From Physcia stellaris (taxonomy: Eukaryota > Ascomycota > Lecanoromycetes > Caliciales > Physciaceae): a DNA stretch of 64,000 nucleotides. The notes under the pieces were generated by a model that was given only the letters and a program-made list of their open reading frames with translations, did no database searches and was not told where the DNA came from. This document shows, in pieces, positions 1-64,000 of this stretch (position 1 is the stretch's first letter; each line of letters begins with the position of its first letter). The stretch covers positions 124,001 to 188,000 of the forward strand of contig JABSSW010000061.1 in assembly GCA_018902385.1 (NCBI GenBank). Reading direction: 5' to 3'. The translations under genes were made by a program, and so were the position numbers.

Positions 1-765
1 AAACTTTTCAAATCTTTTTGACAATTTTCAATTTCGTCATCAATTTTTGATCATCGTCATCGATACATTCGATAAATTGATATTGTGTTTTTGCGTCGAA
101 TTTTTTTTCAATGTTTTTTTCATCAAAGTTCAAATCGACGTCTCAATTTGATTTTCGAAAATCATTCGACAACAATTTCGACACATAATTTGAATCGACG
201 ATCATTCAAATTTTTCGTCGATGAGTCATTGTTTCATTAACTTGAATCATTTCTCGCAATTTTGACGAGTAAAAATATCACAAACTCGACGCGCGTTGAA
301 TTTGTTGAACTCGAAATCGTTCATGATGCGTGATATGATATGTAAATACGTAAATTTTTTCTATTTGTTGTATTGCGTGAAACATTTTCACAATCGTTCG
401 TTCACTCGTTGAATTGATGATCGAATTCGAATATGTAAAGCATTTTTACAATTTTGACGCGATTGAATCGATGAAACATCTTCATTGTTGTTTGATTTTC
501 GTGATCTCGTGATCGAGCGATTGACGCTGACAATTACAAAAAATTTATGTTAATTCGAATCTCATAATTTATTGAACGAATGTGGATGACTGTCATTGCA
601 TTACATGCAATATTATCGAAATTACGTATAGAAATAAATACAATTTGATTGCGCAAATGTTTTTAGTAGTGATCGATTTTGACACGTTTCGTTTAGTCGA
701 TCAATCAGAAATTTTGATTTTATTCGTGCTCATATTTCAATTTTTTGCCATCGTACTTTTCAACA
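1..765 (-). mobile_element. 5' end of an inverted, hypermutated Ty1/copia element (partial)
   Basis: Read on the minus strand, this stretch repeats the first ~750 bases of the copia element at 14,661-20,510: LTR, leader, then the start of gag. The gag start codon lies at 324-322, and the frame runs off the window edge interrupted by TGA codons where the other copy also has TGA. It is more heavily mutated than the other copy, with fewer surviving CpT and ApG dinucleotides, so it is probably an older insertion. The rest of the element lies outside the window, so its target-site duplication cannot be checked. Confidence 0.9.
573..765 (-). repeat. Copia LTR (5' LTR of the inverted partial element)
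   Basis: This 193-bp sequence aligns end to end, in reverse complement, with the LTRs at 14,661-14,853 and 20,318-20,510. It begins TGTTG and ends TTCA on its own strand. It keeps some positions that are mutated in the other two copies, for example a GG where both others read GA, so the three copies together indicate the ancestral bases. Confidence 0.9.
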
Positions 766-3700
766 CAATTCGACATTAATCGATAATCAAAATTCGTTGA
801 ATTCAAACATCATTTGACATCAATCAAAATTTTTTCATTTTTTTTCTGAAACATATTGTTTTTACAATAAAATTTTTTGTCATTTAAAAAATTTTTTCAT
901 TAAATGTTTTTCATGAATCGCATGAAATCGTATCGACACAAATTCAAATTGATCAATCACAATAATTTGCAAAAATCATTAAACGCAACAAAATTTCAAA
1001 ACGTGATTTTCAAATTTATGAAAAATGTACGAAACAATGTATGATCGATTGAAAAAAAAAAAATTTTGATGAATGATTTTTGCGATTATGTCAAATATGA
1101 AAAAATTTGACATTTAATTCAAATGATCGTTTCAAAATTTCGTTTGACATTAAAAAAGCAATAAATATTTTTCATAAAAGTCATAAAAATCAAATTTGAA
1201 TTTGATATGTATGCAAACATTTGAAAAATGTTTCGAAAAAAAAAAATGTTTGTTTCAAATACGTATTTCAAAATGTTGTCAATTTTTTGTCATCATCACG
1301 ATGTGATTTCAGCGATCGAAATGTTTTGTCGACGAAAATAAACATGATTCGTGAAAAACATAAACATTTGATCGAATATTTTGTATCAAAAAACAAATCG
1401 AAATTTGAAATCACAATCGAGAAAAAATCGAAAATTCAATCGCGTCTCGTCGCAATGAAAAAAATTTTATATCGTACGTTTGTCGTACAAAAATTGATTC
1501 GTTTTAAAATTCAAATTAATTGTGTACAATTTCAAAATTTAAATAAACGCATGAATACATGTAAAATCATTCGACAATGCGAATTTAATGTCACTTTAAT
1601 GAAACGATCGAAATGACACGAAAAATTAAAAAAAATATGTTTGATTTTATCAAATACATGTAAGCAAACAAATGACATTATTTTAATGATATTTTTCATA
1701 AACGTAAATTAGCGCAATTTTCGTTTTTTCGATATTTGAAATGTTTTGTCGATTTTTTTTTTTTGATCAATTCGTTTGCGTGTTTTTGTTTTTTCGTTGT
1801 CATTGAACAACATGTTTTTTTTGTCAATTTGAATTTTAATGTTATCGTCATTGATAACATCATCGTCGAGATCGTGTGAAATACGACAAAAATCAAATAA
1901 CGTCATAATTAACATGAAATCGAAAAAAAAATCGTGAAATGTTGTTTGTTCATGTTGTGTTGTTGTATCAACTTTTTGATGCGTCGTGATTTTTTTTTGA
2001 ATTTTTGATCGAATATTTTTGATTCGTGAATCGATTATAATCATTTCAATGACGTTTGAAATATCGCGTTGTTTCACAAAAACAATTTCATTGAAAATTT
2101 TAACGTTTGAAACGACATCTCGATGAATGCTCGATAAATTTTTTTTTTTTTGATTATGTTTATGAATTTTTCGATGTTTGAAAAATCGAACAGAAATTGA
2201 AATTGTTTTTTAATGAAATTTGAATTGACGAATAATGTTTTTTTTTTCGTAACGATATCGATCGATAATTGTTGTTGTTCAAAATCAATGTGAATCGCTT
2301 TTTTGCGTTTGTTGCGATTTTTTTTCATCGTTTTTTTGATTTCGTCTGTTTTAAATCATATTAATTTTTTCAAAATAATCAAAATTCGTCGATTTTGAAT
2401 TTATTTTTGATTTGTCATCGAAACAAAATTTTTTTGTATCATTTTCACACGTTTTCGAAAAACATAAAATTCAATAAATTTTTCATTCAATCGCAACAAA
2501 TTCTGTTTCGATTCGTTAATTCATGAACATTTTTTCATGTTGTTTGTTGAATTCGAAAAAGTTGAAATTGAAAAAAAAAATAAACATGAAAAAATTATTT
2601 CAATGAAATAATAACAATGATTGTGATGAATTTCATGAATGTGATGAATTTAATCGATGTGATGAATGATGTTGTAATTTCTCGTCACACATCACAAAAT
2701 TTTTGTTTTCAAATACAATTTTGTAAATCGTGTTGTGACATGAATGATTGAATGAATATGTGAAATATTGACGCAAAACAAAAATGATATATGAAAAACA
2801 AAAATTGACGAAATCGTTTGATAATCATTTGTGTCAAACGAGACGTTGCATGAAAATCAACAATTTGACTGATCATTGTTATAAAAAAACAATATCAATT
2901 TGCACGCGTAACAACAATGCGATCGTCAAACATGAAAAAACAAAAATGTGATGACAGTTGAATTTATATGAAAATGAAATATGTCAAATCATGTTGTTCG
3001 TTTTTTTAACAACGATTTCGATAATTCACGATTGTTATGTCAAATTTTGTTTTTGCATTTTATCAATAATCAATTTTCATAAATAAAGCAAAAATTTCGC
3101 GCGCGTTTGCAAATTTTTTTCGTGAACATGATATATTACGAATGATGATTAATGAACGTTTTTGAACGATATCAATAAACATGTCATTTATTTCAAATTG
3201 ATATTTTAGCGAAATTGTCAATCGAAAATTTCAGTTTAACTAAAATCGATGCGCAATGTTTGACGTAATTTAATCACGATAAAATTGTTGCGTTTATCAT
3301 CGAAATTGTATAAATTTCAATATGTTTGTCAAAATGCAACATTTCGACGAATTTCGTATAAACGATCGTCATCGAAAACAATTTGATGTCGATGAATTAT
3401 GTGAATTCAAAATTTCACAATATTTGCAAAAATTTTGATTTTAAAAAACAAACAAAAAAAACAAATCAATTTCGATTTTTTTGTTAATGATGCGAAAAAT
3501 CGTTGCAAATTCGCGAACGTTATTTTTATCGTTAAAAAAACACACGATAATTGAAATTCAAATGTTTTGTATAAATATTTTCGCGATTTGAAAATGATTT
3601 CTGTCGCAAAAATATCGTAAATTTGACGTAATATGTCAAATTGTATGTAACAGATTTTTAATGTTGTCAACGTTGCGTGCTGTGACAAATAATCAATATG

Positions 3701-6700
3701 AATAATTTTTTTCACATGAAAATCATCATTTTTTATTTGCATCATGCAAGAAAAATTATGATTTGTGCAATGTTCAAAACATTTTTGTTTTTTTGACGCA
3801 GAAATCGAATTCGTTCGCAACATTTTTTACGATTTTGATTGATGTGAATTGATTCATAAATAATGTGTCGAATACAATGTTCATGATGACAGAAATGAAA
3901 AACATTCATAAATTTGTACGATTCACATTTTAAAAAATTATCGAATTCGATTTCAATTCGAAATCATTTGTTGAATCATGTTGCGACACGAATCAAAATT
4001 GTAACATGATCGAAACGCGAATAAATCGCGCGAATGATTTTTGATAATAAATAATTATTTTTGAAAAATAATGTCATCAAATTCAACGAATTTGATTGTT
4101 TTCAATTTTCAAACAATATTGTGCAAAATTTCGAAAATTTATATTTTTTTTTTCAATCAACAAACACGAATGTGTAATATTGATCGAAATCGTTTTTGTT
4201 TGAAATCGAAAATCAATTCAAAATTTTTTGTTCAAAAATTTTTTTTGATCGTTTGATTTCGTATGTAAACATGATGTTTGCTGAATTTTTAAAAATACGC
4301 ACGATCATTGACATTGACGACGAGACATTAAAAATCGAAAAATTTAATGACGATTTATTGTAAAAATATGTCGATATTGAAATTTGAATTATCGTTGATA
4401 ACAACGATTGTGTAAATGTTGAACGCGACGACAAATGACAACACGACGAATCACGCGTCACGTTTTTTTTTCAAATTATCGAGAAAAAAAATGAAATCGA
4501 TTGTATCGTTGAAATTCGACGCGAAATCGATATAATTATGATATTGAAAATGACAAAATTGTGATGACGAATTCGTCGAGATTTGTTATCGAAAACACAC
4601 ATTACAAATGTGATATTTTGATTTTTGTGTTGATGAATGATATGTCGTTTAACGTTGTTTAAATGAATAAAAATCGCATTGCAAAAACGCTCATTATTGT
4701 TAATTTTTTTGCATTTGAAAAAATTGTTTTCATAAATTCAAAATTTGAAATTGCGTCGCGATATTTTGAACATTATGAACAAATGTTTGAGTTGATTTTG
4801 ACAATATTAAAAAACAAAATTCAATTTTTAAAAATTTGCGATATTTGTGAATAAAAACACGCAATAAAAAAAAACGAAACATTCAATTTGATTTTTTTCT
4901 TTTCATGAAATTCAAAACATGAATTTTTTTTTTTCATTCGTTTCATGATTTGAATTTCAAAAACAATGAAAACAATTTCAAAAATTTGAAACAACAAAAT
5001 ACACATGAACGAAATTGTGCAATAAATCATGTTCAAAATGAATTGACACGAATTTTCAATACGATCGAATTTGAAATGAAAATCGCATTTTTTGCGCAAA
5101 CATTTCGTATTTTTCATAATGAACATGAAAAATAAATTTTCATTTGTGATATTTTAAATTGTGAACATTGTTTACGAATGAATGATGCAAAATTTCAAAT
5201 CAACGTGTGTGAAAATTGACGTTAAAGTTTGTCAAATCGATTTGAACATATATTCGAAACAAATTTTAAAAATTCGTTCGATTGATATTTCGACGATTTT
5301 AAAAACAAAATCGCAATCACAAATGTTTCGCGATTTCGCAAACTTTTTCAAAAAACGAACGACAATTCAAAAAATTTTTTGTTGTCAATTTTCGACATAT
5401 CATTTTGTTTTAAATTGATTGAAATTTTTGTAATTGAATCGCATGATTTTGATTAAATTGCAATTCGCGATGAATATATTTTAAATTATTTTGTTTTTCA
5501 TCGTTTTTTTTTTCAAATATAGATTCGCACAATTGCTCGAAAACAATCATAATTAATTATTGTTTTTTTTTTTTTGTTTTATCAATTTTCGATTTTTTCA
5601 TTACAAAAAAATTCATTTTTGTTCGCGAACAAATCATGATGATTTTCAATCGTATTCACAAGAAAATGCGATTTCAAAAATGACGATGTTTTTATGTCGA
5701 TTTACGTATCAAACGTCGATACAACGCAATTTTCACACGCAAAAACAATCAACAACGTCACGAAAAAAAACAACATGCAAATGATTTTGTTTTCAATTTC
5801 GATTTTAAATCAAATTTTTTATTCGAAAATCATTTTCAATTATATTTTACATTTAATTTCGAACGTTTCATTGACGATTTGTTTCAATTAATAAACAATT
5901 TTGATGCGATTTCGTTAAATTTGAAAATTGCGTATTTCGTGTTTTAACAATAAAAAAATTATTTCACAATCAATTTCAACATGAAATCATTTTTTTGCGA
6001 CTCAAATCAATGAAATTGATTTTATTTCGATTTCGACAACGATCGTTGTTAATTTGCAAATTGTTTCATTTTCATCGAACATTTGTCAAAATGAAAACAA
6101 TATGAACGTAAATGAACATGACATTTTTTCAACGATGTTTATATTTGTTGATCAGAAAATTTGATCGTTCGATATTTTCGAAATTCACGCGTTTATCGAG
6201 CAAAACATAATCGTTTTCAATGACGCAAACATCATTTTTACGACAATGTTTGATTCAATTTTCGATAAAAATTTGTTTTTGAATGATATTATTTTTCAAA
6301 AATTGAACAATCAACATGCATTTGCGTTCGTTTTCATTTTTTCAATTTCGATTTTTCAAAACAAATATGTCAATGACATTTTCATGAACGAAATTTTTGT
6401 CGATTTCAAAATTTTCATCGATTTCGATGTTTTTATTGATTTCGATTTTTTTGACGTTTTCGAAATTCATAATCATTTCAATACGTTGTTTTTATCGTGA
6501 TTCGATTCAAATTTTATCGAATTCGAAACGATGCAATTAAAAAACGATTCATTCACAATTTTCGACATGACAAATCAATCGTCAATCGATTGCGCGCGTG
6601 AAATTGATCGTTCGTAACGTCGATACGAAATCATTTCAAAATTTGAATTACGATTCAATTTCAATGTAAAAATCATCGAAATCAAAATCAATCAACAACA

Positions 6701-9700
6701 CAATTTGAAAATACGTTTAATCGTTGAATTGACGACAGCATTTCAAACAACTTTTGAGTTTTTCGAAAACGATAACAACATTGCATAATGAAAAAATTAT
6801 CAAAAATCGATTCGTCGACGTTTTAATTGAATTAACAATTTTAAATAATAATTTAAAATGTCATATCGATTTGTAAAAGTAAATTGAAAATATTTGTGAA
6901 AAAAATGAAAAAAATGAAAAAAATGAAATGCTTGAACGATTTGTTTTTTCGATTTTTTTCAACGATTTTTTTCATGTAAAATAAATTGAATAATAATTAC
7001 ATTTGATCAATAACATTTTTATCAAAATTCGAAAAATCACATACATGTCATTTAATTCGAGAACTTTTTGACATCATTTTAAATTTAACAAAACATTTCA
7101 TTACTTCACAGAATTTTTTGTGATTGAATTCAATCAAACATGTATTGAAAACAGTTGATTCGTGATCATCATCGCAAATGTCAAAAAAACAAATCAATGA
7201 ACGCAAAAAAAAACATTGAAAAATTTTGCAAAAGATTTGATAAAAACTTGATATGAACACATTCAAAAAATAATTTCTGTAATGATTTCATAAACGATAT
7301 TGTATTAAAAAACGAAATTGCGACATTTTTATTATATTGAATATAATGCGATTGAGTTGATCATTAATTTTTCACGCATACAAGAAAATTGATACGTACA
7401 GTAATCACACAAGATAAAACGAAAACGTAAAAAATCGAATCGAAATTATTCAAAATTTTCGATAACGCAATTTTTCAACACATTCATTCAATAAACACGA
7501 AAATTCTAAATTAATATCATATACAATGAAAAATCGAACAAATGTTAAAACATGTCAAATGCGATTCAAATGATTGATTTTTTCGATTTTTATTTGAACA
7601 TGATTCGAATTTCACAATTTCAACAACAATTTTCATCAAAAAATATTTAAATGAAAATTTCGAATTTTGATGCGATTTTGATTCACGATTAAAACAAATT
7701 TCGATTTCAACATACAATTGATTATCGAATGATGAACGTTTTAATTAACATGATCATATGTTTGTCATTTTTGAATACGCGATAAAAAAAATGAATTTTC
7801 GTGCGTTCTTGTCGTCAAATTTTGAATTTATTTTTTTCAATGAATTTGCATTCATGTGAAAAAAATTTGAATCGCATTTTTTCATTGTTTTTTATAATTT
7901 GACGATAACATTTTCGATTCGTGAATTTTCATTGTTCAATGATTTTTCGAAATTCGTAAAATAACAACGACATCGAATGTTTTTTGAACGATTAAATTTT
8001 TTTTTTGATAAATTGTTTCGTATTATCGAAATTCACAACAGCGTTATTTATTCGTTCGATTTGTCGATCGAAATTGAATTTTATTTTAACATGAAAATTG
8101 ATAAATTGATTTTTTGTACGACGTATATTTTGATCAATTTTATTGAAATTTTTATAAACATTGATCAATACAACGTAAATCGCTTTTCGAATATAATCGA
8201 AATTTTTCAAAAATATCAATTGCGATTCGTAATCGACTATGTCAATGAAAAAACGAAAAATTTTATATTTTGCATTTTTCGAACGTAAACGTTGTTGAAT
8301 TAATTTGATTTTTTTAAATGTCAATCAATGAATTTTTTTGAAATCATTTTGCAATTTTAAGAAAAATATATCAATTTTTTTGTCTTTTGCGTCGAAATTA
8401 ATCAATTTTTTAAAAAAAATATCGAAATATTGAAATTATATGTGACGATGTTTTTTTATCAAATCATTTGAATTTGCGACAAATTTATCATAAAATTTAA
8501 TTAATAAAAATATATAAATTTCAAATCAATGATAAAATTTTTATTGTCACGTGAAAATAAATAAATCATCGAAAATGTTTTTGATTTCGTAGAAAATTTC
8601 GTCGATCAATTCGATCAATTCGAATGTGAAAAATTGCAATTCATCGTTGACATTGCGTTTTTCAATCAAAAATAACGAAATTTCGTTGATAAATTGAATT
8701 TTGCAGAAAAAATCGCTGTGAACGATTAAAAATTCGAAAAATGTCAAATTAGTGTGCAAATGTTCAAACATTTGCGATAAAATTAATGTTGTTTCATTTT
8801 TTTTATCAGTTTTGACAAATTGATCAGAAATTTTCACGACGACTTTCATGTCAACAATGTTTTCAAAAAAACAAAAATCGATCATTCACGATGTTTTCGA
8901 AATAACACATATGAAATTTTGATAAATATTCGAACATATCGATTGAAATTCAACATAAAATATCAAACATACGACGAAATTAATGCACAACACAAAATAT
9001 TGAAAAAATAATATCGTTTTCAATTTCATGAACGCGATTTTAATTTTCGAAAATGTTTCGAATTTTTTGTTACGAAAAAAAAATCAATAACGTTGTGTCG
9101 TTTGACAGAATTTTGCAACATCATCGTCAATTGAATGTGTCATCGAAATGTTTGCGATTGAAAAATTGATATTGATGAAAATTTTTTCGCGTGTTGATAA
9201 TTTTCGTGATTGATTTTCTGAAATGAAATTGAATTCGACAAATGATGTATCAATGACGTTTAATGACGAATTTCGATCATTTATGCGATCGACATGAATG
9301 TTTGCGATGTCGATCAATTCAATGCTTGTATTATGAAATGACATCGAAAAATCATTTTGCGATGAAAACGATTCGATTTTTTCATTGATTGAAGCTTTTT
9401 TCAATGCGTATAGAATTGTGTTATCATTTTCACGTGTCATATGCAAATCGTAAATACGATCGATGAAAATTTTCGTTGTTAAATCGCGATTGCGACGTTG
9501 TTGATTCAAAACGATATCAATCGAATCATTTTCGTTTACGTTTTTTGAAAAAATTTTTGACAAATTTTTCATTGACATTTTTTGTTGAAAAAAATAAATC
9601 AAAATCAAATTTTGAAAATAAACGCAAATGAAAAATTTTTTATGATCAATTTCATCGAAAAAATCATTGAAATCGAATTGAACGAAAAAATGTTCGATGT

Positions 9701-12700
9701 CGCATTCGCGTCAATTTTCTGAATTGAAAAAATCATCATTTTCGTTTTTTGAAATTCAAAATTGTCGAATTTGATTTTTTCGTTGAATTTTTTTAACACG
9801 TTTTTTTATTTTTTTTCGTTGATTTTCAAACAATTTGTTGATGTTCACAACATAATCAACGTTCATCGTAATTTTTTTTGTTTTCTGTATATCGTCGTAA
9901 AATTACGAAATAAAAAAATGATTGTCGATAAAATTTTTGCTCTTTCATGATTTGAGAATGTTTTGTGCATCAAAGATTTTTGTTGATTCAACGAGATTTT
10001 CGAATGATTGCATATGTTGTTATTTTTGCATGATGAAATGATTCATTCGAACGTTTCAAATTTTAATTTCATTTCGATCGCACACGATGTTTCGATGTTT
10101 GTTCAAATATCGAATTCAAAAATCAACAATCAAAAAAAAATGAATAATGCAATTGCAAAATTGTTTAATCAAAATTTGATAAACATATAATTTTTAATGT
10201 AAATGATTTGCATACATGTACAAAATGTTTTCAAGAAAATTTGACAATTAAAATGAAATTGATGTCAAAATCGTGAATTGATCACACAAAATTTTTTTAT
10301 TTCAATTCGTGTTGTTTCGCGCGTTTTTTCATTTCGTGTTTTCATTTACATGATTTCAAAAATCATTGTTGATTTATTAACGAATGTTTTTTTTAAACAA
10401 TTTCGAAAAATATCGTCGTGTTGTTTCAAATTGCACGAAAATGTTTAACAAAAAAAACATTTTCGTCAATGTGACATGAAATCGTCAAAAAAATCGTGTC
10501 GATAAAAATTTTTTTTTGTTAAAATTTATTTATGAATACAGTAATTTGAAAACGTCAACAACAAAAATTCAAAAATTTCACATTATATTATTTTTTATTA
10601 TGTTCATATGTTCATGTTCGAAAACGAATTTATACGTTACATGACATTATTTTTTGTTCATTCGTTGCGTCTAATTGTATCAACGCGTTTCATTTTTTTG
10701 TAATAATGATCGCAATCATCGAAAACACGATAATATGTCGTCAATGTTTCATTTTTTCGCTTACGTGCGTTCAAATATTTCGTTTTGACGTTTTCGAAAT
10801 TTTGATCAATATGTGTTTTGACATCATCATTCAAAGTCTAATGAAAAAAAAACAAAAAAATTAATTTTTATATCAAATAGCAAAACGAAAAATTCATCGC
10901 TTATTTGATCACGTTTTGTTTTTTGTTCATTTTGAACAACAAATTGAAAAATAACGATCGTTGCATTTCGCGAATGATCAAATTTATTGTAAATAATTGT
11001 GATCGATGTCGTTGTTTGTGCGATTGTTTCAACATCGTGAACGATTATTTGTTCGATCAATTTTTCGTTGAATTTTGTCAATTTCGAAAACAATTCGATT
11101 GAACAAATCGAAAATTCAATTAAATTGATCGAAATCGTTTCATGAAAAAAAAAACGCTGAATTGTGAAAAACAAAAAACGAAAACGATTGAAAAATCAAA
11201 ATTGTTATAACGATATTTGCAATTTCGACAATCGTGATCGATTGAATGATTGCAAATGATTGTTGAACAAACGATTGTTAAACAAACGATTGTTAATAAA
11301 AAATCGATTAAACAAAAAATTGTGTTTGAATGTTATAAATATTTTGTTCAACAACAATTGAAAATCGATTAATTGTTTTTTGCGACGCGATAATAAAAAA
11401 AATATCGCGCATTCGTTTGTTAACGTTTGCATTGATCGAAACGTTTTGCAAATTATCAACGAATGTAAATTTATAAAACATGAATATTTATTATCGTTGT
11501 TACAATTTATGTGACATATGCGAAAAAAACACATTTTAACAAATCATTTTCGATCAACAATATTTGATCAATAAAATCGATTTTTCGATCATCAAAATGT
11601 ATTTTCAAATTTTTGAATTTTTGTTGAAATTCAACAAATAATTGATTGTTCAATTCAATCGTTTTAAATTCGAACAATTTGAAATCAATATTCAATGAAT
11701 GTGTTTTTATCAAATCGTCAACAAATAAACGATCGATCAAGAAAAATTTCAAATCAAAATAATTCAATTCGCGATTTTGAAATTCTGATTGAAAATTTGT
11801 CATTTTCATTTTGATGCGATTCATGAATACGATTGAATTCATAAAATTCAAAAACGAAATGATGAAAAATAAATATTTCTATCGACGAAATGATAATTTT
11901 GAAAAATTAAAAATGCAATAAATGAGAATAAAAATTTTTGAAAATCTGTATAGTTAAAATGACTGATCAGCAACAAATGTTTTGTTCTTTTTCATCGAGC
12001 AAAATTTTTGTTGAATTTGTGTTTTAAATTCATGTCGTATTTTCAAAAAACAAATATCGCGTCATTGATCGACTAAAAACATATTTAAAATTTCGATTCA
12101 ATTTTGTTGAAATTTTCGTTCGAAACATTGACAAAACAATAATATCAAAAAAACGAAATTTCATTGTGAATTTTGCGTTCATTATAAAAATTTTTGCAAA
12201 AAATAAATTCAAATGATTGACGTGCGTTGAAAAAATGTGATTTTTCGAAACATTTCGTTTTTTCGAAATGTTTTAATTTTTTCATTGATGATTCATTTTG
12301 TAAAAATTAACGATCGACAATTTTGCGACAAAATCACAAAAAAATCAATGTTCAAATAATTTGAAACAATTTTTTGTCAAATATTTAATCGTTTTTCGTT
12401 TGATATATTATTGCATTTCGAATGTTAATAATCGAAAATCAAAATTCAAACGTTGACGCAAAAAATTTTCGATTTTCGATTATAAACGTGAAATTAATCG
12501 ATGTATTCACATTTTTTTTTCTCATCGAATGATTTTCGTTCATTGAATTTGCGATTCGACGAAAAAAAAATTTGACGATCGAAAATAAACAAAATATCGA
12601 CATCAATCGATTTGTTGCGAATGTCAAAACGTTAAATTCTATTGATCGATTTATTCAATTGAATTTTGATTGCAATATTTGCGAAAATTGTATTTTCAAC

Positions 12701-12980
12701 ACACGAAAAAGCGATTCATTTATTCATTATTCAATTAAATTTAACATAATAACAACGACGAATGATGTATGATGTTTGAATTCAAAACAATGTTGTTTTA
12801 TTTGAATCAATTTGAAATTTATCGTATTTTTCAAAAATTTGTTGTGAATTTCGAATTTTTTTATTTCAAATTTTAATGCATATTATACAAATCATGATTA
12901 AACGTTTGAAATACAAAATTGCAATTTTTTTTTGTTCGCGAATGTTTAACATTGAATTCGTTGATTGTTTTTTTTTTTTT

Positions 12981-13760
12981 GCAAATCGAAAACATAAACG
13001 AAAATCAACGTTTCGAAATTCGAAATTGCATTTTTTTTTTTTTTCACGAATGATCAAAATCAAATTCGTTTGATATTTATTTTTTCATCATCGTATCATT
13101 TCCTTTCTTATTCGCGAATGCATAACATCTAGTCATTGATTTTCCTTTTTTCTTTGCAAATCGAGAACATAAACGAAAATCAACGTTTCGAAGTTCGAAA
13201 TTGCAGTCTTCTTTCCTCTACACGAATGATCGAAATCAAATTCGTTTGTTTTTTTTTTTCATTTTGTTTAACATTTAATCATTGTTTTTTTTTTTTTTTG
13301 CAAATCGAAAACATAAACGAAAATCAACGTTTCGAAATTCGAAATTGCAATTTTTTTTTTTTACACGAATGATCGAAATCAAATTCGTTTGTTTTTTTTT
13401 TTTCATTTTGTCAAATATCTAATCATTGTTTTTCATTTTTTTTGCAAATCGAAAACATAAACGAAAATCAACGTTTCGAAATTCGAAATTGCAATTTTTT
13501 TTTTTACACGAACGATCGAAATCAAATTCGTTTGTTTTTTTTTTTTCATTTTTGATCAATTACGATCGCAAAAAACAATATTTTAAATTCAAAAATGTAA
13601 TATTCGTTTTTTTTCACGAATGTACAAAATTCGACTTTTATGATCATGTTTTTTTTTTTTTTTCTTTTTTGTTTTCGACATTGATATTAAAAACACGAAC
13701 GAAATCAACGTTTCGAAATTGAAACGTTTTTTTATTTTTCACGAATGATCAATGTTCAGT
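12981..13760 (+). repeat. Tandem array, 4 clear units plus a decayed fifth
   Basis: A core starting GCAAATCGA and continuing through AACGAAAATCAACG begins at 12,981, 13,155, 13,300 and 13,444 (periods 174, 145 and 144). A degraded fifth unit lies near 13,690. Each unit also carries a poly-T run and a CACGAATGATCRAAATCAAATTCGTTT-type segment. Units are highly similar apart from CpY-type transitions. The array has no spacer structure resembling CRISPR and is a minisatellite or an internal repeat of a dead transposon. Confidence 0.85.
13096..13220. other. Patch of the tandem array that escaped hypermutation
   Basis: Within the array, the second unit keeps many CpT, CpC and ApG dinucleotides (for example TTTCCTTTCTT, TCGAGAAC, GCAGTCTTC and TTTCCTCTAC). 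At the aligned positions the neighbouring units read T or A. The patch is flanked within tens of bases by fully mutated copies of the same sequence. Confidence 0.7.
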
Positions 13761-14524
13761 TCGTTTCATTCGTATTTTTCATTTTTTTTTGTCAGATTTT
13801 TTTTTTTCATTTTTTCATGATAAACACAAATGAAAAACGATTGTCAATATTTGTAATTATGTGTAATGACGAATCGAATTTTTGTTCGACGTGAAACATT
13901 GATAATGAATGAACGAAAATGCATAATGATGTTTGCGTCAATAATAATGATTGTTTATGACAACAACAAAAAATTGATTTGAAAAATTTTTTGTGTTGTT
14001 CGTTGTTTGAAAAATTGCGCATCGAATTTTTTTTTGAAAATGATATATTGAATAAATTTCAAAAACAAAAAAAAATTTGAATGCAAAATTTCGTTTTTTG
14101 AAATTATCGATTACGTGTGTTTTTAAAAAATTTTAACGTTTATTTGTTTCGTTGATGTCAAAATATCGAATTAAAAATTAATCAAATTGTTAAACGAAAT
14201 TTTTGAATAAAAATTGATAATGACGTAAAAAATTCAAAATTGACAATTAAAATCGTGTCATTTTCGTTGTGATTGATGTGAAATGTGATTCGTGTAATTT
14301 GTGTCGTTGATTTTTGATGTCGAAATTTGCGACGTGAAAATGATATTCAAATGTAACATAACGAAAATTTTGTGATTTAAATTGACAACGATATTATAAA
14401 AAATGTCGAAACAAATGATTTCAATTTTGTTAATTTTTATTATGAAACGTTCAATGATGCAAATTGAAAAAAAATTCATTTTTATCATACATCGCGTTGT
14501 TTATAAAAATATGATTTTTTTTCA

Positions 14525-14655
14525 ATTTGTTCAATTTTTTCGTTTCAATTTTTTCATTTTCGTTTTTTCGTTTTCATTTTTTCGTTTTCATTTTTTCGTT
14601 TTCGCTTTTTCGTTTTCGTTTTTTCGTTTTTGTTTTTTCGTTTTCGTTTTTTTTA
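14525..14655 (+). repeat. TTTTCGTTTTC-type simple repeat
   Basis: A run of alternating TTTTTTCG and TTTTCA/TTTTCG blocks abuts the 5' LTR of the copia element. A closely similar run occurs at 27,592-27,752 and a complementary AAAACG run at 24,141-24,220. It probably arose from a pyrimidine-rich tract whose CpY dinucleotides were converted, leaving only the C of CpG and CpA. Confidence 0.8.
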
Positions 14656-14660
14656 CTTCT

Positions 14661-14853
14661 TGTTGGAAAGTACGATGACAGAAGACTGAAATATGAACAC
14701 GAATAGAATCAAGACTTCTGATTGATCGACTAAACGAGACGTGTCAAGATCGATCACTATTAAAAACATTTGCGCAATCAACATGTATTTACTTTTGTAC
14801 GTAACTTCGATAGTATTGCATGCAATGCAATGACAGTCACTCACATTCGTTCA
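14661..14853 (+). repeat. 5' LTR of copia element
   Basis: Starts TGTTG and ends TTCA. It differs from the 3' LTR at 15 of 193 positions, with no indels. All 15 are C/T or G/A transitions with C followed by a pyrimidine, or G preceded by a purine. Confidence 0.92.
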
Positions 14854-15078
14854 ATAAATTATGAGATTCGAATTAGCATAAACTTTCTGTGACTGTCAGC
14901 GTCAATCGTTCGATCACGAAGTCACGAGAATCAAACAGCTGTGAAGAGAACTCATCGTTCGATCGCGTTAAAACAGTAAAAAGAATTTACACGACTCGAT
15001 CGACAACTTCACGAAAAAGCACACGGCAATAGAAAAAATCTACATTCGAATACATACTTACATATCACATCACGCATC
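14854..15078 (+). other. Copia leader with possible half-tRNA primer site
   Basis: This is the untranslated leader between the 5' LTR and the gag start. Directly after the LTR, ATTATGAGA (about 14,857-14,865) is complementary to a Met-tRNA anticodon loop of type UCUCAUAAU. That would fit the internal (half-tRNA) priming known for some copia elements. No 3'-end TGG primer site is seen, although TGG could have mutated to TGA. The same sequence follows the LTR in the inverted copy. Confidence 0.4.
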
Positions 15079-16093
15079 ATGAACGATTTCGAAATCAGCA
15101 AATTCAACGCGCGTCGAGTCTGCGATATTTTTACTCGTCAAAACTGCGAGAAATGATTCAAATTAATGAAACAATGACTCATCGACGAAGAAATCTGAAT
15201 GATCGTCGACTCAAATTATGTGTCGAAACTGTTGTCGAATGATTTTCGAAAATCAAAATGAAATGTCGATTTGAATTTTGATGAGAAAAAAACTGAAAAG
15301 AAATTCGACGCAAAAGCACAATATCAATTCATCGAATGTATCGATGACGATAATCAAAAATTGATGACGAAACTGAAAATTGTCAAAAAAATTTGAAAAG
15401 CTTTTGTCAACAAATACAAACAAAAGTTTGCTACAATTGAACGACAGTTGTTGCAAGAATTCATGAACTACAAAAAATTTCCAAACGTGATCATTGAGAT
15501 CGTCTATATCGATATCATCAAAAAAAATCGCAAAGTTGCAAGCATGCAATCAGACATGACGAATCTGTTCAAATCAAAACGTCGTTTTCAAACACTTTTA
15601 GCATTTTTGTTTGTCGAATACGATGTCATTCGTGATGCAATCGACGCACAAAACAATCTCGATGTCGATAAATCTATTCAAAAATTGCAAAAAAAAAAGA
15701 CACAATTCATTGCAAACAAAATCGTCGAATCGACATTGATGATCAAAAACAATCGTCGTCAATTTTATCGCATATCTCAACGACGATTCTTCAACTTCGA
15801 CGAAAATTCTCGTCGTTTCAAAATTAAAACGAAAAAAACGAGATGTTTTTTTTGCGATAATTCACATCGAATCGCAAAATGTGATTTTCTGAAAAAATTA
15901 AAAAAGTGAGCGAAAAAACAGAAAATCAAAAAATTTTTACGTAAAAATAAAAAGCACAAAACGTACAACGTCGTCGATTTTTTCTCGTTCAACAACAATT
16001 CAAATTTCGACATCGACATCGATTCAGACAATGAGAAGCACATGAAGAAAATCGTCGTTCTATTCAAAGAGTTGATCAATAAATTTCTCAAGT
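15079..16093 (+). pseudogene. gag: Copia gag remnant with zinc knuckle
   Basis: The frame opens at ATG 15,079 and is broken by several TGA codons, the first in a Glu-Lys-stop-Phe-Lys context where copia Gag normally has Trp. A long open stretch follows from about 15,430 to 15,906. The nucleocapsid knuckle CFFCDNSHRIAKC (CX2CX3HX4C) lies at about 15,843-15,881, close to the plant/fungal gag form with Gly-Pro before the His. The frame continues past a TGA at 15,907 through a Lys-rich linker into the protease. Only one Pro and no Gly remain in the open part, the expected result of losing CCN and GGN codons. Confidence 0.85.
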
Positions 16094-19000
16094 TTGTATG
16101 AATTGCAAATATCGATGTTTCGTCACATGATTGACGATCTTCGACTCTTTAGTGAATTTCTCAAATCGATTAAAAGACGCACGATCAAGATCGAAAAAAG
16201 AAAATTGTATTCAAATCAATGTGATTCAATGACGATGCGAATCAAAAATGATGAAAACACGTTAACGAAAGTGCTTTATGTATTTGATTTCGACGTCAAT
16301 TTTCTATTCGACAGACATTTTATCAAGAAGAAATTGATAAAAAATTTCAATGACAATAGTTTGTTCATGCGCAATAAGCAAAACGTTGAAATATTTCGAA
16401 CATTCGCTCAAAAAGATGTTTACATAATAAACAAAATCACATCAAAGTTTAAAAAATACGCATTGTTAACGAGCAACACGATGTCTGCAATTGAATTTTT
16501 TAAAATTTTGTTTGTTTCATTTGCAATGTCAACAATCGTGAACTCGAACGATATTTTGCTCGATGCAAATATTGACTCTCGAAATGATATCGAGATCGAT
16601 TTTCAATCATTGAATGTTGACTCAAATATTGATTCAGATGTTGATTCAAATATTGATTCAAATGTTGATTCAAATATTGATTCAAATGTTGATCAAAAGA
16701 GACGTGATTTATACGAGTTATGACATCGACGTTTTGATCATATGAAATTTGCAAAATTTCGAAATTTGCACAAAATCACAACTTTACGCAAGTCAATATT
16801 CATTGTTGAAAATCGCAACGATTCATGCAAAATATGTGCGATTACGAAAATGATTAATGCACATAATCGTCGTTTAATCGAACGCAAAACTCACATATTG
16901 AAATTGATATTTATCGATATTTGTGAATTTTTATTCGTTTCAAGACTCGACTACGAATATTTTTTGAAAATCGTGAATAATCATTTTCGACGAACATGAA
17001 TTTTATTTTTTCGCAAACGATCTGATGCATCAAAAACTTTTAACAAATGAAAACTGAAAATGAAGTTAGAAATTCAACGAAAACTACAAGTCGTACGTTG
17101 TGACAACGTCAAAGAATTAAAATCTATACTCGATTTTTGATGCGAATCTATCGACATTGTTTCACAATACATCGTTTCGTACAATTTCATTCAGAACGAC
17201 GTAATAGAGCGTGTCATAAAAACGTTCGAAAATCAAATTCGAACAATGACTCAAAACGCAAAACTGCTCATAGAATTTTGATTTGAAACAAAGAAGACAA
17301 ATGCATACGTTCGCAATCGTATGAACACGAAATCAATAATCGACGACAATTCAACAAGTTTTATTGAAATTTGAACAAATATTAAATCGTCGATAAATCA
17401 CATACGCGTTTGAAAGTGCAAATGTTATTCGCTCGTCGATATTAAATCATTGTTTGAAAAAAGTAAAAAGAACAAATTCGTCAATACAAAAAAATCAAAT
17501 GTGTTTATGAATTATGACGAAAACATCACGACTCAATACAAGATATGAATTCTCGATCGTCGTGATGTCATCAAGTATCACAAAATAATGTTTCTTGAAC
17601 ATGAAAAATGAAAAAGCGAATCATTGAATTTGCTCACGATTACGATGAACGAATTATCTGAAAGACGATTTGTCGAAAAATCACGCAAAATAGTTTTTGC
17701 ATTTGCAGTCGTTTCGATGACATCGACGTTTACATCAATTTTTGTTGCATCAATTTTTGCGAAATTTTCGATCTTTGTTGCGTCTATGATTTCGAAGAAC
17801 GAGAAAAAAATTCAATCAATGCACATGAAAAAAACGATGAATTCATCGATACATCAAATGAAAAAAATGAAATCAACGAGTTTACGACGAAATCAACAAT
17901 TCAAACGCGTGCTAAATTAACATTTTTCACGAAATCTTCACGCATGATGCAGCAATTTTTTCACGTGACAATTTCTAAACGTAAGCGAGATACTACGAAC
18001 GAGAAAAAACGAAATGAACATCGCAACAAAATTGCACGCGTCATGATGACATTTCTAATCGAAAATTTTGATACGTGCGAGCACGATGAGTGAGCTTTGT
18101 TCGCAACAACAGAGAATACAAATCGACAATTCGTTGAAAAGTTGATCATATTTGTGCTCGAGAACTATCAGAAGATTGTCAATGATTTCATTTGAGATAA
18201 ATTCTGATTCGAGACTATTCAGATCGAATTGACGACGTTAATAATTAATGAGATTTGAAACGTCGTCATTTCATCGAAGAACGTCAATATCGTCATCAGT
18301 AAATGAGTATTCAAAATCAAAATGCATGTGAATGATACGTTGAACAAATTGAAAATCAAATTCGTTGCAAAAGATTTCTCGCAAATATATGAAATAAATT
18401 ATACAAATATCTTTGTTTCAATTGTTAAATTCGATATTTTTCGCTTGTTTTTCGTCATCGTCGCGTTGAAAAATCTCGAATGTCATTAAATGAACGTCAA
18501 CAATGTTTTCACGAAGTCATTTTTAAAAAGATAATTTACATGAAATCGTCATTCGACGTGAATTTATCTCTCGAACAAACATTTCTGATTCGTCGAAATT
18601 TTTATGAATTGAAACAAACAGCTAGAGATTGACACGAGCGTTGCGTGAAAAAACTGCATAAATTGAGTTTCGAACAAATTTCGATTGATTTTTGCATGTT
18701 TCGTCATAAGAAACGAGAAATCATATTGCTTTTTACGTGAACGACATTTCTGTTGTCGTCAAATTCAACGAGCAAGTCAATTGATTCAAAGATGAGTTCA
18801 AAAAGATATTCAAAGTCAAGAATTTGAGAAAAATGAAGAAAATTTTTGACATTAGAATCATTCGCGATCGTAAAAGACGAATTATTCGATTGAATCAAAC
18901 TTATTATTTGAGCGAGATATTGAATGAATTGCATATGAATATCGATAAACACGAACGTACGAAATTACTCATGAACGATTACGATTCACTCAAATCAACT

Positions 19001-19774
19001 GAATCGAACGACGAGCGAATTGACTCAAAAAATTATCAACACAAAATTGAAAAGTTCATGTATGTTGTCATACACATTCGTTCAAATATCGTCTTCGCAT
19101 TAGAACGATTAAATCAATATCTCAGTGATTTTGCGAAACATCACGATAGAGCAATGAAAATTTTGCTTCGTTATATTCGATCGATCATCGATCTAAATCT
19201 TGTATACGATTTGAAACTGAACAACAATGAAAATTTCAAAATCAAAATTTATTCGAATTTTGATTACGCAATCGATAAATTAAACAGAAAATCGATTTTC
19301 GAATACGTTTACATGTTCGCTGAAAAATCAATATCGTGAATGAGTCGTAAACAGAAATCGATCGCTATTTCAATCACTGAAATCGAATATATGATTTTAT
19401 CGACATGCGTTAAAGAAAAATTATGAATAACACAATTTTTTCGTGATCTGAATCTCATCAAATATCTTGAAATCGAACTGAATCAAATAGCAATCATTCA
19501 AAACGATAAACATGAAATTTGCTCATCAATGCAATTTTTGAAAAATAATCAAATCGCTAATTTGTTGATCAAAGACGCACATATTCATGAACGATCAAAA
19601 CACATTGATGTGATTTATCACAACATCAGAAATTTGCATCAAAAAAATTTGATTCAATTGAATTACGTTTCAAATGCAAACATGATAGTCGATGATTTGA
19701 CTAAATCACTGTCAAAAAATAAATTCAAGAGATTCGTGAAGCAGTTGAAATTGAAAAAATCGAAAATCAATTAA
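16094..19774 (+). pseudogene. pol: Copia pol remnant: protease, integrase, RT, RNase H
   Basis: The protease active-site region is split by a frameshift near 16,115-16,122. A pre-integrase segment follows, then the integrase zinc domain (HRRF...H...CKICAITKM, 16,724-16,860) and core (to about 17,900). The RT begins near 18,350. Its catalytic box reads YVND at 18,734-18,745 instead of YVDD, a GpG to GpA change. The RNase H region holds IRIIRDRKRR at 18,856-18,885, an altered ADYAGD-like block near 19,255, and the terminal KHIDVIYHNIR at 19,598-19,630. Trp positions read TGA throughout. It is not functional, but all copia domains are present in order. Confidence 0.88.
16608..16696 (+). repeat. 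15-bp tandem repeat in pol, encoding (D-S-N-I/V)n
   Basis: GATTCAAATATT and GATTCAAATGTT alternate about six times, coding an Asp-Ser-Asn-Ile/Val-rich linker between the pre-integrase segment and the integrase zinc domain. Confidence 0.85.
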
Positions 19775-19821
19775 ATTTTTTCAATAATCAAAACTGTTTC
19801 TTTCATGCTAACGTGTTGATG

Positions 19822-20215
19822 ATTCAATCGTACACATCTGACGAGTCATGATCGAAAACAAGAATTCGTTGATCGTGCTCGAGCTCGAGTTGCATGATGA
19901 TTCAAAATGATTTTCTTTGAAGTCATTCGAATCTAATTCTCTGATCAGAAAGAGTCAGTGTTTCTCTTGTTAATATTAAAAAGTTCGAGAGCTTAGTGAG
20001 AGTTACGTCATTTCTTTCATTCTGAAACGATGATGACTCGATTGTACGAATCTGACAAACTATGACTGAAGACAGAAGCTCGTTGATCGTGCTCAGACTC
20101 GAGTTGCATGATGATTCAGAATGACTTTTTCCGAAATCAATTTTTCTGATCAAAGAGATTCAGTGTTTTTCATCAATGAACGTAGAAATTGAAGCTCAGT
20201 GAAAGCTACATCGCT
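19822..20215 (+). repeat. Direct duplication (~190 bp, period ~214) in copia 3' noncoding region
   Basis: Two imperfect copies carry the same landmarks in the same order: CGTTGATCGTGCTC (19,867 and 20,081), GAGTTGCATGATGATTCA, CTGATCA and CAGTGTTT. Their differences are mostly C/T and G/A transitions. They lie between the end of pol and the 3' LTR and have no coding potential. Confidence 0.8.
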
Positions 20216-20316
20216 ACACGAATTAGCACTCAGTGAAAGTCACAATCAATGCAAAAATTGAAACTCAGTGAAAATCGCATTCACGAGTGCAATGAACATG
20301 ATTGTCATCAGTGAAA
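20190..20316 (+). repeat. ~35-bp tandem repeat, CTCAGTGAAA core
   Basis: The motif CTCAGTGAAAGTCAC or a close variant recurs near 20,194, 20,230, 20,264 and (as TCAGTGAAAATG) 20,308, just upstream of the 3' LTR. A further variant, CTTAGTGAGAGTTAC, lies near 19,991. The last unit overlaps the place of the polypurine tract that would prime plus-strand synthesis. Confidence 0.7.
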
Positions 20317-20317
20317 A

Positions 20318-20510
20318 TGTTGAAAAGTACGATGACAGAAAATTGAAATATGAACACGAATAGAATCAGAATTTTTGATTGATCGATTAAACGAGACGTG
20401 TCAAAATCGATCATTACTAAAAACATTTGCGCAATCAACATGTACTTACTTTTGTACGTAATTTCGATAGTATTGCATGCAATGCAATGACAATCATTCA
20501 CATTCGTTCA
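20318..20510 (+). repeat. 3' LTR of copia element
   Basis: It starts TGTTG and ends TTCA, 193 bp, collinear with the 5' LTR. Compared with that copy it is the mutated member at most of the differing CpT, ApG and GpG sites. Confidence 0.92.
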
Positions 20511-23500
20511 ATATTTTTTTGAATTTGAAACACGTTTTGAAAAATCGACATTGTCATTGTTTTTTTTAATTTGATTAATTTCAAAAAATGTATTGAAATT
20601 TGTTTTTTTCGAAAAACGTGCATATTCGAAAAATGTGTTTTTTTTTTCAAAAAATGTGCAAATTGAAAAATTTAAAAATCGAATGAAAAATTTTCAATTT
20701 TATTTTAAATATCGTTTGTTCATTTTTTTTATTTGTCAATTAAATTATCGAATTTTTTGTATTTTTTTTTGTCATTTTACATTTCTCAATATTTTGTCAA
20801 ATAAAATTTTCATTTTTGCATATCGAATTTTTTTGCATTTTTCATTTCGACAATTCAAACATTTACAAACATGAATTTGAATTATGAAATACGCGATGTT
20901 TCAACAAATCATGACATTATTATGAAATATTTTGTCGTTATTTTTCAACAACGTTGTCGTTTCATGTGAAACGAAAAACAAAATTTGATTTTTCAAAATT
21001 ATGTCAACAATAATCAAATTCGCAAAAAAATTGTTAAAAATTTCGATTTCGACTTTTTTTATTTTTTGTTGAAATTTGATATTTATCATGAAATTATCAA
21101 CGAAAACGAAATTCAAATCGTCAATATTATTCGATTTAAAATTATCGACAAATTGCATAAAATCATCAACAAAATGAAAATAAATGAAAAATATTTCAAA
21201 ACGTTCGTTATTATGAACATTAAATTAATCAAATTTAACGATAATTTTATATTTTTTACGTCGACATTATCGTCAATTGATTTAAAATCAAAACAAAAAT
21301 TTAAATTTTTTTATTATAATGTAAACTTTGCGAATTCACAAAGATTTGTGATTTTTTTTGTCATTATTCATTGTTATTCATTCAAGTTTTAATATTTTTT
21401 TCATGCGATATACATTACAAATTATGAATTTCAAATTTGTCACATGTTTCATTTTGAATATTTTGTTGATTAACGACATACGTAAAATTCAAAAAAATTA
21501 ATTTTCTCATTCGTTTTTTCACGATTTCAATTTTTTCATTTCAATTTTTCAAATTTTCATTTTTATTTTTTCGTTTGCAAATATCGAAAACAAACAACAC
21601 GACATGAAAAAAAAATTGTTTCGAAAACAAATTGTCAAATTTGAAATTCAAATTCAAAAACATAACATATTGCAACAACATTCGAATTTAAAACGACAAA
21701 AAAATGAATTGCAAACACACAAAAACATAATAAAAAATTAATATCAACGAACATTAAAAAATCAACAAATTCAACACGCAAACAATACAATGCGTACGTT
21801 ACAAAAACAAAAAATTCAACATGAAAAAAATGCGATGTTTTTTTTGAAAACGCAAAAAAAAAAATTATGATTGAAATTGAATTTCAAAAAATCGAAATCG
21901 CGATATTAAAAAAACAATTACGTCGAAACGAAATGAAAAAAATTTAAAATAAAAAATTTTACACAATAACATCAATTCAAATTTTCATTGATTGTATCAA
22001 TGCAATTCAATTTACGATTTTTTTTGCAACATTTTTCGTTGCGATATTTTTCATTGTTTCATTTTCAAAATTCGATTTTTATGTTTATTCGTTTTCGCAT
22101 CGTCGTCAACATTCGATTATTGAAATTACGATCACATTTGCAATTTTTGTTTTTCGCGTCGAAATTCATGTTGAACATTTATTACAATCGAAATTCGTTT
22201 ACGCGTCAATCGAACATTACGACACATTTGAAATTTTTGAAATCGATAATTACAAATTTAATAAAAATGTTCATTTATTTGAAATTTATGATACAAAAAA
22301 CTTTTTTTCAATCACAAATCGTCGTCATGTTATCGAAATTTTCAAATTTTCGAAAAAAACATCAAATGTTCAATCGAACAAATTTTATTATCAATATCGT
22401 CAACAAAACGTTCAACGAAATTATCGTCAATCAAATCAATTTCGCGATCATTCAAATTCGATCGATATTTTTTCATTTCAACGATTTGTTCAATTTGATT
22501 CGCAAAATCGACGAATTTCGCATGATGACAACATTGATTTTTATTTTCAACAACAAAATTGTATAAAGTTGATTCAAAAAATCGTTGCGCGAAATAAAAA
22601 AATAAAACGTTTCAAAATCATGATGCGAAAAAACGAACAACTTTTGTTTCAAAAACAAAAAAATGTTTTAAAATTGATGCAACGAACATGAATTATAATC
22701 ACATAAATTGAAATCACGAATTTAAAACATGATTTTGATAGAATTTTTTTTTATTGAAATATCAAATTGTTGATTTTAAAAAATTACATAAATTTCATGT
22801 TGAATTTGTTTTTGTTAATTTTTAAATTGCATGCACGTCATTTTTATTTTTTGTTTTTCGAATTTCGTCATCGTTTTTATTGAAAAAACGATGTTGATTG
22901 ATATTTTGATCAAATAATATCGTTATAACAATTAACATTAATTTTGCATCATCGCAAATCACACAAATTTACAACACAATAACGTTTTGTATTTCAATCG
23001 TCGCAAATAATAAAATTTCGAAAATTATGTGTTATTTAACACAAACATGTCAAACAATTTAAATTTGATAATTGAAAAAATTGATTAAATGTTAAAACGA
23101 AACAATGCGTGACGCGAATCGTTTTTCAAATCGATTTTTGATTTGTTTTTTCAATTTTTGAACGTTTCGTGTTGACTTTCAATTGACAATATTTTTGTAT
23201 TGTTGTTCAATCAAATTTTTTTCATTTCGTTTTGTTTTTTTAACAAAATGATCGTCGTTATGTTCATTCAATTGATCAATATTTCGTTTTTGTTTGTCAA
23301 TTGTTTTATTATCAAATTTATTCGCGATTTTCGATTCGAAATTCGCGTTGATTGAAAAATGAAAATTTTGCGATTTGTCAATCAATGTTTTTTTTAATAC
23401 AAAAAATGATTTTTCAATTGATTTATCAATCAAATCATTCAACATGTTTCAAATTTTTTTCATTTTATTATCGACATAACGTTTAATGAACATTTCATGA

Positions 23501-24140
23501 AATTTGATTAAATGATAAATAACAATTTTGTCATAAAATTTTTTCGTTTTCGTTTTGTCATGATCAAAAATGATTTTGTATTGTGTGTTTTTCGCAAAAA
23601 ACATGAATGCAAACTTTTCACGTATTGATTGCATGTTTTTGTTTTTTTTGCGATTTTTAAACATGAATCAAATTTTACTGTTTAAATCGAAATTTTTTTG
23701 AAAAATTTCAAACAATCGAAAAATCAAAACGTGATTGTTTTGCGATCATGCAATTTTTCGAATATGATTTTTTTTATTGAAATTATCGTAATCGTTATGT
23801 TTTGACAAAAAAATTTCTGTATCAAAATCAATTTAAAAATCAAAAAAAAAAATTTACGAAAATTCTGTATTTGTAATTTGTTATTTTGAATTTTTGTTAC
23901 ATTTGAATGAATTGTGAAAATGTTTTATGCATGTTTTCAACACAACAAATTTTGTTTTATGTCAAAAAAAATATGTTTTCAACACAACAAAACGTGTTGC
24001 GTGTCAAATTCGTCATGACGCGAAAAAAAAAACGACGACGAAATTCATCAAACGAAATTCATCAAATTTCGAATATATCGAAACGACGATTGTTAATCAA
24101 CGAAATGATAAAAATCGAAATCGAAAACGTGATCAATCAC

Positions 24141-24175
24141 GAAATGAACGAAACGAACGAAACGAACGAAAAAAA

Positions 24176-24209
<34 letters not shown>

Positions 24210-24220
24210 AAAAAAAACAA
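24141..24220 (+). repeat. GAAAC/GAAAAC simple repeat
   Basis: GAAACGAA units grade into (GAAAAC)n. In one frame this reads as a Lys-Arg run and in another as Lys-Thr. It is the complement type of the TTTTCG runs elsewhere in the AT-rich block. Confidence 0.8.
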
Positions 24221-24994
24221 ATCAAATACAACAAGTTTCGAATTTTACAACAAAAAAATTGCAAAAAAAAACTTTTTAAATTTTGTTAATTATCGACATT
24301 TTCAAAAATCATTTTTTTTGTTCGAGATTCAATTTTTTCATGTATCAAAAAAAAATTCGAACAATATCGTTTGATTGTTTAACATTTGTCTCAAAATATG
24401 ATTACACAAATTTTTTTTCATGATTATTTTATAACTTGTTGCATTTTCAACACGATGAATATCGTTTTTCAATATTTCGAATTTAAAATTTTCGTCTTTT
24501 CGTCGATCATTCAATTTGCGTATTTGTGATCGAAAATCGATTTTTTTTTTTTGCGAATTCATTTCTCGTTTGTCGTTTTGTCGTTTCAAATTTCAAAACG
24601 AAAATGTCGAATTTTCAATTCATTTATTGAAGTTTTTCGAATTTCAATAATTATTTTCAATTGAATATATTTAATCACAAAATAATTCAAAAATTGAAAA
24701 TTTTCGAATCAAATTTGAAACGAAAATTTTGAAAAAAATGAAACGTTGCGTGAAAAAATTATTATATCGTTTTCATGACGTTTGCGATTTGAAAACGACG
24801 AAAAAAAATGTTCGTTATAAATATTGTCATTTGTTTTCAAATTAATGAAAAAATTTATACGCATAGAAATTTTTGTCATTTTTGATTTGTTTCACATTTT
24901 TTTTCAAATCGTTGTTTTTGAGCATTTGAATTATTTCATTTTCATTTTGATCATTTTTTTTCTTTTTCGTCGACGAAAATGAAATCAAAAAAAA

Positions 24995-25110
24995 CATGAA
25001 AATTGATGTTAATGACATTACAATTTTATCAAACAAAAATCGAATTGTTTCGTGAAAAAATTGATGTTGATGACATCACAACTTTATCAAACAAAAACAA
25101 AATTGTTTTT
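24995..25110 (+). repeat. ~60-bp direct repeat, two copies
   Basis: AATTGATGTTRATGACATYACAA followed by YTTTATCAAACAAAAA occurs at about 24,998 and 25,059. The copies differ by transitions, here including one CpA to TpA type change as well as CpT to TpT. Confidence 0.7.
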
Positions 25111-25168
25111 GAAAAATTGAATTTCGAAATTGAAATTGTTTGTTTGCGTTTTCATTTTCATCGTTGAA

Positions 25169-25341
25169 TCATTGCATCATTTAATTGATATGTACAAAGT
25201 CGAATTTCGTTACAATTCAAACGATTTTTCATTGTTCGAATTTCGTGAAACGTCGTTATTTCATTGCATCATTTAATTGATATGTACAGAGTCGAATCTC
25301 GTTGCAATTCAAACGATTTTTCATTGTTCGAATTTCGTGAA
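25169..25341 (+). repeat. 81-bp direct repeat, period 92
   Basis: Copies at 25,169-25,249 and 25,261-25,341 start TCATTGCATCATTTAATTGA and end TTCGTGAA. The second copy keeps ApG, CpT and TpGpC (CAGAG, CTCG, GTTGC) where the first reads CAAAG, TTCG and GTTAC. Confidence 0.8.
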
Positions 25342-25719
25342 CGATGTAATCAATGAATTTGTCAACAACGAGCGAAAAAATCAAAAAATCAACGATGTCA
25401 TGTTATTGAACGTCAAATTTCACGACAAAAATGTTTGCGTTGTTCGATTATCGATTCAAAAAAATCAAAATGCGAACAAAAACAAAGAAATTTGCATTGC
25501 AAATCGATTTTTGACGTTCGTTCAAAAATAAATAAAATCGTCATTCGATCGAATAACGATGAAATATTGAAATGAAAAACGAATAAATACATATTCAAAA
25601 CGACATTTTGCATTTTCTTTTGATAATGCACGATCATTGAAATTTTTACATTGTGAATTGAATTTTAATTTTACAATCATTTCGTTTCATATTTTCGAAT
25701 CAAACTTTCAATCATAAGC

Positions 25720-25935
25720 ATTGTCAATATTGTCATTCTACAAAAATCGACTTTTGTCTATACAGCAATGACGAACAGCGATAATAATTGTGACGATGAC
25801 AAAAAAATTAATCAAAATGAAACGAAAAGTATTGAGACAAATCATGAAATTGAAAAAACTGTGAGTTCTAAAGACTTTATTGCAACATTCGTGATCAAAC
25901 TGTTAAACATGAATTAAAGAATTCTCTTTGCGTCA
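25720..25935. other. Less mutated patch in the AT-rich block
   Basis: About 200 bp keeps a normal share of CpT, ApG and CpC-type dinucleotides (for example GTCTATACAGC, GAGTTCTAAAGACTTT, AATTCTCTTTGCGTCAGC). It is flanked by fully converted sequence on both sides. A short frame inside (ATG near 25,768) has no recognisable match. Confidence 0.55.
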
Positions 25936-27146
25936 GCGACGACATTATTTTTTCACAATCGAATCATTCGAAAAATCGTTTGATCGAAATTTTTGATCGC
26001 GAAACATTTGATCGAATTAATCGAACACGTACTTTATGTTCAATATTTGTGTACAATGTTGTATTGTCAAAAAATGATCAACAACGCGTTTTTGATTGAT
26101 TTCGTTATTCGACGAAACAAACATTCGACAAAGAATACGTCAAATTGTTTGTTCAATGAAAAAAAATTTTTTTTCAACATGAAAACAATTGCGTTTTTTT
26201 ATTTTCAATTCGTCAATCGAATTTTTTAATTTTTCGCGCAATTGATCACAACATTTTTTTCGTTCGAATTTTAATATGATTTCATGACAAAATTTGATTC
26301 AAAAAAAACGTGAAATTGAACAATTTTTTTGATTGCGACTCATATCAATTTATGAAAATTTTTCATTTATGTCATTATAATCGTTGTTTGATTCATGTCA
26401 TTTACGAATTTACAAACAACATGAAAAATCGAAAAATTTGTTTTCAATCGACGAAATATTTACGATGTCAAAATTTGAACATATTTGATCGTTGTAATTA
26501 ACATAATTCATTTTGTTTGTTACAAATAAACAATTCGAATGTGTCATTGATCGAAATTTCGCTTATTTGACAACATGTTATTTTGATTTTTGTGAAAACA
26601 TATTTCATACAATTAAACATTTTTTTTCGTGCGAAATATTTTGAATTCGAATCATTTTTTGATAAATTTGCATTTCATTCATATTTTATTTTTGAAACAC
26701 AATTATTTTTGTGTTGAAAAATTTTTGAATTCGTCATAAACGTGAATTCGAATCATTTGATTCACGAATTTTCGAATTTTGTCATCGCGAAAAAATTCGC
26801 GTTGTTATGCAAATTCTGTCGTGAATCAAATCGTTTTGCAATTATTTTCGAATTATGAAATTACATCGTTCACGAACATCAAAATGTCGACGTTCAACAA
26901 CGTTTAAAAAAAATCAAACAAACGACATCATTTTGACAATTTTATTGAAAACATTTGATTCAAAACAGAAAAAATTTCACAATTAACATGTTGACACAAA
27001 TTCGTTTTGACGAATTTTGTTGAAAAAATGTTATTGCATGAAAATTGCGTTAAATAAAATCAAACAAAAATGAACACAAAAACAAATGAAAAACGAAATA
27101 ATGAATTTTTTATGTGACGATTAATAAAAATAACAATAAATATCAC

Positions 27147-27240
27147 GTAACGACAAATCAAAATGACAAATAACGACAAAAAACATGTAACGACAAAACA
27201 CATTTAACGACAAATCAAAATAACAATAACGAAAAATTAC
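27147..27240 (+). repeat. TAACGACAAA tandem repeat
   Basis: TAACGACAAA occurs at about 27,148, 27,171, 27,188 and 27,205, with related AATAACAATAACG spacers. The spacing is irregular, so this is a decayed minisatellite. Confidence 0.65.
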
Positions 27241-27523
27241 ATTTTTTCATTCAAAATTGTGATCATTTCGAATAATGAAAAAAAATGTTCGTTTCAAATT
27301 CGACAAATCGCTTCGAAACAATAAACAAATAAATTTTTCACAATACATTTCAATCATTTTCACATATTTTTCAGTCATTTTCGAAAACGAAAATTTTATG
27401 AAATATAAATCGTATTCAGAACAATTTGCAAAAAATTCGAAAAACGAAAAATTCAAAAAAAATGATCATGATTCATTCGCATTTTTTTTGTTTAAAATCA
27501 ATTTCGAAATTTTTGCGATCGTG

Positions 27524-27554
<31 letters not shown>

Positions 27555-27591
27555 CGATTTTGACATCATCGCAAACGATTATAATGAAAAT

Positions 27592-27752
27592 TTTTCGTTT
27601 TTATTTTCGTTTTTTCGTTTTTATTTTCGTTTTTTCGTTTCATTTTCGTTTTTTCGTTTTCATTTTCGTTTTTTCGTTTTTATTTTCGATTTTTCGCTTT
27701 CATTTTCGTTTTCTCGTTTTCATTTTCGTTTTTTCGTTTTTATTTTCGTTTT
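27592..27752 (+). repeat. TTTTCGTTTTNATTTTCG simple repeat
   Basis: About 160 bp of alternating TTTTTTCG and TTTTYATTTTCG units, the same type as 14,525-14,655. In one frame it reads as alternating Phe, Arg, His and Val, a purely compositional ORF. Confidence 0.8.
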
Positions 27753-28210
27753 CAAATTCAGAAATTATCGTTTCATTCAAAACGACGATTTTAACGATTT
27801 TGTTTGTTCAACAACGATTGAATCAAATATTTCACGCGTTCAAAAAACTGATCAAACGTATAAAAATCAAATTTCGAATGTTAAATTTCAGCAATAAAAT
27901 TAACATGTAATTTCATGTAACAATATAATCATTCGTTTTGATTATCGTTTCGTTTTATTTTTTTTTTTCGTTTTTTATTTCAACATTTACGAATTTCATT
28001 GCGTGATAGTATCAAACGCACGTTGAATCGTGTCAAAAATATGCGTTTAAAAATCAAAACACGATTAACAATTCAAACACGAAAACGAAAAAAAATGAAT
28101 CGTCGATGAAAATCGAAAACGAAAATCGAAAACGAATTTTTGCGAAATACGATTTCGTCGTAAATTGTGACGTTACGATTCGATTTTTCGATGAAACGAC
28201 AAATTTAAAA

Positions 28211-28500
28211 TTAGATTTTTGAACATTCAATTCGAATCGAGTTCTCGAAACACAAATTTGAAATCATTCAATTCGGAAAATTTCGTTGCAAGAAAAACAC
28301 GAATACTGTCTTCATTTCTTGATATCTATTTGTTCAAAATTACAATATTGTTGAAACATTGTTTTCGAATTTTTCTTTGATTCGATCTTTTCACTTTTGA
28401 AATGAAAACATGACATACATTTTTGAAAAAGAAATGTGTATTTTGTTTATTGATATAATTTTCCGATTCATCTGATCGAAGTCAACTTTTCAAATATTAT
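28211..28500. other. Transition from hypermutated to normal DNA
   Basis: Over about 290 bp the density of CpT, CpC, ApG and GpG rises from near zero to normal. The composition becomes balanced just before 28,501. I see no gene here. The gradient looks like leakage of the mutation process from the repeat into single-copy DNA. Confidence 0.6.
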
Positions 28501-29230
28501 CGGTCTCGCCGTGCAGGTGCTGCAGTCAGGGTTCAGTTGTATGAACCGGCCAATTGGAACTAGCGCCTTGGCACCCGCACACTCACTGTGCTCCCATCTG
28601 CTTGTATCTTAGAAACTACACGCAATCCATGCAGTCATCGCCCATACCTTTCAACAGTCGAGTAATAGGCACGAACACCTAGAAATAAGTTACGGTTTCT
28701 ATTCTAACCTTTCGAAAGTCCTCAAGCCTCTCGAACTCTAATTTCATTGGTGCCTACTACTAATAGAACAGTTGGCCAATTATTGCGCCCTTACAGACCG
28801 GTAGAGTACAATCGTAGGCGTTCGGGGAGGCTGCCATAACTGCATTGGCCCGCTTGGCCGCCCTAATTGCCCTTGTATTATGTAGTCAATGGATTTGACC
28901 TTGACAAGAACCATGCCTGACAGATCAAGCAAATGAATCGCCACACCGATGATGATCTAATCGGAACATTGCTGCATCAACTACCAACAATGGGCCGCCT
29001 GTCAGCGGTGCGTTTGTTGGGATGCATGACGAACCCCTACAAGCCGAGAGCGACCTGCTTATCCTGTTGGGGCGACTCCTCTGTGCTTCTATGCTACATT
29101 CACGACTCCTGACCTCCCTGACTTGGTCTAAGTTCTTGACCACAAAAAATTACTTCAGGTCCCCTTTTACGCTCCTACTATCCTGCCTTGTCCACCATCT
29201 CCTCGGTCGCCGTAGCCTTGAAGTTACAAA
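28501..29230. other. Unassigned region, no supported gene
   Basis: Composition is normal, but no frame above 90 codons gives a recognisable product. It may contain the decayed 5' part of the NACHT remnant that follows. Confidence 0.4.
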
Positions 29231-30440
29231 ATGGAATCAATGCTATCGACAACATTTGACGGAGCGCTTGCACTGAGAAAGGACTACACACCAATTGAAC
29301 CCTCGAGCCTCGATGCTTCACCCGCAGCCGAACCAACGACAGATAGTGGCGTCACCTCCATGAGTCAGTTTCGTGCGGCGGAGATGGACTTCGAGGCTCG
29401 GAATTGGAAAGATGCAAGATATATGTTTCAATACCAGCGGGGTCACAGAGATGAAAGGTTGAGGGGGACTTTTTGTCACGGGAAGAAATTCCCTAGCAGC
29501 AAGAACGGCGCTTGGGAAGAGTAACGATAGGCAAGAGCAAGGAACGTGCCGATGGATATTTGGCTTAAGAGAGTATAGAACTTGGCGAACAGCAGATGAG
29601 AATGGCATTATGTGTATTCTCGGCGTAGGAGGAACGGATAAATCAAGTAAGTAATCTGCATGTACCAATTGTCCCATGCTACATCCCTGATATGAGGAAC
29701 TTGCCACTGCACGGATCAGACAACGATTTATCCTGACTTCTTAGGCACACACTCTTGCTTTCATCTGTGATTGGTCGAGTACAATTGGAGATGACAGATA
29801 CTGGCGGTTTGATCCTGCAGTATTTCATCTACTTTGTTGGAGATGCTGCTACCCGCCTGGCTAGTCGTATCAAAAACCAACTTCTTTGTCGATCATATGC
29901 CCTTCTGATGTCATTAGAGTCTATCGATACACTAAGAAAGGCGAACGAGCTCGTCGCCATACCTAGGCCCGGCAGACGCCAAAGCAGGCTCCAGGGAGAA
30001 GAACGCGGCGACCACTGCCAATGAAGACACTTATCCAGCTTGAGCATCTCTTTCAAAACAGAAAATATAACTATTGATAGATGCATCAGACGAATGCATG
30101 GATCGCAAAGACCAACGCTTCCTGAAGAATCTCAAGAACATGCTCTCCGCATCCAATTACCCTGAATTTGGCTTTCATGTGATCATTTGCAGTCGCCCTG
30201 AAACGGATATAGCGGACTATCTGACCGTCAAAAAAAAAAGCAATCAATGTGGTGGATCAGAATGGTTCGGACATCGTGAGTGCTGTGCGATTGAGTTTGA
30301 ATGCTATCCCTGGAATACCATCTGCAGAGCGAGCGCTCCCTTGCAAAGAAATAGTGGGGAAAGTGAAGGGCCTGTTTCGTGGTGTGGATCCCGCGATCGA
30401 ATTCTTGAAGAAGCCATTGCAAAGGCAGCTTGAGATCTGA
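29231..30440 (+). pseudogene. NACHT-type NTPase remnant
   Basis: From an ATG at 29,231 the start reads as a Ser-rich leader ending near a pre-NACHT segment. After about 29,555 the frame shows a CRWIF...EYRTWR block typical of fungal NACHT proteins and a damaged P-loop, GVGGTDKS (about 29,625-29,648), in which the Walker A Gly before Lys is Asp. A likely intron (GTAAGT near 29,647 to TTCTTAG near 29,743) follows. The Walker B region LIDASDECMDRKDQ is at 30,074-30,115, then the sensor block IICSRPETDI. A frame break occurs in an A10 run near 30,230, after which homology continues in another frame to about 30,430. No repeat domain follows. This is the debris of an NLR-like (NWD) gene. Confidence 0.7.
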
Positions 30441-31380
30441 GATCATCAAAAGAGGTATAACCCCATATTTGCCGGTCTTAGCCAGCATTGGGCTGTTCTG
30501 CAGCCTCTCCTTCTACAAGCGGACCGCCCCCATTTTTGAACCCAATAGGTGGAGATTAAATGAACATTAGATGTGTATCAATGATTTAGATGTTGGTCGT
30601 GGGGGCCAAACCACCTCTCGAAAAGAGCAGCTATCCCAAGGACACGACTCAGCGCAAGTTTCACATCATCGCACAAGGCCTGATTTACCCACCCACAGTA
30701 TGTGCTGGATTGACCAAATGAACAATCGGCAGGGTGTTTTGTGTAATTGAACTTCCAGACCTCGGTACCTGTTTCATGTGCTCCAGCCCTCAGGAACGAT
30801 TGTCCGGCCGAGAATTCTCCGCTTCCCCGTTGCACGTGTCCAGTACGTGCAGTGAGCAGTCAGGATGCATACTTAATTCGCTTATCTTCAGGCACGGTTA
30901 GTGGCGTCGATTCTCATACAGATCGTGGTTAAGCCAACCAAGTTGACCAGGCAGTGTTTGTTTCGGGAGAGTTTGGAGCAGCCGAATCCAGAAACTGCCA
31001 AGACGATCACACAGACAGTGCAGATTCAGAAGAGGCATGCCGCTCCACCGCTGATTGCTGAGATTGCATTACGAGCATTTCAGAACTCATATATGCAACC
31101 TCTTCGTGTAGATCAACCGCCAGATTAAAGTCGCCCAATTCCTAACCCTCATCTACCGAGCACACCGAAAGTTGTTCCTTGTAGACTTTTTGTATTCCTG
31201 CATTCTGACTAAGTGATGGCGAAGGACGCGGTGATGGGATTGGACCTCTTGTATGAACGCGGAGAAGGGCGACAGATCGAGGTAGAGTAAGCACACTTTT
31301 TCCAATTGACTCATGTCGCTATGGTTGGCTTTAACTTCGGTGGCAGGCTGCAAGAACCATAACAATACCTGGAGCGGCTG
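30441..31380. other. Unassigned region between two pseudogenes
   Basis: Overlapping short frames on both strands, none recognisable. A plus-strand frame at 30,901-31,128 and a minus-strand frame at 30,578-30,835 are open but lack family features. The segment may include further decayed NLR sequence. Confidence 0.35.
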
Positions 31381-31389
31381 ACGGATCGT

Positions 31390-32445
31390 GCATGCAACAG
31401 CATCGTATTTGCCCACGGGCTTTTCGGGACCCGCGAAAGACATGGTTAGCGAGGCGCCCACAACAACGAAAGAGAAGTGTTACCACCTTCCTTAAACGAC
31501 ATTTCAGCAATGATGGAAAGCCCTCGGAGCCACAAAAACAAACACCACTGAGCCGTGCGTCCTCGGCTTCTGACATGAGCGAAGCGGAGTCGGCCCTGCG
31601 GGATGGGGGGGAGTACTTGCTCTGGCCGCAGGAATTACTCCCTCGAAAAATCCCAAACTGCCGTATCTTCACATGGGGTTACCCAGTGAAGTTCCGGGAT
31701 ATCGCTCAAGCTTCGTCGGCAACTATGTCCCAACATGCGGCGAGTTTATTGTCCAATCTAGCAGATGCTCGAAACTCCCCAGAAGAGAAGGTTCGACCAT
31801 TGGTCTTTATAATCCATAGGCTGGGAGGGATTGTTGTTAAGCGTGTAAGTATCACCTTGATGTCGAAGCCAAGCAACTTCTTGACTTAACTTGTTTATAG
31901 GCCTTGAATGAATCCAGAAATGAAACTAATTATCTGAGGGAAATACTGCCAGCGACACGTGCCGTAATCTTTTTGGGAACCCCCCACAGAGGGAGCGAGC
32001 AAGTTGAATTGGGTATAGATGTAATGAGACTTTCGAAGGCCATCTCCAAATCCATTGGGAAAAGCTCGAATGACCAAATCCTCCGAGCTTTACGATTCAA
32101 TGCAGAGACACTCGATGATGCGCAGCACTCCTTTCAAGAAACGCTCCAGGAGTACATGTTACTCCAGGTTCGCTCATTTCGTGAAACAATAAATACCTAC
32201 GGAGAAAAGGTACCGTCTGACTACCACCGCGGAAAGATGCAACGCTAAGCTTAGAGTTAGATTGTGGATCGATTTTCTTCGAAGGTCGAGTGCCGCGGAG
32301 AAGTAGTCAGCGACATTCATGCAAATCACACAGACATGACGAAGTTTGCCAACCCATTAGATCAAGGATTCAAAGATATCGTTAGCTATCTAACTCGAAC
32401 CCTTAATGTTATAGCGGAAGAAAAGGCTAGTAAGAGTAAGTAAGC
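31390..32445 (+). pseudogene. SERAC1-like alpha/beta-hydrolase remnant
   Basis: Family landmarks appear in order. An oxyanion-loop strand (SIVFAHGLFG) sits near 31,398-31,430 and is followed one frame away by DPRKTW, so a base is missing near 31,430. WPQELLP with NCRIFTWGY follows (about 31,623-31,681), then the nucleophile elbow, intron 1 (31,845-31,900), ALNES...VIFLGTPHRGSE (31,901-31,998), a second intron (about 32,209-32,282), and HTDMTKFANPLDQGF. The elbow reads IHRLGGIVVK, with codon AGG at 31,818-31,820 where these enzymes have the catalytic Ser of HSLGG. Frameshift plus lost nucleophile argue for a dead gene. Such domains often form the N terminus of fungal NACHT proteins, and the NACHT remnant lies just upstream. 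Confidence 0.72.
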
Positions 32446-34460
32446 TTCGAATACTGTCTTGACGAGAGCGGTATCTGAACCATCTACAGTCGTATCTAAT
32501 AGCGCACCCATGAAGCCCATGAAAATCAACGTCAGCCCAGTGATACAACCAGACAGCTGGCTCCGTTGGGCGGGCGGAGTTTGAATTTGGGCTCCAACCT
32601 GCGCGACTTGGATCTGCTCCATCGGCACGTTTGCACGTTCACTCACGAATTCAGCATATCGAAACGTGTTGAGCTTGTTCCAATATGCACATAGATACAA
32701 TTGGATTTCCCGATATCTCTAATCTTGATACATGGATCTTCTAGCGTAGAAAGTCGTTACATGGCGGGCAACCAAGTAACCGCAACCTTAAGAACATACA
32801 ATAATTTGCTCGAAACGCTTATGCGGACGAAACTGGGATGGTATATTGATTGCAAAACGTACGGATTCTAATCAAGTGATAAAACTACGAGGTTCCTCAC
32901 ATATTGGCCGGTGGGTAAATACCTATTAGCATAAAAGCTCGCCGACATACTGACTAGAATCTCGTCACAATGTGTATTGAACTCTGATGAGCTAGATCAA
33001 CATATATCCCCGCCTTGGAATGACCACTTTCATCGAACTAAAGCACTCTACTTCATAAATCAAGCAATCCACAAGCATTATCTTGCCTCATCCTGGGGTC
33101 CACCAATAGAGATAGGATGGGTTGTTAAACCCAGGAAGCACAGCATTGAATTTTTCGAAACATCCCACCGTCCTGTAAGCTTCGCTACTACGCACAGCCG
33201 TTAGCGCTAGGGACTCTGCTAGAATACTCCTATTGTACCAGAAACCTCGGGGCAAGAGAATATTGATTTTCTTATCAACGTGTTCAAGGTGGTATTTTTG
33301 AGACTCTACTTTTTCCATTTCTCTAGAAAACCAGCTCTTCAATATACTCACTGCAGCAATAGTAATCCCCCTCCCTACAGAAGTAGCTATGAACAAGCTA
33401 TAACAAAGATATGAAAAAGCCGTCAAAAAGTACCGAAAGGGCAAGCAGAAACTCACTTATTCCAGCGAGCGGTTCTTGTATCTGGGTAAGAGCTCAGACA
33501 GAATGATATAAGGATCATGATTCATTCTCGAGGCAGCTAGAAATGAGTATCCTCTCTGCGCTGATACTTACTCGCTAGGCAATGAAGATGTAGTGCTATT
33601 AACCCATTCGCCTACGAAACTTGTTCACGCAACCACCAAACAAAGACAAAAAAACCACTGGAAACCCATCCCATTTACCTTTCCTCTATCCCAACATGAT
33701 AATTAAGCCCATCAAGAGAAACGTACATCTTAACCTCAATCAATCTCAATCTCATCATCATCTCCGCATCTGCTATCCAACTCCTCTCCACTTTCCTATC
33801 TACACACAACTTCGAACCCTCGAACTCTGTGTACTTAGGGGCCCCCAGAGTAAACCTGGCAAAGGGACACGCACAAAACCCTACCACCTTTAATTTTTAA
33901 GGTAAGATCAGATATTTCACATAACAGTCGCAGGGGTAATCTAATGGGGTTGTTGAGAGAAGGTAGGCAATAAAAACCAAAGAATTCCGGCTTTACCAAA
34001 ATGGATACGAAAACAATCTACAGAAGCAAAAACCCTCCATTTTCTGAGGCTCAGTTCTTCTGGTCGATAGCCCAATCACCACTTATTTATCCAACATGGG
34101 AGTATTTCTCCCAGCCTTCTATTATTTCCTACTCTGGAGACTTCTCATTGAGCTTGATAGGGTGATACAAGCTCTGTATCTAAAGCAATGGCTTAGTCAG
34201 GTACAGTATCTGCTTATGTGAGTAGATGGGACAGGTAGAGAGGGGGAAGCATTTCATTGAGGAGAGCAATGAGGTATGTATGTATCATCACGACCGATCT
34301 ATCGCCTGTTTTCTGCGCAGTAGTGCAGCATGGATCCGTGCAGCGGAGATAAAAATTTACTCGCAATCTTCTAAGAGCGATTGAGGATTTTCCAGATCGC
34401 ATATCGGCCAGAAATTTCACGGCTCCTAAATCTCATGGACGGCTCCAGAGAGGAAGCGCT
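32446..34460. other. Unassigned ~2 kb, no supported gene
   Basis: The first ~150 bases may hold a last exon of the hydrolase remnant. Beyond that, short frames (for example 32,977-33,204 plus and 33,088-33,456 minus) overlap each other and show no family signature. Stretches at 33,620-33,900 and 34,000-34,200 are low-complexity or noncoding in appearance. Confidence 0.4.
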
Positions 34461-34775
34461 GCTAATGCCTCTGAAGGCTTCTGTAGAGCATTTGATGATT
34501 GGCCCGGCCAGCGAGCATCGCCTATGCAAAAACTATTCACAACAAAGACTTTGCAGAGCAATAGCATCGTCGGCTAACTCCCTACCTACGCGGCTGGACT
34601 ATGGAGTTGATATGTACATGAAAACGATCTCTCAAAAACGAATGAGCGAAAAATGAGAAACAATAAGGCCAAAAGAGTAAACGATGGTCTGCAATATAAC
34701 GAGCAGATAATTCGAGCGTTTTCTTAGACGATTGAGCATTCATGCGTCTTTCCTACATCAGCATTTCTGTCCAGC
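34461..34775 (+). repeat. Dispersed repeat, copy A
   Basis: A 315-bp segment matching 44,272-44,590 at about three quarters of positions by eye. Shared blocks include GCTAATGCC, GAAGGCTTC, CCAGCGAGCA, CGCCTATGCAA, CTACCTACGCGGC and CTATGGAGTTGATAT, then ATATAACGAGCA. Copy A has T or A at several positions where copy B has C or G in CpC and CpG. No shared open frame spans both, so it is probably a noncoding mobile-element relic. Confidence 0.8.
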
Positions 34776-34869
34776 AGGCCGACTATCCTAGATGAATAAA
34801 CTTTGCTTTGGTATTCAGCGACCGCAACTCCATTTTCACTTATTTTCCCCTTCGGAGATCATCCAAATC

Positions 34870-35295
34870 CTATGACTTTGGTTCGTGCTTGTGTGGAATG
34901 ACCAGATCCACTCGTCGTACTTCCTCAATAGGTATGACTGTTGTTTCCGTTTTGAATTGCGGTACCCTGGTCTTGAGTACGAAGCCCGCGAAACCGCATT
35001 CCATGCTCTTGCCACCGCATGACTGCTTCTGCACCAAGACCAGTTTATTAACGAGGTCAATGCCGCATGGAATCCACATCCCATCAACCTCCATGATCTG
35101 GGGTAGCCCGGGATGATAGTGAGTCTCACAGCCTAGAACCGGCCTATTCGCATCGTAGAAAGTGTAGCTGTATATATCATAGCGCTTTCTTCCCCGGTTT
35201 GCAGATAGGCTACTGTAAGTTCGGAAGAATAGGATTGCGATGCAATAGTAGTACTGAAAGGGCCAGCAATTGACCAAGCCACAGTGACAGAACAT
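34870..35295 (-). CDS. Hypothetical small protein
   Basis: A 141-codon frame from ATG 35,295. The open frame extends further upstream but without another ATG. It ends about 100 bp downstream of the receptor gene on the same strand. The C-terminal two thirds has varied composition, several Cys residues (GCETHYHPG, SCGGKSMECGF) and a Lys/His-rich end. The N-terminal part is aromatic and hydrophobic but not a clean signal peptide. I recognise no family. It could be an independent small gene or a fragment with an unrecognised upstream exon. Confidence 0.4.
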   Translation of the reverse strand: MFCHCGLVNCWPFQYYYCIAILFFRTYSSLSANRGRKRYDIYSYTFYDANRPVLGCETHYHPGLPQIMEVDGMWIPCGIDLVNKLVLVQKQSCGGKSMECGFAGFVLKTRVPQFKTETTVIPIEEVRRVDLVIPHKHEPKS

Positions 35296-35397
35296 TTTTG
35301 GCGCCAATTCGCGCCGAGAACAACCCAGCTTCACGCTGAAAATCGGGTGTGGAAATGGAAGAGCAGGCTTTCAACCGTCTCGTAAGGTATTAGGCCC

Positions 35398-37089
35398 TTA
35401 AGTTTGATGCGACCCATGTGTTGAGTGGGCTCTTGAGTTTGACGGCTCGCTGGCAATCTCATGGCTATGGAATGGGAGGAAAGATTCATCTTGACTCTTC
35501 GTAGCGACACTGGCGTCAGTATCAGTGTTAGACAGGAGGTAAGGTGCTTGAGTCGAGCTGCTTGAGCTATGGTCGGACTGGCGTTTCCACCAGGTCCATC
35601 TGTGTCGAATCGGAGGCAACGTTGGTGGAATATTGCCTGATCTGGGGAGCGCTGGGAGGTGGTGCTTTTCAGACAATTCGGGAGTTGGTTTGGATTTCTC
35701 GGAGAAGTCATGACGTGTGTCCTAGCCTAGATTTAGTGAGAACACTTAGAAAGTTACTCCATACAATCAATGATTACCTCGTGACTGCGGCCATTGCCCA
35801 TGAAGTTTTTTATCCTTTTCTCCCAGACATCAAGAGCTGAATGGCTAACTTCCGAAGCGCTTTGCGGGTCGCCACTGGAGGTATCTGGTGGCGGTGTCCT
35901 ACTCTGGAATACTCGAGCAGCTTCATAGACTCGATTGCCGACCATAGGAGCCTTTCGATACCAGAATACATCGCGCATATTGATACGATAACGCATCTTC
36001 TCAAAGTCCTCGTTCGGATATTGTCGATGCTTTGTCGGCAGGGACGATTTGGTCCTCTTTCGATACGCCCAGAACTGACGGATGGCTGGGGCGCAGGCGA
36101 AGATGATACCGAGCCTTATCTCAAACATGTTGAAGTAGTACGTAGGAACCAGGTTCCCTATCATCTATCAGTAATCGAAAGAGTCACCAGTGGTTTGACT
36201 AGAATCACAAGTAGGGTCCTCGGTGAGGTTCCTTTTGGTGGTGGTTGCTGCCCGGCCAATACTCAGCGCTGCAGTGATCAGGCTGAGACCGAAAAGAGCG
36301 TTCAGTTGTCGTTTAGTTCTCTTTCTCATTTTGACGTCCCATAGTAGAAACAGTGGTATTAAGGCGGTAGCGATGTCGCACACACATGAAAGGGCTGTTC
36401 AAATTAGCATCACAGAAAAAAAATTTAGCGCTAATGCGCTTTCATCAAGATGATTCTTACCAGCGTTAACCTGATTCGTGATGACTATAAAGTCCTTGGA
36501 AAGGCACTTCGAGCCCGGAACGTCTTCCCAATTGGCCTTGAATGGCTTACAAGATACGCCGAATGTGATGCAGGTGTAGGCAGTCGCGAGAAGACTCACG
36601 ATGAAAACCATATAAATCACTCTCTGTTGCCACCTTTTGTAAGACGGAAGGAGTCGAAGGACGAAGAGCATCACTGAGGCCCGGACAAAGAAGTAGCTGA
36701 TGTACACCTGGACGTATCCAATGAATTCCCTGAGTTATGGTCAGAGGACCAAATGAGATGGGGGTGCAAACAGGTCATACCATTTCTGCTCTGCAGCATA
36801 CTGACCTGAAGTCAAGGTGCTTCGATGCTGGGACCATCCGTTCAGAAATGCTTTCAAGTCCCAGACGGCGGCGAGTGTTTCTAGTACCTAGACACGGCAT
36901 TTAGCTCTAGAATCAAGCGTTCCTGAGCGCGACACCTACAAGAGGTATTATTATAAAGAAGTCATCAGACCCAAAGGACCTGGTGAGGAAGCTCCGGGAG
37001 TAAATTCGGAGCGGTACAATCACGAGGGCAAGAAGGGTCAAAGTCCATTGACAGGACACATAGGCTATACCTTTGGTGTTATAAGGCAT
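35398..37089 (-). CDS. Pth11-like seven-helix receptor (rhodopsin-domain family)
   Basis: Six exons join without frame conflict: 37,089-36,940, 36,887-36,802, 36,729-36,461, 36,394-36,209, 36,157-35,778 and 35,721-35,398, giving 464 aa. Introns are 51-72 nt with GT-AG ends. Family features are seven hydrophobic segments, SDDFFIIIP after helix 1, FVLRLLPSYKRW after helix 3, the C-x-P..W loop (CKPFKANW), DIATALIPLFLLW, and DPTW created exactly across intron 4. EIRLGIIFACAPAIRQFW leads into a ~190-residue Ser/Pro-rich cytosolic tail. Pth11-like proteins are fungal plasma-membrane sensors, and some act in host-surface or nutrient sensing upstream of G proteins. The ligand is unknown. The gene appears intact. 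Confidence 0.88.
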
Positions 37090-38442
37090 AGAGCAATCGG
37101 TTCCAGCTCTCTGTGAATCCCTGAAGGAAATGGCTTTTAATTAACGAAGGGGTACGGTTGAAGATACTTTTTTGAATGAGAAGTGCGGATGCTTGAACCA
37201 AACCGGATGACGGTGACGGGGCCTAGATGGGCCTCAAAGCCGAGAATAATCTCGATGGCTTGCAGAAACATTAAGGCGTAGAATCATATTGCGATAGTGC
37301 TCCTTATCTTGTGACACCCACGGCTGACTGGATCGCATGGACGAAAAAAACCCTGAAGAACAATACTGTCAGACTCATGCCTTCGGTACAGCCTTGGAGT
37401 CTCTTCCCGATACTGGAGCCTCGGTAAAAGCCATCCATGACTGGAACGATACAAACCCTTTCTGTACAGAGATGAACATATTCGAGTGAAAACAAATAAG
37501 ATGGTCTAGGATAGAATGCAAGTACTGACCCTTCAGGTAATGGACCATCTAAAAGTACTCGGTGATCAACTAAGCAATGACGATCTGTATCCAACTTGAG
37601 AGCCGAAGGCTTGCCGGAGATAGTCGATGCCACAATATAACCATGCCATTTCCCCGCCGTGATGCTGCGAGGCACTGAGAGTCGATACACACAGACAAGA
37701 AGACAAAGCGAATGGGAATCCAGAGAGCTGCACAATCAAGCGCAAGAGTCGATACCCCTCGCCGTAGACGAGATTTGAAAGGAGGATAAGCAGCGGAAGA
37801 GAATGTGGTGCTTGCTGACCCTGATCGAGCTGACATCACTGGTCAGCAAGAAGCGAGGTGTGCATCGAAGAAACTGTTGTGGTAGAAATGCCGTACAGCC
37901 GCATGAGAGACTGGCATATCAGAGCGCATTTCTCTTATCTCCTCCTGCTTATGATCCATCATCGGGGAGTCGCCTTATTTGCCTTGTTTGCCAAGACAAA
38001 TAGATACTAACTGGATAGGGCTAGACAGAAACAGCCGAGAATGGGAGGTGACTCGAGGAGACAGCCCCTTAAACGAGTCGATACTCTAAGAGCACGCTTA
38101 TGTTAGCTGACCTCATGCCTTGGCGCAATGCCATTTATATTTTCACTCGTACGTACCGAGTTTTAAGTCTTTGTCAACGTAGTACTCCAACTTGCACGCG
38201 TTGATACCAAGGCCCAGGCAGCCTTTGATGCTCGGACGAACCGTAGTTTCGCCCTTATCCCAGGTGGACCAACCAGCACCGTGCAGCTTCCCTACCAAAG
38301 AGATGGCAAGTGCTCAGCAACCTCGACAAAGCTCAAGAAAACATTGATACTACCCTAAAGCCCAACATCAAATAGAAAGGTACAAGTCATTTTGAAGCTC
38401 ACAAACGTTAAGGACTCTGTTTTGCAATATGACGAACAAACG
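37090..38442. other. Intergenic, one possible exon of a small protein
   Basis: No confident gene. On the minus strand about 38,159-38,300, an exon-like stretch preceded by TTTGGTAG reads LHGAGWSTWDKGETT, then KGCLGLGINACKLEYY. It meets a strong donor, GTACGTAC, with a CTAAC branch-like site ~50 nt on. It could be part of a small secreted protein, but I could not find a start exon in frame. Minus-strand frames at 37,304-37,839 are not recognisable. Confidence 0.3.
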
Positions 38443-40300
38443 TCAAGCGGCCCTCGGCGAGGAGATGGAGGGCAGCTCACGACTCAAAGACCCAGATCGG
38501 TCCTGCGGCGAAGAAGGTAGTTCGTAGCTCGCTGACCTTGAATGCCCAGGCATTTCATAAGGCGCTAAGTCATAGGGCTGGTGCGTCTGTAACGGCAGTT
38601 CCTGGGGTGGTTGACTGTCTGAAGGCATCTCAGGCTTACCACCGCTAGTACTGTGAGCGAGATCATCCGTGTAGATCGTTCTCGGCTTCTCCGCAGAAGA
38701 AGATGACACAAATGCCTTACGCCTAACCTGTCTTCTGCGCATGATCGTAACGCTGATAGCAAGTAACCCGAAGGCTAGTATGCCACCAATCGCAATCGCA
38801 ACGATGCTTCCTGTAGACAGAGATGAGCCATGGGTCGGAGAAGATACTGAACTGGATGCTCCAGGTGCTGAACCAGAGGTAGGTGTGAGAGGCGCCCCTA
38901 TACATTGGCTTGGACCCATGGCAACAAGATTCTGGTCCTCTGTTGGATTGACCTTCGATATCGTGAAAAGGCCGTGGTCATGGTCCACGAGTAGATAAAT
39001 TGAAGTGGCAAACACGCGGCCAAAGATCGGCATATTCTTGGCGTTGGTGCCTTCGAGGCTATTAATCAAGACTTCCCGGGTCTTTGTTCCATTTACTATA
39101 ACCGTGTGGCCCTGGGAATTGACTGAGGAGTCTGGAATGATAAGTTGATGATTCGGGATCGTTATGTTAGGACCAGCTGCAAGGGCTATAGTCAGATCAC
39201 CATCATAACTACGAGGGCGTCAGCCACCATGAAAGAAAGGTCCTGGGACGAGTAGATTGACTTACGCATCCTCAGTTGAGATAAGCATGCCTCTGAAGTT
39301 GAAGCCGCCAGCAGCGGATCGACCCATGGGCGTTGATTTAGAAGTCGTGATGAACGAATCCCAGATATCCGATGACATGGACATAAGCGGATAATCAACA
39401 ATCACGCAGGCCTGGAAGGCACTGCCAGCGGATGGTCCAATGATACTTTTGTTTGCGCCACTCCTGAGGTTCATCACGACATCTATCACGGTGATGACCA
39501 GACCAGACGTGCATGTCGGACCCTGTGTAGATATTGGAAGCGTCAGATTACCGCCCGTCACCTTTGCTGCATCGTAGCCACCAAGTACAAGGCTGCCATC
39601 AAGCTGCGTACTCGAGTTGGCGCCAGTCCAACCCTCCCAAAAGCCCCAACTTCGTGAAGCAATAGCTCCAGTGGAGGTCAGAGCGGATAGAAGGGTCGAA
39701 TTGACACCTAGGCCCATACCGTTCCTGCCAGCAGAACTTCCTCTGATGATCCCTAACGGGTGTCTTGAAACCGATACATTCGAGCTGAGCATAACAGTGT
39801 CGGTACCGTAAACATCGTCGTCGAAGCCCGTATTGTACTCTTGTGCAGCGTTCAAAGAGGTCAGATTAGGAGCTTGAGTCCAAGTCGATGAAGCACCCTC
39901 GTTGAAATAACCACCGTCTATGCCGACACAGTGTAGTGGCGTTGCATCCGTAGGGCATGGACCTGCAGCACCGTAGAGGAAGGTGTTATTGATCCATCTG
40001 TGATTATCAGCAATCTGAACAACAGATTTGTGGGCTGGTTTGGACGAACACAGAGACTTGCAAGGCCAATGATTGAGGCGAAGTTCCCACAGCGATGGCA
40101 ATACCTCTCCTCGAAACTTGATCCGTGACTGTCACATTATGAACAGGAATTTGTATAGGTACTGGTAACTTAGAGGGACATGAAAGTTGAGATGATGACT
40201 CACTGACGGAGAGAGCGGATCGCGGCCAAGTAAACCACGCCACAATCCACCAGGCATTCATTGAGAGAAAATACACAGCCTTTCTCATTGTCACACACAT
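38443..40300 (-). CDS. Membrane-anchored pepsin-like (A1 fold) protein, probably non-catalytic
   Basis: Three exons (40,300-40,050, 39,997-39,266 and 39,208-38,443; introns 52 and 57 nt) give 582 aa. Residues ~1-30 form a signal sequence. The pepsin-like lobe starts at GIAIAVGTSPQSLALQVS and passes NNTFLYG, a Cys pair (GPCP...LHCVGIDGG) and LDGSLVLGGYDAAK, the last a typical A1 strand. Where A1 proteases have the first Asp-Thr/Ser-Gly, this protein reads LQVSVWINNT, and no second DTG/DSG is visible. A Ser/Thr-rich stalk leads to one membrane helix (about 460-484), an RRRQVRRK stop-transfer and a ~95-residue Ser/Pro-rich cytosolic tail. The layout suggests a surface sensor or adhesive rather than a protease. 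Several Asn-X-Ser/Thr sites fit surface glycosylation. Confidence 0.8.
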
Positions 40301-41101
40301 TTCAGAGTAGTACAGGAGAGAAAAACCATTGACATGTCATTAGCAGCATCGGAAAACAGCCAAAGAAGAAAACACAGAGTTCTAGATCACGCTTCCTGGG
40401 GCGGTAACTTGGAGGATTCTATTCGACATACCTACCTCGAGCGAGGGGAGAAACGACAAAAGCTACATGCATATTGGGGGGTTCCTACAGCCGCCTATAT
40501 TGCAGGATCTCATTACCTGTTTCACTCGCCGATATCGCATTCTTATTCGTTGGTATGGTGAGGGATATTGACTACGCCGTGCTCCATATGCATACAGAGT
40601 TTCGACTTCAAACACGAAGGATGCAAGTGCGCTCACATCAACATGCAGACTCGATTGTTGTGAAAAGGAAAACTCGTTAGCCCGTTTCTCTGATTGGCGG
40701 ATATCCATGTCCGGCTCTGACAGGAATCTAACGCTGCGGGCCGTACTGGCCGGCGGCAAAGGCAGGCAGTTGGTTGGTCGGGTCAAAGCTGACAGGCGAC
40801 ACGTTTCAGTTTGGGCCGCAGCAAATTGGCTGCGCTCATCCTCTTCTCCACGCCTCCTCATCTTGGTGGGCTTGCAGCTACACTGGCTCGAAATAATGCC
40901 CTTCAACCAAGGCGTCTGTCTATCCGACAATACTCGTCTTTACTGTCTTCAGATGAATGAGCCAATCGCATTGCCTAACAGATCCGAAGGCAAATCCGAT
41001 CTGCGGCTGATAACGTGTCCACCTATGCCTCGGTCTCACCAACTGTTCTCAGACGAGAGCAGGCCCGAAGCAGTGATCCGCTCGAGACGACACTGTACAC
41101 A
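40301..41101. other. Divergent promoter region
   Basis: Lies between the 5' ends of the minus-strand pepsin-like gene and the plus-strand mannosyltransferase. Open frames at 40,463-41,123 overlap on both strands and have no family features. The frame of the downstream gene stays open upstream of its first ATG but offers only a GTG at 41,015. Confidence 0.5.
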
Positions 41102-42577
41102 ATGGACCAACTTTTACGATTGAAAGACGACATTACGGCACGCTTCAATGGCTACCATCCTCTTTCGCCACGACGGCCCATATCACGATCCTTGGTGTGG
41201 AGACTGGCTCTGACGGTCATCTTTGTCTTTCTGCTTTCCACAGTCTTCAGTATCCATACTACCTACCTAGGACGTTCGAGTTCAGGCGCCGTGACCTCGT
41301 CAGATCTGATTGCTCACGACACCCTTGACTACCTCATCAACTTTCCGATGACGGGGACTGAGTTCGGCCAGATGGGTCAGCGAGTCCAACTCATCAACCA
41401 TCGCCTAGGGTATCTGGAAAGCGAGAGCAAAGGAATGACAGCCAAACAGTCGCAAGCACTAGCTGAACGTCTCGATGACGCCGTTATCGCGTCCTTTCCC
41501 TTCCTGCGCAACCCTACAGAGCCGAATCAGAACATGCGATTCCAAGCTCTTCGAGACTCCTTCATCAAAGGGTCGAGAGGTATCGTCATGAGCCTGAACA
41601 AGAAAGACTTCCGATACGCCTGCCACCTCATCTCTGGGGTTCGAACCGTCCTGCATTCGACTCTACCAATCCAGATAGCATATGCTGGAGATGAGGATCT
41701 GCCAGTCCAATATCGAGAAAAGTTGATATCACTTGGGAAGGACATTGAAACGGTAGACCTCCTTACCATGGTCGATGATAAAACGTTGGACCTGGCACAT
41801 GGGACTTTCGGCACCAAGCCGCTGGCTATGCTCCTCAGCAGGTTCGAGCAAGTCATCCTTGTCGACGCAGATGCGGTGTTTCTCCAACCCCCAGAAGCAT
41901 TGTTTGATAGTGATGGTTACAAGAAAAGCGGCACCTATCTCTTCCATGATCGGCGGCTGAACAAAGGCGGCTTCAAGGAGCGACATGATTGGTGGCAGAG
42001 CCATCTGAAGTACAATCCACCTAGCGCGACGCTCTTGGGCTTGGCCTCCTACAGTCAAGGGTATTCGGCAGAGCAAGACTCCGGAGTAGTGGTATTCGAC
42101 AAAAGTCGAACACCTGTGTTACTTGGACTCCTTCACATTTGTTGGCAGAACGCGGCTGCTGGCCGAGAGTACATGAACGGAAAAGTTTTTGGAGATAAAG
42201 AATCATATTGGTTTGGCCTGGAGCTGTGCCAAGTGCCGTTCTATTTCGAAAAGCATTATGGGAACGGCTTGGGTCCTCGCGACGATGAAGGCAAGATATG
42301 CGGAAATGCCATAGCCCACGCGGACGAGAAAGACAGACTGCTTTGGTTCAACGGTGCTCTCCTCAAAAACAAGTACCAGGACAACAAAGAGTATGGTAAC
42401 TTCACCCACTATATGCTGGATGGGCATTGGCTACCGCAAAATGGCGGAAATGGTATTAGCTGCCAGGACCAGGGAGAAATATTTATGGTGAATCAACGGG
42501 AAAAAGATGTGCTAAGCGGCTCTATACAGGAGGCGAAGCTTGTGGACGAAAAGTTCAAGGACCTTATATCTACCTGA
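41102..42577 (+). CDS. MNN1-type alpha-1,3-mannosyltransferase (GT71)
   Basis: An uninterrupted 491-aa frame from ATG 41,102. A type II layout is clear: ~30 cytosolic residues, then a membrane helix at about 32-51 (VWRLALTVIFVFLLSTVFS) and a lumenal catalytic domain. The GT71 fold shows RGIVMSLNKKDFRYACHLI, the region around GTKPLAML, and the metal-binding DxD in VILVDADAVFL at residues 255-257. QDSGVVVFDKSR and KESYWFGLEL follow. The enzyme would add terminal mannose to N- or O-glycans in the Golgi. I chose the ATG over the upstream GTG because it places the helix at the usual distance from the N terminus. No introns and no damage are seen. Confidence 0.88.
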   Translation: MDQLLRLKDDITARFNGYHPLSPRRPISRSLVWRLALTVIFVFLLSTVFSIHTTYLGRSSSGAVTSSDLIAHDTLDYLINFPMTGTEFGQMGQRVQLINHRLGYLESESKGMTAKQSQALAERLDDAVIASFPFLRNPTEPNQNMRFQALRDSFIKGSRGIVMSLNKKDFRYACHLISGVRTVLHSTLPIQIAYAGDEDLPVQYREKLISLGKDIETVDLLTMVDDKTLDLAHGTFGTKPLAMLLSRFEQVILVDADAVFLQPPEALFDSDGYKKSGTYLFHDRRLNKGGFKERHDWWQSHLKYNPPSATLLGLASYSQGYSAEQDSGVVVFDKSRTPVLLGLLHICWQNAAAGREYMNGKVFGDKESYWFGLELCQVPFYFEKHYGNGLGPRDDEGKICGNAIAHADEKDRLLWFNGALLKNKYQDNKEYGNFTHYMLDGHWLPQNGGNGISCQDQGEIFMVNQREKDVLSGSIQEAKLVDEKFKDLIST

Positions 42578-44271
42578 GGCCTATCGCCTGTTCAACGCCT
42601 GGTTCAATTTCTTTGCAAGGATATGATTATGTCTTTTTTTTCTGAAACTCTCGATGAGCTCTACAAAGGAGAGCAGCTCTAGCTCAATAGGAAAGAGTAG
42701 GTATTCTCTGCTTCTTAGCTTTTTGGTATTGCTTCAATATAATATCTTACAAGGTGCGCCCTGGGGGGTGTACTAAGTAAATGCAAAAACTATCATTGTA
42801 TTGGGCGGGTGGACCTCGACTTGACGACTCTCCGCCGAAGGGGCTCGTCGCGAGCTGGAAAAAATGAGACACTAGCGGTCTTCAGTCTTCTTTTTTCGAT
42901 CTCCTAAGGTACGATACCCGTATGGTCTGCAAACTGCAGACTGTTATTTCACACCTTCTCCACTCTAGCTGTTGTCGCAATTCTATGTACATACTACATA
43001 TCTCACAAGACAATAAATCAACTCATACGAACTCCTTCGAATTCATTTCCCTGAAGAGCTCCTATGACCCACAAACCACCAGCGCCGAGGACGATTTACT
43101 TCGCTTAAACAACAGCAACGTATGTACGTTACGAGTACTGTTCATAGAGCAGGAAAGATAAAACGATTCAGGTTACTGCGTCAAGGACGTACGTATCATA
43201 TCTGCCTAGCATCTCCACGCTCACAGCATTTTTATTTTCCGGGGCCACTCAAGATTCTTTGATCCCATATGGACTTTATACACCTAGAGTGTAGGCGAAA
43301 TAGCTTGCGAGAAAGATTAGTCGACACCAGTAGTAATTCAACAGCGTGAACTATGTTTAGAGGAATTTTGGTGATATTTGCAACCAGCTGACAAATATGA
43401 TAGGGTTGCTAATGGCCCTCTCGCTCGGAGCAAACAAATACCCCCAAAAAAAGCAAAACTAAAGAAACTTGATTGGGACGCGATCTCTCGCCGACGAATG
43501 AACCTCGACACAAGCACAGAGTTTTATAGAAGATTCCACATGATCCCGAACAACCTCTTCAACGTAACCGCCCACTTCCTCCATCCGAGAAATGGAAGTC
43601 GAGTTGTGCATCAGCTATTATCCGCAAGGAGTGTTACAGCGGCTTTCAACAGTCTACCTTTCATATCACTCAATCTCAAAAGCCTGCCTTTCTACCCAGC
43701 CACCTAGTCTTCTTAATACAGGGAATTTGTCTTATCATTAACCGCCAACGAGCCCCCCTGGGTGGTTAGATGGGGGCCGTAAACCGAGTAATATTCCACG
43801 TCGATGTAAGTGGTGATATGGTGATGGCGGGTTAGATATAGCGGCTGCTGATATGTACCGCTGTTGGCACGATGGGAATGGGGGGTTGTACTCGCTGTAG
43901 GATACATGATATTGATGAGGTTTGTTGAGGGTTGAATGGGCGTGCTGGAGGAGATCGGTAGAAAGGGAAAACAAGGCTCGTAACCGTTTCCTTAAAACCA
44001 TCAAGAGAGTCGTAATGTTTTTCTAAAAAAAAAAACCAACAACTTAGTTCACTGCGCCAAATTGGTAGTTTCTCGATGAATGGACAGAAACATGAGATTG
44101 CGTACGATTGCCGACACCCCAAACGTCCACCCCATAACACCCAAAACGCATTTCCCCAGCCCACTGTCCAGCGTCAAATAATCACATATCTAACGTGGTG
44201 CTCTGAGCTGGCATTGACCGGGGACGCTACTCCACCATCCCCAACGCCAGTCCCTCTCTCCACAGTCCTCA
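42578..44271. other. Unassigned ~1.7 kb
   Basis: The first part is probably 3' UTR and terminator of the mannosyltransferase. Frames at 42,922-43,161 and 43,378-43,707 (plus) and 43,713-44,164 (minus) are not recognisable. The minus-strand frames overlap one another in different phases. Confidence 0.4.
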
Positions 44272-44590
44272 GCTAATGCCCCCGAAGGCTTCCGTAGAGA
44301 CACTTTGGTGGTAGGCCCTGCCAGCGAGCAACGCCTATGCAATAAAACACCCACAACAAGGGCTCGGCCGACTAACTCCCCTACCTACGCGGCCGGGCTA
44401 TGGAGTTGATATATTCATGAAACAGAGCGGGCGGGGAACAAGAAGTTCTGAAGCATGAAGAACAGAAAGAGAAAAACAGTGGACGGCCGTCTGCGATATA
44501 ACGAGCAAAAGGTCCGGACATTTCCTTCGGCGGTTGGGACTTCATGCGCTTTACCTGCATCCCGACTACTTGAGCATCTGTGCCTCCAGA
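44272..44590 (+). repeat. Dispersed repeat, copy B
   Basis: Partner of 34,461-34,775 in the same orientation, with a few small indels. It is the GC-richer copy (CCCCCGAAGG and GCGGCCGGGCT against CCTCTGAAGG and GCGGCTGGACT). Frames crossing it on both strands are interrupted, supporting a noncoding relic. Confidence 0.8.
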
Positions 44591-45087
44591 ACGCGAAGAT
44601 GATGTACTCTGGCGGGAGTAACCCGATTGGACGGTCCGGTCGTCGCAGCTCTCGAAGAATGCGCCGTTGGGGTTTGATGAAAATTTTAAGGGTTTCGAGG
44701 GAGGGTGATGGGGTCGGCGAGATTGGCAAGGGTGGGATTGCTGGCTCAGATGTCTTACGAAATGAGTTTATTGAGAGAACTTCCGCCGTCGTTTCCGAGC
44801 TGGTCTTTCTCATGCTGAAATCAGCGGTGGCTTGGTATAGCTTGAGGTAAGGGCAGATAGGTACAAATAGCGACAGAGTGAGGTTATAGAAATGAAAATC
44901 CGACTTAACCATTTGCTTCTGGTTTGATACGATATTGAGTTCACGCCGAAAGGTATCTTTATGTATTCTTCACAATTACATCAGCTGCTCTCCATATCTT
45001 TCATCGAGAGTCATTGTCCGTGAAATTGAGCGATTTTCATAGTTTGAGGACTGTTGGCTCTCGGTTCTGCTCTCGCACATCAGGCTA

Positions 45088-45944
45088 CTATGCAGGAGTA
45101 ACAGCAACATTATCAATCTTGACAACCGCATCCGGCCTGCCCCTGCCAATCAAGAACTCAAGCCTCACGTTCTCTGTAGATGCGGTCGCTGTAAAGGGGA
45201 TTTCGAACGGAGCAAACTTCCCTGCAGCAGTCTCCAGCCCAGAGTCGCACGGACTGAAAGTGGAGACGGCAGCATGATTAATCATCGTCCCTACAGTGCC
45301 CGCACGATTGCAGTCATCGACGAATACGCTATAGGAGAGGACGTAGTCGACTCCAGGTGTAAGTCCTGACACATCTTGCGTAACGAAAGCGGGATTGCGA
45401 GCTGAATCCAGGCTTGGCTCGCCAATCTGATTGAATTCATACGCCGTTTTACTCGCCTCACCTGGACTGCTCAATTTGTGGGTAGTATTGACCACATCAC
45501 CCGCAGTCCATGGCGCGAGGCCGCATTCGAAGCCGCCATTCTTGATTAGATTGTTAGGAGCCACGACCGGTGTGCAGGTAGGCGTCGTTGACGCCGTTGG
45601 TGTCGGCTTGCACGAGCAGGCGGAGCTGTAGCGCGATGGGGAGGAGCCGCAGGCGGCAGTAGCGCGGGTGGGAAACCCGGTTTTCGCTTTGTTCGTGGCT
45701 GTTGTGTAGGTAGAGCAGAAGGCTAGGGCTGATGAGACAGCGCTAGGGGTCCCGGTGGGAAAGAGAGCGCGGAGGCAGCTGTGGTGACGGGGTGTTAGAT
45801 TTGCGGGGTGGAGGAGAGAGATGCGAGATGGGAGGGAGGATAGACGAACTCGTCGGCGTTACAGCGTGCTGCTGCGTTTACGATGATGCTATGGAGTAGA
45901 AAAGCTCCAAGCAAGAGCTTGACCTTGGAAGCGGAGAACTTCAT
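45088..45944 (-). CDS. Secreted protein with C-terminal carbohydrate-binding-type domain
   Basis: Two exons, 45,944-45,850 and 45,778-45,088 (intron 71 nt), give 261 aa. Residues 1-25 form a signal peptide (KLLLGAFLLHSIIVNAAA). Across the splice the sequence reads RCNADDCLRALFPTG, a fungal extracellular motif, then an Ala/Thr-rich Cys-containing region ending SACSCKPTPT. The domain from about residue 104 begins NLIKNGGFECGLAPW and ends with a strand RPDAVVKIDNVAVTPA. That jelly-roll pattern resembles CBM4/9-like modules and is common in fungal secreted proteins of unknown role. No catalytic domain is present. It is likely cell-wall or polysaccharide associated. The splice is supported by recreation of the NAD-D-CLRAL motif. 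Confidence 0.8.
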
Positions 45945-47512
45945 CTTGGACAGAACAAAGGACAGCGGTTCCTAGTATCTATTGTGGAGAACTGAGTAAT
46001 CCCGACTTCGTATGCTTTGAAAAGAAAGCGTAGGAACCATCGCCCTCATATACCCTCTAAGGTGGAGACCTGCAATCGAAGGTCTCCGCGATGCGGGCTG
46101 TCTCGCGTTTTGGTGAGGTTCATACTGCAGCAACATTAGCCCTCTGAAGGCACACCCGAAGTTCAGACACAAAACCTTCCGAGGCCACCGCCCCATCAAG
46201 CTCCCTTAGTCTGGAGTCGAGAAGCGAACACTTTCCAAACTTAGACGCCAAGGCGAAAGCCTTTGAAAGCCACAGCTGCCAAGCCAATAATACCGACTGG
46301 GCTGGCAGCTTTTATCACGTGTGTGGCTCGATCTAGAAACCACGTCGACCAATTTTTGGGTCCAGATCGATGTTTAATCGAGTACATAATGTGCACAGTG
46401 GTATCCGGCGTGGTGGATTGGAGGTGTGGAAAGATAAACTTAGCGAGCCTCGGTCGCCACGAGATGAGACTGTTGTAGTTGAACGACACGGACCCCATAT
46501 GTTGCTTTTGCTGCAAGGCTGAAGCTGGGACGATTTGGCGACACGAGGTTAGGAACGGTGAAGTTCCTCCAACCCATCCAGTTACAGGACTAGGGGGCTT
46601 CTCAATACTTTCCATGGCGGAGAACAGCCTTCTGAATGTGTACTCAGCGTCCAATGCGTACAAAATTGGTACCTTGACTGGTGGTCTCCTGCCTCCTGCG
46701 AGCATGTCAACAACTTGGCAGCCCTCCAATGAGACACGAGATTTCTCTTCAAGGTTCAATTGTTTATTTTTCTGTCAACAATTCGCTGTTTGAAATCGTT
46801 AAGCTCCTGTACCTCTTACGACTGGGAAGCCACACTTAATTTTTTCGGCCTCAATTATGGGGAATATGTTCGATTGTCTGAAAGAACCGAGTGCTTTTAT
46901 CCTCATTACCGAACACTATAATTCGCTGATGTTTGCGCTCGCCTCCTGTCTGTTCTGAGACTTTCTCCAAGCACGGGTCTACGCAAGGACGGAAGGAGAA
47001 ATACAACAAAGATCGACCTACCAAACTGAGAATGGGAAGGTCTTGCTGCTTACTTCTACTGTCGTACCTTATCCCTTGGACGTTCTGTACAGCATTACCT
47101 GCAAAAACTTATTTTCAGCACCACAGCTAGAATGGTCGGCGGAAAGCCTAAGGTGGTAAGACAGTATGCTAGACTTAATTCAACTGTGTTCGTTGCTGAT
47201 GTTCTAGGGAAAGAGCAGTGAGCCTCAAGCAGAGCGGAATCTTCAAGGGGTTTTCATTTCCCGACCCGGATTGCACATGGAGTTGCGACGACCAAAGCAG
47301 CATAAGTTCCTTCAATGTGTTGTTTTGTGGGTTGAAGAAAGGTCGGAAGGTGACAGCGAGTGCTTGTTGAGCTGAAACATCGAGGGGTCCTTGGCCTTGG
47401 CGTACATGTACGAGGCACTGACCGAATGTAGATAGAAGGTGATGATCCCCAGATTCTCGTCATCCCATCTTACAAACGTCTGCTTCAATAGCATCCAGAG
47501 AACAAAGACGAC
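45945..47512. other. Unassigned ~1.5 kb with one weak minus-strand ORF
   Basis: A minus-strand frame (46,241-46,705 from its first ATG, ~154 aa) is open and has mixed composition, but it lacks a family match and is overlapped by plus-strand frames. I would not call it a gene without expression data. The remainder includes the promoters of the flanking genes. Confidence 0.35.
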
Positions 47513-48447
47513 ATGGCAAAAAGCCCTCTCACCTTCACTGAAACCCAGCATACCGAGGTCACACCAGCCATTGACCCGGCTCAAGTCAAGCTGTCACCAG
47601 GGTTTACAGTGTGTGTAGTGGGTGCGAGTCGCGGCATTGGAGCCTGCATTGCCTATTGTTACGCTCGTGCAGGCGCCTCAAATATCGTTCTCGCAGCTCG
47701 GAACTCCAAGGCCCTAGAATCGGTGGCTGCAAAATGTAAAGAAATCCAGCCCGAGTGTTCTGTCCGTTGCGAGCCTTGCGACATCTCCCTCAATGAAAGC
47801 GTTGAGGCACTAGCAAAGAATGTGAAACAGAAAGTGCAGCGACTCGATGTCGTGGTACTCAATTCCGGCTTTTCAGGGCCCGTAATCACCAAGATCACCG
47901 AGGGGGATCCTGCTCAGTGGCAGACTTGTTTGGACGTAAACGCTTTAGGAACTTACTATATAGCACATCACTTACTGCCAATCCTGCTAGAGTCAGATGG
48001 TGCAAGGTCCTTCCTTGTTGTATCTACTGCCGCAATCACCCTCACCGAGGGTATCATTGCGAACACTGCATACTGTGTCAGTAAACTTGCCCAGCTAAGA
48101 ACGCTCGAGATGGTAGCAAAGCAGTACAGCAGTCAGCGCTTATTGGCTGTTGGCATACACCCTGGTGCCGTTGCGACTGAGATGGCCGAGACCGCGCCAA
48201 AGGAATTTAGAGATCGTAAGGTAGCCAATCCAAACCCTCAAGGAACCTCTTGGCTCACATGTTTGCAGAGCTTGTCGACAGCGCGGACCTTTGTGGCGCT
48301 TATTGTGTGTGGCTTACCAAGGACGTAAAGGCTAGCTCATGGCTGAGTGGGAGGTTCATTTGCGCCGCTTGGGACGCTGAGCAATTGTTGACCAAGAAGA
48401 ATGAGATCGTGGAGAAGGATCTATTGAAATTTGGACTCCGCTTGTGA
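47513..48447 (+). CDS. Short-chain dehydrogenase/reductase (classical SDR)
   Basis: Exons 47,513-48,215 and 48,269-48,447, with a 53-nt GT-AG intron, give 293 aa. The intron is required because it joins ...KEFRD to LVDSADLCGAYCVW in frame. The dinucleotide-binding GASRGIG is at 37-43, the NSG (normally NNAG) at 117-119, catalytic Ser near 171, and YCVSK with Tyr187 and Lys191. HPGAVATEM follows, and the C terminus (WLSGRF..A.WD..ELL..K.EIV) is typical of fungal SDRs of this size. It should be a cytosolic NAD(P)-dependent oxidoreductase, substrate unknown. The start context ACATGG is good. Confidence 0.88.
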
Positions 48448-49917
48448 TAGGGCACGGAACCCAAATCACCTTAGAGTAACTAGCTTTTGTCCCTTCGCCG
48501 CCCTACCTCCGTAATAGACGCGGAAGTTTGTTTGCTGTTCAGGAGGTGGACAAGCACTGCGTAGGGTGGTGCTTTCGGGGCTGGAGCATCGATGCGGCTG
48601 GCTTGAGAGCTCATGCAGAGCTGGAGAAGGCGCGCCTTCCAAGACTTATGATGGAAGCGAATCCAGTATCTCTGGCACAATCCCATCCCGTTGGGCCATA
48701 CCAAATCGAAAGACGTGTTCGTTGACAGGAGTTTGCTTCAAGATGCCTTGTGTCCTCTTAACCCAACTCTTCCACGAAGTTCCCAAAGGGATATGATTGG
48801 GACAAGCTTAAATTGTACCAAAACAGCGGAAGCGGCAGTCCTCTGGAGCCTCGTTTTGTGCTCAGCCAAAGCTAGGACAGACTCCATAGCTGGAGGTGCG
48901 ATTGTACCCTGGAACCTCACGGTTCCTCGGCTTTGTCCTGTTGCAGAATGTGTACAGCTATGTCCTGCAATCTAGCCTCTTTCCTACTTCTTTCGCATGC
49001 AGAGAAACCCATGCATTGTGTCTGCTCTTCCAAAGTCGGTTGTACATCTGCCTGCAGCGATGGCTGTGGACGTTCGATGTTGCCGGGTTGGACAGGGAGG
49101 TAGTGCATGGCTAGATCGAAAGAGCATTATCCGTGCGGACATTTCGAAAGTAAGCCAGACGGATAGTCTCGTTCCAGGATGTCGAGACTGCCAACGGGTT
49201 CATGCACTTTGCGGAGCTGTTGCCCGGTCTCGCCTGAGAAAGGTGGGCTGGAGATGAAACGACGCAGTACGGGTGAACGGCACGTTACTGTCGCAGGTTG
49301 ACGAAGTGTAGATACTTTAGCAGAGAGAGTATCGAGAAAGAAGTAAACATGGGACGCGTCGGGGATTGGCTGTAGGCTAGTGGTAATATAAACATTAGTG
49401 GCGTAATCTACTTGACTGCTGCTAAAGCGAGAAAATCCAAACATCCCAATGCATCTCTCCTCTGCGTCAATGATCTGAGCATTGACGTCTCTCAAACCTC
49501 GTCATCAGTCATAGAACTTTCAGCAGTTCACAAATAAGCCTTAAGAGCTCAAAGTCCAGAGAGATGTGGTATGGCGAACTTGAGAGATTGTGGCCCTCCT
49601 GGGTTCCAAGCAATCAGTGGCGAAGAATTTGCCAATATCTGAAGCTTTACAGGGGTTTTCTCTTTCTCCTACAGTATCCGAAAAGCAGGCTCTCGGCTCC
49701 TATCCATGGCACCCCTTTATTCCCTAAAGCTAGGTGATGTTTGTAGTCGTAAGGTGGGTTTTACAGCAATCTTGCTTATCTGCTAGATATATGAAAAGCC
49801 ATAACTCCTCTCCTTAAGCACTGTTCATTTTTAAAGTCTACATTTGCATTGAACTAATTACAGATTTTTGACTTTTCATATCTTTTCAAACTAGATTCGT
49901 CCCGAATCGTTTTAGCG
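48448..49917. other. Unassigned ~1.5 kb
   Basis: Many short frames on both strands, the longest being a minus-strand one at 49,127-49,495 with ordinary composition. Consecutive minus-strand frames (48,480-49,495) could be exons of one unrecognised gene or a pseudogene, but no motif allows a call. Confidence 0.35.
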
Positions 49918-50481
49918 ATGTCATCCGCGTCGTTCATTGAATCTCAACCTCCTTATACACTTCCGTTCTCCGTCCGCTACGACACAGTCAAGCAACGTAC
50001 GCCCGCATTTGGTGGTCAAGGAGAGGAACCAGAGGGTATCGTGACTATCGAACCTTCAGTCACGGCGAAAATTGGCAGTGTCCTTTGCGGAGGCGAATTG
50101 CGCTGGCGTAGCTACAAATGCGACTTCACCTGCATCTATCATCCACTCCGTGACAATTTCAGTAGCTTCAAGGACTACAATATGAACGATGTCATGAGAG
50201 GAGATATCAACATGAAATATTTTGGCGATCCAGACAGGAATGACAAACCCTTTTCGTTGAAGCGACTGGAGATACGCGATGAGCATGGACATGAGTTTCT
50301 CAAACTTATAGTCTCCAATGGTGATGATAGTGCAGGAAATACACCAGCCCCTTCGGAAGGATATGGCGGCCCTTTGATCCTGTGGCTCAAGAGGCGGCAA
50401 GGAAATCAGGTGATGCAGCTTACAGATGATGAGAGGTCCCAGCTTCGTGGTCTCGACAAGGACTTTAACAAGGCGGAGTAA
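49918..50481 (+). CDS. Hypothetical protein, 187 aa
   Basis: Intronless frame starting at ATG 49,918, after an AT-rich leader. The protein is hydrophilic, with no signal peptide or membrane segment, a charged middle (KRLEIRDEHGHEFLKL) and an acidic or basic end. Aromatic and hydrophobic residues alternate as in a beta-rich domain around residues 45-130. I recognise no family. The purine-rich 3' region immediately after the stop (50,500-50,610) reads as untranslated. Codon composition matches neighbouring genes. Confidence 0.6.
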   Translation: MSSASFIESQPPYTLPFSVRYDTVKQRTPAFGGQGEEPEGIVTIEPSVTAKIGSVLCGGELRWRSYKCDFTCIYHPLRDNFSSFKDYNMNDVMRGDINMKYFGDPDRNDKPFSLKRLEIRDEHGHEFLKLIVSNGDDSAGNTPAPSEGYGGPLILWLKRRQGNQVMQLTDDERSQLRGLDKDFNKAE

Positions 50482-50945
50482 CCTCCCACGCATGGGTAAG
50501 GGGAAAGAAAAGGCGAAGCGGTTAAGAAGAGAAGAGGGAAAAGGAGAAGGAAAGGAAAGATGAAAGGAAAGAGGAAGTGGAATTGGAAGAAGCAGAGGGA
50601 GAGCTCCAAGGTCCGCCCAGCGAGAAACAACGTCTTCAATTGAAACAAGTGCACAATTCCTAGCACGCCTCAGTTTCTTCCTCGTCTTTTCGCAGCAATT
50701 CGTGTTTCTTTGCACTTAGCTCTCCTTCGCAGCCGACGAATGACCACGTTGGAGATCGCTTCCCTGGAAAGAAAACTATGCCCTGTATAATAATTCCAAT
50801 ATTCTGGATTGCCACCCAGGTGCCAGACACGGCAGGTCAAGAACAGTGGCGATCCTTCAGGCTTCCAAAACTCGCTATCTGTTCAATTAGGTCGAACTGT
50901 ATCCCTAGTACCAGATAAGGTCAATTGCATCAGCGATCGATAATT

Positions 50946-52610
50946 TCACTGACCCAGGCCAATGTCGACGTCAATCTTTCCAAAATGCTTCAAAAACCTT
51001 CCCCAAACGGCTTCCCCTTTCTCGCCCATAGCAACAGGCCACAGAACCCTCCCAGCCCCATCCTCAAAGCCAATCGGACATTCGCCAACAACGCTCCTCA
51101 TTTCCGGCGCTGCGCTCATGAAACCCGGATCAACACTATTGATCGATATCTTATGCTTTTTCCAAGCCGTTGCAGCTTCCGTTTGGGTGATACTGTTCAA
51201 TGCTGCCTTCGACATATTTGTGTGTACGTGCTTGCCGTTCTTCGCGGAGGAACTTGGTGTTCGTTCAAAGATTCCTTCACGGGATGAAATATTGAGGATA
51301 TAGCCCGCTGGCACGGATGAAAACGTGGGAGACGGAGGTGATGTTTGCTCAGCAGCAGGGTCAGTTTTCCGAAGCATGAGGGGCATGAGTTCTCGAGTCA
51401 GGATCATAGGAACTAGTGAGTTGACAGAGTAGGCAGTGATAAAGTCTTCATAGGGGATCTCGGTGAGGCTTTGTACCCATGAGGATGGACCAGTACTCAT
51501 GGTAAGATCTCCTGGAGTATCCGTCTGCTTGTCTGGAAATGATGTAGCGTCTGTTTTCTGGGAGGTGTAGCTATTCACAGGCGACCTATTATCGACATTT
51601 CCCGCGCTGGCCTCGAGCAGACCCCACGGTGCCGTGGTACCACCTCGTACCCGAGGGCTGTAATCAATATCGCAGATCAGTGTACCCGAACCTGAGTGCT
51701 TCAGACTCTTTTCGTTCGCTATTGCCTTCTTCTCCGCTGCCACTGGATCTGTCAATGTTTGCGCAGCGTTGTTAACCAAAACGTTCAAGTTGCATGGTCC
51801 CCCATCATTTGCCCAGCTTTTCAATATCGCTTTGATTGCTGTCACTAACCGAAACACGTCGACGGCGGTCCTAAAGTCAGCACCGACGACTCTTAGCCGA
51901 TGGCGCCAGAAGTCCCAGTCGTGTTGCTCGCAATATCGCCTTGCTGTATCTTGCGGGTACCGAGATGTTACAATTACGCTTGCACCACATCGAAGAAGCC
52001 GTAAGGCGGTGTGAAAGCCGAGGTTGATTCGACCTCCAGTGACCACAGCTGTCTTTCCCTTTAGATCTAGGCTGCTGGGTAAGGATAGCTTTGATTCAGC
52101 AACGTTGAAAGCCCCGCAAGGTTTACAGAGCGAAGGATAGAGATGATGTGGATCTTTCAGCACGAAGCAGCAGATGTAACACCTTTTCCTTGACCTCAGT
52201 GGAAAGTGCCGCCCTCTCTCACCCATTGAAGATCGTGATGTAGTTGTCTTTAGGAATACATCCTCGTGCTCATCATTCAAAGACTCTTCCGGTTCCCCAT
52301 TGGCACAGCTAGGGTCTGTACCTTCCGAACAATAGTCCGATCCTGTCGGTACTCGACCTTGCCGGTAGTGAGCTGCAAAAATGACGGTTGAAAATGCATC
52401 CTTTTTCGGAACACTCATCCTCGTAGAAGCCGATCTTATTCGCAAGGCTCCTTCGAGTTCAGAGGCATCGAAAACACTGGCAAGGGCTTCATGAAGGGAC
52501 AGAGGTTCCACCTGACGGTCCGTATGCCTGACAGTGGAAGAGTCGCCATCAATCATTTCTCTCGATTCAGGCAGAGGCGACATCTCTTGCCTCCTGTCCG
52601 TATGACTCAT
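50946..52610 (-). CDS. Atypical SDR oxidoreductase with N-terminal Cys4 motif
   Basis: Intronless frame from ATG 52,610, 554 aa. A disordered ~140-residue N terminus leads to RCYICCFVLKD...LCKPCGAFN, a CX2C...CX2C pair (Cys144, 147, 162 and 165) likely to bind zinc. The Rossmann fold follows: TAVVTGGRINLGFHTALRL (TGG at ~191), VLVNNAAQTL, NISSREG with the Ser, and HTNMSKAALNSITQTE. At the Tyr position of YxxxK this reads Thr (TNMSK), which I believe is characteristic of this fungal/bacterial subfamily rather than a new lesion. Inserts of low complexity lie between strands. Function is unknown; NAD(P) binding is likely, while standard SDR chemistry is doubtful. Confidence 0.8.
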   Translation of the reverse strand: MSHTDRRQEMSPLPESREMIDGDSSTVRHTDRQVEPLSLHEALASVFDASELEGALRIRSASTRMSVPKKDAFSTVIFAAHYRQGRVPTGSDYCSEGTDPSCANGEPEESLNDEHEDVFLKTTTSRSSMGERGRHFPLRSRKRCYICCFVLKDPHHLYPSLCKPCGAFNVAESKLSLPSSLDLKGKTAVVTGGRINLGFHTALRLLRCGASVIVTSRYPQDTARRYCEQHDWDFWRHRLRVVGADFRTAVDVFRLVTAIKAILKSWANDGGPCNLNVLVNNAAQTLTDPVAAEKKAIANEKSLKHSGSGTLICDIDYSPRVRGGTTAPWGLLEASAGNVDNRSPVNSYTSQKTDATSFPDKQTDTPGDLTMSTGPSSWVQSLTEIPYEDFITAYSVNSLVPMILTRELMPLMLRKTDPAAEQTSPPSPTFSSVPAGYILNISSREGIFERTPSSSAKNGKHVHTNMSKAALNSITQTEAATAWKKHKISINSVDPGFMSAAPEMRSVVGECPIGFEDGAGRVLWPVAMGEKGEAVWGRFLKHFGKIDVDIGLGQ

Positions 52611-53403
52611 TGTGCCCAGGTAACTCCTAATACCGTTCACAACCCCTCATACTGCAGACATCGCACCGCGTGAGGCAAGTCGCCGCCTTTTTCGAGGAGA
52701 CATCTCGAAATTTCGCGACCTTCCCGAGAGTTGGCTGCTGGTACCATGGTAGCTAGAATACTGGGTATTTGACTGTTACGACACAGCTCTTGATCTTTGC
52801 GAAGTTGTCTTGCGATTGACTTCGGGCTTTCGGTCGCAAGGAAGCCCTGCCATCGGGAAACAGTATTTGACATCTTACATGTTAGAAAGCTCTGTTCGAA
52901 GGTGAATTGAGGTATCGATACTGGACTGGGTTTCAGCAACAGTCCTGTCCTTGGCTTTTGCTGCCAATGGGGCGTGCTGCCGACCTCCTAAAATTAAACC
53001 GACCGGGGTTTGCACAGCCACACACAACGCGCTAGGTACGTGTCAGTTTCAGGGTAGATACTCTATTACGTACTCAAATCTCTGTCTTCATGCAAACGTT
53101 GAGATAATACTGGTGAGGGTGCACAGAAATCAGTGCATCAGGCCCACATAGATGATTGTACGGTAGTGGGCTGTGACTGACTAGGTGAATCACACCCGTG
53201 AGTCATACTCCAATGTTTGAGAAGGAGCCACCCATACCACTACTGAGAGAACCCAACGGCCAACAACTTCATAGACAGTACCCCCGACTAGGAAACCAAC
53301 CAGTCAACAGCTTTATCAGTATCGTGAATTGAAATTTATACTTTTGCAATAGGAAACTCTGTACTTTTTTGTGTATCTCGGCAGAGAGCGAATATTCGGC
53401 ATC
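52611..53403. other. Intergenic/promoter region
   Basis: Separates divergent genes. A minus-strand frame (52,637-52,872 from its ATG) ends 27 bases upstream of the SDR start and could be an upstream ORF. It has no recognisable content. Confidence 0.4.
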
Positions 53404-55288
53404 ATGTTCAGGGAGACACGCAGGCGTTCGATCCACTTTCTGATAGAGAGCTCCCAGCGTGCAGGCAGTAGGACACCAAGGATAGACGAATTCGTTGCAG
53501 AGCTCAGTAAATTCCCAACTGAAATCGTTCATAGCGTGCTCGACGATTTGCCTTTGAGGGCTATTCTCGACGTGGCGCAACATCACCACCATGATGGTGA
53601 AGTTACAGAGGATGAGGCCTACTCAGGGCTTCCTAACGATGAAGCTCGAAAGCAAGCTTCGTACTTCGATCATTGCGTTCTCACGCACTTGCGTCTTCAA
53701 TCATTCTTTCCGGAATTGAGCGAATTTGTTCGGCTGTCGTCGATATGGTCCGTGTACAGCGCCGGTAAGACCTTTCCGAAGTCTTGTGTTTCTTTCGTTC
53801 ATGCCTCTATTCCACCCTGACAGAGCTATGATTACCTGACATGAGACGGGATCACAAGATGATGTCTTTTTCATTCCATGTTCATATGCTTTCTGTCAAG
53901 AATGAGTACGCCTCTTATTACTGTGAATATGGTAATGGCGATACATGGAATGGCAAGTTGCACCACACCAGACCATGGGGCAGAGCAATAATATGTCTGG
54001 CTTTACCACTCGACGCTTACCTGGGTTTGGAAATGCTGACAAGACTTTCACCTACAGTATGTTGTTCAAGGGAAAACTACAAGCAGAAGCATCAATATAG
54101 ACCCCCTTGGCACAAGCTTTGTTTGCATCCCCTAAGTGATAAGATACAGGCTGGACTCGGGGTGTCAACATCTTGTCTCCGGAATGCACCGACCAGCAAC
54201 CAAATTGCCAACGAGCTTATTGATTTCATATACTCGATCGTCAAGCAATTCCACTCAGAAATACAGACTCTTGCTTTGTACACCGATAAGGCATTACCTT
54301 TACCTGAAGACTTATATAAGTCACTCAAGTACTGTGGGAAGTTTGACATACCATGGACTAATGTAATTGAGGCTGCAACACGCTTTAATGATCTTCGCTG
54401 TGAACAACTTTTTGGTACGTATATGCAGACCCATAACGCTCGTATCAGATAGACGATCCCCCGACACAGGACACTGCAATGGAACAATCTTCCACTTCAA
54501 TTTAGATTGCCCTGCTTTTTTTTGGGGGCCGGGCACTCGTTTGATAGGAACCAAATTGCTGATGTCTTGTATTAGGAATGGCTAAACTCTACGAAACGTA
54601 CCCCTCGCTGCTGAAAAAGGCTGCTGACCCAGCACAGACGCCGCGAAAGAACATCAAGCATATCACGGATCGATTCCTTGGGAATGCACGCCAGATCAAA
54701 AAAAGCAATCCATCTCACTGCTTCTATTACCTTCGGAACGAATTTGGTCGAGATTTGTTCCCCATCGTGCCTTTCGACTCCTTACTAGACCTATTCGTCA
54801 AGACCCTGGAGCGGTACCCGATTAAGTCAGTGAGGAAGGTACGAGTTCCGAGCAGTAACACAACGGCAACTCGAGTAGAGAAAGACATGGACGGGCTGGA
54901 ACTTCAGCTTGCAAGGACAAGTCTAAACACGTCTGTATCCGCCGGCGAAGACGTATACCCAATAGCGATTCGTGAAGCCATAGAATTAGCGATCCTGGGT
55001 CTTCCGTACGTTCACGTACCGTTCAGGTCCTTGAGTCTTGATATTTCGCCTAAAGTACCAAGGACGAAGTATACACCCTACTCAGCAAAGCCATACCAAT
55101 CCGTGTCTCCTAACGCGCAATGTTTCTTCACTTCGCCCTACCACGCGCATCTGAAGGACTGTTATGCGGAAGATAAATTGGTGGAGACTACAGAACACCG
55201 GATGGCTCGACCGTATGATGAGCGGGAGCTAGAGTGGTTGGAAGCGTTTTTGAAGGCTTGTGATTTCATGATGAAAATGAACTTGTGA
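53404..55288 (+). CDS. F-box-like protein (multi-exon; internal splicing uncertain)
   Basis: The first exon starts at ATG 53,404. An F-box-type helix pair sits at about residues 35-60 (LSKFPTEIVHSVLDDLPLRAILDVAQ is the region), followed by a leucine-rich stretch. It likely ends at a donor GTAAGA near 53,766. Further coding segments lie at about 53,870-54,414 and 54,578-55,288, the last joined by a probable intron GTACGTA...TAG (54,415-54,577). The C-terminal exon is a hydrophilic 230-residue domain ending DFMMKMNL. I could not join exon 1 to the middle segment in frame with simple GT-AG introns, so there is either an extra intron or a defect. F-box proteins act as SCF ubiquitin-ligase adaptors. 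Partners are unknown. Confidence 0.55.
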
Positions 55289-55791
55289 GGTAGCGCGGCG
55301 CAATTTTCAACGCACGTCGACCCGTCATCGGCGCGAGCAAGCCGAGTCTCGAGCAGCTGAGGCTTCAGTTCTGGCGTTCTCCGAGATCGAGGATCAGGGT
55401 ATATAATAGATCCAGACACACAAGTCTACCTTAGAGAGGTCTTGGGAACCAGACCATAGTCTTTCTGAGCTTTAACAATTCTAGCATCAGATATTGTCCA
55501 GTCCTACTATGCCACCTAAGCTCTTTACATTCTGCTCAGATAGAGTTCAAGGGTTAATTGGTAGTCAACCCGTTGTGACACACCGAGATGACTCATAAAA
55601 CCGTGAAGTCAACAAAAAGAAACTTTTCACCACAAATACAAAGGCTTTGTTCCCCAGGTTATAAAGATTTTTTTAACAAAGCTTTGAATTCACTTGAAGA
55701 TTGATTAAGCCAATTTATCTCCCCAACTAAACTGTTTGCCAAGAATTTTGATACATATCGCCAGTTCTTCAAATTTTCGACGAGTATCAAG
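55289..55791. other. Intergenic
   Basis: Terminator region of the F-box gene and AT-rich promoter region of the next gene. No supported gene. Confidence 0.5.
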
Positions 55792-56712
55792 ATGTCACCC
55801 CCAGCACGACCCGACGCAGGCGTTCTAAACTCTGTCTCCTTCCCCATCCGCTTCAACGATAGCAACGAAGAATCTAGCGTTCAACAAAATCCCAGCCCAC
55901 GAGCCGAACAATTTGTATCACTCGCAGATCTCAGATCAAGTCTTCCAGCCTCTTGTGATCTGGTAGATTACGTCAGAGGACCATCCCATTATCTATCTTA
56001 CTCATACGTCCCGCATGCGCTGCCTCCCCCAACTCCAGCTCCTGGTCCAAGTCCGACATGGTTTCCACCATACACCCCTTCCGGGACTCCTAGATCGCAA
56101 CAACTGATACCACCTCCTCCACCTCACAACTTCCAGACCCTACCACCGCTTTATACCCTCACAGCCAGCGCCGAGGCACCGCATTTACGCGTTACCATGC
56201 AACCTCCAGTCAGCGCCACGGGTCCAAACAGCGCAGTCCTGCATTCAATTCCTTTTCCATCTGCACCCATCAACCCTGGGGCTTTCATGAACGGTCACAA
56301 CCCCTCATCCCCGAGTTCAAGTGGAGGCAGTAGCCCAGACGTAGATATGGCAGATGAACTCCATGAAAACCTCGCCCAGCTGTCTCTGTACCCCAGCGCC
56401 CAATCTCTCAATCATGAGCTCGAGCAGATGTGTCTGGACACTCCACCACAACAGGAAGAAGCGACTGTCCCGATGTGCAACAATCAGGACTGTCCGGTAC
56501 CGGAGCCCCATGCTGAAGGTGTGTACCGCTTCAACGGGGAACTGTACCAGCTGCGAGACTGGTGTGCTAATGGGATTGCCAGGCGAGTCTTCGGGAATAG
56601 TAACCCGCCGCCGAGGCTTTGGAGAGCTTTAGATGCGTTGGCGCAGGGTGCGGGGACTTGGGAGGATGCAAAGGCCGTGGGGGGGTTTCAGGGTGCGCAT
56701 TATGTGGGATAG
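55792..56712 (+). CDS. Proline-rich protein with C-terminal Cys motif
   Basis: Intronless, 306 aa from ATG 55,792. Residues ~70-160 are dominated by Pro, Ser and Thr (several PPP runs). A short acidic helix (PDVDMADELHENLAQLSL) follows, then a compact end with CNNQDCPVPEPH and a Tyr/Leu/Trp-rich segment (YRFNGELYQLRDWC). Four Cys/His candidates could bind a metal, but the pattern is not one I know. No signal peptide or membrane segment is present. The disordered-plus-small-domain layout suggests a regulatory or scaffold protein, with function unknown. Its stop lies ~110 bp from the transposon end at 56,823. Confidence 0.65.
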   Translation: MSPPARPDAGVLNSVSFPIRFNDSNEESSVQQNPSPRAEQFVSLADLRSSLPASCDLVDYVRGPSHYLSYSYVPHALPPPTPAPGPSPTWFPPYTPSGTPRSQQLIPPPPPHNFQTLPPLYTLTASAEAPHLRVTMQPPVSATGPNSAVLHSIPFPSAPINPGAFMNGHNPSSPSSSGGSSPDVDMADELHENLAQLSLYPSAQSLNHELEQMCLDTPPQQEEATVPMCNNQDCPVPEPHAEGVYRFNGELYQLRDWCANGIARRVFGNSNPPPRLWRALDALAQGAGTWEDAKAVGGFQGAHYVG

Positions 56713-56822
56713 CGAGGTTGATACTTTGTAATGCGGGGAGCAAAGCTACATTGGGCGTTTTTAGGGTCTTTGTTTTGGGTTTTAGGATTGTGATTGTTTA
56801 GCACGGACATCAATAGGTAATA

Positions 56823-56924
56823 GGGGTATTCAGACATCTCGTTTGCAAAACTCGACCCATAAGCCCATAATGGCCCATGATGGCCCATATGGCTCATATG
56901 GGCCATAAGATGTCTGAAACTTCC
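56823..56924. repeat. MITE-like hairpin at the left transposon end
   Basis: TTCAGACATCT (56,829-56,839) is exactly inverted as AGATGTCTGAA (56,908-56,918). The similarity extends to a 17-bp terminal pair with 4 mismatches. Between them lie palindromic ATGGGCC/GGCCCAT motifs (four within 56,862-56,905). It may be a ~102-bp MITE of the same family, or the structured subterminal region where transposase binds. Confidence 0.65.
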
Positions 56925-57264
56925 ACATAAACAAGATTTTCGATTCAAATCATATATCGATTAGTAATGATTTTTTGACGATTTAATATTTTGCATTTTA
57001 ATTTTTTGATTCGTGCGTTTTTTCGCTAAATGTTTCGTGTTTCAAATTTTTTGCATTGAAAACAATTGTTGAATTATGTTTCGACGTAACGAGAAACAAC
57101 GTCAAATTCACGATTTATGAAATTTATTCGTTCAATTCATGAATTTTCATGATTTTTTTGATCAAATCACGATACAATGATTGTGTATGTATCACGTTTT
57201 GCAAAATCAACGATATTTACAATTTCGAATTCGAATATCGAAATTCAATTGAATTTCAACGATT

Positions 57265-58145
57265 TTGTTTGATTTATTCGATGATCGTTTTCGCAAATTC
57301 GTTCGTATGAATCGAAACACGTTCAAAAAAATGTTTGAAATCATTGAAAATGATTCGATATTTTACAACAACTCGTACGCGCAACAAATTTTCGTTAATT
57401 TTCAATTTTCGATCGTTTTGCACAAATTAAATCATGATGATATTGAATGCGATTACAAAAACGTCGCAAACGTTTGAAAAATTTCGAAAAATCATGTATA
57501 TGATTGTACGAGAAAAATAATTTTAACATTAAACAACAAAAAAAATCAATACGTCAAATGATTCGACGTTTCGAAACGTCGATATAAAAATATAAAAAAT
57601 GATTATCGTGCAAAATTTATCGATTGTATAAACAAAATGAACGATATCGATATTTTTTTTGTGATTAAATCAAAAAATATATACGATAAAAAAATATTTT
57701 TCAACAAAAAAAAACGATATGTCATGAATTTGTGTGTTGTTTGCGATTTCAAAAAAAAATAATTTACATGTTTATTGATTGATTTAATTTTCAACATAAC
57801 GTTCGAATTTGATTTACAACAAATTTTAACAAACGATTTGAAAAATACTTTGATCATCGAAAATATTTTTTGATCGATAATGCATATTTCAACATCGCAC
57901 ACGTTATTTTTTTTTACAAAAAATTGCAAACGAAAATAAAAAAAAACAAACGTTTTAACAAAAAATTGTTCAATATTCGCATTGATATCGAACACGCATT
58001 CGACATTTTCAAAAATCGATAAATCAATTTGACGAATTTGCGTTTGTTTTTGTACACGAAATTTCAATACGAATACATAATTCGATGAATTATCGCGTGT
58101 GTAATTTTACACAACATATTGATATCGTTTCAAAATACATGAAAA
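57265..58145 (+). pseudogene. DDE superfamily endonuclease (HARBI1/PIF type) remnant
   Basis: Plus-strand translation shows the family layout interrupted by TGA and frame breaks. The N-terminal helices read FVRMNRNTFKKMFEII, followed by FSIVLHKLNH and NVANV* with TGA. A central KKRYVMNLCVVCDFKKK (57,711-57,761) matches the conserved strand region after the first catalytic Asp in DDE_Tnp_4. A C-terminal FNIRIDIEHAFDIFKNR block (57,977-58,020) corresponds to the region of the last acidic residue. Pro, Gly and Trp are absent here too. The opposite-strand ORF at 57,603-58,067 is a shadow. It is clearly dead. Confidence 0.78.
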
Positions 58146-60740
58146 AAAAAAAATTGATGAACAAAAAAGAAAATAAAAACATGACGAAATTTTTTTTGAA
58201 ATATTCAAACAAAAAACGCAATTGAAATTCGATAAAAAAAAATTTCTGAAAAACGTAATATTAGAAATAAAATTCGCAAAACAAATGTAATGAAATCGAA
58301 TTTATATCGAATGTTTTCGCACATAAAAATTGATTGAACGTTTTTTGATTTTTTTTTTTTGCGAAATTGTAATAAATTTATGTTATCAATACATCATCAA
58401 TTTTTTTGTGTGAAAAATTTTGATATTGCGTAATTTATGCGTCAAAAATGAAATAATTTAATGTTAACGATCGTTTCAATACAATCGAATTTATCGAATT
58501 TAAAAAAATTTGAAAAGATTTCGACAACATCTTTTTGCGAAAAACATAAAGTGATTTTTTTCGAATTTTTCGTTTTCGATTGAGAGCGAAAAAATCGATT
58601 ATTGTCGTAAATATCATGATATGTTCATTTTTAATCAATATGTTTTGTAATATGCTTTTCGTTTTGCTATGTTCAATTCAACATATCGTGTAAATTTTCG
58701 ATAAAAATGAAAAAAAAACGAAAAAACATCGAATCGAAAACAAAATTTCATAAAAAATCAAACGTTAATTTTGTTTGTATAATGACATTAATTCATCGAA
58801 ATGCGTGTTATTCGATTTTTTTATTTTTCAAATCGTTTTCGAATTACGAAATTTATTGTCAAAATTTACGTCGCAATAAAAAGTTGAATCGTGTTAAAAA
58901 TATTTTCGTAAATTGTTGTTTGAATTTACTGTTCAACGATAAAAAACAAATGAATTTATTGTTGTTGAAAATGTGAAAATGAATTGAAAAAATAAAAAAA
59001 ATAAAAAAAAATAAAAACGATCAAATAAATTTACAAACGAAACATCATTTCGCATCGTACATTGATTTCAAATATTTCGAATTCGTGATATTTGAAACAA
59101 CATATCAATTGATTTAACGTCATCAAAAATCGTGTAAGATTTGTTGTGAATTTGACATGCTAATAATACAAAAATTTTTTTTCTTTCGTTTTTTTTCTGT
59201 TTCGATCGAAATTTTTTTTTTTTCCGTTTCGATCGAATATTCTTTTCTGATACAATTTACTCAATCGTTGAAATTATCAATTTTTGAATCATACGATTTC
59301 AATTCACGAAATCATGATGCGAATTTCGATTCAACGTTCGAATTCAAATCAACACGTTTTTGCAATTGAATTTTTTGATTTTTCAAAATTTGTAATTGAA
59401 TTTGTCGATCGAACATGATCGTTTCGTGTTGTTGATTTCGTTGTTTCATTTTTTATTGAAATTGAACGTTTTTTTTTCGCGTTTTCGATCGAATTGATTT
59501 CGTCGTTTTTTTATTCAATTCATTTTGTGCTAAAACAAATTTGACGTTTTGAAATTTGATTTTTACAATGACGTCAATCATGAATTTTTCAATGATTTTT
59601 CGTTTTTTTTTTAATCGTTTTTCGTCATTATTTGATTCGATGACGCGAATCGTTTTGACGATCGTTGTTTTTTGAATTTTCGTCAAACGTTTGAATTTGA
59701 ATTTGTCGATTTTGAAAATTGCAAAAATATTCGATTTGAATTTTGCAAATTTGACAACGACGATAAAAATTTGAATCGTTGTGACAAATTCGAATTCGAA
59801 AATACGTATAATCGTGTTTACGTTTTCAAAAATATCGTCGACAATTACAGTTTTTTCGATGATTGTTTTTTTTTTCAATTCGAAATTCGTATTATTTTCG
59901 ACATTTTTTTTTTTGCATCGTTGTCAAATTATTTCAAAAAAATGATTTCTCGATTGTTTTTTTGTGTGATTTTTTTATTGATTTTTTTTTCGTTTTCAAT
60001 CGTCGACGTTTCGTTCATTTTTTCATTTTGTGTATTCAATGATTTCAAATTTCGACGATTTGATCGATTTGATTTTGAAAAATACGAAAACGTTACGTTG
60101 AATTTGTCGTCGAGAATTTTTTCGAATTCGTAATATCACGAACACATTTCGAGAATTTTGTTTTTAATCGTAAATGTTTTATCGATGTTTATGTTTTTTT
60201 TTGAATTTGATTATGATCAATAACGTTCAATTTTCAATTCGTGTGTTCGACGATTTTTTTTGTTTTTTTGTATTTATTCATCATGTTGTTTATTTTCTCA
60301 TTCAGTTTTTTATGATTGACGTTTTTTTTCGTCGAAAAATCACAATTTTCGAAACATCGTTTAGCGAAATTAATTTTGATTTTTTTGACATAACGATTGA
60401 CGTTATCGACGATTTTAGTTTTCGAATTTCGATAATTAAATCATTCAACGATAAATTTAATATTATCGTTTTTTCAAATGCAACGAAAATTTTCAATTTC
60501 GACGATTGTTTTTTTTTCGACGACGATTTTTTTAATTGTCAAATTGAATTTTTTTGCACGATCAATGTCAATGTTGAATTTTTTCGCAAAATCAATGTTG
60601 AACTTTTTTGCACGAGTCATGATAAATAAATTACGAAAATAAAAACACAAACGAAAACAATAATGTTGATGAATTAAATTTATTTACATAAATCACATCA
60701 ACAAAACAATTAAAACATCAAAATCACGTTAAAAACGTCA
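58146..60740. other. Hypermutated transposon interior
   Basis: No recognisable protein. A Lys-rich minus-strand frame (59,453-59,878) and Phe-rich plus-strand frames (59,672-60,629) are compositional. Short 24-29 bp repeats built on TTGAATTTTTTCGCAAAATCAATG lie at 60,545-60,616. Confidence 0.6.
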
Positions 60741-60917
60741 TTTTATGAACTCATTATCAGTTCACATATGTGACACATATGTGAAAAAGTAATATCGAAA
60801 GCACTTTTTCACATATTCGCATATGAACTTATAAGCACATAAGTGAATCTCTGTTATGTGTCAAGAAATGTGCTTATGGGTCCATATGGATCGAAAAACG
60901 AAATGTCTGAATATTCC
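60741..60917. repeat. Right subterminal palindromes of the DNA transposon
   Basis: CACATATGTG occurs twice (60,763-60,772 and 60,774-60,783). GTGAAAAAGT (60,781-60,790) is inverted as ACTTTTTCAC (60,803-60,812). CTTATAAGCACATAAG lies further right. These unmutated, structured sequences are typical of subterminal transposase-binding regions. Confidence 0.7.
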
Positions 60918-60972
60918 TAATGGTTTCACTATCAATCTGCCTTCATTGAAATATGATGTAAGCAAATTGCAT

Positions 60973-61311
60973 TCAGTGTAATATGTACATCACTTGCAAA
61001 ATCCGCTGATATCCAGCTAAGCTAGTCCAAAAACAAAAGATCCTACCCCGTCCTCTCTCCCCCATCCATACACAAAAACCACCTTCACCATCTCCCTCCC
61101 GCGTCCCCCCGCTCATGCATCCCCCTCTCTCCCTCGAGTTTTCCCGCTCATAAGCCTGCTCTTCACAAATCGGACACTGTTCTCCAGGATCTGGATCAAC
61201 ATCCTCATCCCTTTCTCGGCGACAGACGCCGAACTCGAAATCTTCGCAGCGTTCGTGGTCGATTATGCAGTGACCGCAGGGGGAGAAGTAGATTTTTAGT
61301 CGTTTGCACAT
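60973..61311 (-). CDS. Small Cys-rich, RING/zinc-ribbon-like protein
   Basis: A 112-codon frame from ATG 61,311. The first 50 residues hold spaced metal ligands: MCKRLKIYFSPCGHCIIDHERCE, a Cys at GVCRRERD, and CPICEEQ after an acidic linker. That resembles the short zinc-binding proteins found singly in many ascomycetes. The rest is Gly/Arg/Glu-rich and may be intron or untranslated sequence, since its composition changes after residue ~60. The gene starts only ~390 bp from the transposon end. Function is unknown. Confidence 0.55.
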   Translation of the reverse strand: MCKRLKIYFSPCGHCIIDHERCEDFEFGVCRRERDEDVDPDPGEQCPICEEQAYERENSRERGGCMSGGTREGDGEGGFCVWMGERGRGRIFCFWTSLAGYQRILQVMYILH

Positions 61312-62507
61312 TCTGTTGGTAGGGGTGTTCGTAAGGTTGAAGGAGGATGATGGTGATTGAGATTTGAGTCTGAGTTTGGGGTTGCGGGGATGATGGAGTT
61401 TGAGAGGAAGGGTGCTTGGAGAGGGGCTTGAGGGGTTTTATAGTGCTTTTTTTGGTGGGTGATGCTTGATGAGTGGGCGAACAGAGTCATCGTGTGACGT
61501 TTGTCGTATAGCGTCATAACATGGACATCGAGTGACGTAGAATATAGCCTGCTTTTGTCGTTGACCTTTCTTTCAGTACGCGTATGACTTTGATATCTTG
61601 TATTGTTAAATAATCCATATACACCCAGTAACTTTTAGACATCAACGTTAAAAGTTCGATATGTACATCTTTACAGCCTCTTATCATATCTCGAATGGCA
61701 GGATCGGACCAACAATCTCATGATCTAGCACGTAAAATTTGTTTTCTCTCGCTCAGTGTCAAGTCTCTCCGAAATAAATGCAAATCCCGATATATTGCCT
61801 CTATGGCCCGTTGAGTCGGCAGGGAGTAGATAAGATAGTTGGCATGCTGAAGAAACCATCACGATGGAAACTTGTTTACATTATATGGCGAATTTGAGTG
61901 AGTGTATAACATTACTTCCGAAAATATCCCACTTCATAGTGACGTCTTGGCTCCGTGCGGTTACTAGCGAAAGCATGTACAGCGACAAATGCTTGAAGCC
62001 TTTTAGCGTTGACTTATTGATAGGGCGGTGTGGTAAGACTCTGATTTTTCTGGAACACCCCATCAATACCTTTGGAGAAGATGGTCCGCCGCTGAAGTTT
62101 TGGTTATTGTAAAATTTGGCGGGAATTAGAGAGATGTGGAAGATAGGTATGCGTTTTGGAGCAAAGAAGGTGATCTGAATGATTGAATGGTGTAAAAAGT
62201 ATCTGGCGTAGACAGTAGAAATCTGAAGACCAGGTTTATGATCAGCGAGTTTATCAAGGCTCAAGACTGAATTCAGAAAATGCAGAGGCTTGGGCTGGCA
62301 CTAGCTAGCAAAAACCACTGCTGTCCACTCCGGCAGTCATCGTGGCATACTAGTCGTCATCATACACGTCTTCCGCTACCGCAAGAACTTCTATAAGAGT
62401 CAGATCATCCCGCAATAAACCTCTCGTTAGTGTATCACAATCCTACCATCCACATAAGGCTAACTTCCGCGAAGGTCGGCGATAATTGCCATTCAAGTCG
62501 TTCCCAA
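61312..62507. other. Intergenic ~1.2 kb
   Basis: Overlapping frames at 61,864-62,112 (plus) and 61,881-62,264 (minus) have no family features. No supported gene. Confidence 0.45.
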
Positions 62508-63001
62508 ATGACATCTTTCGCCCACATCCTCCGCGACCTTTCCACGCTCAGCAGCATCCGCTCATCTCTCCCCTCAAGCTCCAACCTCATGGGTCCCTAC
62601 ACCGATCTCATCACTGCAAAACTGAACTCCCTCCTCCAACACCGAGGACACAAAAAGGTCATCAAAGGATTTCACTCGATGAAGCGCATGACCTCTTGTC
62701 CCTCCGCCAAAATCTCGAAACCCTGAATATCGATACCAAATCAACGCTCGATGTGATCTTGAGGGATTACGAAGGCCTTCTGCAGAAGGAATATGGGAAG
62801 AGAACTGAATTTGAGGTTGATGATCTGTGGGAGCTGGCGGGTTTCAGGAGATTGCTGAGTCGGCAGAGTCCGGTTATGGGTCCTGGTTGGGATACGCTGG
62901 CTTCTATTGAGGAGAAGGGTGTGCTTTCGGTATTGGGGCATGTGAAGAGCGTGGATAAGAAGCAGGAGATGAGTATTGAGAGACCCATGCGTCCTGAGTG
63001 A
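62508..63001 (+). pseudogene. Hypothetical small protein gene with apparent frameshift
   Basis: From ATG 62,508 the frame reads MTSFAHILRDLSTLSSIRSS and on to a basic GHKKVIKG. The natural continuation (ISLDEAHDLLSLRQNLETLN through FEVDDLWELAGFRRLL to a stop at 62,999) lies in another frame, so one base appears missing near 62,662-62,682, around CACAAAAAGGTCATCAAAGG. Joined, the product would be ~164 aa, largely helical with heptad-like leucines and no signal or membrane segment. No GT-AG intron of plausible size bridges the break. It may be a real lesion or an assembly error in the A5 run. Confidence 0.5.
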
Positions 63002-64000
63002 GGAGTCAAGAAGCATTTGGAATTTTAGAGATAGATATTGATTGTGGATAAGACGACAATGAAAGCAGAGAACCCTTCAAGAAGCAGAAAAATTTGATAA
63101 AGCCGTCCATCCTCTTTCGTCTTGGAGTTAGATCTCTATGAGCAACGCTGGTGACATTAGAGCTTTTTGCATACTCTTGACTTGGCCACATGTTCGTCAC
63201 AAGTCTTTTATTGAAGACACCCGTAGAATTGCCCGAATGTGAGGACCGTCCATTTACATTCCGGGATTCGCAATTGGGTTTCTGTCCCTTCTTTTCCAAA
63301 GTGAGTTAAGACTCAGATATAAGCCATCATAGACGAAGCCAATGATCAAGTATTTTTGTAAACATATCCGATCCCTCTTGAACTTTTGGTGGGCATTCAG
63401 AGCCTCCTGTTTTAGAGTCGGCAAAATTACCTGAGACCTTGGAAGCTCGTGACGTCCGAGTGAGCAGATCGATAGGGGTAGGCATTTAGGAAAGTGGAGG
63501 AATACGAAGGTGACAGGTTGGAACGAGCATGGGTAACTAAGTCCTTAGTAGGTTTGCACTGGATACAAAATGAGATGCCGACGCTTGTGATTACAGATCG
63601 TGTTGCTGTGGACTCCACAGTGGATAGCTTAACATGGTGCATTAAGGTGACTGTCTTTGTCATGAAATGAGATCCCCCAATATCCAGTGCCTAGAGCGAC
63701 GACTATTGTGCAAATTCGTTCTGTAGGAATTTACCCTCCATTGTCTATATTTTTTCAAAAACATAACATAACAGACTTGCAGATATTTGTGAAAGCAGCC
63801 TTTATGCTAAGCGGTGTTCTTCCTCCCGTGCTTTTGGAGGGATTGGATCGCGTATCAAATAGCTACCCTGGAGGGATTGGATCGCGTATCAAATAGCTAC
63901 CCGCCAGGCGCATGATGGCATTGCGGTCCTCAGCCATGAACTTTTGATCCCAGGTTGATACAATGGCAAGTCTCTCTGTAGGATGATAGCAATGGCCGGG
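63002..64000. other. Unassigned window end
   Basis: Short frames only (for example 63,006-63,299 and 63,427-63,663 minus, 63,687-63,896 plus), none recognisable. Confidence 0.4.
63836..63902 (+). repeat. 34-bp tandem duplication
   Basis: GGAGGGATTGGATCGCGTAT plus the following 14 bases occurs twice head to tail (63,836-63,869 and 63,870-63,902), identical over the shared length. Confidence 0.9.

Follow-up and report, generated by a model that had tools for sequence, protein, structure and literature searches.

C-to-T hypermutation before 3' pyrimidines in retrotransposon-bearing, AT-rich DNA of Physcia stellaris

Cytosine contexts in described RIP systems

As far as the available portions of the cited papers go, RIP in Neurospora selects cytosines in the order CpA > CpT > CpG > CpC (PMC5496416), and in Neurospora Tad1 copies analysed with RIPCAL the CpT<->TpT exchange ranked above CpA<->TpA (PMC2621366). 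CpT takes a large share of RIP, together with CpA, in Magnaporthe, Botrytis and Sclerotinia (PMC4352252), is a major target beside CpA in Anisogramma anomala (PMC10998396) and characterises, alone or with CpA, families of Colletotrichum truncatum in which CpA, CpT or both are mutated (PMC6180176). In the control fungi of PMC7882544, CpT-to-TpT is named as dominant. CpC is among the depleted dinucleotides of Stagonospora (PMC2621366) and takes part in CpC-to-TpT double changes in Monilinia (PMC8959702), in both cases in RIP led by CpA. The word CpC is absent from the main text of PMC4352252, PMC6180176 and PMC10998396, none of the context terms was found in PMC11969663, and the accessible literature that was searched, in which subscription journals are thinly covered, held no description of a CpC-first or CpY-only RIP (CpY, CpC or CpT).

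Here we describe such a context rule in a window of 64,000 nucleotides of P. stellaris (contig JABSSW010000061.1, positions 124,001 to 188,000). The affected DNA resembles the products of RIP in Neurospora crassa in its dense C-to-T changes on both strands of dispersed repeats, its AT-richness and its location in a genome that carries RID-like and DIM-2-like genes, but differs in its context order, CpC > CpT >> CpG, CpA, and in a TpA content without rise. CpT as a major target is shared with Magnaporthe, Botrytis, Sclerotinia, C. truncatum and Anisogramma; CpA, its companion in all of these but some families of C. truncatum, is nearly spared here. The RIP-like mutation of Microbotryum also has a target other than CpA, namely CpG (PMC2621366, PMC4352252), which is nearly spared here, and the shifted preference seen in crosses of Trichoderma reesei puts CpA about level with CpG, and CpC last (PMC5496416). 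In view of the Tad1 result (available part of PMC2621366), what stands out in the rule is less its CpT component than the leading place of CpC and the near absence of change at CpA.

Loss of CpC and CpT from AT-rich islands

An earlier note, made from the sequence alone, had described CC, CT, AG and GG as nearly eliminated from positions 1-28,210, with CA, TG and CG still common. Dinucleotide counts in this part of the window (GC 0.26) and in the normal gene-bearing DNA at positions 28,500-56,800 (GC 0.49), a stretch of near-equal length used as internal control, confirmed that the depletion is real. CC and GG together occurred 9 times versus 3225 times in the control (CC 6 versus 1640, GG 3 versus 1585, both with an observed/expected ratio (o/e) of 0.01), and CT and AG were reduced to 274 (o/e 0.20) versus 1814 and 301 (o/e 0.22) versus 1976, respectively. 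The counts of CA (1966, o/e 1.42, versus 2007), TG (1868, o/e 1.38, versus 1879), CG (1500, o/e 3.08, versus 1435) and TA (1353, o/e 0.35, versus 1356) were less than 5% apart. The counts run against the refuting outcome named in the earlier note, in which CpC and CpT would be no more depleted than CpA.

The description as nearly eliminated holds for CpC everywhere in positions 1-28,210, but not for CpT at about 14,500-20,500, where loss is only partial (o/e 0.39-0.61 in the three consecutive 2-kb windows that make up 14,001-20,000). Since CpT is partly kept there while CpC is almost gone throughout, the two are unequal targets. The affected extent likewise had to be amended: the island, otherwise near saturation, ends on the right at about 28,500, with softer depletion over its last 300 bp (28,211-28,499; CC 1, GG 1, CT 10, AG 5), and its left border lies outside the window, since positions 1-768 are part of a repeat copy that starts outside. 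A second CpY-depleted island is located at about 57,000-60,800 (CC+GG 1; CpY/TpY index 0.020). Foreign or contaminating DNA was rejected as an origin of the islands, which alternate with normal DNA within the same contig (C61) and have edges in the window that are sharp to about 300 bp.

We simulated C-to-T mutation on the normal DNA of the window (28,600-56,700) and calculated the distance of the products to the dinucleotides of the affected DNA. A CpY model with fast CpC and slower CpT reproduced the affected composition (distance 0.006), whereas the distances were 0.39, 0.33, 0.13 and 0.22 for models restricted to CpA, CpG, CpT and CpC, respectively, 0.21 for CpA+CpT, 0.20 for any C and 0.30 for unmutated DNA.

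A sample of the genome, for which the earlier note had proposed a scan, showed the same signature in 100 of 101 AT-rich 1-kb windows and in 0 of 197 normal ones; six of 20 spaced genome points were AT-rich, all six with a CC o/e of 0.01 or less. In the sampled genome, the CpY rule is thus confined to AT-rich DNA. When the standard RIP indices (TpA/ApT of at least 0.89; (CpA+TpG)/(ApC+GpT) of at most 1.03) were applied to the 101 AT-rich windows, none passed both or the first, and two passed the second. Positions 1-28,210 gave values of 0.37 and 1.52, the latter compared to 0.08-0.12 for the CpT families of C. truncatum (available part of PMC6180176). The usual, though not universal, preference of RIP for CpA was absent from the composition, the genome sample and the polarised copies described below.

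Retrotransposon copies and the mutation rule

The partly CpT-retaining DNA corresponds to a Ty1/copia-type retrotransposon copy on the forward strand (14,501-20,500; the repeat alignment starts at 14,661 and extends to 20,009 or beyond), which forms a separate block within near-saturated DNA and in which CpC is almost gone. A profile search of its translation, with TGA read as X, yielded remnants of Pol_BBD (PF22936; 16,121-16,321; E 4.9e-4), gag_pre-integrs (PF13976; 16,700-16,852; E 3e-4) and SH3_retrovirus (PF25597; 17,378-17,608; E 2.5e-4), all on the forward strand and below the curated cut-offs. The reverse transcriptase domain RVT_2, by which the element is assigned to the Ty1/copia type, was found on this strand in two pieces, at 18,247-18,486 (E 4.7e-6) and 18,725-18,937 (E 3.9e-7), which were below the cut-off in this search and above it in a six-frame search (36.8 and 33.6 bits, respectively). 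Another member of this repeat family, lying mostly left of the window, reaches into it with its end at positions 1-768 on the reverse strand.

The element in the window had 40 matches including itself, 31 of which span at least 1,900 of 2,000 bases. Inside 137 RVT_2 matches, the stops were TGA (401), TAA (101) and TAG (3), and inside RVT_1 matches (150 scored of 527 candidates) TGA (250), TAA (33) and TAG (3); 10 of the 150 scored RVT_1 matches were free of stops, two of them scoring equally on C5 and C12. The CpY signature marks dispersed retrotransposons. Three similar intact copia fragments, two of them 99% identical and the third 89-90%, have kept normal CC, GG, CT and AG, so that repetition is now no guarantee of mutation; between the two closest, 3 of 7 internal substitutions lie at CpY. 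The mutated DNA holds dispersed retroelement families, but these three copies are not hypermutated, and the islands are taken whole, including any single-copy DNA.

An artefact of sequencing, by which methylated CpY cytosines were misread as T in the assembly, is extremely improbable, since the CpT remaining varies among copies of one family, the level of depletion shifts in a block that matches the 14,501-20,500 element, and the miscall would have to affect almost all CpC sites of either strand.

In order to polarise the changes, two mutated copies, L055 and L056, were compared with the three intact relatives at sites where all three agree, a restriction by which fewer other changes are counted. 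Changed sites in L055 were CpC 39/41, CpT 57/77, CpA 1/78, CpG 4/62 and T/A 3/322, and in L056 CpC 36/41, CpT 36/76, CpA 7/77, CpG 3/62 and T/A 7/319. CpY sites changed more often than CpA/CpG sites (Fisher P 3e-42 for L055 and 2e-21 for L056), and CpC more often than CpT (P 0.005 and 2e-5). CpY changes affected 50/59 and 46/59 sites on the two strands of L055, and 36/57 and 36/59 on those of L056; as in RIP, both strands carry C:G to T:A transitions. The 5' base hardly matters (ACT 0.77, TCT 0.79, GCT 0.70; CCT 3/10). Naturally AT-rich DNA is ruled out by the polarised copies.

Pairwise observations among five copia copies gave C/T 2100 versus C/C 339 at CpT (86%), C/T 16 versus C/C 0 at CpC, and 13% at CpA, 8% at CpG and 0.9% for transversions. 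More distant relatives taken into the copy comparison numbered 2 of 31. Composition, simulation, polarised copies, strand counts and pairs of mutated copies all bear out the proposal of C-to-T change before a 3' pyrimidine on both strands, with its polarity recorded in two copies; relative to other change, CpY changes are a fast, both-strand hypermutation. The claim that CpA is spared was nearly true (L055) but not wholly (L056). A small CpA/CpG component is visible in the CpA changes of L056 and in the CpA and CpG values between copia copies, compared with their transversions. Strand-wise clustering of events, a possible trace of single mutation episodes, reached P <0.05 in 4 of 18 one-sided runs tests, uncorrected for their number: on the plus strand of L047 (<0.001), L048 (0.044) and L056 (0.040), and on the minus strand of L047 (0.012). 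Of the copies, L047 has also diverged the most.

The same comparisons bear on two rival explanations. In one, 5-methylcytosine at the methylated CpY sites of silent DNA deaminates slowly and spontaneously, and no dedicated mutator is at work. This would agree with three of six copy pairs that have 7-10% transversions and follow the same CpY rule, which is therefore long-lasting. However, L055 has 96 CpY changes versus 5 at CpA/CpG and 3 at T/A, and the copy end at positions 1-768 differs from L050 (95.7%) in 27 CpY and 5 CpA/CpG transitions with 0 transversions in 768 aligned sites. By our arithmetic on the polarised counts, CpY would have to change faster than all other sites by a factor of about 100 in L055 and 25 in L056, which makes this explanation very unlikely. 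The other, raised in the earlier note as a RIP pathway whose CpA step is blocked or repaired, would have ordinary RIP act at all CpN, with specific repair or back-mutation of CpA afterwards. It is scarcely credible, since TpA is not raised, 77/78 (L055) and 69/77 (L056) of the CpA cytosines present in the intact relatives survive, and CpC comes first, not last. We prefer the other option of that note, a cytosine mutator with a different neighbour rule, because CpC is least favoured in Neurospora (available part of PMC5496416) and most favoured here.

Candidate enzymes and implications of the CpY rule

A search for the enzymes named in the earlier note, RID/DIM-2-type methyltransferases and cytosine deaminases, returned two RID/Masc1-like genes (L001 and L003), one DIM-2-like gene (L002) and eight matches to the deaminase family PF00383. 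L001 and L003 both have the C5-methyltransferase domain PF00145 (Pfam) and an aligned PPCQ motif; in this alignment, made without a reference RID, the position of ENV is occupied by EET in L001 and EQT in L003. An EQT-type motif in place of ENV, with placement in the class I clade, marks RID/Masc1, and the two proteins are classed as putative RID on PF00145, their mutual similarity and these motifs. L002 matches PDB 9bap over residues 220-905 of 1009 (E 2e-181). This entry, whose listing reads simply DNA (cytosine-5-)-methyltransferase, is taken to be Neurospora DIM-2.

PF00383 is a general family with ordinary metabolic and tRNA enzymes among its members, and its eight matches are what would speak for the editing of single-stranded DNA or retrotransposon cDNA by an AID/APOBEC-like deaminase. 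This is highly improbable: cDNA editing would affect one strand, whereas both strands are hit equally here, and APOBEC enzymes read the 5' base, whereas the present rule is set by the 3' base. A more serious, though still unlikely, alternative is that the DIM-2/heterochromatin branch rather than RID is responsible. In this reading, DIM-2 methylates C within silent chromatin in the contexts that it favours, and these methylated bases are then turned into T. The DIM-2-like gene and the CpT preference given for Neurospora DIM-2 (available part of PMC13297926) agree with this, but the strongest target here is CpC, and in that review DIM-2 is active in all CpN contexts, whereas CpA is almost spared here.

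The restriction to AT-rich DNA with dispersed retrotransposons, together with the RID/Masc1-like and DIM-2-like genes, favours a RIP-like C-to-T process, at a probability of roughly 70%, that hypermutates repeats on both strands in the order CpC > CpT >> CpG, CpA. The rule recorded here converts C to T where the next base is a pyrimidine, CpC fastest, CpT more slowly and CpG/CpA little. The process may be triggered by repetition, may act in the sexual phase, as RIP does between fertilisation and meiosis, and might be carried out by a cytosine methyltransferase of the RID/Masc1 family, which RIP requires, with a shifted target preference, the first candidate being one of the two diverged RID-like paralogs and the second DIM-2. 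In transposons, the rule removes Gly and Pro codons and turns TGG into TGA, the sole stop that it makes directly.

To our knowledge, RIP's choice of cytosines is an open question, for which the inverted preference, with CpC moved from last to first and CpA nearly spared, offers a natural contrast through which the determinant of context can be sought, and two RID-like candidates are available for testing. A genome can go undetected by the two common RIP indices even when such mutation saturates its AT-rich DNA; RIPCAL also defines CpC and CpT indices, off by default (available part of PMC2621366), which would detect CpY mutation. Badet and Croll (2025; PMC12543289) screened the k-mers of 1,239 species and concluded that CpA is the preferred context common to RIP-like defences, to which a CpY-directed genome would be an exception. 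On even odds, the rule may represent a separate branch of repeat-directed mutation in fungi, in which a specialised RID-family paralog reads the 3' pyrimidine, CpC first; since the usual RIP indices register a loss of CpA and a gain of TpA, it would be easy to miss and may also exist in other fungi that they score as RIP-negative.

Dinucleotide signature and its spread

We compared the dinucleotides of the AT-rich island at window positions 1-28210 with those of the gene-bearing DNA at 28500-56800, which is of nearly equal length and of normal composition. CC and GG occurred 6 and 3 times in the island versus 1640 and 1585 times in the normal DNA, and CT and AG 274 and 301 versus 1814 and 1976 times. 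The counts for CA (1966 versus 2007), TG (1868 versus 1879), CG (1500 versus 1435) and TA (1353 versus 1356) differed by less than 5%. The earlier note had described a loss of CpC/CpT and ApG/GpG with CA, TG and CG retained, and these counts bear it out; they are as expected if the island was formerly ordinary DNA in which nearly all changes were C to T before a pyrimidine (CpY), on both strands. At the trinucleotide level, every NCC context of the island was at or below 1% of its normal count, and the base 3' of the T had only a mild influence on residual CpT.

In a simulation, the window's own normal DNA was mutated by a script under several rules and compared with the observed dinucleotides. 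A rule with fast CpC and slower CpT change came within a total-variation distance of 0.006, at a GC content of 0.261, with rates that were hand-picked or from a coarse grid and with normal DNA as a mere proxy for the ancestor. The distances were 0.39 for a CpA rule, 0.33 for CpG, 0.21 for CpA plus CpT, 0.13 for CpT only, 0.22 for CpC only, 0.20 for any C and 0.30 for unmutated DNA. The coarse grid fit (14,000 bases) was best with no change at all at CpA and CpG.

The host genome comprises 43.97 Mb in 147 contigs, and islands alternate with normal DNA along the window's own contig (C61). Among 20 spaced points of 2.5 kb each on other contigs, six were AT-rich (95% interval 12-54%), all six with a CC observed/expected ratio of at most 0.01 and a CA ratio of at least 1.22. 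In addition, 304 windows of 1 kb were scored from our stretch and 40 loci taken by position, a set that is not random, as C61 supplies the stretch and 15 of the 40 loci. The CpY index (CpY/TpY) was below 0.25 in 100 of the 101 windows with GC below 0.35, the sole exception being the first kilobase of one sampled locus (L020), and in none of the 197 with GC of at least 0.43; the six windows in between were left out of these counts. None of the 101 AT-rich windows passed both usual RIP indices (TpA/ApT of at least 0.89 and (CpA+TpG)/(ApC+GpT) of at most 1.03).

Two short tandem repeats were also seen: about eight copies of a 20-base unit at 27591-27752, in the island, and a perfect two-copy repeat of a 34-base unit at 63835-63902, in normal DNA.

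Mutated and intact retroelements

Within the island, the block at about 14,501-20,500 is a retrotransposon, assigned to the Ty1/copia type from RVT_2 fragments that exceed the curated cut-off and from Pol_BBD, gag_pre-integrase and SH3 remnants that score less and stay under it. When 2 kb of this block was searched against the genome, 40 matches including itself were obtained, 31 of them spanning at least 1,900 bases. In this bounded block CpT is partly kept and CpC almost gone, and the DNA around it is near-saturated, as a later insertion, itself then mutated, would appear. A zf-His_Me_endon remnant (PF05551, E 1.6e-5, 25.6 bits versus a cut-off of 27) lies elsewhere in the island, at 3736-4806 on the minus strand.

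Under the standard code, 1-28210 contains no reading frame as long as 250 codons; ignoring TGA as a stop gave 11, ignoring TAA one and ignoring TAG none. The sole stop made directly by the CpY rule is TGG to TGA. The 137 RVT_2 matches contained 401 TGA, 101 TAA and 3 TAG stops, with four matches stop-free. For RVT_1, where 150 of 527 candidate matches were scored, the counts were 250, 33 and 3, and ten matches were stop-free; matches are not independent, because some elements yield two. The TAA stops can have arisen through slower CpA change. Two RVT_1 matches of equal score (134.2 bits), at C5:1166521 and C12:60312, have open frames of more than 1,000 codons and may represent a further element family with recent activity.

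Of the four stop-free RVT_2 fragments, L051 (C8:902437), L052 (C42:398640) and L054 (C7:889944) belong to a single family of normal composition. A genome search with L051 returned 34 matches: the three fragments themselves, plus 31 that are more distant, with identities of 68-84%. Polarity was tested on two of the latter, L055 and L056, at sites where the three intact fragments agree. C to T changes in L055 affected 39/41 CpC, 57/77 CpT, 1/78 CpA and 4/62 CpG sites, and in L056 36/41, 36/76, 7/77 and 3/62, respectively; T/A sites had changed at 3/322 and 7/319. CpC exceeded CpT in both (P 0.005 and P 2e-5), and the two strands were mutated equally. The 96 CpY changes versus 8 others in L055 imply that mutation was fast relative to other divergence, the restriction to agreeing sites depressing the count of non-CpY changes somewhat.

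Six 5-kb copia copies gave the same context: invariant C columns numbered 384 before A, 384 before G and none before C or T. In pairs without the divergent copy L047, C/T differences occurred at 86% of CpT and in 16/16 CpC observations, at 13% of CpA and 8% of CpG, with 0.9% transversions. In the three copy pairs with 7-10% transversions, CpA and CpG each reached about 0.3, which looks like general ageing of leftover cytosines.

The intact fragments count against a simple reading, since they are repeated and not hypermutated: identity between L051 and L052 is 99%, L054 matches both at 89-90%, and all three have normal CpY. Even so, 3 of 7 internal substitutions that separate L051 from L052 fall at CpY. 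Either these elements moved after the last round of mutation, or this strain has lost the process or now carries it out rarely.

Candidate enzymes and relation to known RIP

PF00145 gave four matches in three genes, one of them DIM-2-like (L002). The other two, L001 and L003, are 40% identical in a 174-residue stretch of the catalytic part and 34% identical in an N-terminal block of 149 residues. Both have PPCQ, and at the ENV position of most C5-methyltransferases they carry EET and EQT, respectively, which we take to be a mark of RID-type enzymes. Judged by sequence, this one genome thus appears to encode two diverged RID/Masc1-like methyltransferases. A stop after the same conserved stretch in both is read as a common intron position; L001 has a second such position further on. 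All three loci are of normal composition (GC 0.50-0.52), so none looks mutated. The eight PF00383 matches were indistinguishable here from ordinary deaminases. The best cytidine-deaminase family match (C64:178666-179121) has four in-frame TGA, which could reflect an intron or a mutated copy.

According to published work, the context order in Neurospora is CpA>CpT>CpG>CpC, and CpC likewise comes last in Trichoderma reesei (PMC5496416), whereas it comes first in our fungus. In Magnaporthe, Botrytis and Sclerotinia (PMC4352252), Colletotrichum truncatum (PMC6180176) and Anisogramma (PMC10998396), CpT is a major target, and RIPCAL alignments rank it first for Neurospora Tad1 (PMC2621366) and for control fungi (PMC7882544). 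As CpT is already prominent in other fungi, the new points are that CpC comes first and that CpA is nearly spared. Classical CpA mutation plus CpC-to-TpT double changes are described for Monilinia (PMC8959702), and a screen of k-mers in 1,239 species led its authors to conclude that RIP-like defences have a CpA preference in common (PMC12543289). We describe the mutation process of P. stellaris as RIP-like: it resembles RIP in the way it works and is a putative member of this group with a context rule of its own.
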